From Sphaerolaimus hirsutus (Eukaryota; Nematoda; Chromadorea; Monhysterida; Sphaerolaimidae), in NCBI GenBank assembly GCA_964036195.1, contig OZ038458.1, positions 25,743,832 to 25,807,831 of the forward strand: a stretch of DNA of 64,000 nucleotides. The letters are read 5' to 3'. Of the stretch, positions 1-64,000 are shown piece after piece. Within the stretch, counting starts at the first letter, position 1. Each line of letters begins with the position of its first letter. A program made the position numbers and the translations under genes. Under the pieces are notes generated by a model, which worked only from the letters and a program-made list of their open reading frames with translations, had not been told where the DNA came from and did not search any database.

Positions 1-59
1 TCGATAAGAATGGTTTGCATTTTCAGTAGAAGGATTACTGGAGTGTGCTGGGCGCATTT

Positions 60-446
60 GTAAAACATCATGCAAAGTGTCACTTGTCATGACAAATGTA
101 GTAAAGAGTCAATTGGCATCTTAAATGTCAAGCAAAGTATAATTGTCATGACAAATGTTGTGCAGAGTGTAAATTGTGTATCTCAATCTTATGTTTTGGT
201 ATCCAAACATTATATTTTGGAATCCAGATCCTATGTTTTTTGTATCCAAATGTTCACATAAGATTTGGTTACAAAAACACCAAGATTTGGATACAAAAGA
301 TAAGATTTGGATACAATTTGCTTTACAGTTTCCACTTTAATTTATATTTGCCATGACAATTGACACTTTACTTAACATTTTCATGAAAATTGACACTTTC
401 CATTCCATTTCATATGACATTTTGACACTTTACATGGCTTGGGACT
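60..446. repeat. Word array (AAGTGTCA / ATGACAA, then GGATACAAA)
   Basis: Reiterated AAGTGTCA, TGTCATG and AATTGTCATGACAA words, with a block of GGATACAAA words at about 200-325. It ends in CACTTTACATGGCTTGGGACTGCC. The same terminus (GGCAGTCCCAAGCCCTGTA in the other direction) bounds a short inverted-repeat element at 8350-8545, so this is one arm of that family. The sequence at 1-60 is repeated inverted at about 58865-58960. Confidence 0.6.
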
Positions 447-469
447 GCCCCAGCTCCGCAAATGAACAG

Positions 470-701
470 GTTGAACTATAAACAACTGAAATTTTTTTAC
501 AAAAATATGAATTTTTATACAATTTTTACAAAAATATGAATTTGTATACAATTTTACATTAATTTTACAAAAATTCAAATTTTTATACAATTTTTATTTT
601 TATTTTGAAATTTTCCATTTTATTTTATTTTATTTTATTCTTCAATTTTCCATTTTATTTTTATTTTATTTTTATTTATTTCTGAAATTTTGCCAACCCT
701 G
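470..701. repeat. Right end of AATAAAAT-word hAT-like element
   Basis: TTTTTATACAATTTTTAC words followed by ATTTTATTTT words, ending in GCCAACCCTG. The same order of words and the same terminus are seen in the complete element at 56465-57291. The left end is not visible here. Confidence 0.6.
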
Positions 702-714
702 CTCCCCAGATTGA

Positions 715-1041
715 GTGTAAAGAGAACGTACATGACAAATGCTGCAGTTTGTGTTCTGCGTAGTGCAGAACACACGTTAAAACAATGTCGTAATCACGTG
801 AGAGCAGTGTTTATACCATCTACGTACTAATATTAGTATACAGGAGTCTATACATGTCAGTTATTGATGCATTTTTCTACCCCAGCGCACATCACAAACA
901 ACGATTCTGTACTACCTTTTCAAAAAATTTCTGGCGAAATAATACCCCCCCCCCTCGAAATACCCCCCTCGTTTACCCCCCCCCCCCTTGGGAGCACTAT
1001 GAAACAATCACCCCCCCAGAGGGTATTTCGAGGAAATACGG
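715..1041. mobile_element. Mariner-like miniature element, one half
   Basis: Ends in GGGTATTTCGAGGAAATACGG followed by TA, and carries C-rich CCCCCTCGAAATACCCC segments. Its inner part (AGAGAACGTACATGACAAAT onward) recurs at 1920-2010, 19665-19695, 21930-21955 and 32055-32135. The TA next to the CCGTATTT terminus is conserved in all complete copies in this window, which suggests a TA target duplication as in Tc1/mariner elements. Confidence 0.6.
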
Positions 1042-1353
1042 TAGGTATTTTACTCAGATATGTAATTAAGCTATTTTTACCCTGTTATCTCACAGTTTGC
1101 ACTTTAAATCTTGAAATATCCAATAGATCGAAACTCTGCAACCCCCAACCACCAGACAATCTTTCAGCTTCTACCACTTCAGAGAGGCAATTTGCTATCT
1201 ATTTGAACCAGTCTAAGTTACACTTGAATGTTGAGCAAGAAAACTTATGGATTTCCATTATTTGACCATTTTTGTGTTTTTGGAGGCAATACAAGCTATT
1301 GAAAGTAAAGAAAATAGTACTTTGTCTCACCTGTATCATTAAAGGCAATATCA
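1042..1353. other. Unassigned AT-rich stretch
   Basis: No coding frame, RNA or bounded element could be supported here. Confidence 0.5.
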
Positions 1354-1559
1354 TTTTGGCGCTGGCGCCATTGGCGCTTGGCGCCATTGCCCCCTGGCGC
1401 CTTTGGCGCTTGGCGCTAAGGTCCAGAAAAGCGCCATGGCGCTTTTGGCGCTTGGCACCATTTTGCTGTGGCGCCATTGGCGCTTGGCGCTACTTCCGGA
1501 AAAGCGCCATGGCGCTTTTGGCGCTTGGCGCCAAAAGTCTGGCGCTTTTTACATCACTA
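1354..1559. repeat. Truncated GGCGCC-word hAT-like element (right end)
   Basis: About 20 GGCGCC/GGCGCTTGGCGCC words ending in TTTTTACATCACTA, the terminus of the family complete at 15039-19592 and 48414-50290. The left terminus TAGTGATG is missing, and no 8-bp duplication can be assigned. Confidence 0.7.
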
Positions 1560-1904
1560 GTCCCGTATAAGGACTCGGCAGCCGGCCAAAGTTTCGAAAT
1601 CCGCTGTAAAAAAAATAGGCTAACACTAGCTATATAACCATGTATATAAATGAAAATGGCGACTATGCAGGTGGAAATTGGCAAAGTTCAGCAAATTTTC
1701 ACGATTTTTAGCTAACTTTGAGTTTTCACTCTCATTCGTGAAATACGCAACTGGTAAGTGGGATGAGGGCCAAGTTCTAATACGTGACCGGATCCGTCCC
1801 AATCCTTAAAATATTGCGACGCAAAAATGATGTAATGCACTCTCCACTGGAGAGATTGACGCAAATGTTTGTAGGGCGATACGTCTGCCGACTATACACA
1901 TATA
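1560..1904. other. Unassigned stretch
   Basis: Nothing recognisable. No frame longer than about 60 codons lacks an overlap with repeat sequence. Confidence 0.4.
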
Positions 1905-2118
1905 CCCTTCCCTAATGTCACTTAATCATTAGTTTTAACGTGTGTTCTGCATTGTACATATCACAAACTGCGGTATTTGTCATGCACGTTCTCTTTACAC
2001 TCAATTGTAGGGGGGGGTATTTCGAGGGGGGGGGGTTTATTATTTCCTCAGCCGAATTTTAGGGGGGGTATTTCGAGGGGGGGTTAATTCAAGGGGGGGT
2101 TAATTCGAGGTAATACGG
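1905..2118. mobile_element. Mariner-like miniature element, other half
   Basis: GTGTTCTGCATTG and CATGCACGTTCTCTTTACAC are the reverse complement of the inner part at 715-800. They are followed by G-rich GGGGGTATTTCGAGGGG segments and the terminus GAGGTAATACGG next to TA. With 715-1041 it may form one element opened by other insertions. Confidence 0.55.
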
Positions 2119-2139
2119 TAATATTTTGGATTTTTATAA

Positions 2140-3238
2140 AGATAGTTTTGGAGATTAATTGGCCCATACAAACAAACTTCATAAAACTTTTTTTTCTCAT
2201 TGAAAATGATGGCTGAAATTTTGAAAATGGACCCAAATTTTCAGTTTGTAATTGAGAGCTTAGCTTTTTTTACTAAAACTGTGCTCAATTGTATAGTTTA
2301 TGATAAAAAAATAAAATCTAAAAACTAGGCCTGCACTTTTTTCCAGAACAGTTTGAAACACCCGTGTCACCATCACATGCAATCCCATTCTGAAGACTCA
2401 GATGAAGTTCTTTTTAAAAAGTTTTTATCATAAACTTTGGTTATTTTTCCATGGTCTTTCATTTGTATGTCTCCATGTTTTATGAAACACAATTTGGAAG
2501 GGTGCTGTCATACAAAAATGCACTTTTTCTGCAATTATCACATGCATAGTTGTGCAATATCCAAAAATAGTTCACTTGTACCAGTAACTAAGTGTGCTGA
2601 TAGTGTCCTTTAGCTGGCCATTTGGTTATTTTTCTCAGTGAACACTTTGGATGAAATGTGACTGATAAGGGTGACCTATAGGGGAACAAACAATTGTTCA
2701 AATGTTGATAGCATTCTGATAGCAAGCAGAAACAAAAAATAACCAAATGGCCAGCTAAAGGACACTATCAGCACATTTAGTTACTGGTACAAGTGAACTA
2801 TTTTTGGATATTGCACCACTATGCATGTGATAATTGCAGAAAAAGTGCATTTTTGTATGACAGCATCCTTCCAAATTGTGTTTCATAAAACATGGAGAGA
2901 TACAAATGAAAGACCATGGAAAATTAACCTAAGTTTATGATGGAAACTTTTTTATAAAACTTCATCTGAGTCTTCAGAATGGGATTGCATGTGATGGTGA
3001 CACGGGTGTTTCAAACTGTTCTGGAAAAAAAGTGCAGGCCTAGTTTTTAGATTTTATTTTTTTATCATAAACTATGCAATTGAGCACAGTTTTTGTAAAA
3101 AAAGCTAAGCTCTCAATTACAAACTGAATATTTGGTGCCATTTTCAGAATTTCAGCCATTATTTTTGGTGAGAAAAAAAAGTTTGATGAAGTTCATTTGT
3201 ATGGGCCAATGAATCTCCAACACTATCTTAATAAAAAT
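2140..3238. repeat. Long foldback (inverted repeat), about 1.1 kb
   Basis: Two arms of about 540 bp are near-perfect reverse complements. GGAGATTAATTGGCCCATAC at about 2150 pairs with GTATGGGCCAATGAATCTCC at about 3205, and GGCCATTTGGTTATTTTT at about 2616 pairs with ATAACCAAATGGCC at about 2737. The loop is about 50-70 bp. A diverged copy of the same foldback is at 36400-37600, and its arms are related to 32160-32740 and 37850-38310. Confidence 0.85.
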
Positions 3239-3335
3239 TACTTCCAAAATTTGTCAAAATAAATTAGGTTAAAATTAGGTCATTTTTTCTTCAAAATTTC
3301 TCATCTAATTATTTTCATTTAATTAAGGCACCACG
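3239..3335. other. Spacer, nothing recognised
   Basis: AT-rich flank of the foldback. Confidence 0.4.
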
Positions 3336-3470
3336 ATGGCAAGTAACAAACAGTCCAGCAGCAGCACAACTACACGCGTCGTCACACCGGGTTACACTCA
3401 GGAGGAATTAGAGAACATGGACTTCAACGAGGCAGTGAAACAGAATGAAAAGTCAAAACAAATTCAGTGA
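3336..3470 (+). CDS. Unrecognised small open frame, 44 codons
   Basis: ATG in a good context (caccacgATGG) opens a frame of 44 residues beginning MASNKQSSSSTTTRVV and including GYTQEELENMDFNEAVK, then TGA. It is serine/threonine-rich at the start and acidic in the middle, with coding-like composition in an AT-rich setting. I do not recognise a family. It could be the start of a lost gag, a first exon, or chance. About 100 bp downstream, TATTTAAG and then AATAAA about 70 bp apart (about 3580-3645) resemble a compact LTR promoter and polyadenylation pair, which would favour a retroelement relic. Confidence 0.25.
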   Translation: MASNKQSSSSTTTRVVTPGYTQEELENMDFNEAVKQNEKSKQIQ

Positions 3471-3654
3471 TGAAACGGATTTTTTCTTTTCCTTAGGGCG
3501 AGGATGTCGCAATATGCACTCTAATATAGTAATGCTAAGTGAGCCGTAACTTACAAGTGATCTTCTTCTCTGAACCAACCTATTTAAGTAGCTTCATCAG
3601 ACCACATGGGTACACTGTGATTGCACTGAGTACAATAAACTTCAAAAATCTAAG

Positions 3655-3850
3655 CCTTGAGCTTTACAGTGATCATGAAACTTTGGCTAGTGTAAGCCAC
3701 CAGTGTTGGTAATGTGCTGATAATATTCAACACTTTTATCAACATCATTGCTATTAAGGTAAAATTAATATGCAGATCAGGGTGATGTGCAAGAAACGTG
3801 GGAACTGTGATGGATTTTTTCGCTGATCATTTGAGATCATGTTGTAATGC
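3655..3850. repeat. Left half of a palindromic repeat split by the Ty3/gypsy insertion
   Basis: Matches the reverse complement of about 25730-25900 and continues at 6576 on the far side of the retroelement. The intact relative at 25383-25935 gives the empty site. Confidence 0.7.
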
Positions 3851-3987
3851 TGATAGAATACCGCATACGTGGGAGCTCCTTGGTAAAGTTTATTGTCAAC
3901 ACAGCAACTCCCAAAATGGCCCAAGTGGCCGCATTAAATACCATTCACAAAGATCATCCAAACATGTGCATTTCACAAGATCTCACA
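3851..3987 (-). repeat. 3' LTR of the deleted Ty3/gypsy element
   Basis: 137 bp, about 95% identical by eye to 6439-6575. On the minus strand it starts TGTGAGATC and ends TTCTATCA, the usual TG...CA form. A CAATAAACTTT polyadenylation-like signal lies near its end. Confidence 0.9.
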
Positions 3988-3999
3988 TTATCCCTCTCC
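3988..3999 (-). promoter_or_regulatory. Polypurine tract
   Basis: On the minus strand GGAGAGGGATAA sits immediately upstream of the 3' LTR, where plus-strand DNA priming starts in LTR retrotransposons. Confidence 0.6.
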
Positions 4000-4076
4000 A
4001 AACCACTCAAAAAATCAAACAGACTTTCACACACAATCACCCCTTTTTTTTTCCCCCCCCCCCCCCCCACGCTAAT

Positions 4077-4445
4077 GACGAGAACATGGTGAGCGTGAAC
4101 GGCGGCGTGAAGAACCGTGGCGTGTCCGGGTCCGGCTAAGTCTGGCTGCGGTGTTCCAAAAAACCTGATGTTGTGGTGGGCGGTTTGGGTGGCGCTGAGG
4201 TGCGGCGTTACAGCGGCGCGCTAATTCAGGTAACTGATCATCTTGTGCACGCGCGTGCGCTAAGTTTGCAGCTGCGGCTGAAGCTGCCATGTCATTCAAG
4301 TGGGCATTGTGATGCCTGATTTCCGACGGACTAGGTGTCATCGTACGTGGATTGTCAACGTCTGGGGCGTCCTCACGCCAGCGATAGAACGTTGTGTGTG
4401 CGTCAAGGTCAACGGGAGCCCGCTTTGAAAATAAAAGCGATGAAA
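4077..4445 (-). other. GC-rich open segment inside the Ty3/gypsy element, function unknown
   Basis: A markedly GC-richer island between the integrase stop and the 3' LTR. On the minus strand a frame stays open for about 120 codons, with an alanine-rich middle (MAASAAAANLAHARAQDDQ) and an arginine/serine-rich end (RRRSRSP). No ATG precedes most of it except MTPSPSEIRHH at about 4341. It has no similarity I recognise to env, gag or chromodomain proteins. It is bounded on the LTR side by C17/T9 homopolymers. High GC alone lowers stop frequency, so coding is uncertain. It could be a captured host fragment. Confidence 0.35.
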
Positions 4446-4737
4446 TAACATTCTAACATGATAGATAAAGCAAAATGGCTAAATGGCAATCCAAAAAGTA
4501 GGGTTGCTAACCACCAACGTCATCAGAAAAAACAATTTGTATACTGCTGACATGACGTTCAATTGATTTGTTAACGTGTGGTTTTTTGTGACTCGAATTT
4601 TTATTGCATTTCAGACATTTACATACTTTTATTTAGGAAAGAAATATAATGCGCTTTTACAGACCAGTTATGTGGCATAAATACTAGTAGATAGTTACAT
4701 TTATAACTTTCCCACTTTATTAGTGCAAATAAACAAC

Positions 4738-5061
4738 TTAGACAGATGTATTAATCCGCCAACAATAACGGTGTGGCACCTTGTGCAATTGTCCGTCAAC
4801 TGTAATAATAACTGTAGGACCATTGACATCAGTGACTAAATATGGCCCAGCAAATTTAGGCAACATCCTGTCCTGCGTGAAATTTTTTACCATCACCTTA
4901 TCCCCAACCTCAAATTGTGCTGTGGAATTTTTGTCAAAATGTCGCTTGAATGTTGCTTTATTGTGTTCGCTGTGTGTATGTGCCACCATGCGTGCCACAT
5001 TGGGATCAAATGTTTGCGCAGCCACAAAAAATAAATTCCAGTGTGGCAAAATGGGCAACAA
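4738..5061 (-). pseudogene. Integrase C-terminal domain (Ty3/gypsy #1)
   Basis: About 80 C-terminal residues of a retroviral-type integrase, with FEVGDKVMVKNF then KFAGPYLVTDV and a terminal VPHRYCWRINTSV. This is the SH3-like DNA-binding region expected after the catalytic core. It is in a different frame from the core, so a frameshift at about 5045-5060 breaks the protein. Confidence 0.8.
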
Positions 5062-6386
5062 GCTGTATTTTTATTGTAAGCCATATTGTGTTTTAGAACT
5101 ACTAATGGCAACAAATCTTTCCATGGACATGTCGGGTTTTCATTTTTAGTCAATGCATAGAGCTCCCTCAACCGGCCGTTCACCCCCTCAACCAAACCGT
5201 TAGCCGAAGGGTTATGTGACATTGTCGGTGAATGCGAGGTGCCAAATTTTTGACACAACGATTGAAATGATGAATTTACATATTCTGTCCCCTGGTCAGT
5301 CACAATCAAATGTGGCGCCCCATAAATCATAAATACATTTTTCAATATAAGCCGCGCCACAGTTTCAGCTCGTAATGAAGGTACTGGAAAAGCAACCACG
5401 TATCTAGTCAATGTGTCCACTGTCACTACCACCTTAGAGTTTGAGTTGTCATGTTCTAACTGCATTGAATCAATGTGCAGCACCTCAAATGGCTGTTTCG
5501 GCGTGGGCACATTGCCAATTGGTCCAACGTGCAATGCATGACGCTTAAACTGTAGACAGTGTGTACATGCCGTGCAAAATTGCGCTACGTCGTCTTTAAG
5601 AGTTGGCCATGAAAAATACTGGCACAACAAGTCAAGCGTCCTTTGGTGGCCTCCATGTGACGCATACACCCCCATGTGTGCTTGCGCCAAACAGGCTTTT
5701 TGCCAACTCCTTGGCGGCCATATCACATAATGTTTTGAATTTGTAGCTGTCTGATAATAGAGAATATCATCAATCATAACCACCCCTGGAACACTGTGTG
5801 AGTCGCACGACAGCTGAGATATCACTGACAACAGCTCAGGATCGGCATTCTGTAGTTTACACCAATCAATTTCAGGTTGAATAGAAACATCCTTAGACAA
5901 AGCGCGATCAGACTTTAAATGGATGCCTGTTGGTTGCATTCTTGCCGCCATGCTCCTAATGAGACTTGTGGGCATGTCCAATTCAGCACTGCCAAATTCC
6001 TGTTGTTCAATCGGATTTCTTGATAGCGAATCTGCTACCATATTCAGCTCACCTGCTCTGTGGCGGAACTCTGTCACATGACTCTGAATATATATTGCCC
6101 AACGTTCTAATTTACTGTGCGCCTTGCTTTTCAACACCTGTTGTATCCCCAAATTGTCCGTAATCACAATCAAACGTTGCCCTTCAATGAAATCTGCCAA
6201 CCTACGAATTGCCCATGCAATACATAAACTTTCTAGCTCGGCTGCAGAAAACTTAGTATGGGGATGGGAGAGTTGCTTTGAAATGTAGGGTATAGGGTGC
6301 AATTTACCGTCATCAGCAGATTGAGATAGAACTGCTCCCAATCCCTGCGAACTTGCATCCGTTTCCAAATAGTAGGGTCGCCCATC
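4893..6386 (-). pseudogene. pol fragment: RNase H and integrase core (Ty3/gypsy #1)
   Basis: The frame starts abruptly inside RNase H at about 6386 (GRPYYLETDASSQGLGAVL) and runs through the tether to the integrase zinc-binding domain (H-x3-H and C-x2-C, ACTHCLQFK) and the catalytic core. In the core the first Asp is in LHIDSM, the second in VTDQGTEY, and the Glu in SANGLVEG. 35 residues separate the last two, the DD35E spacing of integrases. Reverse transcriptase and protease are absent. The frame is lost after about residue 480. The most N-terminal 42 codons of this open frame derive from the LTR and tRNA-complement sequence and are not pol. It is an inactive copy that could only move with help in trans, if at all. 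Confidence 0.88.
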
Positions 6387-6387
6387 C

Positions 6388-6437
6388 CGTGATTCGCATG
6401 CGCGAGGCACTGGGTTCAATCCCCAGCACGTCCACCA
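6388..6437 (+). other. tRNA-Ala(CGC) 3'-half sequence at the primer-binding site
   Basis: Read on the plus strand this is the 3' half of a tRNA in exact register: anticodon loop TTCGCAT (6393-6399), stem strand GCGCG, variable loop AGGCA, T-stem CTGGG/CCCAG around TTCAATC, acceptor strand CACGTCC, discriminator A, and CCA (6435-6437). T at tRNA position 70 fits the G3:U70 identity pair of tRNA-Ala. Because the element reads on the minus strand, this is a complement to the primer tRNA starting TGG one base from the LTR, as a primer-binding site should, but far longer than the usual 12-18 nt. tRNA similarity fades just 5' of the anticodon loop. Confidence 0.8.
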
Positions 6438-6438
6438 T

Positions 6439-6575
6439 TTATAGAATACCGCATACGTGGGAACTCCTTGGTAAAGTTTATTGTCAACACAGCAACTCCC
6501 GAAATGGCCCAAGTGGCCACATTAAATACCATTCACAAAGATCATCCAAACACGTGCATTTCACAAGATCTCACA
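6439..6575 (-). repeat. 5' LTR of the deleted Ty3/gypsy element
   Basis: The other 137-bp LTR, ending (minus strand) in TTCTATAA one base before the primer-binding site. The few differences from 3851-3987 indicate an insertion that is not very old. Confidence 0.9.
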
Positions 6576-7080
6576 ATGCAGTGATTTTAATGTTGTTTTG
6601 AAATGTGCAGAAAGTGAGTTATGTGTTGAAAATTTCCCTATGTTTCATTACTAATCTGTAGTGGACACATTACCTGTGTTCAACAGCAGTGTGCATGCAA
6701 AATGCATCCTGTATTTACCACTTGAGATAGAGAGGCAGAATGATGAATTTGGTAGTGAGAGAAGTGGCAGTAATGCCATTATGAACTAGGCTTATGATAT
6801 CATAGCTAATGTTGGTCAGTGCTGGCACGTTGCCAACACTGGTGGCTTACACTAGCCAAAGTTTCATGATCACAACTTAAAGCAGCATCGAGCTAGAGCA
6901 CCATTTGTACATCAGTACAAAATGACCGAAATTGTAACCCCCACAGTTCCGCAGTGGGTGGAGCTAGAGGGGTGAAATTTTGGGTGAAAACTCAAAACAC
7001 ATGATATCTCCACCTGTCAAAATTTTATGACCGTAGCTTACCGCTAGCGTGAATGGCGAGCCCTGCCCGGGGACTTTTCA
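6576..7080. repeat. Right half of the split palindromic repeat and flanking repeat
   Basis: 6576-6880 continues the target repeat of the retroelement (ATGATATCATAGCTAATGTTGG, AACACTGGTGGCTTACACTAG). 6880-7080 (GAGCTAGAGCACCATTTGTAC to GGGGACTTTTCAGCC) is nearly identical to 25915-26110, so the two loci are copies of one longer repeat. Confidence 0.75.
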
Positions 7081-7082
7081 GC

Positions 7083-7245
7083 CGGACCATGTACATTCGA
7101 GTACTGCGGAAATATGTTTACGATTTCTCCAAAGAATACTGGTATTCATTCACGTACTCGGCATTGAAAGCACGCGAGTACAGAAAACGTATTTCAGATA
7201 TATTTTCCAAGGCATAAAGGAGTGTTTTCAAATGCGTGCATGCGA
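7083..7245. repeat. Fragment of ACGTACTCGAGTA-word family
   Basis: Words such as CGAGTACTGCGG, CACGTACTCGG and GCGAGTACAGAAAACGTATT. The same order recurs at 21960-22110, 27446-27560 and 63055-63190. Confidence 0.6.
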
Positions 7246-7254
7246 AAAGCGCAC

Positions 7255-7433
7255 CTGACGGTGTCGTTGAAGAGCACGGTGTCCTGCGGCACGACGCCGA
7301 TGTGCGTGCGGAGGCTGTGCGCCTGCACGCGCGTGATGTCCTGCCCGTCCACCAGGATCCTGCCCCCGCTCACGTCGTAGAACCTGAACAACAGTCTGAG
7401 CAACGTGCTCTTGCCGCTGCCAGTCGGGCCCAC
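7255..7433 (-). CDS. ABCB6: ABCB6-like transporter exon: Walker A to Q-loop
   Basis: This exon encodes the start of the nucleotide-binding domain of an ABCB6-type half transporter. Walker A is [10 protein letters not shown], followed by [14 protein letters not shown], an IDGQD-like VDGQDI segment and the Q-loop [16 protein letters not shown]. These are the residues that bind and sense ATP. Acceptor GCCGCAG|GTGGGC joins in phase 0 to the exon at 7900-8043. The donor is AG|GTGC in phase 2. Vertebrate ABCB6 proteins act as ATP-driven porphyrin/heme-related exporters in mitochondrial, endolysosomal or plasma membranes; whether this protein does so is inference. The ABC signature, Walker B and H-loop exons are not found downstream, so they lie beyond position 1 or are lost. 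The exon is strikingly GC-rich beside its AT-rich partner exons. Confidence 0.9.
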
Positions 7434-7572
7434 CTGCGGCAACGTGCAGCGCATTCTTACGAGTTACGACAACTTGTTTCTTGTTAATCCTTATCTCATT
7501 AGTATTAAAGTGAGCTGCATCAACCAGTGAGATGATTGCATATGCAAGGAAAAAACATTATTACATTATTAT

Positions 7573-7824
7573 ACTCGGCGGACCGCAAAGTATGCGCCCA
7601 AAATCATTTATGTCTTGGTCGATAACGCGCGAGCTGGATACTTATGTAGCACTTTCACAAAAAGAAAAATATTTTTAAAAAGAAAAAGGCGGAGTCACGT
7701 AGAAGCGAGGGATGTTTTTTCCCGTTATGTTTTTTTTTCGCTAGAATTATTTTAATTTTATTAATGATGACGTCATGATGGAGTGTTTCCTTCAGAAAAA
7801 TGCATAGCATGCGGTCCGCCGAGT
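7573..7824. mobile_element. Miniature inverted-repeat element (CTCGGCGGACCGC ends)
   Basis: Termini ACTCGGCGGACCGC and GCGGTCCGCCGAGT are perfect inverted repeats around about 225 bp. Other copies are at 11396-11630 and 57715-57862. It lies in the ABCB6-like intron between the last two exons seen. Confidence 0.8.
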
Positions 7825-7899
7825 CGATGACATAATTTGCACAGTTAATACTAGTTTTCAAAAAAAAAGAAGAAACAAAAAGTAAATACATGAACAAAC

Positions 7900-8043
7900 A
7901 ATTGCCAGTGATGTTCCCGGAAGCACAGAGAATGAGATATCTCTTAGCAGTGGGCGCTCTGGGTCATAGTGAAAGTTCACATTGCAAAACTCAACTGTAC
8001 CATCTTTCAATTTGAATGGTTTTGCATCAATTGCATCCAAAAC
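7900..8043 (-). CDS. ABCB6: ABCB6-like transporter exon: NBD entry
   Basis: 48 codons in phase 0 on both sides: acceptor AAATGCAG|GTTTTG, donor GCAATT|GTTTGT. It encodes the linker and first strands of the nucleotide-binding domain (KLKDGTVEFCNVNFHYDPER, then LLRDISFSVLPGTSLAI). The A-loop aromatic that stacks on the ATP adenine is the Tyr of FHYDPER. It joins directly to [10 protein letters not shown] of the next exon. Confidence 0.9.
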
Positions 8044-8119
8044 CTGCATTTGGTATAATTCATGTTACATATTTGACATGTAAACCTGCCACAATCAGAA
8101 CAATAAAGCTGTATTTGTG

Positions 8120-8756
8120 TTGTGCATGTAAACTGCTGTCGGCTCATGTTCAGCACCGATTTTTTACTTTCTTACAATAGTCATATCTCCAGCTGTGTGC
8201 GAGATATGGTGCTGATACTTGGGGGGTAGTTAGGCGTAACACCCCCTACTAAACACCTGCGAGAGGGCCACTCACTTCAGTGTGGGTCGCTGAACATGCA
8301 CAAAAAATTTGTGCAATTTTTGCTGTTCGCGTCAAGTTCAGCACAAATATGGTGGCAGTCCCAAGCCCTGTAAAGTGTAAAGTAAAGTGTCAAATGTAAA
8401 GTCAAATGCAAAGTAAAGTGTCAATTGTCATGCAAAGTTTAGTAATAAAACCTTTCTTTTTTGTTTTGATTGACACTTTTCTTCGCATTTGACTTTACAT
8501 TTGACACTTTACTTTACACTCTACAGGGCTTGGGACTGCCCCATGGTCCCCCCACTGCGGACCTCATAACTCCAGCTGTGGGGGGCGTAGCACGCTGAAA
8601 TTTTGTGGGGGTGTAGTCAACACCCCCACCCACTATACGACAACGGGTGGGGTTCGGCGACCAAGTACAGTGTGTGTCGCCGAACTGCAAAAAAAATTGA
8701 CGCGAATTTTTCCCGCGTCAAGTCCGGCACCTATTTTTGTGCCAGTCTGACTCACG
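8120..8756. repeat. Diverged repeat block with nested AAAGTGTCA element
   Basis: Two related segments with GTCGGCTCATGTTCAGCACC / GTCGCCGAACTGC borders and G-rich or C-rich cores (8130-8340 and 8545-8740). Related sequence is at 24990-25340. Nested at about 8350-8545 is an inverted-repeat element with ends GGCAGTCCCAAGCCCTGTA and TACAGGGCTTGGGACTGCC, filled with AAAGTGTCAAATG words. Confidence 0.55.
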
Positions 8757-9075
8757 TTTGGCATTCATAATGGGTACGAAATCTTTGATCGAAATCGGTT
8801 GAAAATTTATGGATATATGCACTTCCGAATGTGTGGCTACTGAGAAACTGCCCGATATTTACTTCTGAAATTCCAGCCCGGTGCGGTGCCTTTCGGTGCT
8901 AGCACCGGCAACCCGCCGGTGCCCTTTGGTGCCGGTGCCATTTTTTTCCGAATGGCACCGGTGCCGGTGCGGTGCGGTGCCATTTTCTGGCCGGTGCCCC
9001 AGGGTGCCAGGTGCCCTTTTCATGCGTTGGCAAAGGTGCCGGTGCGGTGCCATTTTTCCCAATGCCTTTAACATC
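8757..9075. repeat. Right half of a GGCACC-word hAT-like element
   Basis: A core like 49590-49640 (GAAATCGGTTGAAAATTTATGG) and then GGTGCCGGTGCGGTGCC words, ending TTTAACATCACTA. Compare the complete element at 60222-61073. The left end is absent. Confidence 0.7.
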
Positions 9076-9681
9076 ACTAGTGGTTAATTCGAGGGGGCGG
9101 TTTATTCGAGGAGGTGGTTTATTCGAGGAGGGGGTTTATTTGAGGGGGGGGGGGGGGGGTTATTTCATCATTTTGAAGAGGGGGTATTTCGAGGGGGGGG
9201 GTTATTATTTTCCCAGCCCATTTGGGTGGGGGTTAATTCGAGGGGGGTTTATTCGGGGCAGGCCTGATACGCACATCTGCCCGATACGCACATTTGCCCG
9301 TTTTTGTCACTTGACACTTTTTCAAGTGATTTTCAGATATGAGTAAATTGAAAAAAAGTTGCGCAATGACATTAGTGCACTTTTTTCACTTCACTCATAT
9401 CTGAAAATCACTTGAAAATGTGTCAGGTGAAAAAAACAGTGAAAAAATAGCCATTTTTCACTGTTTTTCACTTGATACATTTTCAAGTGATTTTCAGATA
9501 TGAGTGAAGTGAAAAAAGTTCACCAATGTCATTGCGCAACTTTTTTTCAATTTACTCATATCTGAAAATCACTTGAAAAAGTGTCAAGTGAAAAAACGGG
9601 CAAATGTGCGTATCGGGCAGATGTGCGTATCAGTGCACCCCCGTTTATTCAAGGGATCGATAATTCGAGGTAATACAGTAA
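9076..9681. mobile_element. Mariner-like miniature element with nested palindrome
   Basis: G-rich GGGGGTTTATTCGAGG segments, ending GAGGTAATACAGTA. Interrupted at 9266-9640 by a separate palindromic element. Confidence 0.6.
9266..9640. mobile_element. Near-perfect palindromic element (TGATACGCACATCTGCCCG ends)
   Basis: Ends TGATACGCACATCTGCCCG and CGGGCAGATGTGCGTATCA are exact inverted repeats. The arms continue through CACTTGACACTTTTTCAAGTG and CAGATATGAGTAAATTG to a centre near 9450. Each arm holds further short palindromes, so the whole folds as a hairpin of hairpins. Confidence 0.9.
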
Positions 9682-9744
9682 CTTTATTGTTAGGCCAAAG
9701 GTTCGTTTTTCTTTTTTACAAGGAATGATAGAATTTTGCATTAC

Positions 9745-9808
9745 CTGTACTTTTTCATCCAGAAAGTCAAACATGTCCTCTACATCAGCAAGCCCTTGTT
9801 GCAACTGT
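9745..9808 (-). CDS. ABCB6: ABCB6-like transporter exon: end of membrane domain
   Basis: 64 bp: one base plus 21 codons (QLQQGLADVEDMFDFLDEKVQ, 20 of them after the split codon). The residues match the coupling region after the last membrane helix of ABCB6/ABCB7 transporters (DMENMF-like). Acceptor CAAATGCAG|A, donor CAG|GTAATG. The phases fit the exons on both sides. Confidence 0.88.
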
Positions 9809-10062
9809 CTGCATTTGGGCAACATGGTATTAGTACTAGTTTTACATATGTACTTTTGTTATTAAGTTTGCAATTCTTAGACTGTTCTTCTCCTAAAAAG
9901 CTCCTATTAAGCACTTTTTTAAAGATTTTCTTGGCTCATAATCATAATATTTGGTGAAATTTAGTGAGAGGTTTACCTTAATTTATTTAAAAAGATTATC
10001 ACATCACAAAATTGACAGTGAAGGTGAGCCGTAGCTACAGGGAAACTCATGAAGAAACTCAC
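9809..10062 (-). other. ABCB6-like intron
   Basis: AT-rich intron starting GTGAGT (consensus donor). No separate element was identified. Confidence 0.7.
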
Positions 10063-10271
10063 ACATAAATCAGACTAAAGACATTGAATGGTGTGTAGAG
10101 CTGCGTTAGGAATAAATAAAATAGTACATAGGTGCCAATTGTGAAGCCATATATGCGATGGATTGCAAAGTAGACACAAAGCATGGCACCTCCCAGCAGA
10201 CCAAGTGCCATCACAAGTGCTTGCGTACTTTGCATTGCAACAAAGTAATTGTTGGAATGACGTTCCCATTT
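10063..10271 (-). CDS. ABCB6: ABCB6-like transporter exon: two membrane helices
   Basis: 209 bp, phase 0 in, phase 2 out. It encodes KWERHSNNYFVAMQSTQALV, then a hydrophobic helix MALGLLGGAMLCVYFAI, and a second one around TYVLFYLFLTQLYTPFNVF. The order and the QLYTPFN motif match the last membrane helices of ABCB6 (QLYMPLNWF in vertebrates). The donor ATGT|GTGAGT restores a Val codon with the next exon. A different frame on the same strand is also open but does not match any protein. Confidence 0.9.
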
Positions 10272-10353
10272 CTGTGATATTGAAAAATAAAGCTAAAAGT
10301 ACTAATATGAAAAATTACTTTGAATTCAAAAAGTACAAAAATATAATTTGAAC

Positions 10354-10419
10354 CTGATATTCTTCAATGGCGCTCTTATTTCGTTTCCTTTCCCACTCAT
10401 CATTGCCAAAATATTTAAC
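10354..10419 (-). CDS. ABCB6: ABCB6-like transporter exon: VKYF segment
   Basis: 66 bp, 22 codons, phase 0 on both sides. VKYFGNDEWERKRNKSAIEE corresponds to the conserved VKYYNAE segment that follows NFET in ABCB6 and ABCB7. Acceptor CTGTGCAG|GTT, donor CAG|GTTCAA. Confidence 0.9.
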
Positions 10420-10693
10420 CTGCACAGGACTGCAGTGATAAAACGTTACCTTGAACGATGGTCAACCAAAATTAAAATTTCAAAAAAAGATGTAAGGAAT
10501 TTAAATTTTCAAATTTTTTTAGACTTCTAGAATTTTAAGTTCCACTGTGGCAAAGACACCTGAGCAGCATAGTTGGTCAAACGTATTTACATTTGCTCCA
10601 AAAATACGTATACTCAAGCACTTATATGGTAAATCTACCTATTTCCCTCTTAAAACGAACATGTATTCAGTTTGATGTATACCTATTCAATTA

Positions 10694-11278
10694 CCGTATT
10701 TGCTTGAATAGTACCCCCCTCGAATAATTCCCCCCCTCGAATAATCCCCCCTTGTAAGACGAGTGAGGAAATAATAATCCCCCCCTCGAATAATCCCCCC
10801 CTTAAAGCGGGAATTAGAGCTCAGCGTCGATTCGACGTGAAATGATGACGTGAAATGTTTTTGTGAAATTAATTACACGAGTGTGGATCATGCTACGGGT
10901 CTACAATTTTCTAAGGATAATATATGAATCAATACCTTAATCGTGTCCAATACTGAGTGTTATCAGCCACAACTAGAGCGAATTGAAAAATTCAATTTTT
11001 ATCATTTCACGTCATCATCATTTCACGTCGAATCGACGCTGAGCTCTAATTCCGGCCTAAAGAATTTGCTCAATTTATTGTGCCCAATTTAAACAAAAAT
11101 GACACGTTTTTGTGTGAATAAAGTAGATTTCATCAAATGGGTTGATAGAAACATGGTTGAAAATGTTGACGAAATAATAATTCCCCCCCTCGAATGATTC
11201 CCCCCCTCGATTAGTTCCCCCCTCAAAATAGTCTGACGAAATAATAATCCCCCAGGGGGATTATTCAAGCAAATACGG
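10694..11278. mobile_element. Mariner-like miniature element with nested palindrome
   Basis: Termini CCGTATTTGCTTGAATA and TATTCAAGCAAATACGG flanked by TA on both sides. C-rich CCCCCCTCGAATAATCCCC segments are found at both ends. A palindrome (10805-11062) is nested in it. It lies in the ABCB6-like intron upstream of the VKYF exon. Confidence 0.8.
10805..11062. mobile_element. Palindromic GACGTGAAAT-word element
   Basis: Ends GGAATTAGAGCTCAGCGTCG and CGACGCTGAGCTCTAATTCC, with GACGTGAAATGATGACGTG words. A longer near-perfect copy is at 18288-18806 and a diverged one at 41297-41520. Confidence 0.85.
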
Positions 11279-11281
11279 TAT

Positions 11282-11930
11282 GTAAACGTTCTCAAGTACA
11301 TAAAATTTATTACAGATATCGGCGTTTCCAAGGCATAAAAATGAAAAAAGGGGAAAAGGGCTAAAATAGGGAAAACAGCCAAAAATTGGTATACTCGGCG
11401 GACCGCAAAGTATGCGCCCAAAATTATTCATGTCTTGGTCGATAACGCGAATGCTGGATACTCATGTATGCAGTTTCACAAAAAGAAAAATACTTAAAAG
11501 AAGAAAAGACGGTGTCGCGTACAAACGAGGAACGTTTTTTTCTTTTTTGCTGGAATTATTTTTGTTTTAATAATGATGACATCATGGTGGAGTGTTTCCT
11601 TCAGAAAAATGCATAGCATGCTTGCTTGCATAGTATATATAAGCACATAAGATAAAGACGACTGAAAGTAGGTAAAATCACATGTACTATTGAATTTGAA
11701 GGCTAAAATGGGCGAAGGGCATGCAAGTCAGTGATTTTGAGTGAAAATTTAGGGAAAATTTCCCAAATATACAAATATAACATTTCTCAAATATCTTTTT
11801 ACATTTTCCAGAAAAAAGTATTTTACTCTTGTTTACTCATGACTATGAGTAAAAGTAAAAAAACTTTACTTTTCGTTTTCTGTACTCAGGGTGTGTAAAG
11901 AAAATGCTGTATGGTTACATGGACTTTGAA
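11282..11930. repeat. ACGTA-word family core, split by a CTCGGCGG miniature element
   Basis: 11282-11390 (TTTCCAAGGCATAAAAATG, GGCTAAAATAGGG) and 11636-11930 (GATTTTGAGTGAAAATTTAGGG, GTTTACTCATGACTATGAG) correspond to a continuous segment at 22110-22440. The insert 11396-11630 begins CTCGGCGGACCGC. Confidence 0.65.
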
Positions 11931-12218
11931 AAGTTGAGTGCTTTTAACAACACTGCTGAGCAGAACTCGCTACTCTACTGTCACTGCACACAGTAGTATA
12001 TCGATGAGAATCTGAACATTGAGTAAACTCATAATTCAGCTTTAGACACACACTGAAATGAGTTATTTTTATGCTCCACCAACTTCAGTTGATGAACACC
12101 TACATCCAGTAAACTCAAATGCCATTAAAAATTTTATTCAAGAGTTAATCAAATTTTGAATTCACTGGCAGTAAACTAGTGTGCACAGCGCTAATGTAGA
12201 GGGGATAAAAAGACAAAC
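11931..12218 (-). other. ABCB6-like intron remainder
   Basis: Nothing recognised. Confidence 0.5.
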
Positions 12219-12328
12219 TGTTTCAAAGTTGAATAGTGCATCAACACTTTTTGTCTTCAATGCTTTATCTGATAGATCCTGCATTCTCCTATATTTTGTC
12301 CGCCGCTCGATTAGCATAAGTGTGAGTG
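12219..12328 (-). CDS. ABCB6: ABCB6-like transporter exon: NFET segment
   Basis: 110 bp: two bases plus 36 codons, ending phase 0 at ACA|GTTTGT. It encodes LTLMLIERRTKYRRMQDLSD and ALKTKSVDALFNFET. These match the intracellular loop of ABCB6/ABCB7 (EWRTKFRR ... ARAVDSLLNFET), which contacts the nucleotide-binding domain. Acceptor TTTGCAG|CACTC fits the phase of the upstream exon. Confidence 0.92.
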
Positions 12329-12844
12329 CTGCAAATTGAAAGAAATGAAAAAAACTTTGCAGTATTTTTTGTGCAAGGAACGAGTGTGCGAGCAAGAAAT
12401 GTGCCACCTTGCTCGGTTTAATGCCATTTCACTATGAGGTAGTGCAACATGGTTAATGATGGAATGGCAATATGGAATTCAGTGTTGGGCACAACAACTT
12501 TTTTGCTGCAGGCTGCACATGAGAGATACACACAATTTGGAATTAAAACATGGTGAATGCACACTTTTAGTATAGAAATGTATGATGACCATGTTTAGAA
12601 ACAAACAAATGTTTGTGATCCCCATGTTTCAACAATCATGCAAGCTGTGTTGGCAATATTTGTACGTGTTCTCTCATACACAAGTAATTCTATAAGGAAA
12701 ACGTAACAAAGCGTAAAGGGTATTTTGAGAAGATATGTAAGTAAACATAAACGTAATCGTGAATACCTGGAATACCTGGGTATTTCAGGTAATTGTAGCT
12801 ACGCTTAAACAACTCTGAACAACAAACTAGGCTATTTTTCTTAC
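12329..12844 (-). other. ABCB6-like intron
   Basis: Starts GTAAGAAAAA. It includes a short run of ACGTAA-type words at 12700-12780 (GGAAAACGTAACAAAGCGTAAAGGG), a relic of the CGTAAA family. Confidence 0.6.
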
Positions 12845-13008
12845 CTAGAAAACTGGTTGTTATCATGAGTATGATGACTCCCAGTATCCAATGAAAAAAC
12901 GCAGTGACATAAATTGCAGTGGTAAAAACATCAATGAATGTTGGTATTATCATGAAAGTGCATATTCTATGAAGCTCTGATATAGAAGCTGGTCCACGGT
13001 CCAACACC
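12845..13008 (-). CDS. ABCB6: ABCB6-like transporter exon: DRG segment and two helices
   Basis: 164 bp, one base of a split codon in, phase 1 out (CTAG|GTAAGA). It encodes VLDRGPASISELHRICTFM, the DRG motif region after the elbow of ABCB6 (ADRGTSSV in vertebrates), then hydrophobic stretches IIPTFIDVFTTAIYVTAFF and WILGVIILMITTSF that form two membrane helices. Acceptor TTTTGCAG|G. This is the most upstream exon found in this orientation. Confidence 0.9.
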
Positions 13009-13153
13009 CTGCAAAATCAATGGTTTACTGTTTATTGTATGCTGATTCATTGAGGTATACACACAATAACACTCTTCGTCTTCAACAAAAAATTTCAAAA
13101 CTCATAAATCAAGTTCTTCTGGCAGCAAAATGCATAGTATACTGTAGTGTACT
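13009..13153. other. Intron/flank, nothing recognised
   Basis: Includes the first copy (13146-13153) of the 8-bp target duplication AGTGTACT. Confidence 0.5.
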
Positions 13154-14709
13154 TAGCATACGAAAAATAACCCGTGATTTATATTTTCGAAAATCACAAT
13201 AAATATAAATAACCTGTGATTTATATATATATTTTTATTTTTTCCAAATAATCAGTGATATATTTATATATATTTTTTTCATTTGAAAAAAATCACTGAG
13301 AAAATCACTCATACTTGATACATTGTGGTGCAATGATTGCACTTTATGACTAAAACATGTAATCTGTGCACTAGAGAAATTTGAAATTTTTTGAGAAATT
13401 TTCTCAAGAAAATCTCTCTGCATATCAAGGGTGTGCTGCTAAAAGTATCGATCTACAAATTTTTCAAATTTGAGTTAGGACCATTTTTTGCATCCCCATA
13501 AAAACGCGCTTCAAAAACAATATATAACATGTGGGGGGTGCAAAATTCAATTTTGAGATATTGTGGGGTTGAAAAATGAAAAAAAGGCAAAATACAGATC
13601 CTGTAATTCAAAAAGTACTGATCTACAAGCTTTTTCAGCTTTTGTACCTTTAAAAGTACCAATCTACACAGTTTTTCCAAAATTGTGCTTTTAAAGGTAC
13701 CTATCTGCACATTATTTTTTGTGCTTCTGAAAGTACTTACGTCAGATAGTTAGCACAAAAAGCACAGCTGATGTTTTCAGCACAAAAACTAACTTTGTGC
13801 TTTTTTATTATGGGTAAAAATACCAATCTACACCTATCTGATTTTGTGCTTTTAAACCTACTGATCTACATGCTAAATATTACCAATTTGTTCCTTTAAA
13901 ATGTCTATAATGTCTTAAAATTTCCTTCCTGCTATGAATTCTATGGTTATGTTTAGGTATAAAACATCTCTCTATCTTATAGCATACTTTTCTGAAATAA
14001 AACATGACTTTGAATCAAAAAATACCAATTTGATGTGATCACAATTTATATACAGTGAATGAAAGCTCAGTTTACCATTTTTGAAAACTGACAATGCTTG
14101 GTGACATGCACCAATGTCAGCTGTTTTCAAATATGGGGAACACTGTGGAAAACTGTCACCATGGTGTCACCAGTGCCATTAGTGTCATCATAGTTGTCAA
14201 AATGTAGCCATGTGCTCAAAAATGAGTTTTTGCAGCACACCACCATAGAAAAAGTGCTAAGCATGAGCGCCTATTTAGTCAAACATCCATTGACACAACC
14301 AGGCACTATAGGTTGAGTGCTAAATGTTTGCAGTGAAAAATATTTTTGAAGTTGAGATTGAGGTTGAACTGAAGGTTAATTTTTCTGTGATATTTGCTTG
14401 ATGTTTTCACTTGTAAAATATTGTATAAATGAATACTGCTTGTAGAATAATAATAAATGGACTGTGGTATATTAGAGTACATTTTTTGTGCTTGCAAAAA
14501 GTAAATAAAGCCCAGAATATCGCTTGAAATGGAAATAAAGCGCAAGTGATTTTTTGAGATTTTTTTCAAGCTTAGAGTTTTTTTTCTCAGTAATTTAATT
14601 ATATTTTCTGGAGACCTAGAGTGATTTATATATATTTATTTTTTTTCCAATGTTGGAGTGATATATTTATATATATTTTCCAAAAAATCGGTGATTTTTT
14701 CGAATGCTA
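13154..14709. mobile_element. hAT-like element, GTGATTTATATAT words
   Basis: Termini TAGCATACGAAAAA and TTTTTTCGAATGCTA, flanked by AGTGTACT at 13146-13153 and 14710-14717 (exact 8-bp duplication). The subterminal zones are full of GTGATTTATATATATTTTT words on both sides. A second element with GGTGTGCTGC ends and AAAGTACCAATCTACA words (about 13430-14245) sits inside. Confidence 0.85.
13430..14245. mobile_element. Nested element with AAAAGTACCGATCTACA words
   Basis: Ends near GGGTGTGCTGC and GCAGCACACC. Its words and first 150 bp (AAATTTGAGTTAGGACCATT, GTGGGGGGTGCAAAATTCAA) match the element at 26482-27147. The exact target duplication is not resolved. Confidence 0.7.
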
Positions 14710-14717
14710 AGTGTACT

Positions 14718-15030
14718 TAACTCCATATGTATTACATATCCAAGCAAAGCATGATAGTTTGGAAAAATATTGGGAATAGTAAAAATATCGTGTAGCCCAG
14801 GAAATGCGCAAAGCGTTGAACTGAGCCATATGTAACTGTAAATACCGGGTGGCCCACGTCAGGCGCACGGTTTTGATTGGCCCCCAACACATCAATTTTG
14901 AATGAAACCCGCTCGAATTTGGTATTGGGGTAAATAAATGTACCCCATTTGTTGTGTTAAGTGCATGGTTTCATATCGCAATATTTCGTGTCAGAACGTG
15001 AAAGAGTTTCATATTTACGTTTTTGAATGT
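14718..15030. other. Unassigned stretch
   Basis: No bounded element. A 62-codon minus-strand frame (14707-14895) repeats a SWATRYF/TWATRYL motif but has no recognisable family. Confidence 0.4.
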
Positions 15031-15349
15031 GTCCCATTTATTGATGGAATGGCGCCATGGCGCTGGCGCCATTTGATGGCGTCAAAGGGCGCCGCGCCAT
15101 GGCGCCATTGGCGCTTGGCGCCCTTTTCCTGTGGCGCCATTGGTGCCTGGCGCCCGCTTTCCGAAAAGCGCCATGGCGCCCTTGGCGCTTGGCGCCCTTT
15201 TCCCGTGGCACCCTTGGCGCCTGGCGCCCTGCCCAAATAGGGAGCCAAAATGGCGCCAGCAGGGTTTCAAGGTGAGAAAACGTGACTGACAACGTAAATC
15301 AAAAATAAAAAAAAAGCGCGTGCGTGGTTACTTCAAATTTGCCGTAAAA

Positions 15350-15449
15350 ATGGACGAAGTTGTTCGAATTGAAGAAAATATTACGTCCAACGGTTCTTCA
15401 AACGCTTCTGATGGATCAGAAGCTGAGAACCGGTCCAACACACAAACTG
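15350..15449 (+). CDS. Possible first exon within the GGCGCC-word family
   Basis: ATG opens MDEVVRIEENITSNGSSNAS followed by an acidic/serine stretch to a donor-like CTG|GTAAAT. A matching but degraded segment lies on the minus strand at about 48955-49046 inside another family member (ATGGACGAAGTGGTGTGAG, TCCAACGGTTCATCAGATG), so it belongs to the family core. About 40 bp further on, TTTCTAG precedes a CILC-containing frame. This may be the remains of a transposase 5' exon with a zinc finger, but that is inference. Confidence 0.35.
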
Positions 15450-15766
15450 GTAAATCAAAAGATTCAAATTGCCGCAATTCAATTTTTGTCCATTTCTAGA
15501 AAACATCAATGAGAAAAGGGAAGTGTATTTTGTGTAACACAGACGTGAGTCTTCAACATGCTTTCCATCTTTGTCACATCTATTTTCAACATGTCTAATG
15601 TTGCTGACGGTCTCGTTTTGGTTGAATTCATCATGGGGAAGTGAATGAACACGTGAAATGTGCGCACTTCGTTGCAGAAGTAATATTTAGAGCGCAGACA
15701 GGGTGTTTTTTGCGACAATCTTTTCTGGCGCCTTTGGCGCCCTATTTTACAAATGGCGCTCCTGGC

Positions 15767-17692
15767 TAGGGTGTCAAATTTCCGTTTCCGTTTTCCGTTT
15801 CCGCCTTTCCGCAGGAAAATTTTTTACCTTTCCGTTTTCCGGCAGCCGAAAAATTTTTACCTTTCCGTTTTCCGTTTTCCGGCAGCTGAAAAATTTTTAC
15901 CTTTCCGTTTTCTGTTTTCCGGCAGCTGAAAATTTTTTACCTTTCCATTTCCGTTTTTCCGGCCCATTTTTCCGTTTTCCGGCTGAAAATTTTTTTACCT
16001 TTCCGTTTCCATTTTACCAGGCCATTTTTCCATTTTCTGGCTCGATTATCAGTTTTCTGGCATTTTTCCATTGTTTTTCCAATCTGTATTTATCTTCAAT
16101 TGGCTCATCCCATTGTGTTGTTTTTGTCTCTTGGAGCAGCATTGACAACTGGGATTTCAGGGTCAGTGAAACAGGTGCTGTGAACCCAATTGGGTCATAT
16201 GCTGACACCAATAATTTATTCAAGTTTCGTCTGGTTGGTGTTGTGATGCTGTCAATTTGCAATTTTGGTGTTGATATTGCCAGCATGTCCGTTCGGTGAT
16301 TTTATTTCATGCCCATTACTGCGACAATTTTATTCACCTTTGGACTCCTGTCGTTTTCTGCTATTTCATTCATGACTGATCTGGAGTTTGACAGCCATTC
16401 CCTCATGTTCATAGAACATCGTTAAATAAAGCTTTGACTTTGTAATATAGTTCTAAAGCTTCAACTTCAGTCTTGACACTCATGATGAAGTTATCGACAT
16501 AAATGTTGTTTATTATCATCGCCAACTGGTTTTGTTTCCCTTCATTTTCTTCGTATTCATTCATGTTGTTTATTGTCACATTTAAATGGTATTTTATGAC
16601 TGCTCCCAAAATTGCTGGGCTGCAGACAAGTACAAACAGTACGCGTTTAAAACAAAGTACTATTATGTTATTTTCAGTTACTGGTTTTGAGGCATCTTTC
16701 AGCCAGAAAAATTGTGTGTAGTCTCTAGCTTGGTCATGCAATCCTATTTGCAAAAATGCCTTTTCAATATTGGCATTTAATGCTAGATTGCCTGCCCTGA
16801 ACCTCAGGAGTAGGCCCAGTGCTAATGGTGTTGTAATTGGTCCTCTAAAAAGGCACTTGTTGAAACTGGGCTTACCTGCCAACCCATTGTACACGATTCT
16901 GCATGATGTCGATTTGCCCGGCGTGATTACTGGCTGGTGTGGCAGGTAATGAATCCCCTTGTTGTCTGTTTTGTCGTCACAGATCTCAATTATTCGAATA
17001 TGTTTGGATCGTTGTTGAATCTTCTTATCAGTGATTTAAACCGCACCAAGGCTTCTGCTTTTCCCGTGGGCACGTCACTGATACTCTCTTTATACGACCA
17101 GTCAATATAGTATTGTTTGTTGTTGTCGTTGATATTTATGCTATTTATTATCATCTCCTCTGCAATGTTGTCATCAATTGCATAGGGGTCATCAGTGATT
17201 CCCACTGCTTCTAGACTGTGAAATTGTCGTAGTGTTTCCTTTCCTATGGCCACTATGGCTACTTTTTGATGATTTTTTGTTGGTTCAGTTAAGCTTGAAC
17301 TACAAGTGAAGTTACAGGCATGTTCCATAGTTGCAGAATGTACAGCTACCACAATCAAAGCCAAACAGGCAAACCTGCATGCAGGTTTTCCTTCTGCAAA
17401 TTTGTCTATTACCGTGCCAATTTCACTTTATTTTTTTCCGTTTCCGTGAAAATTTTGCTTTCCGTTTTCTGTTTTCCGGCATTTCATTTTTCCGTTTTCC
17501 GTTTTCCGGCCGACAATTTTTTTTTACCTTTCCGTTTTCCGTTTTCCGCTGAGTGAAATTTTTTTACCTTTCCGTTTTCCGTTTTCCGGTAGAAATTTTT
17601 TTTTTACCTTTCCGTTTTCCGTTTTCCGTAAAGTGAAAAATTTTTACCTTTCCGTTTTCCGTTTTCCGTAAAAAAATTTTTTTGACACCCTA
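15767..17692. mobile_element. TTTCCG-word hAT-like element carrying a BEL/Pao fragment
   Basis: Termini TAGGGTGTCAAATTTCCG and TTTTTTTGACACCCTA, flanked by CTCCTGGC at 15759-15766 and 17693-17700. Both ends are arrays of TTTCCGTTTTCCG, 210-300 bp each. The middle (about 16014-17390) is a retrotransposon pol fragment. A second copy of the same right half, including the pol junction, is at 41524-41850, so the capture predates the spread of this subfamily. Confidence 0.9.
16014..17364 (-). pseudogene. BEL/Pao retrotransposon pol fragment
   Basis: Three minus-strand open blocks appear in family order. 17364-16990 is the region before RT, with FHSLEAVGITDD and LVRFKSLIRRFNNDP. 16894-16409 is reverse transcriptase, with NIEKAFLQIGLHDQARDYTQ, FVLVCSPAILGAVI and NIYVDNFIMS. 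16286-16014 is the segment after RT, with SAYDPIGFTAPVSLTLKSQL and TTQWDEPIEDKY. The set LEAVGI, IEKAF, SPAIL, YDP[IL]GF and WDEP is diagnostic of BEL/Pao. The catalytic YVDD has become YVDN, and frames are broken between blocks, so it is dead. BEL/Pao elements are known from animals only. Confidence 0.88.
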
Positions 17693-18196
17693 CTCCTGGC
17701 TAGTGATGTAAAAGCGCCATGGCGCTGGCGCTTGGCGCCTTTTTGCTGTGGCGCCATTGGCGCTCGGCACTGTGCTACGGAAAAGCGCCATGGCGCTTTT
17801 GGCGCTTGGCGCTATGATGTCGTGGCGCCATTGGCGCTTGGCGCTAGCGTTTTATAAAGCGCCAAAAAAGCGCCAAGTAGTACAAAAAATAATCATTTTT
17901 CTTATGTAAACAGACCTTGCCTGCATGAGTTACATAAGTAAATGTGTTACTGTGTGTTACAGGAAGAACAAACCCTCTACTTGCTTATTTTGTAAACCAT
18001 GTCCATGCAATTGCATTCAAACTTTCACCAAAAAATGGGCACTAGTTTTCAACGACATTATATGTCAACTGGTTTTCATCCCAATTCAAGGCTTGATGAC
18101 GAGCCAACAAACAGCGTTCAAATGCATAGTGTTGCATTATATTGCAAATGAAGTTGTATTGTTGCTGTGGTATGAAGTACCGGCATGAAGTAGCTA

Positions 18197-19059
18197 CCGT
18201 ATTTCCTTGAAATACACCCAGGGGGTTTATTTTTTCAGGGTGCAAATTTTGAGGGGAGTTTCGAGGGGGGCTTACCTTATAGCGGGAATTAGAGCTCAGT
18301 GTCGATTCGACGTGAAATGATGACGTGAAATGATGTCGTGAAATTAATTACACAAGTGTGGATCATGCTACGGGTCTACAATTTTCTAAGGATAATATAT
18401 GAATCAATACCTCAATCGTGTCCAATACTGAGTGTTATCAGCCACAACTAGAGCGAATTGAAAAATTCAATTTTTATCATTCCACGTCATCATTTTACGT
18501 CAGGGAACAACTTGACATTTCACGTCAGACTATTGCAAGCAATAGTCTGACGTGAAATGTCAAGTTGTTCCCTGACACTGTGACGTGAAATGATGATGAC
18601 GTGGAATGATAAAAATTGAATTTTTCAATTCGCTCTAGTTGTGGCTGATAACACTCAGTATTGGACACGATTAAGGTATTGATTCATATATTATCCTTAG
18701 AAAATTGTAGACCCGTAGCATGATCCACACTCGTGTAATTAATTTCACGACATCATTTCACGTCATCATTTCACGTCGAATCGACGCTGAGCTCTAATTC
18801 CCGCTTTCGGGGGGAATTTTTTATGAAGGGTCGTAGTAAAGTATAGTTTTTTTTGTACCCAAAACGTGATTAATTGATCAAATAGGATATATTTTGGTCA
18901 TATTATCATAGATTGTCCCATAAACAAGGCCATGTATAGCTGCGATGTAAATTCGCAGCTATAAATGTATCATGTTAATTGGATACATGATCTACCTTAT
19001 TCCAGACGGGGTGTATTTCGAGGGGGGGTAATAAAAGGGGGTATTTCGAGGAAATATGG
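18197..19059. mobile_element. Mariner-like miniature element
   Basis: Termini CCGTATTTCCTTGAAATAC and GTATTTCGAGGAAATATGG next to TA on both sides, with a large palindrome nested inside. Confidence 0.75.
18288..18806. mobile_element. Near-perfect palindromic GACGTGAAAT-word element
   Basis: GCGGGAATTAGAGCTCAG at 18288 and CTGAGCTCTAATTCCCGC at 18806 are exact inverted repeats. The arms match almost base for base over about 240 bp to a centre at about 18538 (GTCAGACTATTGC / GCAATAGTCTGAC). The transcript would be a very long hairpin. Confidence 0.92.
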
Positions 19060-19592
19060 TATATGTGTATACACTTACACTGGATAGTGTTACTTGTCAG
19101 CAAGCTTTGAATTGGGATGGCAACCAGTTGACAAGCAGATAGATAGCACTGCATTTGCATCGCTGCACTTTATGCAGCAAAATGTTTTGGCGCTGGCGCT
19201 ATTGGCGCTTGGCGCCATCATCCTCGGGCGCCATTGGCGCTTGGCGCCATGGTCTAGAAAAGCGCCATGGCGCTTTTGGCGCTTGGCGCTATTTTGCTGT
19301 GGCGCCATTGGCGCTTGGCGCTCGCATGCCAAAAGCGCCATGGCGCTTTTGGCGCTTGGCGCCAAAAGTCTGGCGCTTTTTACATCACTACTCCTGGCGC
19401 CCTTTGCCCTTGGCGCGATTGGCGCTTGGCGCCCTCTTTCCGTGGCGCCCTTGGCGCCTGGCTCGCACTTTCGGAATGGCGCCACGGCGCCCTTGGCGCC
19501 TGGCGCCCTTTTCCTGTGGCGCCCGGTTTCCGAAGGGCGCCATGGCGCCATTGGCGCCTGGCGCCCTTTTTTCTGGCGCTTTTCCATCACTA

Positions 19593-19695
19593 GTCCCATT
19601 GTAGATGGTCCTGTGGAGTGACGTTGTAATAACCCCCCCCCCCTCGAAATACCCCCCTAAAATTGAGTGTGACGTGAACGTACATGACAAATACC
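19593..19695. repeat. Fragment of the mariner-like family
   Basis: CCCCCCTCGAAATACCCCCC followed by ATTGAGTGTGACGTGAACG, the family's inner segment. Interrupted by the next element. Confidence 0.6.
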
Positions 19696-20397
19696 CAGAG
19701 TTGTTCAAATACTGGTATTTTTGGAAAACGTAAACGTAAACGTAAATACCTTTTCCAAATCTAAAGTATAAATACTAAAACGTAAGGTATTTTTAAAATA
19801 CCAAGGAATACGTAAAAAAAACGTAAACGTAAAAATTTCAAGAAGTGCCCCATATGAGCAGAGCTTCTGAAAAAACCATTGTTGTGACATTTTCAACAAT
19901 GTATACATAATTTCCATCCATATTTTTCACTTACATTCATATCAAACAAAAAAATCTTATTTAAATATTTGTCTATTTGTTTACAAATGTTGGTGCCGAT
20001 GGTCTCGCAGTTTAGCACATGGATTAGCACACTTCTTCATCAAAAATTCCATTACTGCAAAACTTCAGCAGGATATGAATAAAACAAAACAGTGACACAT
20101 TCCACTTTTCTGCTTGTATTTATAGGTAACACATTCCTAGACACTGTTCATATTCCAAAATTGACACATTGAATACATTTACAATTGATTGATTGCACGT
20201 ATTTACAATATTTTCACTGTCAAAAAGACAATTACACAACATAATTGGCATTATTTAGGTCCAGTGTATTTACACAAAATCAATGTGACTGCGGTAATAG
20301 AGCACATTTCACAGACGCGTGGTTTCGTGTAGCTGGATTTTTACGTTTTCTCTGGTACCTGGGTAATTGTGCCAGGAAAACGTAACAAAACGTAAGG
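19696..20397. mobile_element. CGTAAA-word hAT-like element, right end lost
   Basis: Starts CAGAGTTGTTCAAATACTGG and follows the complete copy at 61718-62551 through its core to GGAAAACGTAACAAAACGTAA. The next sequence is the CCCCGTTTACACGG element, and the CAACTCTG terminus is not found after it. Confidence 0.8.
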
Positions 20398-21008
20398 CCC
20401 CGTTTACACGGATTTTTGGTGACGACAGAAAATTTGTGTCGTCACAGACGTTTTTGCGATGAAAATGAAAAATTTTATGTGTGTGACGACCAATCAGCCT
20501 CGTTAAAAACCTCGACAAATCAGCCTCGATGCTGCCGACAAACATTTTTTTCGACAGATGACCTCGTTGTGCACCTAATATTACATTTTATAAGGCCCCG
20601 TTTACACGGATTTTTTGTGACGACTCGACAACAATAAAACGTTCAATAAGTTGAGTAAAAAAGTTCCATATTCATTAGAAAAAGTTGTCAAGTATACCTT
20701 CTACCTAAGTGAATATGCAGGCCAAATTGCAGACTCGTGCTTGTAGCTCAATATTTATAACGTTTGAAAAAAGTTTGCTATTGTCGCTGGCTGTCGGAGA
20801 CAGTCCGACAACTGTCCGACAACTGCAAAAGTTTTCAAACGCCTTTAACTCATGAGCTACAAGCACGATAGTGCAATTTGACATGCATATTCGCCTAGGT
20901 AAGATGTATAATTGACCACGTTTTCTCATAAATATGGAACATTTTTACTCAACTTATTGAACGTTTTATTTTTGTCGAGTCGTCACAAAAAATCCGTGTA
21001 AACGGGGT
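20398..21008. mobile_element. CCCCGTTTACACGGATTTTT inverted-repeat elements
   Basis: 20596-21008 is a complete inverted-repeat element (CCCCGTTTACACGGATTTTT ... AAAAATCCGTGTAAACGGGG) with matching arms (CGTTCAATAAGTTGAGTAAA and reverse). 20398-20595 is a second, partial copy that begins with the same terminus and has GACGACAGAAAATTTGTGTC words. Confidence 0.8.
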
Positions 21009-21639
21009 CTAATAAAATAATGCCATAGTATTGTTGGCACCACTTGTTTGCATATTGTGCCCCACACTGTTGGCTTTTTAAAATGTTTTTCGAAATAAAT
21101 ATGGTGTTTTTGTCATCACAAATAAAACGCGTTCACAGCTTGTGATGACAAATTTGAGTCGCATCTGTAAGTGAATTTCAAGTTTGTCGGAGTTTTGCAG
21201 ATCAGCCCTGGTAGCGAGGCTGATTTCCATGACTCCGACAATTTTTTTCACGCTCTTTATCTCGCTCATTTCTCAACCGATTCGAGCCATTCAAAACATG
21301 TAATAATCAGGAAAACCTGTAGATTCCATTTTTGCTGTCAGATTAATGATATCTGAACTCGTTAAAGCTGGTGTAAGCGAGACTTCGACACACGTTTTTG
21401 ACCATGCTCAACAATGGCAAAAACACACATATTAATTTGTTTTACACAAAAACACAGAAACTAAAAAACTAAAAACTCAAATGAGTTTTTTATAGGAGAA
21501 CACAGAAACGCATAAGACATAGTAAAGTTTTTTTGGGGGATTTTTATTCAAATAAGAGATAACTATGCTGTGTTTAACTAAACAAAGTAAGGTATGTGCG
21601 TGTGTACAACAGAGTGATGCACACATAATGTCATATAGG
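21009..21639. repeat. Repeat relics including a shared core module
   Basis: 21245-21356 (CATTTCTCAACCGATTCGAG ... GATTCCATTTTTGCTGTCAG) resembles cores in other families (see findings). 21405-21520 (CAATGGCAAAAACACACAT, ACACAGAAAC words) resembles the right arm of the element at 47745-50527. No gene. Confidence 0.5.
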
Positions 21640-21958
21640 TACAATGTTTCCTCAAAATACCCCCAGGGGGTTTATTGTTTCAGAGTCAGAATTTTGAGGG
21701 GGGATATTTCGAGGGGGGTTTATTATTTCGCCAGAAATTTTTTGAAAACCCAGTACTAAATAGTTGTTTGTGACGTACTCAGACATCTTAACATGCAACA
21801 AAAAACCACCATGTACAAGACTCTATATACTTATTAAGTATGTAGATGGTATAAACCATGTTATAACATAACGCAGTCATGGTTTTTAATGTGCATTATG
21901 AATTGCTCGGATCACAAACCGTACCTTTTGTCATTTACGTCCTCTTTACACTCAATCA
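21640..21958. repeat. Mariner-like miniature element fragment
   Basis: TTTCCTCAAAATACCCCCAG, GGGGGGATATTTCGAGGGG and the inner CGTCCTCTTTACACTCAATC. Confidence 0.6.
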
Positions 21959-22480
21959 TAGTTGTTAAAACGTAAATACGTTAACTCAAAAAGTACGTAT
22001 ATTCGAGTACTGAGTAAATATGTTCACAAATACTTTGAAAAAAGTACCTGTACTCGCCTTTACGTATACTTTTTGAAAGTACTCGAGTACAGAAAACATA
22101 TTTCAGATAGGCTTTGTTATAGGTTTTTTCGAGGCACAGATGAAAAAAAAATGGAGAAAAAAGCGAAAAATAGTAAAAAGTGCAAAAAATAGCTGAAAAT
22201 ATACAAATAACACATGAACTAGTGAATTTAAATGTTAAAATCATCAAAAAGGTATGAATATAAGTGGTTTTTAGTGAAACTTTGGGCAAAATTCATAAAA
22301 AATACTCACTTTTAAGTTTTCTGGGAGAGAAAGTATTTTACGTTTGTTTACTCATAAATACAAGTAAAAAATTTGTAGGTAATTTACGTATTCTGTACTC
22401 AGGGGGTGAGTAAAAAATAAATACTTTACATTTACATATTTTTTGAAGAAAGTTCGGTACTTTTAACAAACTTTGCACTC
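21959..22480. repeat. ACGTACTCGAGTA-word element
   Basis: Word zones (AAAGTACGTATATTCGAGTA, CTTTACGTATACTTTTTGAA) flank a core (GGCACAGATGAAAAAAAAAT to TTTTTAGTGAAACTTTGGGC) and a second word zone ending GTTCGGTACTTTTAACAAAC. Its relatives are at 7083, 11282, 27446 and 63055. Confidence 0.65.
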
Positions 22481-22560
22481 ACTTTGGGGGGGTATTTTGA
22501 GGGGGGTTTATTAATTCAAGGTGCCCATTTTGAAGGGGGGTATTTTGAGGAAATACGGTA
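22481..22560. repeat. Mariner-like terminus
   Basis: GGGGGGTATTTTGAGG segments ending GAGGAAATACGG next to TA. Confidence 0.6.
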
Positions 22561-22920
22561 CAGGCTTTTCACGGTGTAGAAGGCAAGATGTGTAAAATGA
22601 TAAAAAAAACAGGTCACAAATCACTAAAGATAGGTGAAAAATCTATAAATAAAAGTGAAAAATGATTCAAAATGGGTAAATAGGCACATGTAGTTCAGGA
22701 TTAGTGTAGAGAGGAGTCATAAAATATAGCGATTTTGAGTGAAAATTGGGACAAAATACCTCAATAATCGATAGATAGGTAGCTGTCGATTTTTTTTTTG
22801 GGGGGGTCGAGGGATAGTAGCCAAAACAAGTTGCCTCGGGATAGATAGATAGCTGAGCAGCCCCGTGGATAGATACCTAGATAGCTGGACTGTTTGGGGA
22901 GGAACCCTCCCCCCCCCCAA
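22561..22920. repeat. GATAGATAG-word element sharing the ACGTA-family core
   Basis: The core GATTTTGAGTGAAAATTGGG and AAGGCAAGATG... parallels 11660-11760 and 22130-22290, but the words are GATAGATAGGTAGCTG and CCTAGATAGCTGG instead of ACGTA. It ends in a C-rich tract. Confidence 0.55.
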
Positions 22921-23527
22921 CCCCCATACTGAACCCCTGGTTCTACTTAAAGTTATAGTAATGTTGTGTCAAAATGGAATGCATATTTGGAATGACTGCA
23001 ATCAGAAACCCTAAAAATGCTAAAAAAAAGAACTTGCTTATGCTTATCAGAATAATTCCAGCACGCTGCTTTAGTGCACACAATTTTACATTCATTGGTG
23101 CAAATGTTTCCCCTTTGTGTAGCATATAATTTATAGGATATCTTATGTAATAGTATTTACAATATCATGCTTGAATTGAGTATCATGTTCAAATTGAGTC
23201 CCACTGTAAGAGCATTGTAAACAAGATACAGCCCCTGGGTTCAAAACAAGCCAATACAGTACCCATTGACTATTGTATTGTATGGCACCATTCTATTTTT
23301 GTCAACATTTTACCTGCACCCCATTTGGTATTTCATCAAACTTTTTTACACAATTTTCATTTAAACATAGTATTTTTAGTGACACATGAGTGACATTTTA
23401 ATATCAGATCGTCAATTCAAACAAAACAAATGTTAGAATGACCACTGAATCATAGTTCTGAATTTCCTGGATGTTCTAACCACTAATTTCTCATATATTT
23501 TTGTTTTTTTTGTACTCTTATAACATA
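22921..23527. other. Unassigned stretch with one 117-bp array unit
   Basis: 22935-23000 (reverse) matches the GGGTTTCTGATTGCA...CATTCCATTTTGACAC unit of the 117-bp arrays at 33180 and 54350. The rest shows nothing. Confidence 0.45.
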
Positions 23528-23885
23528 CCATATATCCTCGAATAAGACCCCAGGGGAGTTATTATTTCATCAGAAGTTTTAGAGGGGGGATATATTCAAG
23601 GGGGAATTTGTTTTTTCCTCAGAACTTGCACTTTATTCCTTGCGTGAATTCATTCCATTAACTCGTGTAACCCAGGTATTAAACAGTTCACAAATAACAA
23701 AAACAAGGTTTTCATGCTAAAATTGGTCTTCATCAACATCTGAATTATTCAAATACATGTTGTGGATACACATATCAAATATCCAGAGGGGGGAGTTATC
23801 CAAGGGGAGGAGTTATTTTTTTCTCACCTGACGAACAGGGGGGGGGGGGTTATTCGAGGGAGATGATTTGTTCAAGGATATATGG
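23528..23885. mobile_element. Mariner-like miniature element
   Basis: Termini CCATATATCCTCGAATAAG and TTCAAGGATATATGG next to TA. G-rich inner segments at both ends. Confidence 0.7.
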
Positions 23886-24052
23886 TAATTTCTAACTGCC
23901 ATTCTATTGGAGGCTGCCATTCTTTTCTTTTCATGGGTGTAAAGAAGTGCCAAAATTTACCATTCTATTGGAGATGCTGTTCTACTGGAGATGCCGTTCT
24001 ATTGGAGATATGCCATTCTATTAGAAGAAATATGGTAGTTTCCCATTTTTAG
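23886..24052. repeat. CCATTCTATTGGAGATGC tandem words
   Basis: At least five reiterations of CATTCTATTGGAG. The inverse word CTCCAATAGAA recurs at 62770-62885 next to the same kind of mariner-like terminus. Confidence 0.65.
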
Positions 24053-24056
24053 CATA

Positions 24057-24452
24057 CCGTATTTCCTTGAATAATCCCCCTGGGGGAGTATTATTTCGTC
24101 AGACTTGTTTTGAGGGGGGATTATTTGAGGGGGAATTATTATTTTGTCAAAGTTTTCAAGCATGTTTCTATCAATTCATTTTGCAAAATATACTTTATTA
24201 CCAAGATAATTTTTTTGATAAGATAATGACATTTTTGTTCAAATTGCACACTGATTTATCAAATGCCTAAATTACATATTCCAGGGCATCAGCGTCAGCG
24301 CAAGGACGTATCCAGGGGGGGCGGGGGGGGGGGGCTGCAGTCCCCCCCCTGTTCCCAGGGTGAGACCTGAAAATCATGGTAAAATGTGACTTTTCGTACC
24401 ATTTAGCAAGGTGCAATGCAAAAATTTTTGCGGTCAAGCGCGCATTGTTCTA
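24057..24452. repeat. Left half of a mariner-like element, running to the gap
   Basis: Starts CCGTATTTCCTTGAATAATC after TA. The opposite terminus is not visible before the gap. G-rich tract at 24316-24335. Confidence 0.55.
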
Positions 24453-24652
24453 NNNNNNNNNNNNNNNNNNNNNNNNNNNNNNNNNNNNNNNNNNNNNNNN
24501 NNNNNNNNNNNNNNNNNNNNNNNNNNNNNNNNNNNNNNNNNNNNNNNNNNNNNNNNNNNNNNNNNNNNNNNNNNNNNNNNNNNNNNNNNNNNNNNNNNNN
24601 NNNNNNNNNNNNNNNNNNNNNNNNNNNNNNNNNNNNNNNNNNNNNNNNNNNN
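24453..24652. other. Assembly gap, 200 N
   Basis: Exactly 200 unknown bases, the same size as the second gap, so probably an arbitrary scaffolding gap. The orientation of the contig that follows is not assured. Confidence 0.98.
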
Positions 24653-24936
24653 TTCCTGAAATGACATCATTTTGAAATCATAGAATTCACCCCAAGTAAA
24701 TTTCCTTATGGAGGCATTTTAGAGGTTATGTTGTTTACATAACTTTGAACCTTAGACAATTCTCTAGTGAACTTTGTAAACCAACTTTGTAAGTGTGAAA
24801 CAAAAAAAATGATTTATAGTGAAATTTTCATTCTACAGTTTATGGGACAGGGTGGGTGCCCTACTGAAAAGTTTTTTTTTGGCTGAAATAGTGTTCCAAC
24901 CCGATTCAGTTTTATATTAGGTATGTTGTTGCAACA
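24653..24936. other. Nothing recognised
   Basis: AT-rich sequence with no bounded repeat or frame. Confidence 0.4.
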
Positions 24937-26115
24937 TTGTTTCAATGCAGTTGGGTGATGAACTTGTTTTGGGACACTTGGGCTGTTTTTAGAAAATGGT
25001 CAATTTTATATGCAGTGACCCATGCTTTAGTGGGTCGTCGGCAGCCGCCCCACTGGTGTATTGTGAGGGGGGTTGTTGGCAAGACATCCCCCAAATTTCA
25101 GCTTTATACCGCCATCACAGCTGGAGATATGGCTCTCGTAGTGTAGCCAATCAAGTGGGTGGTGAACTTGTTTGGGACACCAGAAACGCCATAAAAATTG
25201 TTGCATATAGGATGACTCACCCTGTAGTGAGTCGCCGCACCTCCCCCATTGTTGGGGAGTAGAGGGGTCTTACAACTTTATATATACAAAGTTTCGGCTT
25301 TATAACACCCCCATGGGCGGATATATTGCATTCGACGTGAAATAAAAAAATGGGTGGTGAACTTGTCCGGGAAGGTGTTTACAAATGGTGCTCTAGCTCA
25401 ACGCTGCTTTAAGTTGTGATCATGAAACTTTTGCTAGTGTAAGCTACCAGTGTTGGCAATGTGCCAGCACTAACCAACATTAGCTATGATATCATGAGCC
25501 TAGTCCATATTGCCATTACTGTCACTACTCTCACTACCAAATTCATCATTCTGCCTCTACGGTTGGTCAATACAGGTTAATACAGGAAGCGTTTTTCATG
25601 CACACTGCTGTTGAACACAGGTAATGTGTCCACTACAGATTAGTAATGAAACACAAATGAAATTTAATTGACATAATAATTTACTGCACATTTCAAAACA
25701 ACATTAAAATCACTGCAATACAACACGATCTCAGATGATCACCAAAAACATCCATCACAGTTCCCACGTTTTTTTGCACATCACCCTGATTTGCATATTA
25801 ATTTTACCTTAATAGCAATGATGTTGATGAAAGTGTTGAATACTATCAGCTCATTGCCAACACTGGTGGCTTACACTAGCAAAAGTTTCATGATCACAAC
25901 TTGAATCAGCGTTGAGCTAGAGCACCATTTGTACATCGGTACAAAATGATCGAAATTCTAACCCCCACAGTTCCGCAGTGGGTGGAGCTAGAGGGGTGAA
26001 ATTTTGGGTGAAAACTCAAAACACCTGATATCTTAACGTGTTAAAATTTTATGACCGTAGCTTACCCCCAGCGCAAATGGCGAGCACTGCCCGGGGACTT
26101 TTCAGCCCGACCATG
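24937..26115. repeat. Composite repeat with a palindrome
   Basis: 24990-25340 has two diverged units with CTTTAGTGGGTCGTCGGCAG / TGTAGTGAGTCGCCGCAC, related to 8150-8740. 25383-25935 is a palindrome (GCTCTAGCTCAACGCTG ... CAGCGTTGAGCTAGAGC). 25915-26110 duplicates 6885-7080. Its centre supplies the empty-site relative of the Ty3/gypsy insertion at 3851-6575. Confidence 0.7.
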
Positions 26116-27445
26116 TACAATAATTCGAATTTTTGTACAATTTTAGTAAAATTTTACAAAAACTCGAGTGTCTGTTAAATTGTTTAGAAAGTTTTCTATC
26201 ATGTTGCTTAAGTTCCTAGCTGCCAATTTGCAGAACTAGTGCCTTGTTGTATCTTTCATTGTTGTGATTGAAACATATCATTGCTCAAAATTGCAAATTT
26301 TTACATTTAAAAAAATATTTTCATCTTAAAGATCACTAATTTATGTGATTTGCTTCCCATTTTCTTCATTCCATACCTTGAAAAAGCCTATATATTGAAC
26401 CCCGCAAGCCCTCCCCCACCCAAATAAAACAACCAAATTTTAGGTATCTTCCCTTGGGAGGAGCAATTAGATGCATATGAAGGGTGTGCTTCTAAAAGTA
26501 CCAATCTACAAATTTTTCAAATTTGAGTTAGGACCATTTTTGGGGTTCCCATAAACATGCGCTTCAAAAAAATATATAATATGTGGGGGGTGCGCAATTC
26601 AATTTTGAGATATGGGGGGTCAAAAAAAGCAAAAAAATCGCAAAATACGGTTTTTGAAATTTTAAAAGTACCAATCTAAAGATTTTTCAGCTTTTGTGTC
26701 TTTAAAAGTACCGATCTACACACTTTTTTCAAAATTGTTCTTTTAAATGTACCGATCTGCACATTATTTTTTGTGCTTCTAAAAGTCATGTCAGATCGTT
26801 GTCTGATTCAGCAAACACTTATTTTGGGTCTTTTTTTATTATGGGTAAAAGTACCGATCGACAGCTGTCTGATTTTGTGCTTTAAAAAATACTGATCTAC
26901 CAATTTGTTCCTTTAAAATGTACTGTACTACAAAAATATAATTCACTAAATTTTATATATAGTGTTATGTGTATAATCAATGATTATACCCATGCATGTG
27001 GATACCCAACAATATGGCCGAAATACCCATACCCAAAATTCCCATACCCAATACCCATGTATGGGTATTGCATACTCCAAACTTTCAATTGCGATTATCC
27101 CGAAATCGATTTTTTGTCGATCAGTACTTTTAGAAGCACACCCTTCATATATCCAGGACCTCCTGAGGGTCAAAATACAAAATGCCTACCTCACAACTCT
27201 TAACATAATTTTTTTTGTATTCATCTGCATGCTTCTAGCATGCACATTTTTTTATGTCCTTGCATCCAATATTTCCGATTTTTTGTAAAATTTTTGTAAA
27301 ATGGTTTCATTTTATTTTATTAATGACATTTCAGAATAAAATAAAATAAAATAAACTGAAACATGAATAAAATAAAAATAAAATACAATTTTAATAAAAA
27401 TAAAATACAATTTTAGTAAAAAGAATTTTACTAAAACCAACCATG
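26116..27445. mobile_element. AATAAAAT-word hAT-like element, left end truncated, with nested insertion
   Basis: Matches 56610-57291 in order: TACAATAATTCGAATTTTTG, GTGCCTTGTTGTATC, TCTTCCCTTGGGAGGAGC, then AATAAAATAAAATAAA words and the terminus ACTAAAACCAACCATG. It is interrupted near 26463-27155; the uninterrupted join is seen at about 56955-56975. Confidence 0.75.
26482..27147. mobile_element. Nested element with AAAAGTACCGATCTACA words
   Basis: Inverted ends GAAGGGTGTGCTTCTAAAAG and CTTTTAGAAGCACACCCTTC. The words and first segment match 13430-13700. A tandem run of ATACCCA words is at 26985-27065. Confidence 0.75.
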
Positions 27446-27897
27446 TACTCAGTACAGAGTAAATATGTTTACGTTTCCTCCAAAAAAAGTTCTGGTACTC
27501 GCTTTTACGTATACTTTTTGAATGTACTTGAGTACTGAAAACGTATTTTAGATCGTCTTTTATATAGGTTTTTAAAGGCATAGAAGGGAAAAACTTCAAG
27601 TTCGAGGGAAAAACTTGAAATATCGAGTTCATACAATTTAATTTTTCAAATGTTTAAGGTTTCCAGTTATATAAAAAACCTTACCTCCAAAATGCCCCTA
27701 TATAATATTACTTGTGTAGTAGTTGAGTGAACTCACTCAACTACTACACTTGGAGTTAATGCCATAATGTTGCCATTGTGAGAACAGAAATAAACAAAAT
27801 TTACACTTTTAAATTCACACAAGTAACTTTCCTTCTGGAGGCATCTTAGAGATAAGTTTTAGAGGTATTTTAACTTGAACACTTTTTAGATAGGTAA
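27446..27897. repeat. ACGTACTCGAGTA-word fragment and unassigned tail
   Basis: 27446-27600 repeats the word zone and core start of 21990-22140. 27725-27752 is a short perfect inverted repeat (GTTGAGTGA / TCACTCAAC). The rest is unassigned. Confidence 0.55.
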
Positions 27898-28107
27898 CCT
27901 GGGGCCAGTTCCGCAAAATGAGAAGTGAGAAGTGAAATGACAAAGGCAAAGTAAAAGCGAATTGAGAAGGAAATTGGCAAAAGTAAAGGAAAATCACTTT
28001 TTATTATTTTTTTTTTTACTTCGCTTCTGCCAATTTACTTGCCATTTCACTTGGCCTTTACACTTTTATTTCGCCTTTGCCATTTCACTTGTCACTTCTC
28101 ATTTTGC
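27898..28107. mobile_element. Palindromic element with GTGAAATGGCAAAGGC words
   Basis: CCAGTTCCGCAAAATGAGAA and TTCTCATTTTGCGGAACTGG are exact inverted repeats around reiterated AAGTGAAATGACAAAGGC words. Confidence 0.75.
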
Positions 28108-28642
28108 GGAACTGGCACCTGAAGCCCCCCCCCCCCCCTATTGTAAACCAGCATTTCAAGTGTCAAATTTTTGGTCTGCCGCTTAGGGGATTTTTAAACT
28201 GCATTTGGATCACTGGATTTGAAACTTTTAAGTTTTAAGGTTAACAAAGTGTAAGTATGGCAGTACTTGACAAGTTTGGCAATGGTAACCAAGTTTGGCT
28301 GTTCTGGCACCCACCTTGCCATTGTATAGTAGGGCAACATTTCCTAAAAATTTCAGCTTTCTAACCAGTCCAGAACTGGACATTAACGATGGCAAAAAAA
28401 GATTCGAAAATTCGAAAACATTTTCGAATTTTTGAATTTTTTCAGAATTTTCGAATTTTTATTTCACCCCTAGAAAAAACACTTATTATTTTTTTTTTTA
28501 GGTGTATGTGAGATACAGGGCCATACCCATTGCTGGGTTACGCCCCTCTCATTTCCTACCAATGCCAGGGTTAGCTGATAGGCTTCAGCCTCACTCTGAC
28601 ACTTCTAGACAATTTTTAAAGATCTGATCTGATCTGTAAAAT
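28088..28642. repeat. Direct repeat, first copy
   Basis: 28088-28478 (CATTTTGCGGAACTGGCACC ... TTCACCCCTAGAAAAAACAC) is nearly identical to 29702-30090. Both copies include the same insertion of a TAACGATGGCAAA element at the same base (28384, 29989), so the block was duplicated after that insertion. 28484-28642 is unassigned. Confidence 0.8.
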
Positions 28643-29692
28643 TCATCGATCTGTTATTTGCACCATACATTTACTTATCATACTATCAACACCCTGCCTA
28701 TGGCCATGACATAATTTGGCCCCTAAGGGATTTATCCTCCAATCCCATGGTATAGTACATTTGATTTTATCCAGTTTTTCACGCTCAGGTACGTTCGCTC
28801 TGCACACATATAAGATGTGGTGCAACTTTGCGACTACTTTGACATTTTTACTGGAGCAGAAATTGCATATTTTTCTCGTAGCCCCTTTCCTCGTTCTAAG
28901 GGCATTATATCTGGCTGCTAGCCAATTTAGCTCATTGTAATAAATGTTTTTAATTTCTACCTGATCCAGCACCCCACCTCTGTTTACCACTGCAGTTTCT
29001 TTCTTGACAATATCGCGGACATTTGTCATCCGTTTTCTTTGGATGTAGTGTTTTATATCTGACACTCTCAGATTTTGAATAACTGTGTTGATTTGTGTTG
29101 AATATATACACTGGGTGACTAATGTCTTGTTGCAATTGTCGATCTTTAATCGAGGATTACCAGCTAGTATCTTGTCTGTTTCATGAGCTCTCACAAGCCA
29201 TCTGGTACTACAAGCCCTTTGCATGTAGTTATCATTTGTCAGTAGTAATTGGTTGTATTTATCTGACGGTAGTATGCCATTTATGTCATATAGCACAGAG
29301 CTGCTGCTACAGCTGATCGGAAGTCTAGCAGCTTTTTTCATTGTCTGAATATATATTTTATCCATTTCTACCAGTTGAATCCTGTTCAACCCTGTGATCT
29401 CTACACCATACATTGACCCAGGTTCAACATAGGCTTTCCAAGTAATATTTGCAGTATGTAGTGGCGTAACCGTACCTTTGGCCGCACTCAGAGGCAATAT
29501 ACTTAGCCTTTTCATTTTTGTGATGACATTCTTCTTGTGTGATGTAAAGGGGTCAGCACCAGTATTAATCAGAACACCAAGATATCTTATCTGATCTGTT
29601 TCTTTGATTAATTCCCTCTTTCTGTTTTTTTCGCCTCCAATGTCAATATACCAATCCCTTTTTGCAATTTTGCTGTTCCCCCAGCGCAACAC
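28643..29692 (-). pseudogene. Non-LTR retrotransposon ORF2, C-terminal part
   Basis: An uninterrupted frame of about 350 codons without an N-terminal methionine context. It begins at the end of reverse transcriptase (QIRYLGVLINTG, preceded by an EVLRWGNSKIAK segment like the K[ST]EV motif of LINEs). It continues through a basic, alpha-helical tail and ends with a Cys/His cluster, CNFCSSKNVKVVAKLHHILY followed by VC (C-x2-C ... H-x4-C). That cluster is typical of the C-terminal zinc knuckle of non-LTR elements. The RT palm and the endonuclease are absent, so it is 5'-truncated, as usual for LINE insertions. The clade cannot be assigned. No poly(A) tail is apparent; a (GATCT)n-like run (TCTGATCTGATCTG) lies just 3' at 28620-28636. 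Confidence 0.8.
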
Positions 29693-29701
29693 CTCAATTC
29701 C

Positions 29702-30095
29702 CTCACCTCATTTTGCAGAACTGGCACCTGAAGCCCCCCCCCCTATTGTAAACCAGCATTTCAAGTGTCAAATTTTTGGTCTGCCGCTTAGGGGATTTTT
29801 AAACTGCATTTGGATCACTGGATTTGAAACTTTTAAGTTTTAAGGTTAACAAAGTTTAAGTATGGCAGTACTTGACAAGTTTGGCAATGGTAACCAAGTT
29901 TGGCTGTTCTGGCACCCACCTTGCCATTGTATAGTAGGGCAACATTTCCTAAAAATTTCAGCTTTCTAACCAGTCCAGAACTGGACATTAACGATGGCAA
30001 AAAAAGATTTGAAAATTTGAAAACATTTTCGAATTTTTGAATTTTTTTCGAATTTTCGAATTTTTATTTCACCCCTAGAAAAAACACTTAAAAAT
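29702..30095. repeat. Direct repeat, second copy
   Basis: Near-identical to 28088-28478. The pair brackets the non-LTR fragment. Confidence 0.8.
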
Positions 30096-30840
30096 CGATT
30101 TATTTTTCAAAAAATTCAAAAATTCAAAAATTCAAATATACTTTTCGAATTTTTCAGGGAATTCAAGGCAACAGTACGTACTCTTAAGTTCGACGTGCTA
30201 CAAAAATTGGCAATTGATACGCGGCGCGTATGAAAAAGCGAAATTTAACATAAAAAAACATCAAAAAATGTAGAAATGTCGAAGAGGCGGACAACGACTA
30301 GTGCCATGTGACTAGTGATGGAAAAAGTGCCATGGCGCCAAACACCAAAAGCGCCACTATCCAAACTATCCCAACCGCTGCGCTCTACTTCCACAGAGAC
30401 AGACGCTACATCAAAAAAAATCATTCAAGGGTCGTCCAAAAGTGCATTTTTTGGAAGGCATTCAGCCCCAGGCCCAGGGAAAATAGCGTCGCAATGTGCA
30501 AACACGCAATGCAACACACGACTCATTCCATTATTTTTTAGGCTAAATTATGGTGAAAATAACATTGAAAAGTGATCACAACATGAAAACAGTCCAAATT
30601 CTGTGTTTAAAGCTTCAGAGTCAACATTTTTCTTTAAAAAATTCGAAATTTATCTGAAAAAATTCGAAAAATAGCCAAAAAAATTTGAAAATTGCCAAAA
30701 AAGATTCGAAAATTCAAAATTCGAAAATTAAATTCGAAATTCGAAAATTATTTTGGAGAAAAATTCGAAAATTCGAAAATTCACTTCAGAAAAAACACTT
30801 AAAAATTTAAATACTTTTTTTCCACTGTTTGCCATCGTTA
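29989..30840. mobile_element. TTCGAAAA-word hAT-like element
   Basis: Termini TAACGATGGCAAAAAAAG and GTTTGCCATCGTTA. The flanks are CTGGACAT (29981-29988) and GTGGACAT (30841-30848), 7 of 8 identical. Both ends are TTCGAAAATTCGAAAA arrays. The core at about 30315-30500 encodes RSTSTETD ... FFGRHSAPG, shared with 31226-31441. A TAGTGATGG terminus starts at 30313 without a visible partner. Confidence 0.8.
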
Positions 30841-31225
30841 GTGGACATACAATGCCCATAGTGTAGAAAAAAGTGGGTGCTGGTTTGAACTCGTTTGAGA
30901 CACACAAACATCAAAAAAGTCAGCAGTTTAGTACCGTACGCAAACCTTGTAGTGAGTAACGATGGCAAACCTCCCAGAAAAAAGTATTTAAATTTTAAAG
31001 TGTTTTTTCTAAAATGAATTTTTGAATTTTTGAATTTTTTCCCAAATTAATTTCAGAATTTGAATTTAATTTTCAAATTTTCGAATCTTTTTTGGCAATT
31101 TTCAAATTTTTTTAGAAAAATATTGAATTTGAAGCTTAAAACACAGTATTTGGACCGTTTTCATGTTTGGAGCCCCTCGTAACCTTAATTTCACTGTAAG
31201 TGAAGCATGACATGACAATTTCACT

Positions 31226-31441
31226 TCACTTTAACATGACAAATGGTAGGAACATTTTCGCTGGGGCTGAATGCCTACCAAAAAACGTTTGTGTGACTGC
31301 CCCTCGGAAGATACGCGAGCGATTTTTTGATAAACCGGTGTCTGTATCCGCGGAAGTAGAGCGCCGCGGTTCTAATTGTTCGGGCGGCGCGGTGCATTCC
31401 TCAACGGATTTGATGGGGTCTACCCATAGGGGATTTTGGGG
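31226..31441 (-). CDS. Conserved open segment in the TTCGAAAA family
   Basis: A 71-codon minus-strand frame, GC-rich, including NPLWVDPIKSVEEC, RRSTSADTDTGLSKNRSR and FFGRHSAPAKMF, ending in TGA. The element at 29989-30840 carries the related RSTSTETD, a spacer and FFGRHSAPG on its plus strand. Identity is better at the protein than at the DNA level between them, which suggests that it once coded. It has no known domain that I recognise. It could be a transposase exon or a captured gene piece. Confidence 0.35.
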   Translation of the reverse strand, partial: PQNPLWVDPIKSVEECTAPPEQLEPRRSTSADTDTGLSKNRSRIFRGAVTQTFFGRHSAPAKMFLPFVMLK

Positions 31442-32119
31442 TTAGCATTTTGGTAGGGGGGGGGGGTTCGCCAGTCGTGACGTGTATATATTTCAGGAAC
31501 CGCTTGGTGAAAAATGTTGAAATTTGGATATATTATGGTTTCAGGCCGGGGCTCTCTCAGATTTTTCCGAAATTTTTCTACGACCCTTCTGACCGGAGAT
31601 AGGGTAGGTCTATAAAAAGTATGTCATTTGCGAAAATTTTGTGTGTCGCTCAGAACATGCAAAGTTTGCAAGCCTGTAACTCCTCACTTTTTGAGCCGAA
31701 TTTAATCATTTCATTTTAAAAATGCTGACAAATGTTAGGAGAGTTCATTTCTGTTGTCAAAACGGTGATACAAAATCTGGTATATATCGATTTCCCCACA
31801 TTTCGAAATACAAAATTTCCAAAAAAAACATTTCGTTTTGAACATGCTATCGTATACTCCTGATCGAGAGAAACTCAATAAAACAAAAATGAGATCGATA
31901 TCTCTTTCCGATCAAAAGTTATGGCGCTTCAAACTTTTCCCTCCCATCCACACAAATACCGTATTTCCTCGAAATACCCCCCCCCCCCTCGTTTGACCCC
32001 CCCCCCCCTCTCGAGACCACTATGAAACAATCACCGCCCCCCTCGAAATACCCCCCCCCAGATTGAGTGTAAAGAGAACGTACATGACAAATACTGCAGT
32101 TTGTGTTCTGCGTAGTGCA

Positions 32120-32745
32120 AAACACACGTTAAGACTCGCTTCGCCTAAGAACCAAACATGCCTATTTTGTTCCTGTCACAAAAATTTTTTTTGCGTTTGT
32201 TTTCATGGATTTGGAATCTCCATAACTAGAAACGTAAAATTTCCTTCCATGCATATATCCGGAAATGTCATCTTCCTACTGAAAAAATTGATCAAAGTCA
32301 AAAGTCACCATTTTTCAGGCTGTTTTTTGGAAATTCATAACTTTTATTTGACTTTATCTATCAATATAATATTGTGTATTTTTATTAAGAAAGTTGTGGA
32401 GATTAATTGGCCCATACAAACTAGTTTCATCAAATGTTTTTTTCTCAATGAAAATGATGGCTGAAATTTTGAAAATGGCATCAAATTTTCATTTTTTAAT
32501 TGAGAGCTTAGCTTTTTTTGCAAAAACTGTGCCTAATTGCATAGTTTATGTTACAAAAATAAAATAGAAAAAGTAGGTCTGGCATTTTTTGCCACAACAG
32601 TTTGAAACAGCCTGACTGACGCCCATCTCACCACCGCAGACAAACCCACTCTGAAGACTCAGATGAAGTTGTATGAAAAAAGTTTTTATCATAAACTTTG
32701 GTCATTTTTACATGTTCCTTCATTTGTATATCTCCATTTTTTATT
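32120..32745. repeat. Left arm of the inner foldback
   Basis: ACTCGCTTCGCCTAAGAACC at 32131 through GGAGATTAATTGGCCCATAC. Pairs with 37850-39235 (GGTCCTTAGGTGAAGCGAGT at about 39217), apart from the insertion 38315-39148. Strongly related to the foldbacks at 2140 and 36400. Confidence 0.85.
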
Positions 32746-33179
32746 AGAACATATATATTTCTGAGTGAACTGCATGCAAAGTATGCCCAATGCAAAAGAT
32801 AGGAGGCACAATCACAGCCTCATTTTTGCCCTATTCGTGTGTGTTTTTGCACACAATGCAGTCACTATTTATTAGTACAAAATGCCCTTCACAAACACGT
32901 TACAATCTTGACAAACAGGGTTAGTAGATGGCAAAGTTGCTTCCCAAGAATGCAATTGCACATGTATAGGGGTTGACTTGAGTTTTTAGGGGCTGAGTTA
33001 ACAATTCAGGGTTGAGTTGATGGGTGTTTATAAATTAGGGTTGAGTTGACAGAAGTTTAAAAATAAGGGGCTGTTGACACAAGTTTACAAATAAGAGGCT
33101 GAGTTTATGGGAGTTGAGTTGATGGGTGTTTGCCAAATTAGGGGCTGAGTTTATGGGAGTTAACAATAACATTACCATA

Positions 33180-34080
33180 ATCCTTAAGTGAGGCCCCCGG
33201 GGCTAAAAAATATAAATTGTGATATGATGCATTTGTGGGTTACTGAGTACATTGATTTGAAATATGCACTCCATTCTGACAGTACATTACCATAACCCTG
33301 AAATTGAACCCCTGCGGCCAAAACTTTCAAATTGTGAAATGATGCATTGTGGGTTTCTAATTGCACTGATTTGATATATAATGCACTCCATTTTGACACT
33401 ACATTACCATAACTCTGAAAATGAACCACTGGGGCCAAATACTTTCAATTTGAGAAAGGATGCATTTTCAGGTTTCTGATAGCACTCATTTGAAATATGC
33501 ACTTCATTTTGACACTACATTATCATAAGGCTAAAAATGAACCCCCTGGGCCAAAAACTTTCAAATCATAAAATGATGTATTTGTGGGTTTCTGAGTGTA
33601 GCGATTTCAAATATGCCCAGGGCTTAAAAAATTAGAAATTGTGAAATGATTCAATGTGGGTTTCTAATTGCACTGATTTGAAATATGCACTCCATTTTGA
33701 CACTACATAACCCTGAAAACTACATAACCATAACCCTGAAAATGAACCCCCAGGGCTAAAAATTTTCAAATCATAAATTGATGTGTTGTGGGTTTCTGAT
33801 TGTAGCGATTTCATATATACACTCTATTTTTACACCACATTACTAAAACCCTGATAATGAACCCCTGGGCCCAAAAACTTTCAATTTGTGAAATGACGCA
33901 TTTGTGGGTTTTTTATTGCAGTGATTTGAGATGTGCACTCCATTTCTACTCTACATTACCATAACCTTTAAGTCTAACCCCTGGGGCTAAAAAATTGAAA
34001 ATTGTGAATTGATGCATTTGTGGATTGATGATAGCGATTATTTGAAATATTCATTCCATTTTGACACTACATTACCATGA
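33180..34080. repeat. Array of about 117-bp units, copy A
   Basis: About eight diverged units, each with CCCTGAAAATGAACCCC, AAATTGTGAAATGATGCA, GGGTTTCTGATTGCA and CACTCCATTTTGACAC. An inverted copy of the array is at 54350-55350. Confidence 0.85.
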
Positions 34081-34084
34081 ACCT

Positions 34085-34512
34085 GAAAATGAGTTTACGG
34101 GAGTTTCCAAATTAGGGACTGAGTTTATGGGAGTTTCCAAATTAGGGGCTGAGTTTATGGGAGTTTCCAAATTAGGGGCTGAGTTTAAGGGAGTTTCCAA
34201 ATTAGGGGCTGAGTTTATGGGTGTTTCTATATTAGGGGCTGAGTTTATGGGAGTTTCCAAATTAGGGCTGAGTTTACAGCAGTTTCCAAATTATGGGTTG
34301 AGTTTACGGAAGTTTCCAAATTAGGGGCTGAGTTTATGGGACTTTTCAAATTAGAGGCTGAGTTTATGGAAGCTTACAAATAAGGGGCTGAGTTTATGGG
34401 AGTTTGCAAGTTAGGGGCTGAGTTTATGGGAGTTTGCAAGTTAGGGGCTGAGTTTATAGGAGTTTCCAAATTAGGGGCTGAGTTTACAGGAGTTTCCAAA
34501 CTAGGGGCTGTG
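34085..34512. repeat. 30-bp minisatellite, copy A
   Basis: About 14 units of GGGGCTGAGTTTATGGGAGT TTCCAAATTA (30 bp). 32995-33175 holds scattered degenerate units. The period is a multiple of three and the unit has no stop in several frames, so long open frames here are a by-product. Confidence 0.9.
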
Positions 34513-35045
34513 TTTACAGGATTTAGAGGGGGTCCCCATGGGGTGCCATTTTTGGGGGGTCTCCAGGGGGTGCCATTTTTTGGTGGTACATATGGGGGTG
34601 CCATTTCAAGGGGGTCCCCATGGGATGCCATTTTTTGGGTGGTCCCCAGGGGTGCCATTTTTTGGTTGTCTTCAGGGGGGTGCTATATTTTTTTTGCATG
34701 GGGGTCCATAGGGGGTGCCATTTTTTTTGGGGGGGGGGGGGGTTCCCAGGGGGGTGCCATTTTTGGAGAGTCCCCAGGGGGAGCCATTTTTGTGGGGGTT
34801 CCTAGGGGGTGCCATGTTTGGGGGGGTCCCCAGGGGGTGCCATTTTTGGGGGGTCCCTAGGGGGTGCCATTTTTGGGGGGTCCCTAAGGGGTGCCATTTT
34901 TTGGTGGTCCTCAGGGGGTGCCATATTTGTGGGGCCCTAGGGGGTCCCATTTTTGGGCAGTTTCCAGGGGGTGCCACTTTTGGGGGGTTCCCCGGGGGAT
35001 GCCATTTGGAGGGGGGTCCCCACTGGGGTGTCAGTTTTTGCAAGC
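34513..35045. repeat. GGGGGTGCCATTTTTGGGG array, copy A
   Basis: About 18 units of 27-31 bp with GGGGTGCCATTTTT and GGGGGGTCCCCAGG. Adjoins the 30-bp array directly. The inverted partner is 53085-53545. Confidence 0.9.
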
Positions 35046-35053
35046 CTCTGAGT

Positions 35054-35720
35054 TAGGGTGTCAAAAAAATTTTTTTACGGAAAACGGAAATGGAAACGGA
35101 AAAAAATTTTCAGCGGCCGGAAAACGGAACGGAAAACAGAAAAAAATGTGCACTTGGCGGAAAACGGAAACGGAAACGGAGAAAAAAAAATTCAGCGGCC
35201 GGAAAACGGAAAAAGAGGCCGGAAAAACGGAAACAGAAAAATCAAATTTGCATGGAAATGGAAAAAAAACTTGCTGAAATTTTGCCGGAAAACGGATGAA
35301 ATTTGCTGAAAATTTGCTAGAAGTGGAAAAAATTTGCAGTAATTTTGCTGGAAACAGAAAATTTTTCACATCATTGACAATCTGCATGAATTTTTACCAG
35401 TTTGGCTGATCAGAAAACAGAAAGTTAAGCCAGAAAAGGGTGAAATGAGGCGGAAAAATGGAAAATTGAGGCGGAAAATGGAAAAAAGGTGGAAAAACTG
35501 GAAATTGAGGTGGAAAACGGAAAAAAAGGCGGAAAAACTGAAAATTTAGCCGGAAAACAGAAAATGAGCCAGAAAAACTGAAACGGAAAAAGTAGTTGCC
35601 AGAAAACGGAACGGAAAACGGAAAAAAAATTTCAGCAGCCGGAAAACGGAACGGAAAACGGAAAAAATTTGCCTGCGGAAAACGGAAATGGAAAACGGAA
35701 AACGGAAATTTGACACCCTA
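35054..35720. mobile_element. TTTCCG-word hAT-like element
   Basis: Termini TAGGGTGTCAAAAAAATTTT and CGGAAATTTGACACCCTA, flanked by CTCTGAGT at 35046-35053 and 35721-35728. It consists almost wholly of CGGAAAACGGAAAC-type words. The inverted paralogue at 53064-53071 has the uninterrupted single copy of the target. Confidence 0.92.
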
Positions 35721-35737
35721 CTCTGAGTAGTGGGTAC

Positions 35738-36190
35738 CTATAGCAGGATTCTCTCCAACCTTCAGTTGGGTTTTGTGGTTCTCTACAATTAATACCACAA
35801 GGATTTACAAACACAAAAAGCACAGCAAAGCACAAATGTAACCAATTTAAGATAACAACAATGTTTGACACCTTGCAAAAACCACACTATCATATCACAA
35901 AACCTATACCACACAGAATGCACACTGCACACCATCATACCAAATCGCAAACTGTCCACATTTTACTACCAAGTTTCATGCCCAACCATTTTATGGAAGT
36001 TTACAAAAATCCATTCCAAAACATTGCATCTTTGGTATTGGTCTTGTTATTGTTGGTACATTACATACCACATTTCAAAACACATGCCTAGCATGTGGGC
36101 AAACTTAACTAAACTATCATATTTCCTCCAATGGTATTAATTGTAGAGAACCACAAAACCCGACCGAAGGTCAGAGAGAATCCTGCTAGT
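35738..36190. mobile_element. Inverted-repeat element (TAGCAGGATTCTCTCC ends)
   Basis: Ends TAGCAGGATTCTCTCCAACC and its reverse complement at 36170-36190, with about 55 bp of matching arms (GGTTTTGTGGTTCTCTACAA). The inner part recurs inverted at 50640-50877 and 52952-53065. Confidence 0.75.
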
Positions 36191-36194
36191 TAAA

Positions 36195-37840
36195 CATACT
36201 TTGGATAGGTGCTGTCATACAAAAATGCACTTTTCACATAACAAATTGTGACCCCCATTTTTATGGTGAATTTGGAATCTTCATACATAGAAACTAAAAA
36301 TTTCCTCCCATACATATATCTGAAAATGCCATCTTCCACTAAAAAAATTGATCAAAGTCAAAAATCATCTTTTTTCTGGATGTTTCTTAGGAAATTCAAA
36401 ACTTTTGCTTGACATCATCTATCAATTTGATATTTTGGATTTTTACTAAGATAGTTTTGGAGATTAATTGGCTCATACAAACAAACTTCATCAGACTTTT
36501 TTTTCTCACTGAAAATCATGGCTGAAAATTTGAAAATGGCGCCAAATTTTTTGTTCTGAATTGAGAGCTTAGCTTTTTTCACAAAAACTGTGCTCAATTG
36601 CATAGTTTATGATAAAAAAATAAAATCCAAAAACTAGGTCTGCACTTTTTTACCACAGCAGTTTGAAATGATCAACAACGCAGATGTCACGATCACAGAC
36701 AATCCCACTCTGAAGACTCAGATTAAGTTTTATAAAAAAAGTTTCCATTATATTCTAAGGTTATCTTATCATGCTCTTTCATTTGTATGTCTCCATTTTT
36801 TATTAAACACACTTTGAAAGGGTGCTGTCATACAAAAGTGTACTTTTTTAGCAAATATCACAAGTGTGATTATGTAAAATCCAAAAATAATTCATTTTTA
36901 CCATAAGCTAACTGTTCTGACAGTAGCTTTTAGCTGGCCATTTGGTTATTTTATGTTTCTGTTTGCAATCTAACTGCTATGAACTAGGGTTGGGACATGA
37001 TATTTACATTTGATCATGCTTGTGATATTTATTTTTTTATGCAAGTGCAATTTAGCAGAAACATAAAATAACCAAATGGCCAGCTAAAAGCTACTGTCAG
37101 AACAGTTAGCTACTAGTAAAAATGATTTATTTTCGGATTTTTCATGATCACACTTGTGATATTTGCTAAAAAAGTACACTTTTGTATGACAGTACTCTTT
37201 CAAAGTGTGTTTAATAAAAAATGGAGACACACAAATGAAAGAGCATGATAAAATAACCTAAGAATATAATGGAAACTTTTTTCATAAAACTTCATCTGAG
37301 TCTTCAGAGTGGGATTGTCTGTGATTGTGACATCTGCGTTGTTGATCAATTCAAACTGTTCTTGTAAAAAAGTGCAGACCTAGTTTTTGGATTTTATTCT
37401 TTTATCATAAACTATGCAATTAAGCACAGTTTTTGTGAAAAAAGCTAAGCTCTCAATTCAGAACAACAAATTTGGCACCATTTTCAACATTTCAGTCACG
37501 ATTTTCAGTGAGAAAAAAAAGTCTGATGAAGTTTGTTTGTATGGGCTAATTAATCTCCAAAATTATCTTAGTGAAAATCCAAAATATCAAATTGATAGAT
37601 GATGTCAAGCAAAACTTTTGAATTTCCTAAGAAACATCCAGAAAAGGTAATTTTTGACTTTGATCAATTTTTTTAGTGGAAGATGGCATTTTCAGATATA
37701 TGTATGGAAGGAAATTTTTAGTTTCTATGTATGAAGATTCCAACTCCACCATAAAAATGGGGGTCACAATTTATTATGTGAAAAGTGCATTTTTGTATGA
37801 CAGCACCTATCCAAAGTATGTTTAATACAAAATGGAGATA
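36195..37840. repeat. Long foldback, about 1.6 kb
   Basis: ACTTTGGATAGGTGCTGTCA at 36200 pairs with TGACAGCACCTATCCAAAGT at about 37800. The arms are nearly continuous to a centre near 37010 (GGCCATTTGGTTATTTTATG / CATAAAATAACCAAATGGCC). Related to the foldback at 2140-3238. Confidence 0.9.
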
Positions 37841-38314
37841 TACAAATGAAAGAACATGTAAAAATAACCAAAGTTTGTGATGAAAACTTTTTTCATACAA
37901 CTTCATCTGAGTCTTCAGAGTGGGTTTGTCTGCGGTGGTGAGATGGGTGTCAGGCTGTTTCAAACTGTTGTGGCAAAAAATGGCAGACCTACTTTTTCTA
38001 TTTTATTTTTGTAAAATAAACTATGCAATTAGGCACAGTTTTTGCAAAAAAAAGCTAAGCTCTCAATTCAAAATTTCAGACATCATTTTCGGTGAGAAAA
38101 AAACATTTGATGAAACTAGTTTGTATGGGCCAATAAATCTCCACAACTTTCTTAATAAAAATACAAAATATTATATTGATAGATAAAGTCAAACAAAAGT
38201 TATGAATTTCCAAAAAACAGCCTGAAAAATGGTGACTTTTGACTTTGATCAATTTTTTCAGTAGGAAGATGACATTTCCGGATATATGTATGGAAGGAAA
38301 TTTTAAGTTTCTAG

Positions 38315-39148
38315 CAGAGTTGGAAAAACGTATTTATGTTTACCCGAAATACCCGGTTATTCGGGTATTTATACTTACGTTTACGTTTACGTTTTCCAAA
38401 AATACCATTACGTTTTGTTACATTTTCCTGGCACAATTACCCGGGAACCAGAGAAAACGTAAAAATCCAACCACGCGTCTGCCAAATGTGCTCTATTACT
38501 ACATAGTCACATATTGCTTTTGTGTGAAAAGTTATACCAATTGGACATAATGCCAATGGTGTTGTGTAATTGTTGTTTTGACAGTGCAAATATTCTCAAT
38601 AAATGTAATCAAGCAATTTTAAATGTAATCAATGTGTCAATTGTTGAATGTGAACAGTGTGGTGAATGAATATATTAATAGCTTTAAATACAAGCAGAAA
38701 ATGGAATGTGTGTATTTATGGAAGTATTGTGCATTAGACAACCTTTCACTGTTTTGTTTCATTCATATCGTGCTGATGTTTAGCAGAAATGTAATGTTTG
38801 ATGAAGAAGTGTTCTAATCCAAGAGCTTGCTAAACTGCGAGGCCATCAGCACCAACATTCATTTACAAAGGTAAACATTTAAAAAAAAATGTTTTCTTTG
38901 CTATGAAATGCAAGTGAAAGATGTGGATGGAAACATGAATACATTGTTGAAAATGTCACAACAATGGTCTTTTCAGAAGCTCTGCTCATATGGGGTACTT
39001 CTTGAAATTTTTACGTTTACGTTTTCTTTTACGTATTCCTTGGTGTTTTAAAAATACCTTACGTTTTAGTATTTATACTTTAAATTTGGAAAAGGTATTT
39101 ACGTTTACGTCTACGTTTTCCAAAAATACCGGTATTTGAACAACTCTG
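38315..39148. mobile_element. CGTAAA-word hAT-like element, 834 bp
   Basis: Termini CAGAGTTGGAAAAACG and GAACAACTCTG, flanked by GTTTCTAG at 38307-38314 and 39149-39156. The opposite foldback arm at about 32230 has a single uninterrupted TTTCTAG site. The same length as the copy at 61718-62551. Confidence 0.95.
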
Positions 39149-39519
39149 GTTTCTAGTTATTGAGATTCCAAATCCATGAAAAAAAACGCCAAAAAAATTT
39201 TTGTAACAAGGGAGGTTTGGTCCTTAGGTGAAGCGAGTCTTAAAACAATGTTGGAATCACGTTAGAACAGTGTTTATACCATCTATTTACGTACTAAAAT
39301 TAGTATACAGGAGTTGATACATGTCAGTTATTGATGCATTTTTCTACCCCAGCGCACATTATAAACCACGATTTTGTACTAGGATTTCAAAAAATTTCCT
39401 GTGAAATAATAACCCCCCCCCTCGAAATACCCCCCTCGTTTAACCCCCCCCCCCCCTCTCGGGACCACTATGAAACAATCACCCCCCGGGGGGTATTTCG
39501 AGGAAATACGGTAAGCACA

Positions 39520-39835
39520 TGCATGCAACTTCAAAACTCCATATCTCAGCCATTTCTCAGCCAATTTTCACTGATGAACACTTAAAATGATCAGAATAAC
39601 ATGGAGATTTCATTTTTAGGACTAGATTATCTGTATATTTCAGCAGATTTCCCATACAAGAAAAAAATGCGAACTCTTGAATTAAATTGTCATAATGAAA
39701 ATGCATACACATAAACTGTGGATAAAAATGATATCTGCATGTCATACTGATTTTTTTTTAGTGTTCATCAGTGACAATCGGCTGAGAAATGGCTGAGATA
39801 TGGAGTTTTGAAGTTTCATGCATGTGGTTATTTAT
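39520..39835. repeat. Small foldback built on a shared core module
   Basis: CAAAACTCCATATCTCAGCC at 39534 pairs with GGCTGAGATATGGAGTTTTG at about 39790. Each arm carries CACTTAAAATGATCAGAATA-like sequence found in several other families. Confidence 0.75.
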
Positions 39836-40690
39836 GTGGATGGGGGGGGGAAGTTTGAAGCGTCATAACTTTCGATCGGATAGACATATCGATCTCATTT
39901 TTGTTTTATTGAGTTTCTCTTGATCAGGAGTATACGATAGCATGTTCAAAACGACAATAAATTCGGTAATTTTTCATTTTGAAATCTGGCGAAATCGATA
40001 TAGGTATACCAGATCTTGTATCACCGATTTGACAACAGAAATGAACTCTCCTAACATTTGTCATCATTTTAAAAGTGAAATGACTAAATGCGGCTCAAAA
40101 AGTAATGAGTTACAGGCTTGCAAACTTTGCATGTTCTGAGCGACACGCAAAATTTTCGCAAATGACATACTTTTTTTAGACCTACCCTATCTCCGGTCAG
40201 AAGGGTCGTAGAAAAATTTTGGAAAAATCTGAGAGAGCCCCGACCTGAAACCATAATATATCCAAATTTCAACATTTTTCACCAAGCGGTTCCCGAGATA
40301 TATACACGTCCCGACTGGCGAACCCCCCCCCCCCTCCTACCAAAATGCTAACCCCAAAATCCCCTATGGGTCCACCGCTGCTGCCGCGGATGCCATTTCA
40401 ATGTTTTTTAATGTTTTTTTTCATTACATGAGACTTTTTCAGACCCACCGCATATCAACTGTTGCTTTATTGTGCATGCTGAACTTAAGACTGCATTTTG
40501 TTGCCTTGAATTACCTGAAAAATTCGAAAACTATTTTTGAATTTTCGAATTTTTGAATTTTCAAATTTTTTTGAAAATAAATCGATTTTTAAGTGTTTTT
40601 TCCAAGGGTGAAATAAAAATTCGAAAATTATGAAAAAATTCGAAAATTCGAAAATATTTTCGAATTTTTGAATCTTTTTTGCCATCGTTA

Positions 40691-40888
40691 GTAGTGAGTC
40701 GCATGTTCCCTCTCGTTTTATCCAGCGCATTACGATGTAAATTTATATCGACCAAGTATCAATTTTCTACCTTTCCCATAGCCGGAGATATTGCATTTGA
40801 ACTATGTAGGTACAATCAAAAATTGTGTAGAACTTGATGTGAAAGGTTGATATTGTTTCATATTCTCAATTGCACATGAACGCAGAAA
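40691..40888. other. Flank of the giant element and upstream of the ABCB6-like exon
   Basis: Begins with the second GTAGTGAG. The exon acceptor GAACGCAG lies at its end. Confidence 0.5.
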
Positions 40889-41053
40889 ATGAGTGGGTCT
40901 GGTTTAAAAAGAGCAGGGAAGGATTTGTGGAGAGTGTACAGCTACGTGCTGCAGGCCAGACCCACGACTGTGCGCTTGAAAGTGATCGCATCCATGGCCA
41001 TCGTCATTTCCGGCAGGGCCATCAACCTCCTCACGCCCATCTACGCCGCCCGC
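40889..41053 (+). CDS. ABCB6: ABCB6-like exon: start of membrane domain, opposite orientation
   Basis: A GC-rich open segment MSGSGLKRAGKDLWRVYSYV, then LQARPTTVRLKVIASMAIVI and GRAINLLTPIYAAR. It matches the region just before the first helix of the ABCB6 core membrane domain (vertebrate ERVVNLAVPIFYK). A CGCAG acceptor lies four bases before the ATG, and the donor is weak (CGC|GTCGGT), so the exact ends are uncertain. It belongs upstream of the exon at 12845-13008 but lies on the other strand, within the contig bounded by the two gaps. Inverting that contig would place it correctly. A separate paralogue is the alternative. Confidence 0.65.
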
Positions 41054-41144
41054 GTCGGTCTGTGCTACTAGTACATTTTTTTCATTTTGTGCTGAGCCAT
41101 GCAACATTTTATGACATTTTATTTAAAATAAAAAATCCGCTACT

Positions 41145-41240
41145 GCCACAGGTGGGAATTGAACCCACACCTCCCATATAGAAAATGCGCGCCCTTGAAG
41201 CACATGGCGGCAGCGCTCTAGTCCCTAATTGGGGTTTATA
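41145..41240 (-). other. tRNA-like sequence (possible SINE head)
   Basis: On the minus strand a perfect T-arm GTGGG/TTCAATT/CCCAC is followed by a 7-nt acceptor strand CTGTGGC and A. Upstream are a B-box-spaced TAGAGCGCTGCCGCC (A-box-like) and a TTCAA loop. The matching 5' acceptor strand is missing, so it is not an intact tRNA gene. Confidence 0.4.
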
Positions 41241-41296
41241 TGTTGCCATGCCATGGCACTGCCCCTCAACCGTATAAGTTGCCTCTATTAAAGCCG

Positions 41297-41520
41297 GAAT
41301 TACAGCTCAGCGGCATTTGACATGAAATGATGACGTCATAATATTGATTATGTCAAAATAGACAAAGGTACAGCATTGAAATTTCAGAATTAGATAGTTC
41401 TAGTAATTGTGTGTAATGTCCCAAAAAAATTTAATCAAATAATCATTATTAAAGTAGTTATTAATTTAACGTCAAAATTTTTTGGTGACGTTAAATGTTT
41501 GACGTGAAATGTTGATGTAG
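41297..41520. mobile_element. Diverged palindromic GACGTGAAAT-word element
   Basis: GGAATTACAGCTCAGCGGC and ATGTAGAATTA ends with TGACGTCATAAT and GACGTGAAATGTTGATG words. Compare 18288-18806. Confidence 0.55.
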
Positions 41521-41523
41521 AAT

Positions 41524-41850
41524 TAGGGTGTCAAAAAATTTTTTTTACGGAAAACGGAAAACGGAAAGGTAAAAAATTTTCACTCAGCGGAAAACAAAAA
41601 CGGAAAGGTAAAAAAAATTTATCAGCTGGAAAACGGAAAACGGAAAAATGAAATGCAGGAAAACAGAAAACGGAAAGCAAAATTTTCACGGAAATGGAAA
41701 AAATAAAGTGAAATTTGCACGGAAATGGACAAATTTGCATGCAGGTTTGCCTGTGGTAGCTGTACATTCTGCAACTATGGATCATGCCAGTAACTTCACT
41801 TGTAGTTCAAGCTTAACTGAACCAACAAAAAATCATCAAAAGGTAGCAAA
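41524..41850. mobile_element. TTTCCG-word element, end with BEL/Pao junction
   Basis: Starts TAGGGTGTCAAAAAATT, then CGGAAAACGGAAA words, then CCTGTGGTAGCTGTACATTC ... CCAACAAAAAATCATCAAAA. This is the reverse complement of 17270-17692, including the boundary of the captured pol fragment. Cut off by the LTR-like sequence that follows. Confidence 0.8.
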
Positions 41851-42224
41851 AATACACTACAACAACAATAAAGTTGGAGTAGATGTGGGTCAACACGGGG
41901 ACCCACAACCCCATTAGTTGGGAGAGCAAGTTTATTGCACAGTGCTGAACTGAACATGCATCACAAAAGGTCACAGGTGGTGTGCACTTGAAACATAACA
42001 ATCGCGGGTTTGGTAATAACCCCATCTACACTACTACTCAACTCCTTGCGGGGTAACCGGATTATATGACCTCAGAAAATCATAAAAAGGTAAGAGATAC
42101 AACAGAGTTTACAAGTTTCACATATCTGAAGTTACAAAAACCAATTGAACAATGTTTGCATGGGAAAACAGAAAAGCTTATACACAAAAGAGTTTTCTCA
42201 ATCAAATGAACAAATTTCACGTCT
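41850..42224 (-). repeat. LTR-like sequence related to Ty3/gypsy #2
   Basis: On the minus strand CATATAATCC, GGAGTTGAGTAG, AACCCGCGATTGTTATGTTTC and GTTCAGTTCAG ... AATAAA occur in the same order and spacing as in 47480-47625. It is a diverged LTR of a related family, running into the gap. Confidence 0.7.
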
Positions 42225-42424
42225 NNNNNNNNNNNNNNNNNNNNNNNNNNNNNNNNNNNNNNNNNNNNNNNNNNNNNNNNNNNNNNNNNNNNNNNNNNNN
42301 NNNNNNNNNNNNNNNNNNNNNNNNNNNNNNNNNNNNNNNNNNNNNNNNNNNNNNNNNNNNNNNNNNNNNNNNNNNNNNNNNNNNNNNNNNNNNNNNNNNN
42401 NNNNNNNNNNNNNNNNNNNNNNNN
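42225..42424. other. Assembly gap, 200 N
   Basis: Exactly 200 unknown bases. The 5' LTR of the retroelement that follows is probably hidden here or in the missing contig. Confidence 0.98.
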
Positions 42425-42542
42425 GTCTGCCGACTACTCAGCGCTATCGACTATCTACGGCAGTTCAACTTGACAGAAACGTCCATCACAGCAGGCTACA
42501 GCCGTGCTGACAACGAATTCTCCCGATCAACAACGACACAAT

Positions 42543-43736
42543 ATGTCGACAATTTCGTACGATGCATTCATCGGCTTCGTGGACCAATCACTTGCTAACA
42601 AGGATCGAGCAAAATTCGACCAGCTGCGCAACATTTTGAAGGCCCACAACCCCAATGACCTGCCTGACGATGAAGACATGTGGCGCAAGATATTGTATGA
42701 GCGTTACGCAGCAAAGCCGAAAACGGTGGCTGCTGCGATTCGAGACACGGGGGTCACCAATTTGCTGGATCCGCTCCCACGGCAAGCTGTGGCTGCAACT
42801 ACCGCATCGTCATCGGCCCCCGCCACTGCATCAGAATCACCGGAAATCATCAAGCAGCTGTGCACATTCATGAAATCTATGATGGAACAACAAATGCAAG
42901 GGCAGGCTGCTATGATGGAACAACAACGACAGACGCAAGCAGCGTTGATTAGAGAGCAAAGGGAACAACAAGCGGCGATGATGAATGAACAAAAAGAAAT
43001 GCTGTCGCTGGTGGTGGACAAGTTGACAAATTCAAATGCAGATGCTGGCAAGACAGAAACCGGCCACACATCGCAACTGGCTGTCACCGACCTGACATCA
43101 CCAAAGTACACCGTACACGAGAAACGCTTGTGGGCGCCGCTACTGGATGAGCGTTTCCCTACATTCAATGGTGAAGACCCGCTAAAATTCAAGTTGTGGA
43201 TCAACGATTTGAAGGCGCGCATCCAACTGACAGAAGCTCCAGACAAGTACGCCATCATCCATGTGCGCAAGTGCCTGACTGGTCGTGCGCTACGTCAATT
43301 CGAACGCCTACCAGACGAGGATCGCGAAACATTTGAACAAGTCTGCGAGTTTTTGGAGTCGCAGTATGGGGATCATTTTGCTGCCCAGAATGCAATGAAC
43401 AAATTGCTGAACCTGTGCCAACGACCAAAGGAACATGTCCGTGACTATGGTTTACTTGTCGACAGTTTAGTGCGCCAGGCGATGCCTGATATTCAGCCAA
43501 CTGCTCTGCAGATCCAACTGAAACACTACTTCATGTCTGGTCTCAACAGCAACATTCTTCAAAATTCACTCTACACACTGCCGACATACGAGATGATGTC
43601 ATTCAAGGAGCTGATTGATAATGCGGAGCGGCTCGAATTTGCCGACAAGAGACAGAAAACCTACGGGAAACCAGAAATGTTCTGCATTTTTCACAATAGC
43701 AGAGGACACACTACGAATGAGTGCACCATGGCCTAA
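42543..43736 (+). CDS. gag of Ty3/gypsy #2
   Basis: About 397 codons from MSTISYDAFIGFVDQS, chosen over an ATG 13 codons earlier because it follows the A-rich leader GACACAATATG. Residues about 120-165 form a Met/Gln-rich coiled coil (MEQQMQGQAAMMEQQ). Residues about 200-290 are the capsid-like retrotransposon gag domain (FPTFNGEDPLKFKLWINDLK; LTGRALRQFERLPDE). It ends just after a first zinc knuckle FCIFHNSRGHTTNEC, spaced C-x2-H-x4-H-x4-C. A TAA at 43734 separates it from a second, same-frame knuckle, so the gag product is cut short or read through. Confidence 0.88.
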   Translation: MSTISYDAFIGFVDQSLANKDRAKFDQLRNILKAHNPNDLPDDEDMWRKILYERYAAKPKTVAAAIRDTGVTNLLDPLPRQAVAATTASSSAPATASESPEIIKQLCTFMKSMMEQQMQGQAAMMEQQRQTQAALIREQREQQAAMMNEQKEMLSLVVDKLTNSNADAGKTETGHTSQLAVTDLTSPKYTVHEKRLWAPLLDERFPTFNGEDPLKFKLWINDLKARIQLTEAPDKYAIIHVRKCLTGRALRQFERLPDEDRETFEQVCEFLESQYGDHFAAQNAMNKLLNLCQRPKEHVRDYGLLVDSLVRQAMPDIQPTALQIQLKHYFMSGLNSNILQNSLYTLPTYEMMSFKELIDNAERLEFADKRQKTYGKPEMFCIFHNSRGHTTNECTMA

Positions 43737-43739
43737 GAA

Positions 43740-44335
43740 ATGGCTAAAAGTGCAACGTTGAACAATCCGAGGATTCAGCGTGGTGGAACGTCAAACAACC
43801 GTGGCTTCAATCGGCAACCAAGTAACCGGGGTCGTTTCCCACCACGAACGTCATCATTCCCGCGACAATTTCAGTTGAATGTGGATCGATTCCCTGCCCG
43901 ACAGAATTCAGAAAAGTGGTGCACATTCCACAACTCCCGGACACACAACACGGAGGACTGCTCCAGTCAAAGGCAGTTCAACAGACCGTTCAATGCCGCC
44001 AGGCCTCCGTTCAATGCTGCGAAGTCGCCAATGAAAACTGAATGGCGGTCATCAAAAGTGAATCATGTTCAATTTGGGGCTGATGCTGAGACTGAACCGG
44101 AGTATCGAGCTCAGCAGATCAATCGCATTCAACATGCGATGCAGTCAATGGGCCTGCTAGCGCATAAAGCGTGCAACAAAATCAACCGGCCAGCTGCGTA
44201 CCTGAACAGTATCCCATTTTCTACCTGCCGACCTGATAATGGGGCGGATGTGTCGATTGTGACCCATCTTGTGGTCAAGAAGCTGGGGCTGACTGTCAAT
44301 CCACCAGTGAGAAACTACATGCTGCAAATGGAACT
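43740..44335 (+). pseudogene. Second zinc knuckle and protease start (Ty3/gypsy #2)
   Basis: The same frame as gag after the TAA. A basic, Arg/Asn-rich linker, a second knuckle WCTFHNSRTHNTEDC (again C-x2-H-x4-H-x4-C), then the start of an aspartic protease with DNGADVSIV. The expected active-site triad is D-[ST]-G, so an Asn replaces the second residue and activity is doubtful. Protease continues in another frame after about 44320. Confidence 0.75.
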
Positions 44336-44338
44336 GCA

Positions 44339-44941
44339 TTGGACACAAACGGCTGTGTCAACATTCAAATTGAATACGCTGGTGGCAAAGCAATGCACAC
44401 CTGCTTTGTATCTGACGACATCGATTATGACATCCTACTGGGCGAGGATGTGCTGCCAAAACTTGGCATTCGCATGACTGCTGCAGATGGAAGCAACTTG
44501 TTACCAGAGGCTGACACTGTCAACGCTTCTCCGGACATTTGCCGCAGATTGGTGCAACACTGCAAGTTGGAAGACGATGATGAATCGGCACTGGTGATTT
44601 TTGCTGACAAGGAGGGCCAGCTGATACAAGCTGCCCACGTGCCATTGTTAGATTGCAAACCAGTCACTGAATTGGTAATTAACGAGCTGCATGAGCTGAC
44701 AAAGGACGATTGGTCGAAAATGTTGAATATTGGAGCATCTTCCAATGATGATCGACAGAAAGTGGTCGACACACTCTTCAACCTACGTCATGCATTTAGC
44801 TCAGACTACAAGGCTGGGACATGCCAGAATGTTGACGAGATTGGCTGTACCGAGGTCGAACATGAAATCGACACTGGAGATACGCTACCGTTCAAAGTAC
44901 CACCACGTCGCATCCCGCTCATGAAGTGGAAAAGATGCTGA
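44339..44941 (+). pseudogene. Protease C-terminal part and pol linker (Ty3/gypsy #2)
   Basis: NIQIEYAGGKAMHTCFVSDD followed by DYDILLGEDVLPKLGI gives the flap-side strands and the conserved [DN]ILLG motif of retroviral-type proteases, followed by the linker to RT (HEIDTGDTLPFKVPPRRIP). It lies one frame away from both neighbours, so a 1-nt shift is needed on each side. Confidence 0.8.
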
Positions 44942-46533
44942 AAGATTTGTTGGATCAAGGCTGCATTGTTCCGTCAAACAGCAACTACAGCAGCGCTTTC
45001 GTACTAGCAAAGAAGAAGGACGGATCATGGCGATTTTGCGTAGATTTTCGCCAGCTGAATTTGAACACAAGACGCGACAGCTACCCGCTGCCGCGCATGG
45101 ACGACATGCTCGATTTGTGGCCAGGCCGAAAATTTTTCTCCACCCTTGATATCAAGTGCAGCTACTACAACATCAGAATCAAAAAGGAGGACCAGCACAA
45201 GACTGTGTTTACTGCCCTCAACCAGCTCTTCGAGTGGAAGCGCATGCCATTTGGATTGCACAATGCTCCTGCAACATTTCAACGTGCCATGAACAACATC
45301 CTGATGGATCACAAGGCATTTTGCCGTGCTTATTTGGATGATATTATCATCGCTTCTGCAACTTTCGATGAGCATATTGAGCACCTGAAGGCTGTTATCT
45401 CCACGATGTGCAACGCTGGCATGCGATTGAATCCTCGCAAATGTCATTTTTTGAAGGACAGAATCCAGTACCTGGGCCACGTGATTAGTGCCGATGGAAT
45501 CAGTGTTGATCCTGATAAAGCAGCTGCGATTCGCAACTACCCGCTACCCGTCACCAAGAAAGATGGAGCAGGATTTTTGGGACTCGCTAGCTACATGCGA
45601 AGGTTCCATCACAACTTGTCGCATCGTCTCGCGCCGCTACGTAAATTTTTCCAAGCACCGGAAACAAAGGCAGAGAAATTGGAATGGACAGACGAGCTGA
45701 AGAAATTGTTTTGGCAGATTTGCAATGAGATGGGTGACCCACGAAGTTTGGCTATGCCTGTGCCTGGCCGTGACTACGTCATCACTACTGACGCAAGTAC
45801 AGATGGACTTGGTGCGATGTTGGAGCAAGCCAACGATGCTGGACAACTGCAACCGATTGCATTTGCAAGCCGCGTCACCGCACCTGCTGAGAAACGCTAC
45901 TCGGCTACAGAATTGGAAGCTCGTGGAGTGATTTATGCTCTGGAGACATTTCGCCCATACATCACTGGGGAAAAAGTGACTGTGTTCACTGATCACCACC
46001 CGCTGACTCACCTGTTCCAGAAGAACAGCCCCTCACATCGCCTATACCGATGGTGCTTAGTGCTACAACAATTTGACGTCACTCTGCGCTACAAGCCTGG
46101 GATCAAGAACCAGGTAGCAGATGCACTTTCACGCGCACCTGCGGGCACCGTTCCTGTTCGCATGGAGGGAGTAAAGTCAATTGACGAACCAGAAGCAACA
46201 CTTGACACAGTGTGCAACATTCGAGTGTCACACATGTTGGCAAAACTGGTGACGACAAAGCCTGTTGCTGTGAACAACATAGTTTTGGCTGACAAGAAGG
46301 AAAGGGAAGAGATGCTGCAATGGCATCATGAGGGACGATGGGCCGCACATGCAAGCGCGCAGAAGACGTATCAGCGTCTACGCCCATTCTATTCCCATGC
46401 AACTTGGCCGACTCTTGCTGCTGATGTACAAGCATACTGCAAACAGTGCAATGTCTGCAAACAGCGATCAACTCGATACGAGGTGCTGCCACTGCTACCA
46501 CGGCCACCTCCAGATCAACCGCGCCGCCGTTGA
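44926..46533 (+). CDS. Reverse transcriptase, RNase H and integrase zinc domain (Ty3/gypsy #2)
   Basis: About 535 codons. RT has KKKDGSWRFCVDFRQLN (about 27-43), FSTLDIKCSYYNIRI, the catalytic AYLDDIIIAS (about 135-145) and the thumb motif GHVISADGISVDPDK. RNase H has TTDASTDGLGAML (about 287), TELEARGVIYALE and FTDHHPLTHL with VADALSRAP at its end. The integrase zinc-binding domain has the H...H and YCKQCNVCKQ pairs (about 470-510). It copies RNA to DNA and removes the RNA strand. Catalytic residues are intact. A TGA ends the frame just before the integrase core, in the same frame, where Ty3/gypsy polyproteins continue. Confidence 0.93.
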   Translation: MEKMLKDLLDQGCIVPSNSNYSSAFVLAKKKDGSWRFCVDFRQLNLNTRRDSYPLPRMDDMLDLWPGRKFFSTLDIKCSYYNIRIKKEDQHKTVFTALNQLFEWKRMPFGLHNAPATFQRAMNNILMDHKAFCRAYLDDIIIASATFDEHIEHLKAVISTMCNAGMRLNPRKCHFLKDRIQYLGHVISADGISVDPDKAAAIRNYPLPVTKKDGAGFLGLASYMRRFHHNLSHRLAPLRKFFQAPETKAEKLEWTDELKKLFWQICNEMGDPRSLAMPVPGRDYVITTDASTDGLGAMLEQANDAGQLQPIAFASRVTAPAEKRYSATELEARGVIYALETFRPYITGEKVTVFTDHHPLTHLFQKNSPSHRLYRWCLVLQQFDVTLRYKPGIKNQVADALSRAPAGTVPVRMEGVKSIDEPEATLDTVCNIRVSHMLAKLVTTKPVAVNNIVLADKKEREEMLQWHHEGRWAAHASAQKTYQRLRPFYSHATWPTLAADVQAYCKQCNVCKQRSTRYEVLPLLPRPPPDQPRRR

Positions 46534-46536
46534 CAC

Positions 46537-47313
46537 ATGGACTATTCTACATTCATGCCAAACTCCTACAAAGGTCCGCGCTACTGTCTCGTCGCCATCG
46601 ATGCAATGTCGCGTTTCATTGAGGCAAAATCGTGCAATGCGACTGATGCTAAAAATGCTGTCAAGATGTTTAACGAGATTGTCACAAAACACGGAGTTCC
46701 AGAAGAGGTTGTTACTGACAGCGGAACACACTTCAACTGCCATGAGTTCCAGTCAATGCTGCAGAAGCATCAAACTAAGCTGCACACAACTACACCAGGC
46801 TCGAAGACCAGCAACGGCATCTGCGAACGTGCCATCCGCACCCTACAGGATATTCTTGCAAAGAAACGAGCTGACGATGGTCGAGCGTGGAATCTGATAC
46901 TGCCTGATGCTGTAGCTGCCTACAATGCAACTGAGCACTCCGCTACTGGCGCTACACCTTTTGAAGTCCATTATGGCTCGAAACGTGCAACAACGGGACA
47001 TGAGTTTGAACCAGCACCTCCGCTGATTGACTTCTGGAAGCGCATCAACGAACGTGTGGAGGCTGCGCAACAGAAAGCTGCCAACACTGCTTTCTCCACC
47101 AATCCAAACACTCGCTTCAGAATTGGTGATGCTGTTTTCGTTCGAGACGCACCTGCCATGGGAAGCCGCAAAGCAAAACTTGACTTGCCGAATTCCCGCG
47201 AAGGCGAGATAGAATCGTTTCCATTGCCAAAGGCTGCAGTGATCAAGTTCACAAATGGCAAGCATCGTACTGTGCCGATCAACATGCTGCAACCCAGATT
47301 CACAAAGAGTTGA
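46537..47313 (+). CDS. Integrase core and C-terminal domain (Ty3/gypsy #2)
   Basis: About 258 codons, in frame with RT after the single TGA. The catalytic triad is MDYSTF (Asp), VVTDSGTHF (Asp) and SNGICERAIRTLQ (Glu), with 35 residues between the last two. The C-terminal SH3-like part has FRIGDAVFVRDAP and KHRTVPINMLQPRF. It would insert cDNA into the genome. The TGA in the stretch PRRR-stop-HMDY sits where relatives have a continuous W-x-R-V-H-x-D motif, so it is probably a mutation. Confidence 0.92.
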   Translation: MDYSTFMPNSYKGPRYCLVAIDAMSRFIEAKSCNATDAKNAVKMFNEIVTKHGVPEEVVTDSGTHFNCHEFQSMLQKHQTKLHTTTPGSKTSNGICERAIRTLQDILAKKRADDGRAWNLILPDAVAAYNATEHSATGATPFEVHYGSKRATTGHEFEPAPPLIDFWKRINERVEAAQQKAANTAFSTNPNTRFRIGDAVFVRDAPAMGSRKAKLDLPNSREGEIESFPLPKAAVIKFTNGKHRTVPINMLQPRFTKS

Positions 47314-47655
47314 TTTTGATATTTGAATATTTTGTGATTGTGTTCTTTCTCAAATCGTATCTCTCGCCTTTTGTAAACAAATCCCAATGTGTGTTTGTGA
47401 TAAGCGCGCTTGTGTGAAACCAATTTGTGTGATCTTGTGTGATGTGTTTTATATTACTCTCTCTCATATCTTTTCTGATTATCCGTGGTCGTATAATCTT
47501 TGTTCGCCCCCGAGGAGTTGAATAGGTGTAATTGGGTGTTTTGTGTGAACCCGCGATTATTATGTTTCAATGATTATTGACTAGGGCTCACCTTGGTTGT
47601 GTTGTCAGATCAGTTCAGTCTAATAAAGTCCTAGTATACAAACTTGGACCCGGGG
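47314..47655 (+). repeat. 3' LTR of Ty3/gypsy #2
   Basis: Follows the integrase stop by a few bases. It contains a TATAATC promoter-like box (about 47490), the conserved AACCCGCGATTATTATGTTTC and TCTAATAAAGTCC near the end. The exact ends are not resolved because the 5' copy is missing. Confidence 0.65.
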
Positions 47656-48413
47656 TTGAGGGACCCCCTCCAAACTGTACATTACATCAAAATACATGGC
47701 TAGCATGTGTGCAACCTTAATTAGAGTGGTGTATTTCCTATAATCAACGATGGGTGAGTTCTCAAAATAAAAACACTTTCTGTATTTTGAGTTTTTCAAA
47801 AATGAATATCTGTGCGTTGAGTTTTTTTCACGAAAAAAACTTGAGTTTCCGTGTTTTATTTCTGTGTTTTTTGAAAAAACTTGAGTTTTTTGGTAAAAAC
47901 TCAAGTTTTTTGATAAAAACTCAAGTTTTTCAGTAAAAACTCAAGTTTTTCAGTAAAAACTCAAGTTTTTCAGTAAAAATTCAAGCTTTTTTAGTAAAAA
48001 CTCAAGTTTTTTGATAAAATATCAAGTTTTTTTTGGTAAAAACTCAACTTGTTTTACAAAAAGTTGCATTTTACAGCTTTTCACTGTTGAAACAGTGGTT
48101 TTCGTATCAAATGTTGGTTTTGCATATGTTTTGTCATGTATTGGAAAATTTTCATTAGTTCAATGGAGGCAGTTCCAAATGGGTGACCAATACGTTTTAC
48201 AGCTTGGGAGGTGAGGAGCCCTCAGCTCAATTGTGTGAGCTAGCAGACCCTGATGGACACTCCTCAACACATCGATCACAGTCCCTAATATTGTTGAAAC
48301 CACCACAAGATGTGGACACCATTATTTTTTTGGATACTTATTTCATCGTTAAACTTCACGTACATATTTACACACTATACCTATTTACATACATGCATGT
48401 CTTATGTATGCAC

Positions 48414-50290
48414 TAGTGATGGAAAAGCGCCAGAAAAAAGGGCGCCAAGCGCCAAGGGCGCCATGGCGCCATTCGGAAAGTGGGCGCCAAGCGCCAAGGG
48501 CGCCACAGAAAAAGGGCGCCAGGCGCCAAGGGCGCCATGGCGCCATTCGAAAAGAGGGCGCCAGGCGCCAGGGGCGCCACGGAAAGAGGGCGCCAAGCGC
48601 CAAAGGCGCCATGGCGCCATTTGGAAAAAAGGGCGCCAGGCGCCAAGGGCGCCAGGATAAACAAGTGCCTACAACACCCTGCATGTGCTAAACATGTTGC
48701 TACAGCACCGTGGTACATACATTCACTTCTTGATTCGCGTTCTCCACAATGTAATGAACAAAAACGAGACTAGCAACATAATTTTTAAAAATCCACATGA
48801 CGAATTGAAACACAATGGAAATTGTCATTTGACAATAATCCATTCACTTCAAATAGACTTTTCCAATCGATGTTTCCTTGAAATGGACAAAAACGGAATT
48901 GCAACGATTTGAATCCGTTTATTTGTTTATGATTGTGCAAGTTCGACGGTCCATCATTCTTGTGTCTTCTACTCTTTTGATCCGTCAGACACATCTGATG
49001 AACCGTTGGACGAAAGATTTTCACCCACTCACACCACTTCGTCCATTTTTCTGGCAAATTTAGATCATCCACGGATGCGCTTTTCATTTTTTTTTCATTT
49101 ACACAGCACTCATATTGATACCCTGCTGGCGCCTTTTTGGCGCCCTTTTAAAGTAGTGCGCCAGGCGCCAAGGGCGCCACGGAAAAAGGGCGCCAAGCGC
49201 CAAGGGCGCCATGGCGCCTTTCAGAATGCGGGCGCCAGGCGCCAAGGGCGCCACAGAAAAAGGGCGCCAAGCGCCAATGGCGCCATGGCGCGGCGCCCTT
49301 TGGCGCCCTCAAATGGCGCCAGCGCCATGGCGCCATTCCATCACTAGTGATGTTAAAGGCACCGGGAAAAATGGCACCGCACCGCACCGGCACCTTTGCC
49401 AACACATGAAAAGGGCACCTGGCACCCTGGGGCACCGGCCAGAAAATGGCACCGCACCGCACCGGCACCGGTGCCTTTTGGAAAAAATGGCACCGGCACC
49501 GAAGGGCACCGGCGGGTTGCCGGTGCTAGCACCGAAAGGCACCGCACCGGGCTGGAATTTCTGAAGTGAATATCGGGCAGTTTCTCAGTGGTCTCACTTT
49601 TGGAAGCGCATATTTCCATGAATTTTCAACCGATTTTGATGGTTGAGCACTTAAAATGATAAGAATGATGTGGCAATCACTTTTATGAAGCAATTACAAT
49701 GATTACAAATGAAAGATAAAATATTTAATTCACTGCAATGTCCATAGCCACTATTGTCTACTGATCGGAATCGTTGCTGTACAGAGAATGGAACTATCTC
49801 TGTCATAAACTGACAACAAATTTTGAACAAACAAGTAAGATAAATATAAAATATAAAAATGATTTAAAATTCAACAAAATTTTAGATTCGTTCATCAGAT
49901 CACGTATCGGGTATAATGGATTTCACAGTAGGTATATTTATTTGATGGGAGGTTTACAAAAAAGGCAAAAACGGTTGGGTAAAAATATCGCTGTTTTTTG
50001 AAATATGAATACGCACATACTATGGACAAAATTGCACAGCACATGAAGCCTTGGTTGGTGCCTTTCCCGGTGCCTTTTACTTTGCCCTGGTGCTAGCACC
50101 TTTGGCACCGGCAAAAAAATGGCACCGCACCGCACCGGCACCGGTGCCATTCTGAAAAAAATGGCACCGGCACCGGCATGGCACCCCTGAAGATTGCAAG
50201 GGCACCGCACCAGCACCGGTGCTGGTGCCCTTCGGTGCCCAGCACCGGGGCGCCGGTGCCCCGGTGCCTTTACATCACTATCCATCACTA
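48414..50290. mobile_element. GGCGCC-word hAT-like element (middle of nest)
   Basis: Termini TAGTGATGGAAAAGCGCC and ...TTCCATCACTA, flanked by GTATGCAC at 48406-48413 and 50291-50298. GGCGCC words at 48425-48655 and 49125-49335. The core carries the degraded counterpart of the possible exon at 15350. Net length about 930 bp. Confidence 0.95.
49345..50280. mobile_element. GGCACC-word hAT-like element (innermost of nest)
   Basis: Termini TAGTGATGTTAAAGGCACC and GGTGCCTTTACATCACTA, flanked by TCCATCAC at 49337-49344 and 50281-50288. It landed inside the right terminal repeat of the GGCGCC element, two bases from its end. Words GGCACCGGCACC are found at both ends; core 49560-50040. Confidence 0.95.
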
Positions 50291-50535
50291 GTATGCACAT
50301 ACACACATTGTTCAGTTCAAATCTTGTGCCTTCAATTGCTTGGATAAAAAAACTCAAAAAACATTTCCGTATTTTCTGTGTTTCCGTGTTTCCGTGTTCT
50401 CCAAAAAAGAACTCATTTGAGTTTCCGTGTTTTTCAAAATTGTTGAGTTTCCGTGTTTCTGTGTTAAACAAAAACACGGAAACTCAATGAGTTTCCGTAT
50501 TTAATATGTGTGTTTTTGCCATCGTTGCCTATAAT

Positions 50536-50877
50536 ATGGATTAAAGTCTAGACTGGTGTCTTCAATGGAGAGGTGGGTAAAGAGGTGGTGAAAAAATATA
50601 TGGGTCCTCTGTCATTGGAGGAAATATGATACTTTAGTTAAGTTTGCCCACATGCTAGGCATGTTTTTTGAAATGCAGTATGTAATGTACCAACAATAAC
50701 AAGACCAATACCAAAGATGCAATGTTTTGGAATGGATTTTTGTAAACTTCCATAAAATGGTTGGGCATGAAACTCAGTAGTAAAACGTGGACAGTTAGTG
50801 ATTTGGTATGACGGTGTGCAGTGTGCATTCTGTGTGGTATAGGTTTTGTGATATGATAGTGTGGTTTATGCAAGGTG
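50536..50877. repeat. Copy-B flank: inner part of the TAGCAGG element
   Basis: 50640-50877 is the reverse complement of about 35875-36120 (ATACTTTAGTTAAGTTTGCC, CATAAAATGGTTGGGCATGA). It continues at 52952 beyond the insertion. Confidence 0.75.
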
Positions 50878-52951
50878 CAGGCTGTCCGGGAGGGGCACAT
50901 ACAAACGGGGGTACAGTGGGCACATACAAATTTGTATGTGCCCAAACTTGGAAACATACCTTTTGTTTACAGTTTGTATGTGTCCAAACCACCGGGCACA
51001 TGCATGTTTGTATGTTCCCGTGGCTGGGCACATACATGCGCGTGCGCGCGTGTATGTTTCCAAAACGCGGGCACATACAATTTTTTAGACGTCTGTATGT
51101 TCCCCATCGCGGGCACATACATACTTTGGAAAAAAATTTTAGATAAAGAAAAAAACGGGATATCAGCAGGCTGTCCGCGCTGGAAACGCATAGTGTTTCC
51201 AGCGCGTTTATCGCTGCGCGCCTGCCAAAATCACAAGCGCTTTAACGGAACAAGCATTTGCAGCCCAGAACCGCGTTAGGGATTGATGTATTTACATGAT
51301 CATTGTGTAAAATGTCATGCAAAGTGTCAAAAGTCATGGAAAATCCCCTGCAAAATGGTAACTCAGCCCCCTTACATAAATGTCAGATATTTACATGGAT
51401 AACTCAACTAGGATGAGCAGGGCAAAAATTTGAATCACCCTGTATATTGTATCAATCTATCATGGGACTGCACTCTCTCTATACAAAGTGTTATGTCATT
51501 GGTAAATGAGTCATGTGAAGGAGGCAACTTATCAGAAATTTTTTTGTGATCCTTAGTAAGTCGCGCTGTTGCTCTGCACATTTAATCAAAGTGTGTAGGC
51601 ATATCATGGCGATTTTTTTATTGATAAACTGCACCACAAATTATAGCGAATTGATAGTTTATAGCGTCAGTAAAATTGCTGTGGCGGGCACATTAATGCA
51701 CCTAAATTGCGCATTCAGATTCGCATAGACCTTCTGTTACACCCTGGTGCCACTCCCAAACCCTGTAAAATGTCAAATGTCATGCAAAGCTTCTAATTAC
51801 GTGTAAAATGCCCTGTAAAATGTCAAATGTCATGCAAAGTGTCTAAATTTAAGTACAATTCAATGACATTTTCATGACAGTTCCAGCAGTTTCTAATCAG
51901 TTTTCAGTTTTTAATCATTACTACCGCCAAAAATCGACAAGTGTTCATTTCAGCGGCGCCAATGGCGCTCCACACGGTGGTTGACGCTACTTTTTAGTAG
52001 TCGATTGAGTCAACTCAGAGTCAACTGTTTTAAGTATAACTATTTTTAATTTTTTACCTGTGTTGATTAAGAAATATTGAGACGTGGATTGATGCAGAAT
52101 GAAAGAAGGGGATTTTTTGGATACATATTGTAAATGGCTCAGAGTCAATTGAATTTTTGACCAGTTAACTCTGGGTTGACGCTAATTTTGGCGTCAACTA
52201 GCGTGTGTGGGACCAATCTTTGAACTTAAGGGTGCCGGCATTTTCGCACCTGAAAAAGTGGAGATCGGCGCTTCGCCGATCATCCAAACTCACTCTGGCT
52301 GACCAAAAATTTTCGTCCAATCATTTTATCAATGTTCATCGTTTTATTGTATTATGATGCAAGGAAAATGCGCTTGCAATGCATCGTAAATATTTATTGA
52401 TGCCAGGCACTCCACGCGGCCCGCTCATTAGCGGAACGCGTGCATAATTGTGGAGTGTCTGCATTCAATAAATATTTTTTATTGTGTCGCAATAGATAAA
52501 AAAAGCCCAAATTTTTTTATTTTTAGTGAATTTGGATGATCGGCCAGGCGCCGATATCTGGTTTGAAAGGCGCCATGCACAAATGCTAACTGTCGGCACC
52601 CAAAACTTTTTAAGGATGAGTGTCGCTGTACTGAAAACAACAGTAATTTATTTTTGGCAGCAAAAACGGTGTATGTTCCCAAAGCCGGGCACATACAATT
52701 TTTAAAAAGTATGTATGTTTCCAAAACTGGGCACATACACGTTTTTCTGAAATGTATGTGCCCGAAATCATGGGGAACATACACGCGTGTATGTTTCCAA
52801 GCGCGGGCACATGCATTTTTTTCAAAAGTTGCATGTGCCCAAAGCTGGAAATATACATTGTTTTTATCGCGTGCATGTTCCCAAATGTGGGGAACATACA
52901 CACCGGGCACATGCAGGGGCACGTACGTATGTGCCCCTCCCGGACAGCCTG
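50878..52951. mobile_element. GGGCACATACAA-word element with 8-bp duplication
   Basis: Termini CAGGCTGTCCGGGAGGGG and CCCCTCCCGGACAGCCTG, flanked by GCAAGGTG at 50870-50877 and 52952-52959. The empty site is at 35869-35876. Words GGGCACATACAA, TGTATGTTTCC and GTATGTGCCC at 50895-51125 and 52665-52940. The core (51130-52660) holds a second CAGGCTGTCCG with a 12-bp stem hairpin (51176-51206), AAAGTGTCA words at 51305 and 51755, GTTGACGCT segments at 51965-52205, and a hairpin with AATATTTATTGATGCC arms at 52388-52480. No coding frame. Confidence 0.93.
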
Positions 52952-53066
52952 GCAAGGTGTCAAACTTTGTTGTAATCTTAAATTGGTTACATTTGTGCTT
53001 TGCTGTTCTTTTTCCGTTTGTAAATCCTTGTGGTATTAATTGTAGTGAACCACAAAACCCACTACT
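52952..53066. repeat. Copy-B continuation of the TAGCAGG element
   Basis: AAGGTGTCAAACTTTGTTGTAATC ... GGTATTAATTGTAGTGAACC, the reverse complement of 35770-35875, ending at the 53064 site that is occupied by an insertion in copy A. Confidence 0.8.
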
Positions 53067-53084
53067 CAGAGGCTTGCACAAACT

Positions 53085-53545
53085 GACACCCCAGTGGGTA
53101 CCCCCTTCCAAATGGCACCCCCTGGGGAACCCCCAAAAATGGCACCCCCTGAGAACTGGCCAAAAATGGGACCCCCTAGGGACCCCACAGAAATGGCACC
53201 CCCGTAGGGACCCCCCCTCCAAAAAATGGCACCCCCCTGGGGACCCCCCAAACATGGCACCCCCGTTTAACCCCCACAAAAATGGCACCCCCTAATTTGG
53301 AAAGCACCCACAGATGGCCCCCCTGGGGACTCTCCAAAAATGGCACCCCCCAAATGGCACCCCCTATGGACCCCCCCCAAAAAAAAATAGCACCCCCCTG
53401 AGGACCAGCAAAAAATGGCCCCCGTTGGGACCACCCAAAAAATGGCATCCCATGGGGACCCCCTTGAAATGGCACCCCCATATGTACCTCCAAAAAATAG
53501 CACCCCCTGGAGACCCCCCAAAATGGCACCCCATGGGGACCCCCT
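53085..53545. repeat. ATGGCACCCCCTGGGG array, copy B
   Basis: About 16 units of 27-31 bp, reverse complement of 34513-35045. Confidence 0.9.
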
Positions 53546-53559
53546 CTAAATCCTGTAAA

Positions 53560-54345
53560 TGCAGCCCCTGGTTTGGAAAATCCTGTAAACTCAGCCCCTA
53601 ATTTGGAAACTCCCATAAACTCAGCCCCTAATTTGGAAACTTCTGTAAACTCAGCCCCTAATATGGAAACCCCTGTAAACTCACCCCCTAACTTGCAAAC
53701 TCTTGTAAACTCAGCCCCTAACTTGCAAACTCCTGTAAACTCAGCCCCTAATTTGTAAGCTCCCATAAACTCAGCCTCTGATTTGCAAACTCCGATAAAC
53801 TCAGCCCCTAATTTGGAAACTCCCATAAACTCAGCCTCTAATTTGGAAACTTCCATAAACTCAACCCATAATTTGGAAACTGCTGTAAACTCAGCCCCTA
53901 ATTTGGAAACTCCCATAAACTCAGCCCCTAATTTAGAAACTCCCATAAACTCAGCCCCTAATTTGGAAACTCCCTTAAACTCAGCCCCTAATTTGCAAAC
54001 TCCTGTAAACTCAGCCCCTAATTTGTAAGCTCCCATAAACTCAGCCTCTAATTTGAAAACTCCCATAAACTCAGCCCCTAATTTGGAAACTCCCGTAAAC
54101 TCATCCCCAAATTTGGAAACTCCCATAAACTCAGCCCCTAATTTGGAAACTCCCGTAAACTCATCCCCAAATTTGGAAACTCCCATAAACTCAGCCCCTT
54201 ATTTAGAAACTCCCATAAACTCAGCCCCTAATTTGGAAACTCCCTTAAACTCAGCCCCTAATTTGGAAACTCCCATAAACTCAGCCCCTTATTTGGAAAC
54301 TCCCATAAACTCAGTCCCTAATTTGGAAACCCCTGTAAACTCATT
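53560..54345. repeat. 30-bp minisatellite, copy B
   Basis: About 26 units of ACTCAGCCCCTAATTTGGAA ACTCCCATAA with few variants. In frame the unit reads NSAPNLETPI one way and GVSKLGAEFM the other, and both stay open. It is longer than copy A (about 14 units). Confidence 0.93.
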
Positions 54346-54349
54346 TTCA

Positions 54350-55350
54350 GGTTCCCCATGGGTTCATTTTTAGGGTTATGGTAATGTAGTGTCAGAATGG
54401 AGTGCATATATCAAATCAGTGCAATCAGAAACCCAAATTTGAAATCAGTGCAATCAGAAACCCAAAAATGCATCATTTCACAAATTGAAAGTTTTTGGCC
54501 CCAGTAGTTCATTTTCAGGGTTATGGTAATGTAGTGTCAAAATGGAGTGCATTATATATCAAATCAGTGCAATTAGAAACCCACAATGTATCATTTCACA
54601 ATTTGAAAGTTTTGGCCCCAAGGGTTCAATTTCAGGGTTATGGTAATGTACTGTCAGAATGGAGTGCATATTTCAAATCATTGTAATCAGAAACCCAAAT
54701 GCATCATTTCACAATTTGAAATTTTTGGGTCTAGGGGTTCAATTTCAGGGTTTTAGTAATGGAGTGCATATTTGAAATCGCTACAATCAGAAACCCACAA
54801 ATGCATCATTTTATGATTTGAAAGTTTTTGGCCCAGGGGGTTCATTTTTAGGGTTATGGTAATGTAGTGTCAAAATGAAGTGCATATTTCAAATGAGTGC
54901 AATCATAAACCTGAAAATGCATCATTTCTCAAATTGAAAGTATTTGGCCCCATGGGTTCATTTTTAGGGTTATTGTAATGTAGTGTCAGAATGGAGTGCA
55001 TATATCAAATCAGTGCAATCAGAAACCCAAATTTGAAATCAGTGCAATCAGAAACCCAAAAATGCATCATTTCACAAATTGAAAGTTTTTGGCCCCAGTG
55101 GTTCATTTTCAGGGTTATGGTAATGTAGTGTCAAAATGAAGTGCATTATATATCAAATCAGTGCAATTAGAAACCCACAATGTATCATTTCACAATTTGA
55201 AAGTTTTGGCCCCAGGGGTTCAATTTCAGGGTTATGGTAATGTACTGTCAGAATGGAGTGCATATTTCAAATCATTGTAATCAGAAACCCACAAATGCAT
55301 CATTTCACAATTTATATTTTATAGCCCCGGGGGCCTCACTTAAGGGTTAT
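54350..55350. repeat. Array of 117-bp units, copy B
   Basis: About eight units (for example starts at 54507 and 54624, 117 bp apart) with TTTCAGGGTTATGGTAATG, GTGTCAAAATGGAGTGCAT and CCCACAAATGCATCATTTC. A roughly 480-bp block (54355-54740) recurs at 54960-55340, a higher-order duplication. Confidence 0.9.
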
Positions 55351-55813
55351 GGTAATGTTATTGTCAACTCCCATAAACTCAGCCCCTAATTTGGTAAACT
55401 CACATCAACTCAACTCCCATAAACTCAGCCTCTAATTTGTAAACTTTTGTCAACACAGCTCCTTATTTTTAAACTTCAGTCAACTCAACCCTAATTTATA
55501 AACACCTGTCAACTCAACCCTGAATTGTAAACTCAACCCTTAACAACTCAAGCCAACCCCCTATACATGTGCAATTGCATTCTTGGAAAGCTACTCTGCC
55601 ATATGTGAACCCTGTTTGTCAAGATTGTAAAGGGATCGTGTTTGTAAAGGGCATTTTGTGCTGATAAAAAATGTCCACTTTGTGTGTAAAAACACACACA
55701 AATCGGGCAGAAGCAGAAACGTCCTATCTTTTACGTTGGAGCATCCTTTCCACACGAATAAATAGTGGCTTTATAATATGGTATTGATTTTGTTGCGTGT
55801 TATGCAAAATGTA
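55351..55813. repeat. End of composite copy B
   Basis: Degenerate 30-bp units to 55560, then GCAATTGCATTCTTGGAAAG ... TGTTTGTCAAGATTGTAA, matching 32890-32960 inverted. 55650-55813 is unassigned. Confidence 0.7.
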
Positions 55814-56035
55814 CTACCTATACTTTCGCGGACAGCCCAATGCCATGTCCCAAAAAACCTGCTGTGATTTCTTTATCCCACCAGCGGTATTAGCAACGGT
55901 GATCTTGGCATCTTGCCAATATCTGTGTCTTAATTTGTTCTGAGAATCTAAAGCTGTGTTGAATTCCTTTTCTCTGTCTGATGTTCTGGCTTTTTCTGAT
56001 AATAAGGGCTCCTTTTCCTGCTGCTTCAAAGACAT
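55814..56035 (-). CDS. Unrecognised open frame, 73 codons
   Basis: From an ATG at 56035: MSLKQQEKEPLLSEKARTSD, then a polar, lysine-rich helical stretch including LRHRYWQDAKITVANTAGG, to a TAG at 55814. The composition is coding-like in an AT-rich setting, and no copy was seen elsewhere in the window. The near-end AAATCACAGCAG|GTTTTTTGGG could be a splice donor, which would make this an exon. The family was not recognised. It could be a small host gene, an exon or chance. Confidence 0.35.
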   Translation of the reverse strand: MSLKQQEKEPLLSEKARTSDREKEFNTALDSQNKLRHRYWQDAKITVANTAGGIKKSQQVFWDMALGCPRKYR

Positions 56036-56062
56036 GCTGATCAGTTTCCAAAGTTTTAGCAC

Positions 56063-56456
56063 AGTTTTTGTATTTAAAGAATAACACCAGCAGATTATCT
56101 TTGTTTTATTCTTCAGTCGTTGTGTAGTAAGTTAGAACCATTTTGAAACTGAACAGGCAAAACTAAATAAATGTGATGTAATTAGGTATAAAAATTTGAG
56201 CCACGAAATTTGAGATTCAGAACAGAACATGGATACCGTATTACACTACCGTGCAAAATAGTTGACACTTTTCACACAGAGTAACAGTAGGCTGGGGGTC
56301 CACCGCACTTTTTTTGCTTCCCAATTGTTGGGGTTTGATGCTGGGGCTACTACGTAAATTTTTTGTTTGCTCAAAAAATCCCCCAGACCCGAGATAAGGG
56401 GGTCTATAAAAATATGTTCAATAAATATAGAAAAAATGGGCAATCGGAATGAGTGT
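56063..56456. repeat. Unassigned, with a diverged repeat segment
   Basis: 56285-56430 (CCGAGATAAGGGGGTCTATAAA) resembles 31540-31625 (CCGGAGATAGGGTAGGTCTATAAA) in the giant element's arm. The rest shows nothing. Confidence 0.45.
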
Positions 56457-56464
56457 CTTTGAAG

Positions 56465-57291
56465 CAGGGTTGGCAAAATCTCAGAAAAAAATAAAATTAA
56501 AATAAAATGGAAAATTGGAGAATAAAATATAATAAAATAAAATGGAAAATTAATAAAATAAAAATACAATTTTACTAAAATTCGAATTTTTGTAAAATTT
56601 TAGTAAATTGTACAATAATTCGAATTTTTGTACAATTTTAGAATAATTTTACAAAAACTCAAGTGTCTGTTCAATTCTATAGAAAGTTTTCTATCATGTT
56701 GCTTAAGTTCCTAGCTGCCAATTTGCAGAACTAGTGCCTTGTTGTATCTTTCATTGTTGTGATTGAGAAATATTGTTGCTCAAAATTTTCCAATTTTCAC
56801 ATTTTTTATAATATTTTCACCTTAAAAATCACTAATTTGTGATTTTTTTTTTATTTTCTTTGTTCCATACCTTGAAAAAGCCTATAAATATATTGAATCC
56901 CGCAATCCCCCCCCCCCAAAAAAACAACAACCCACTTTTAGCTATCTTCCCTTGGGAGGAGCAATTAGCTCCCCCTGAGGGTCAAAATACAAAATACCTA
57001 CCTCGCAACCCGTGTCACAAGTTTACAAAAAAATTTTTTTGTATTCATCCACATGCTTCTAGCGTGCACATTGTTTTATGTCCTTGCATCCAAGATTTCC
57101 GATTTTTTGTAAAATTTTTGTAAAATTTTTGTAAAATTTTTGTAAAATGGTTTCATTTTATTTTATTAATTACATTTCAGAATAAAATAAAATAAAATAA
57201 ACTGAAACATGAATAAAATAAAAATAAAATACAATTTTAATAAAAATAAAATACAATTTTAGTAAAAAGAATTTTACTAAAACCAACCATG
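56465..57291. mobile_element. AATAAAAT-word hAT-like element, 827 bp
   Basis: Termini CAGGGTTGGCAAAATC and ACTAAAACCAACCATG, flanked by CTTTGAAG at 56457-56464 and 57292-57299. Words AATAAAATGGAAAATT, TTTTTGTAAAATTTTTGTAA and TAAAATAAAATAAA lie around a core of about 350 bp. Confidence 0.95.
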
Positions 57292-57299
57292 CTTTGAAG

Positions 57300-57714
57300 C
57301 TTAATAACTCAACCATTTCTGGGCTGATTTGAATCATTCAACACTTAAAATGATCGGGACAACCTGCAGATTCTATTTTTGTGGTCGGTCTAGTGATGTC
57401 TAAATTCCGTATGCCAATTTGACCCAGTTTTTGAACATGAAAAAATAATTTTTTGAACATGCTATCATATACTTTAGACAGCGAGGATTCATTAAAAACA
57501 TAAATGAGTTCAATATCTCTTTCCAATCAAAAGTTATGGCACTTCAAATTTTCAATGGTGTCTAAATATTTTATGCTTATTTTACTGGGGTTTGCAGCAT
57601 GAAAATTTCGTTATTGAACAGTCTATAACATACTTTTAACAGAGAGAATTGATATGACAAAAACGTTTTTTCTATATCTCTTTCCAATCAAACGTTATAG
57701 AGAAAAAAATTTTT
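57300..57714. repeat. Shared core module, two diverged units
   Basis: 57300-57540 and 57560-57705 each end in ATATCTCTTTCCAATCAAA[AC]GTTAT. The first aligns with 31680-31925 and 39880-40130, and includes CACTTAAAATGATCGGGACA. Confidence 0.6.
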
Positions 57715-57862
57715 TAAAGAAAAAGGTGGAGTCGCGTACAAACAAGGAATGTTTTTTCGCGAAATGTTTCTTTCTTTTTTGCTGGAATTGTTTTTTTTAT
57801 TAATGATGGCATCATGATGGAGTGTTTCCTTCAGAAAAATGCATACCATGCAGTCCGCCGAG
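57715..57862. mobile_element. CTCGGCGG miniature element, right part
   Basis: AAAAGGTGGAGTCGCGTACA ... ATGCAGTCCGCCGAG, as in 7685-7823. Its last 8 bp serve as the target of the next insertion. Confidence 0.75.
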
Positions 57863-58057
57863 CAGGGTTGGTAAAATCACAGAAAAAAATAAAAATAAAA
57901 TGGAATTTTCAAGCATAAAATAAATTAAATAAAATGGAAAATTATGTAAATTTGTACATAATGTATTCATATTTTATAATGGTACAAAAAAGAATTTCAA
58001 GATGGCATGCACATCTCATGGTGGATTTGACACTTTAAGTTTCAACATTTAAATATA

Positions 58058-58393
58058 CCTTATTACCTCGAATTAATCCCCCCTTGAATTGACCCCCCTC
58101 AAAATGGACTGGTGAAATAATAAGCCCCCCCCCTCTAAATAGCCCCCTCCGGGATGATGTACATCATGTATTCAATGTACATGATGTATTTATTACTGCT
58201 AATTTGAATCACAGCTACACATAGACTTTACTAGGTTGTGTAGCTATCTACATGTTTATTTCAAATATATCCTGTTTGTATGCATTTATAACCTGTTTTG
58301 GGTACGTAAATGCCTTTTTACTATTTTCTATGATCCTTACAAAACTTTCTGATGAAAAATTAAACTCCCATGGGGGTATTTCGAGGTAAATGG
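58058..58393. mobile_element. Mariner-like miniature element
   Basis: CCTTATTACCTCGAATTAAT and GGTATTTCGAGGTAAATGG next to TA, with C-rich inner ends. Confidence 0.65.
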
Positions 58394-58609
58394 TAGTTGT
58401 AGTTCAAATCAATTCCGTAGTCTTCCATACAGTGCACATCCATTGAAGAATTTTGGAGTACTGCGTAAACTGTCGTTTCTGGGCATTTTGTTGCTGGTGT
58501 TGTGATGTTGATGTCCTCATTGTGGACATTTTTATGGACTTTTTTGACACATGAATGAATACACAAATGTTATGTGGGGTGAAAACATGTGTAAAACCAA
58601 TATTTTATA

Positions 58610-58858
58610 AGAAAACCACTGTTTCCAGATCGAAATGCTGTAAATCGAAATTTTTGGGGGAAAACTCAATTTTTTTGGAAAAAACTCGAGTTTTTTAGAA
58701 AAAAACTCAAAAAACTCGAGTTTTTACAAAAAAACACAGAAATAAAAACAGAGTTACTCAAGTTTTTTTCAAGAAAAAAACTCAAAACACAGGTATTCAT
58801 TTTTAAAAAACTCAAAACACAGAAAGTGTTTTTTTTTGGAGAACTTACCCATCGTTGG
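58610..58858. repeat. ACTCAAG-word arm with CCATCGTTG terminus
   Basis: AAAAACTCGAGTTTTTT words ending GAGAACTTACCCATCGTTG, the reverse of 47745-48060. The other terminus was not found. Confidence 0.7.
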
Positions 58859-59281
58859 TCATGACAATTGACAAATTGCATTACATTTAAAAAATGTGCC
58901 CAGCACACTCCACTAGTCCTGCTACTGAAAATTCAAACCATTCTTATCAATAATTGCAACTTTACACTTGCAGCTAGCTAACAATACATACTGCATGCAA
59001 CTTTTGAAAAGTAAGGGCAAATCTTGTCACAGGTTTTTCATGTATAGGTCTAATTATAACATTTTTCTGGCCTTGCATGCATGATTCTGATTTTTTGTAA
59101 AATTGTTGTACAATTTTTGTAAAATTTTTGTAAAATGTGTCATTTTATTTTATTAATGACTTTTGGGAATAAAATAAAATAAAATGAAACAAGAATAAAA
59201 TTAAAATAAAATATAATTTTTATACAATTTTTATACAATTTTACTAAAATAGATTATTATAAAACCAACCCTGCCACCAAG

Positions 59282-59662
59282 TATATTAAAGTACATTTTA
59301 ATACAGTAAAACAAAAAAAATTTGTTCAGTAACAAAAACTTAAGAATGCTTTTCTAAAGGGAATGGCTCACACACACTATTATACCTAATTTTCCATGTA
59401 GATTTGGATGTAACACTTGGAAATCAGTTTTGAACGCTTACATGAATCAACTGCAGTTGTTGGGGATTGAAAAAAAACGTATTTGAGTTAACTCAAATGC
59501 GTTACCTTTTGAGTCTTCCAAATTTCTGTTGAAAACTGTTGTGTAGGCACAATTAGCATTGAAAAATGGCCGATTTTGAGAAAAATGATTAGATCTCTCT
59601 GGAAAATCGTGAAAAAATATAAAACTCAGAAAATCTTACATTTTCTGATATTTTTAAATATA
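59282..59662. other. Nothing recognised
   Basis: AT-rich sequence without bounded repeats or a supported frame. Confidence 0.4.
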
Positions 59663-59990
59663 CCGTATTTGCTTGAATAATCCCCCTGGGGGATCATGAT
59701 CTCGTCAGACATTTTTGAGGGGGGGCTATTCGAGGGGGGAATTGTTCAAGAGGGGGATTTATTATTTTGTCAAAATTTTCAAGCCTGTTTCTATCAACTC
59801 ATTTCATGAAATATGGTTTATAAACACAATAACATGCCATTTTTGTTAAAATTAGGTAGAACATATTAATGAAATCTTTAAAGGGGGGATTATTTGAGGG
59901 GGGGATTATTATTTCCTCACTCGTCTTACAGGGGTGGGATTATTTGAGGGGGGAATTTTTCAAGGGGTGAAACTACTCAAGCAAATACGG
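59663..59990. mobile_element. Mariner-like miniature element, 328 bp
   Basis: CCGTATTTGCTTGAATAATC and CTCAAGCAAATACGG next to TA on both sides. G-rich GGGGGGATTATTTGAGGGG inner parts. Confidence 0.8.
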
Positions 59991-60122
59991 TAAATCTCCC
60001 AGAGATTTTTTCAATGCTAGGCACAATACACAACAATTCTGATACAATCCAAGAACATATTTTACCTAAATAATATGAAAACTATTCGTAATTTTGTCAG
60101 GATAACGAAAACACTATGCAAT

Positions 60123-61420
60123 TAGGGTTCAAACGGGATTGACTTTTCGGGATCGGGATCGGGATTGGTTTTTTGAGATTTCGGGATCGGGATCGGGATT
60201 GGCCGGGATTGGGGTCACGGGTAGTGATGTAAAGGCACCGGGGCACCGGTGCCCCGGTGCTGGGCACCGAAGGGCACCAGCACCGGTGCTGGTGCGGTGC
60301 CATTGCAATCTTCAGGGGTGCCATGCCGGTGCCGGTGCCATTTTTTTCAGAATAGCACCGGTGCCGGTGCGGTGCGGTGCCATTTTTTTGCCGGTGCCAA
60401 AGGTGCTAGCACCAGGGCAAAGTAAAAGGCACCGGGAAAGGCACCGGCCAAGGCTTCATGTGCTGTGCAATTTTGTCCATAGTATGTGCTTATTCATATT
60501 TCAAAAAACAGCGATATATTTACCCAACCGTTTTTGCCTATTTTGTAAACCTCCCTATCAAATAAATATACCTACTGTGAAATCCATTATACCCGATACG
60601 TGATCTGATGAGCGAATATAAAATTTTGTTGAATTTTAAATCATTTTGATATTTTATATTTATCTTACTTTTTTGTTCAAAATTTGTTGTCAATATATGA
60701 CAGAGATAGTTCCATTCTCTGTACAGCAACGACTCCGATCAGTAGACAATAGTGTCTATGGACATTGTAATGAATAAAATATTTTATCTTTCATTTTTAA
60801 TCATTGTAATTGCTTCATAAAGGTGATTGCCACACCATTCTGATCATTTTAAGTGCTCAACCATCAAAATCGGTTGAAAATTCATGGAAATATGCACTTC
60901 CAAAGGTGAGACCACTGAGAAACTGCCCGATATTTACTTCAGAAATTCCAGCCCGGTGCGGTGCGGTGCCATTTTCTGGCCGGTGCCCCAGGGTGCCAGG
61001 TGCCCTTTTCATGCGTTGGCAAAGGTGCCGGTGCGGTGCGGTGCCATTTTTCCCGGTGCCTTTAACATCACTAGTCACGGGATCGGGATCGGGATCGGGA
61101 TTTTTTTGGGATCGGGATTGAGATAGAGAATTTGGTCAATGTTTTGGCATCCACAGTTGTTCATAAAGGTCTAAAAACACTGTTGGATTCCAGAAACGTG
61201 GCATAAAATGAACACTGGGGGTTTGCGTTCACATTTTTGCATGCCAAAACATCGTTTTTTCACTTTTGATAATTTACAGTAATTTTTCCGGGATCGGGAT
61301 CCCAGACTTTGAAGTTTCTCGGGATCGGGATTTGAAAAGTTTCGGGATCGGGATCGGGACTGATAAATCCCGGAATTTCACGGGATCTGGGATCGGGATC
61401 GGGATCCCGTTTGAACCCTA
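60123..61420. mobile_element. GGGATC-word hAT-like element
   Basis: Termini TAGGGTTCAAACGGGAT and ATCCCGTTTGAACCCTA (17 bp, perfect), flanked by TATGCAAT at 60115-60122 and 61421-61428. GGGATCGGGATC words at 60150-60215, 61080-61120 and 61290-61415. A GGCACC-word element is nested in it; net length 438 bp. Confidence 0.95.
60222..61073. mobile_element. GGCACC-word hAT-like element, 852 bp
   Basis: Termini TAGTGATGTAAAGGCACC and GGTGCCTTTAACATCACTA, flanked by GTCACGGG at 60214-60221 and 61074-61081. It is in reverse orientation to the copy at 49345-50280 and shares its core (CATACTATGGACAAAATTGC and reverse). Confidence 0.95.
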
Positions 61421-61428
61421 TATGCAAT

Positions 61429-61709
61429 GCAAGTTTTCTCTTGTGACCTTCAAATCAAATCAAATCAAATTAGGTAAGTTTACTCGGCTCGGACCTCTAG
61501 AGTCTAATGCAAGTAAAGTCATCTAATGTGATGTAAAAATTGCCACTCAACTCACACATGTTGGTTGTGAAGCGCACAATTATTTTATGTCTGGTTCTAT
61601 TGGTTTTTATTGGCGTGCTGTGACGTGACGGGACCTTGATTGAATGAACATATCAACATTTAACCCTGCCTACGCAATGTCTACATAAACTCAACTGCAT
61701 TTGCTGTCG
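61429..61709. other. Nothing recognised
   Basis: Contains a short AAATC microsatellite (about 61451-61470). No frame or bounded element. Confidence 0.4.
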
Positions 61710-61717
61710 CCCCATAG

Positions 61718-62551
61718 CAGAGTTGTTCAAATACTGGTATTTTTGGAAAACGTAAACGTAAACGTAAATACCTTTTCCAAATTTAAAGTATAAATACTAA
61801 AACGTAAGGTATTTTTAAAATACCAAGGAATACGTAAAAAAAAACGTAAACGTAAAATTTTTAAGAAATACCCCATATGAGCAGAGCTTCTGAAAAGATC
61901 ATTGTTGTGACATTTTCAACAATGTATACATGATTTGCATCCACATTTTTCACTTGCGTTTTTTCTTCAGCAAACAAAAAATCTTCTTTAATTTTTGTCT
62001 ATTTGTTAATTGGTGCTTATGGCCTCGCAGTTTAGGAAACTGAAGGATTAGCATGCACTTCTTCAACAAAAATTACATTACTGCGAAACATCAGCAGGAT
62101 ATGAATGAAACAAAACAGTGGAAGATTGTATAATGCACAACACAAATACATAGGTACACACATTCCATTTTTCTGCTTGTATCTATTGCTAACACATTCC
62201 TTCACACTGTTCACATTACACATTGATTACATTTACAATTGCGTCATTACATTTATTCACAAAATTTCCACTGTCAAAAAGATGATTAGACAACAACACA
62301 ATTGGCATTACATCCAATTGGTATAACTATTTACACAAAATCAATGTGTGAATGTAGTAATTGAGCACATTTGGCAGACGCGTGGTTTCGTGTAGCTGGA
62401 TTTTTACGTTTTCTCTAGTACCCGGGTAATTGTACCAGGAAAACGTAACAAAACGTAATGGTATTTTTAGAAAACGTAAACGTAAATGTAAATATAAATA
62501 CCCGAATAACCGGGTATTTCGGGTAAACGTAAATACGTTTTTCCAACTCTG
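61718..62551. mobile_element. CGTAAA-word hAT-like element, 834 bp
   Basis: Termini CAGAGTTGTTCAAATAC and TTTTTCCAACTCTG, flanked by CCCCATAG at 61710-61717 and 62552-62559. Left and right zones consist of AAACGTAAACGTAAATACC words, and the core is 61865-62400. Confidence 0.96.
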
Positions 62552-62559
62552 CCCCATAG

Positions 62560-62883
62560 TCGCATCTGCAAAACATGTATAGAAAAACTTATTGTATTTA
62601 TTGGAGATGCAATCTTTGAAAACACAGGAATGATTTGAATTTGAAGTTCCTGTTTTGTCTGATTGCCTACTACATTTATTTGTCAGGATCTAAAAGTGCC
62701 ACAACCAGGCCCATATTTTCACCCATAACTTTTACATAATTTTTGCCATCTTACATTTTGTCACCACTGGCACTTTAGAAGGTACGCCTCCAATAAAAAG
62801 TACCCTCTAATAAAAGTTGCAAAAATGGCTTTATTGACTGTGATGAAATAATTAAATAATAGGCATGCCTCCAATAGAAAGTA
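62560..62883. other. Mostly unassigned
   Basis: 62765-62883 has CTCCAATAGAAAGTACC words, the inverse of the array at 23886-24052. Confidence 0.45.
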
Positions 62884-63230
62884 CCGTATATACTTGAATA
62901 ATCCCTCCGGGGGATTATTTTTTTCGTCAGACTTTTTGAGGGGGGACTATTCGAGGGGGGAATTTTTCAAGGGGGGGAATTATTATTTCTAACTACTAAA
63001 CCGTCATAAAAAATTATCGTACCGTATTTCGTCTAATATACCACAAAAAAAACGTATTTACGTTTACTCGATAAGTACGTATACTCGAGTACTGCGTAAA
63101 TACAATTACGTTTCCTCGAGCAAAAAATACCGGTACTCACTTACTCGCGTACTTTTTGAAAGTACGCGAGTACAGAAAACGTATTTTTAAAGGGACAAAA
63201 AATGTCATTTTGCCGGACAGAAAATGATAA
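62884..63230. repeat. Mariner-like terminus and ACGTACTCGAGTA words
   Basis: 62884 starts CCGTATATACTTGAATAATC after TA, with G-rich segments. 63055-63190 has CGTATACTCGAGTACTGCG and AAAGTACGCGAGTACAG words. Confidence 0.6.
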
Positions 63231-63344
63231 ACATAAGATAACATAAGAACTACTTATCAGGAAATAAAAACACATCTTTGAAAATTTCAAACTAAAAATT
63301 TGTGACTTACCATATTATAAAAATGATAAAAATACCATATTATC

Positions 63345-63515
63345 ATGGGCGCTACACACACTAAACAGTTTTCCTGTCCCCATTAGGAAAACTGTTGCCC
63401 ATCCCAATTCAAAGCTTGCTGACGAGCCAACCAACTACGTTCAAATCAAAGCCTTGAATTGGAATCGGAACCAGTTTTCCTAATGGGGACAGGAAAACTA
63501 GTGTGTGTAGCCACA
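63345..63515. repeat. Palindromic repeat
   Basis: TAGTTTTCCTGTCCCCATTAGG... arms: AAACAGTTTTCCTGTCCCCA and TGGGGACAGGAAAACTAG, with CCAATTCAAAGCTTGCTGAC inside and its reverse. Related segments are at 18060-18100 and 19095-19130. Confidence 0.7.
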
Positions 63516-63570
63516 TATATACCTTGCCATTTTTAGATTGAGCCAACAAAAGAAGTACAAATAGTAATAC

Positions 63571-63700
63571 CGTATTTCCTCGAAGTAACACCTGGGGGTT
63601 TATTTTTTCAGAGTGGAAATTTTGAGGGGGGTATTTCGAGGGGGGGGGGTTATTATTTCGTCAGAAATTTTCTTGAAATTCATATTAAATAGTACACATT
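63571..63700. repeat. Mariner-like miniature element, left part
   Basis: CCGTATTTCCTCGAAGTAAC after TA, then GGGGGGTATTTCGAGGGG and TTATTATTTCGTCAGAAATT as at 21720-21745. Confidence 0.6.
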
Positions 63701-63792
63701 TAATTACCCAAAACCGGTAACCAACGATGTTGAAATAGGTTATAATGGGGACATTTCAACGTGTATCACTACACAAACTAGTGTATGTGTAC

Positions 63793-64000
63793 CAGAGTTG
63801 CGAAAGTGTATTTACACTTACCCAAAATACCCGGGTAAATGGGTATTTATATTTACACTTACACTTACACTTACACTTTCATAAAATTCCCGTACACTTT
63901 TTTTTACACTTTCCTGGGCAAAAAACCCGGGTACAGAAAGTGTATTTTTTTCTATCAGATGGCCCTGTTTTATGCTTTTGAGAAAGCATAAAACAGGTTC
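63793..64000. mobile_element. CACTTAC-word hAT-like element, runs off the window
   Basis: Starts CAGAGTTGCGAAAGTGTATT and follows the layout of the CGTAAA family (pair of CCCGGGTA-type blocks, then the words), but with TTTACACTTACACTTACAC in place of ACGTTTACGTTTACG. A perfect 15-bp stem with a 4-nt loop lies at 63964-63997. Confidence 0.65.

Follow-up and report, generated by a model that had tools for sequence, protein, structure and literature searches.

Subterminal word vocabularies in non-autonomous, hAT-like transposons of Sphaerolaimus hirsutus

Nested insertions at the locus

The window examined here is a 64,000-nt stretch of Sphaerolaimus hirsutus (GCA_964036195.1, contig OZ038458.1, 25,743,832-25,807,831, forward strand). 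It contains the following elements and fragments, listed with target-site duplications (TSDs) and with strand where assigned.

1356..1559, TAGTGATGT end, truncated, containing GGCGCC words
13154..14709, element with ends TAGCATACGAAAA/TAGCATTCGAAAA; TSD AGTGTACT; without a clear word array; class unproven
15039..19592, element of TAGTGATGGA type with TATTG as its left tip; word GGCGCC; TSD GTCCCATT; holds two nested insertions
15767..17692, TAGGGTGTCAAA element; word CGGAAA present 36 times, always on the minus strand; TSD CTCCTGGC; BEL/Pao-like reverse-transcriptase fragment in core
16409..17035, minus strand, BEL/Pao-like reverse-transcriptase fragment forming the core of 15767-17692; 107 relatives, with PF00078 in many and PF05380 in some
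17701..19390, TAGTGATGTAAAA element; word AGCGCCA/GGCGCC; TSD CTCCTGGC, shared with its left neighbor 15767-17692
29989..30840, TAACGATGGC element; word TTCGAA (12); TSD 7/8
30957..40690, TAACGATGGC element of 9.7 kb; TSD GTAGTGAG; two elements are nested in it, alongside several blocks of tandem repeats
35054..35720, TAGGGTGTCAAA element; word CGGAAA present 28 times, always on the plus strand; TSD CTCTGAGT
38315..39148, CAGAGTTG element; AAACGTA vocabulary; TSD GTTTCTAG
41524..41847, plus strand, TAGGGTGTCAAA end, truncated, containing CGGAAA words, with part of the 15767-17692 core after it
47745..50527, CAACGATGG element; word AAACTCAA; TSD CCTATAAT; hosts 48414-50290
48414..50290, TAGTGATGGA element; GGCGCC words; TSD GTATGCAC; right terminus interrupted by 49345-50280
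49345..50280, TAGTGATGT element; GGCACC words; TSD TCCATCAC; sits within the terminus of 48414-50290
50878..52951, CAGGCTGTCCGGGAGGGGCACATAC element; word GGGCACATAC; TSD GCAAGGTG; class unproven
56465..57291, CAGGGTTGG/CATGGTTGG element; TSD CTTTGAAG; A+T-rich ends
57863..59273, CAGGGTTGG element; TSD 6/8
59554..60019, 18th element, with TAGCATTGAA ends; TSD GGCACAAT; found by the unguided scan
60123..61420, TAGGGTTCAAAC element; CGGGAT vocabulary; TSD TATGCAAT; hosts 60222-61073
60222..61073, TAGTGATGT element; GGCACC words; TSD GTCACGGG
61718..62551, CAGAGTTG element; AAACGTA vocabulary; TSD CCCCATAG

All but the 18th of these elements had been delimited in an earlier, sequence-only reading of the locus. 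Inverted ends are present at all 17 of those coordinate pairs, and the 8-bp flanks agree at 8/8 positions in 15 cases, at 7/8 for 29989-30840 and at 6/8 for 57863-59273; flank offsets of 4-7 and 9-11 bases gave no comparable match. The reported target preference was reproduced exactly, with T at position 2 in ten of 17 duplications and A at position 7 in ten of 17. Termini follow the pattern YA..G (TAGGG, TAACG, CAACG, CAGAG, CAGGG, TAGTG), from which TAGCA and CAGGC deviate.

An unguided scan of the window for direct duplications with inverted ends returned 42 pairs at k=8, versus 19-28 in five block-shuffled windows. Pairs starting with YA numbered 16 at k=8, whereas the neighboring sizes k=7 and k=9 gave 2 and 3; smaller values gave 11 (k=6) and 30 (k=5), where the chance level is high. 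The 16 comprise 13 of the listed elements, the previously unlisted 59554-60019, and two chance pairs within word arrays, while four of the 17 listed insertions were missed owing to imperfect ends or duplications. Copies elsewhere were also expected to keep matching 8-bp flanks. Across the window and 14 genome stretches of 10 kb picked for hAT-domain matches, 46 of 75 facing terminus pairs carried a duplication of at least 7/8, versus 0 of 300 shifted controls, in a non-independent test whose terminus families came from the sequence-only reading or from a duplication scan of the same stretches. One of the 46 pairs (28384-30840) re-uses an already duplicated flank. Around the adjoining elements 15767-17692 and 17701-19390, the 8-mer CTCCTGGC occurs in three copies.

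Further features concern individual elements. The 13154-14709 element has 64 matching pieces across the genome, the window copy included. The reverse-transcriptase fragment gave no Pfam match at 1e-3 when searched by itself, and its probable BEL/Pao identity is read from PF05380 together with PF00078 in its relatives; the core piece beside 41524..41847 matches the core of 15767-17692 at 86% over 346 aligned columns.

Domain remnants and transposon class

The hAT dimerization domain has 28 matches genome-wide, of which 21 lie within delimited elements bearing such termini: nine in TAGGGTGTCAA, seven in TAACGATGGC, two in CAGAGTTG, and three in two TAGGGTTCAAAC elements. For four of these 21 the duplication is 7/8, and L024 and L025 count one insertion twice, the stretch around it being duplicated. 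Within the CAGAGTTG type, as within the TAGGGTTCAAAC type, domain copies share 88-99% identity; between the four types, identity is 27-45% where BLASTP gave a match, with one copy each compared for TAGGGTGTCAA and TAACGATGGC. Each of the four word families carries its own domain type. The original description of the set as hAT-like is thereby borne out where coding remnants exist, and hAT membership is supported by the combination of 8-bp duplications, YA..G termini, and domain remnants in four terminus families.

The domain was placed in those four families and not among TAGTGATG, CAACGATGG, CAGGGTTGG, TAGCAT, or CAGGC. Duplications of 8 bp are found in other transposon classes too, and the set could be mixed, with some families belonging to such a class (P, Merlin). 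The termini TAGCAT (13154, 59554) and CAGGCTGTCCGGGAG (50878) deviate from the pattern, and no hAT coding remnant was seen with TAGCAT or CAGGC; the domain nevertheless lies inside TAGGGTGTCAA, TAACGATGGC, CAGAGTTG, and TAGGGTTCAAAC elements, and we regard a mixed set as a possibility that is rather doubtful.

Autonomous copies sharing each terminus, which the sequence-only reading had suggested seeking, turned up as remnants only: among the genome domain matches and their surrounding stretches, no intact transposase was found between any of these termini. L037, the most gene-like copy, has no recognized termini inside its 10-kb stretch and continues past the edge. None of the eight genome matches to zf-BED (PF02892) was seen in a duplication-flanked element within ~3 kb around each, and PF14291 returned no matches, as did the controls of that search. 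As expected of non-autonomous elements, the cores differ between shared ends: among six CAGAGTTG cores compared, no more than two pairs resembled each other, and 15767-17692 has the BEL/Pao-like fragment as its core.

Number, position, and strand of the words

Words are many-fold enriched and, in most elements, lie at most 300 bp from an end. The proposal that every family carries dozens of copies of one word held for this enrichment and placement, with exceptions in number: in three elements (13154-14709, 56465-57291, and 57863-59273) nothing beyond A+T-rich strings stands out as a word, and several word families have 8-20 copies instead of dozens. The suggested over-expansion of the arrays is not supported, since most CGGAAA elements carry about 9-19 words per end, compared with the 17 and 14 candidate BED sites described for the two ends of Hermes from Musca (PMC10368747). 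Departures within families include L048:2709-3197, a CGGAAA-family element with mostly TGGAAA words, and L047:3798-4710, whose CAGAGTTG ends are nearly without words. The hexamer AAACGG occurs literally in CGGAAA arrays, as the earlier reading had pointed out.

Strand layout is ordered in several families. Within 300 bp of an end, CGGAAA words fall on one strand in 372 of 372 cases, counted over 13 elements that include several near-identical copies. In several families, not all, word direction is opposite at the two ends. An inverted first word pair lies directly inside the terminus in AANNGTA, CGGGAT, CGATAT, and the AGCGCCA array of 17701-19390, giving a '+------+' layout at one end versus all or nearly all '+' at the other. 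In CAGAGTTG elements, this pair occupies bp 12-27 and is followed by inverted words, with the opposite end nearly all forward. Such a layout, known from Hermes, is less strict in CGATAT, weak in AAACTCAA, and absent in TTCGAA (both ends mostly inverted) and GGGCACATAC (mixed); CGGAAA has asymmetric orientation without the inverted pair.

A vocabulary switch in the CAGAGTTG family

The CAGAGTTG family uses three vocabularies, AAACGTA, AAGCGTA, and AAGTGTA, in thousands of termini (3454 and 3954 in genome-wide pattern searches), copies that through shared descent inside each subfamily represent few founding events. Between an AAGCGTA and an AAGTGTA element, 15/15 key letters changed, compared with 0/85 other word letters and 14/189 letters outside words; between an AAGCGTA and an AAACGTA element, the counts were 15/15, 6/85, and 31/189. 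The vocabularies thus differ at nearly all words at once, and the spacers can still be aligned. The 15-word count leaves out two looser matches at one end of L039 that are spelled differently from AAGCGTA: AAGTGTA, inverted, at bp 52, and AAATGTA at bp 143. Among the first 100 termini listed, 87 were pure triplets and 13 mixed, 11 of the latter through one deviating word; 89 had matching inverted pairs, and 4/100 second ends read GT/GC. When 71 elements were paired, 59 had both ends pure, all 59 concordant, and 12 had a mixed end. The clean word-only switch is seen in one family, CAGAGTTG. Its concerted nature shows that the words have a sequence-specific reader, which need not be the transposase.

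A neutral origin, in which the arrays are slippage-grown tandem repeats and the vocabularies products of CpG decay or homogenization with no binding function, appears very unlikely. While the changes of GCG to GTG and of CGGAAA to TGGAAA are of the CpG type, those from AAACGTA to AAGCGTA and from CGGGAT to CGATAT fall outside it, and in the AAGCGTA/AAGTGTA pair 3/5 non-word CpGs were kept (2/5 changed) while all 15 word changes were to TG and none to CA. The triplet genome pattern fixes G after the free letters, so that CA-type decay would be invisible in it. Some words are tandem (AAGCGTAAGCGTAAGCGTAA) and long GGCGCC arrays act as minisatellites; against slippage, words scattered through unique spacer change in the same way as inverted ones and as those at the opposite end, and one identical word is common to both ends although the ends otherwise differ.

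The reader of the words

We consider these elements probably to be non-autonomous, Ds-like hAT transposons whose words are putative transposase-bound subterminal repeats and whose families would have been split by vocabulary sweeps. The binding-site reading, already part of the sequence-only account, draws on strand layout in several families and the word-only switch in one, and is weakened by the missing layout in TTCGAA and GGGCACATAC. A transposase that recognizes its elements by the word would be expected to produce word-only switching. Several hAT transposases would move the elements in trans, with an N-terminal BED-type domain binding the words and the catalytic part recognizing the short terminal repeat. 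Were the DNA-binding domain to shift its preferred letter, elements with matching words would be copied, the new spelling would spread through the whole word set, and the family would divide into separately recognized lines. More tentatively, on a point where we lean slightly to the negative, the two end-reading modules may be separable, the word module evolving by whole-vocabulary switches (one letter change carried through about 15 words across the two ends) that leave lines no longer moved by each other's transposase. The earlier idea that each transposase has a single vocabulary agrees with the four families that have their own domain types, but two or three vocabularies can occur in one terminus family; transposases belonging to the switched vocabularies were not found.

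The words could instead be sites for another element-encoded or host protein, such as a VANC-like anti-silencing factor, with vocabularies following that protein. A concerted switch fits any sequence-specific reader, not the transposase alone, and VANC proteins are described as binding short motifs gathered in non-coding parts of VANDAL elements, related VANCs differing in motif (PMC5735166). We nonetheless judge this explanation unlikely. The words adjoin both termini, elements as small as 0.4-0.8 kb still have an array at each end, and several families have the Hermes strand layout, including the bp 12-27 pair in CAGAGTTG; such a layout with an inverted pair near the terminus is expected for transposase end recognition. 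VANDAL motifs, moreover, are described as evolving by tandem-repeat formation (PMC5735166), whereas the spaced words here change in place.

Maize Ac/Ds is described with short termini, 8-bp duplications, transposase-binding AAACGG subterminal repeats, and variable filler with captured sequence (PMC3260210). The elements here resemble Ds in termini, duplications, subterminal word repeats, variable cores, and the literal AAACGG; they differ in that one hexamer is described for Ac/Ds, compared with at least seven words in this genome and two to three spellings within one terminus family. In the Hermes left end, STR1/STR2 form a quasi-palindrome at bp 11-27 and STR2-STR7 are antisense, the right-end STR1-STR5 are sense, and one donor with mutated left-end sites retained about 70% activity (PMC10368747), a point against the binding-site reading. 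The CAGAGTTG layout and the word numbers of most CGGAAA elements are similar, although the 7-bp word is more uniform than AAG(T/C) of Hermes, which is autonomous and experimentally tested. Arabidopsis VANDAL elements likewise have family-specific short motifs in non-coding parts that differ between related elements (PMC5735166); the words here differ in lying near both termini of hAT-class elements. Galileo, of the different P superfamily, shares ends with multiple repeated candidate sites, its long ends having multiple sites bound by the transposase THAP domain (PMC3688188).

In searches of open-access literature, we saw no report of such word switching in hAT elements. How hAT transposases find ends beyond the short terminal repeat is known mainly from the single elements Ac, Hermes, and Tol2, as is how dependent copies keep or change their transposase. 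Thousands of termini from a single genome point to selection acting on the subterminal word as a unit, and neighboring spellings are set apart by one letter at about 15 sites. This opens to direct testing what subterminal repeats do, which recognition code the DNA-binding domain follows, and how related transposon lines are insulated. If whole-vocabulary switching is correct, this genome would amount to a natural collection of many transposon systems insulated from one another, and of matched pairs of transposase and recognized word.

Other vocabulary splits

Two further splits are less clean. The alignment of GGCGCC with GGCACC elements is ambiguous, with 5/11 words in register and 28/68 letters outside words changed. 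The TAGGGTTCAAAC elements (4456 termini genome-wide) split into CGGGAT and CGATAT, a division that rests on a few words; the first 100 termini listed, tallied by eye, comprised 78 GG/GG, 17 AT/AT, five with one or two deviating letters, and no GG/AT hybrids.

Insertions, duplications, and nesting

All 17 hAT-like insertions delimited in the sequence-only reading are present in the window, and the nesting it described was confirmed. The flanking 8-bp duplications match at 8/8 positions in 15 of the 17 and less completely at 29989-30840 (7/8) and 57863-59273 (6/8). No comparable flank match was found at these insertions for the offsets from 4 to 11 other than 8. An unguided scan of the window recovered 13 of the 17 elements plus one extra (59554-60019). 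Within 15039-19592, the elements 15767-17692 and 17701-19390 adjoin each other, and 49345-50280 sits within the final 10 bp of 48414-50290. The 8-mer CTCCTGGC occurs three times (15759, 17693, 19391) around the adjacent pair, whose members belong to different families, as though insertion of the second took place in the duplicated site of the first. A 14-bp flank, CCAGAACTGGACAT, precedes the TAACGATGG terminus twice (28370-28383, ahead of a left end at 28384, and 29975-29988, ahead of the element start at 29989); the doubling could reflect either local duplication or truncation of a first copy.

Transposase domains and hAT identity

The hAT dimerisation domain (PF05699) has 28 matches in the 348-Mb genome, G000. 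Elements bounded by these termini and duplications contain 21 of them, with four placements depending on 7/8 duplications and with both L024 and L025 counted, two genome stretches representing a single insertion within a duplicated stretch. The 21 divide into nine in TAGGGTGTCAA, seven in TAACGATGGC, and two in CAGAGTTG elements, with three in two TAGGGTTCAAAC elements. One further match lies in an apparent nested element and six are unplaced. Among 10 pieces compared, domain copies show 88-99% identity within the CAGAGTTG type and within the TAGGGTTCAAAC type, the four types share 27-45% identity by BLASTP, and no BLASTP match was reported between CGGAAA and TTCGAA domain copies. These type-specific identities indicate that each of four words is paired with its own type of transposase domain, and to that extent the proposal of one vocabulary per transposase fits. 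A domain at L045 was rejected as proof that TAGTGATG is hAT; because CGGAAA arrays flank it, its probable host is a nested CGGAAA element.

The elements are non-autonomous and Ds-like: they work like Ds-type hAT elements and, for the four terminus families with hAT domains, are such. No hAT coding remnant turned up in the TAGCAT and CAGGC terminus families, which are left unclassified. The exact terminus TAGTGATGGAAAAGCGCCA occurs at 5316 places (backward control, 0). Among six CAGAGTTG cores long enough for comparison, just two pairs are alike. In 15767-17692 the core contains a BEL/Pao-like reverse-transcriptase fragment; this core is matched by that of a single relative (117 bp, 71%).

A locus considered as an autonomous element lies on another genome stretch:

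L037:4886-9950, minus strand, gene resembling a hAT transposase, in several open segments, extending beyond the 10-kb stretch

Its dimerisation domain shares 59% identity with the CAGAGTTG-family domain, and a BED-like stretch was seen by eye near the locus end. The surrounding 10 kb holds no such words or termini, leaving L037 unsupported as an autonomous CAGAGTTG element. Neither its domain exon nor the ORF at 28643-29707 had homologues at E 0.001. A PF14291 search gave no matches, but its controls were equally blank, and Rfam gave no match at gathering scores. Seven of the eight zf-BED matches in the genome lie on contig C1 (7.466-7.680 Mb; six within 25 kb) and are perhaps a host gene family.

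Position and strand layout of the words

The proposal that each family is filled with its own word stands as strong enrichment, except in the elements at 13154, 56465, and 57863, which have no clear word. Words lie <300 bp from an element end in most elements. Of 11 word clusters outside the window's delimited elements, 7 lie within ~130 bp of a terminus of their own family, and for the window we rejected the idea of words as satellites free of termini. The other four comprise a weak cluster at 63050, a small AAACTCA cluster at 55375, and tandem-block matches, those near 53-54 kb falling inside 27-bp and 30-bp blocks.

Strand layout was read per end, from the tip inward. At one end of CAGAGTTG elements the first word (bp 12) is in forward orientation and the second (bp 21) is inverted, followed by more inverted words and a forward word near bp 140. 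This '+------+' pattern is seen in four of six elements; the other two are missing one or two words. The opposite end has forward words starting at bp 31 or 37; L039 and L043 each have a single inverted word there. Asymmetry of this kind, including an inverted pair immediately inward of one terminus, appears in CGGGAT and CGATAT elements (less strictly in the latter) and in the AGCGCCA element 17701-19390. In GCACCG elements one end is mixed and the words of the opposite end are nearly all forward. CGGAAA elements have only inverted words at one end and only forward words at the opposite end, and 372/372 lie on one strand (13 elements, several near-identical copies). The asymmetry is weak in AAACTCAA elements and absent from TTCGAA and GGGCACATAC elements.

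One report on Hermes (PMC10368747) describes a quasi-palindromic STR1/STR2 pair at left-end bp 11-27, with STR2-STR7 of that end antisense, whereas STR1-STR5 of the right end are sense; we understand "sense" as read from each tip. The Hermes pair compares with the forward word at bp 12 and inverted word at bp 21 here. The strand layout is, in our view, the best structural argument for reading the words as subterminal repeats. Word numbers fall within the Hermes range, so the earlier description of the words as over-expanded is not needed. For Ac, PMC3260210 states that the transposase binds AAACGG repeats and that three copies suffice.

Concerted switching of words

The CAGAGTTG elements L039:3372-4125 and L043:2333-3104, both flanked by perfect duplications, can be aligned along both ends. 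AAGCGTA in L039 reads AAGTGTA in L043 in 15/15 words, with differences in 0/85 other word letters and 14/189 non-word letters. Two looser L039 matches at one end, spelled otherwise, were not counted (inverted AAGTGTA at bp 52 and AAATGTA at bp 143). Between L039 and L012, the letter before that one differs in 15/15 words (in L012, 13 AAACGTA, one degraded, and one unaligned as a word), alongside 6/85 other word letters and 31/189 non-word letters. Hypergeometric values of 1.8e-17 and 1e-12 are a guide only, as they assume independent sites and a pre-chosen letter, and the key letter was picked after viewing the alignment. When all word letters are set against all other letters, the single-step pairs are not significant (P 0.19 and 0.11), and the two-step pair AAACGTA/AAGTGTA gives P 0.001; the effect is limited to one letter of the word. 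GGCGCC/GGCACC was rejected as an unproven second switch owing to ambiguous alignment.

A CAGAGTTG-family pattern with three free dinucleotides occurs at 3454 places in the genome (control, 0). Among the first 100 listed, from the start of one contig, 35 read AC/AC/AC, 27 GT/GT/GT, 25 GC/GC/GC, and 13 are mixed; independent words would give 10.8 pure triplets per 100. The opposite-end pattern, with two inverted words, occurs at 3954 places; in the first 100 listed, again from the start of one contig, the two words are alike in 89 (expected 32.4), with four GT/GC mixtures. In the stretch covered, 71 of 94 first-end places face a second end at 0.3-2.5 kb. Both ends are pure in 59 of these, concordantly in 59/59, and an end is mixed in 12; none of the 71 combines two different pure states. 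The TAGGGTTCAAAC pattern, which misses variants outside it such as L046, matches 4456 places in CGGGAT and CGATAT states. The first 100 listed, likewise from the start of one contig, comprise by eye 78 GG/GG, 17 AT/AT, five with one or two deviating letters, and no GG/AT hybrid. The AT form has one base fewer between words, and GG and AT are therefore two subfamilies.

Shared descent accounts for likeness within a subfamily; it does not explain why nearly every word, at either end and in a single register, differs between founders while spacers can still be aligned. Slippage, as a source of word changes, does not operate across inverted words and opposite ends. Neither A-to-G nor GG-to-AT changes arise by CpG decay, and 3/5 non-word CpGs are retained in the AAGCGTA/AAGTGTA pair. 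Selection exerted by a word-reading protein does account for such founders. From the strand layout of the words and their terminal position, the transposase N-terminal domain is the likely reader. Ds-like hAT elements whose words are read by that domain are the best explanation, one we hold to be probable; our confidence is slightly lowered because the layout of Hermes is missing from two families and the switch from two loose words. A second word-binding protein, such as a VANC-like anti-silencing factor, is a possible reader, with precedent in the VANC factors of VANDAL elements described in PMC5735166. As far as the open-access literature searched shows, concerted word switching inside one terminus family is new, and so is the number of vocabularies in this one genome.

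Other features

Retrotransposon sequences and additional families flanked by 8-bp duplications were also recorded.

42474-47313, plus strand, and 4738-6521, minus strand, coding regions of LTR retrotransposons (pieces of gag, reverse transcriptase, RNase H, and integrase, from Pfam applied to parts of these regions)
L050:3367-6198; L041:6928-7438 and 8776-9226; L043, further 8-bp-duplication families TAGGGTTGGGAA (ACCCGA words), CAGGGGTCTC, and CAGGGACGTA

A block of ~2-2.5 kb with four adjacent tandem arrays (29-, 116-, 30-, and ~27-bp units) occurs at 33008-35053 and 52960-55533, in opposite orientation and roughly 70-88% alike in aligned pieces. The first copy is bounded by the CGGAAA insertion at 35054. 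Units of 15-17 bp akin to AGGGGGGAATTATTCG recur in short tandem runs at 2061-2110, 9082-9151, 10706-11224, and 62930-62984.
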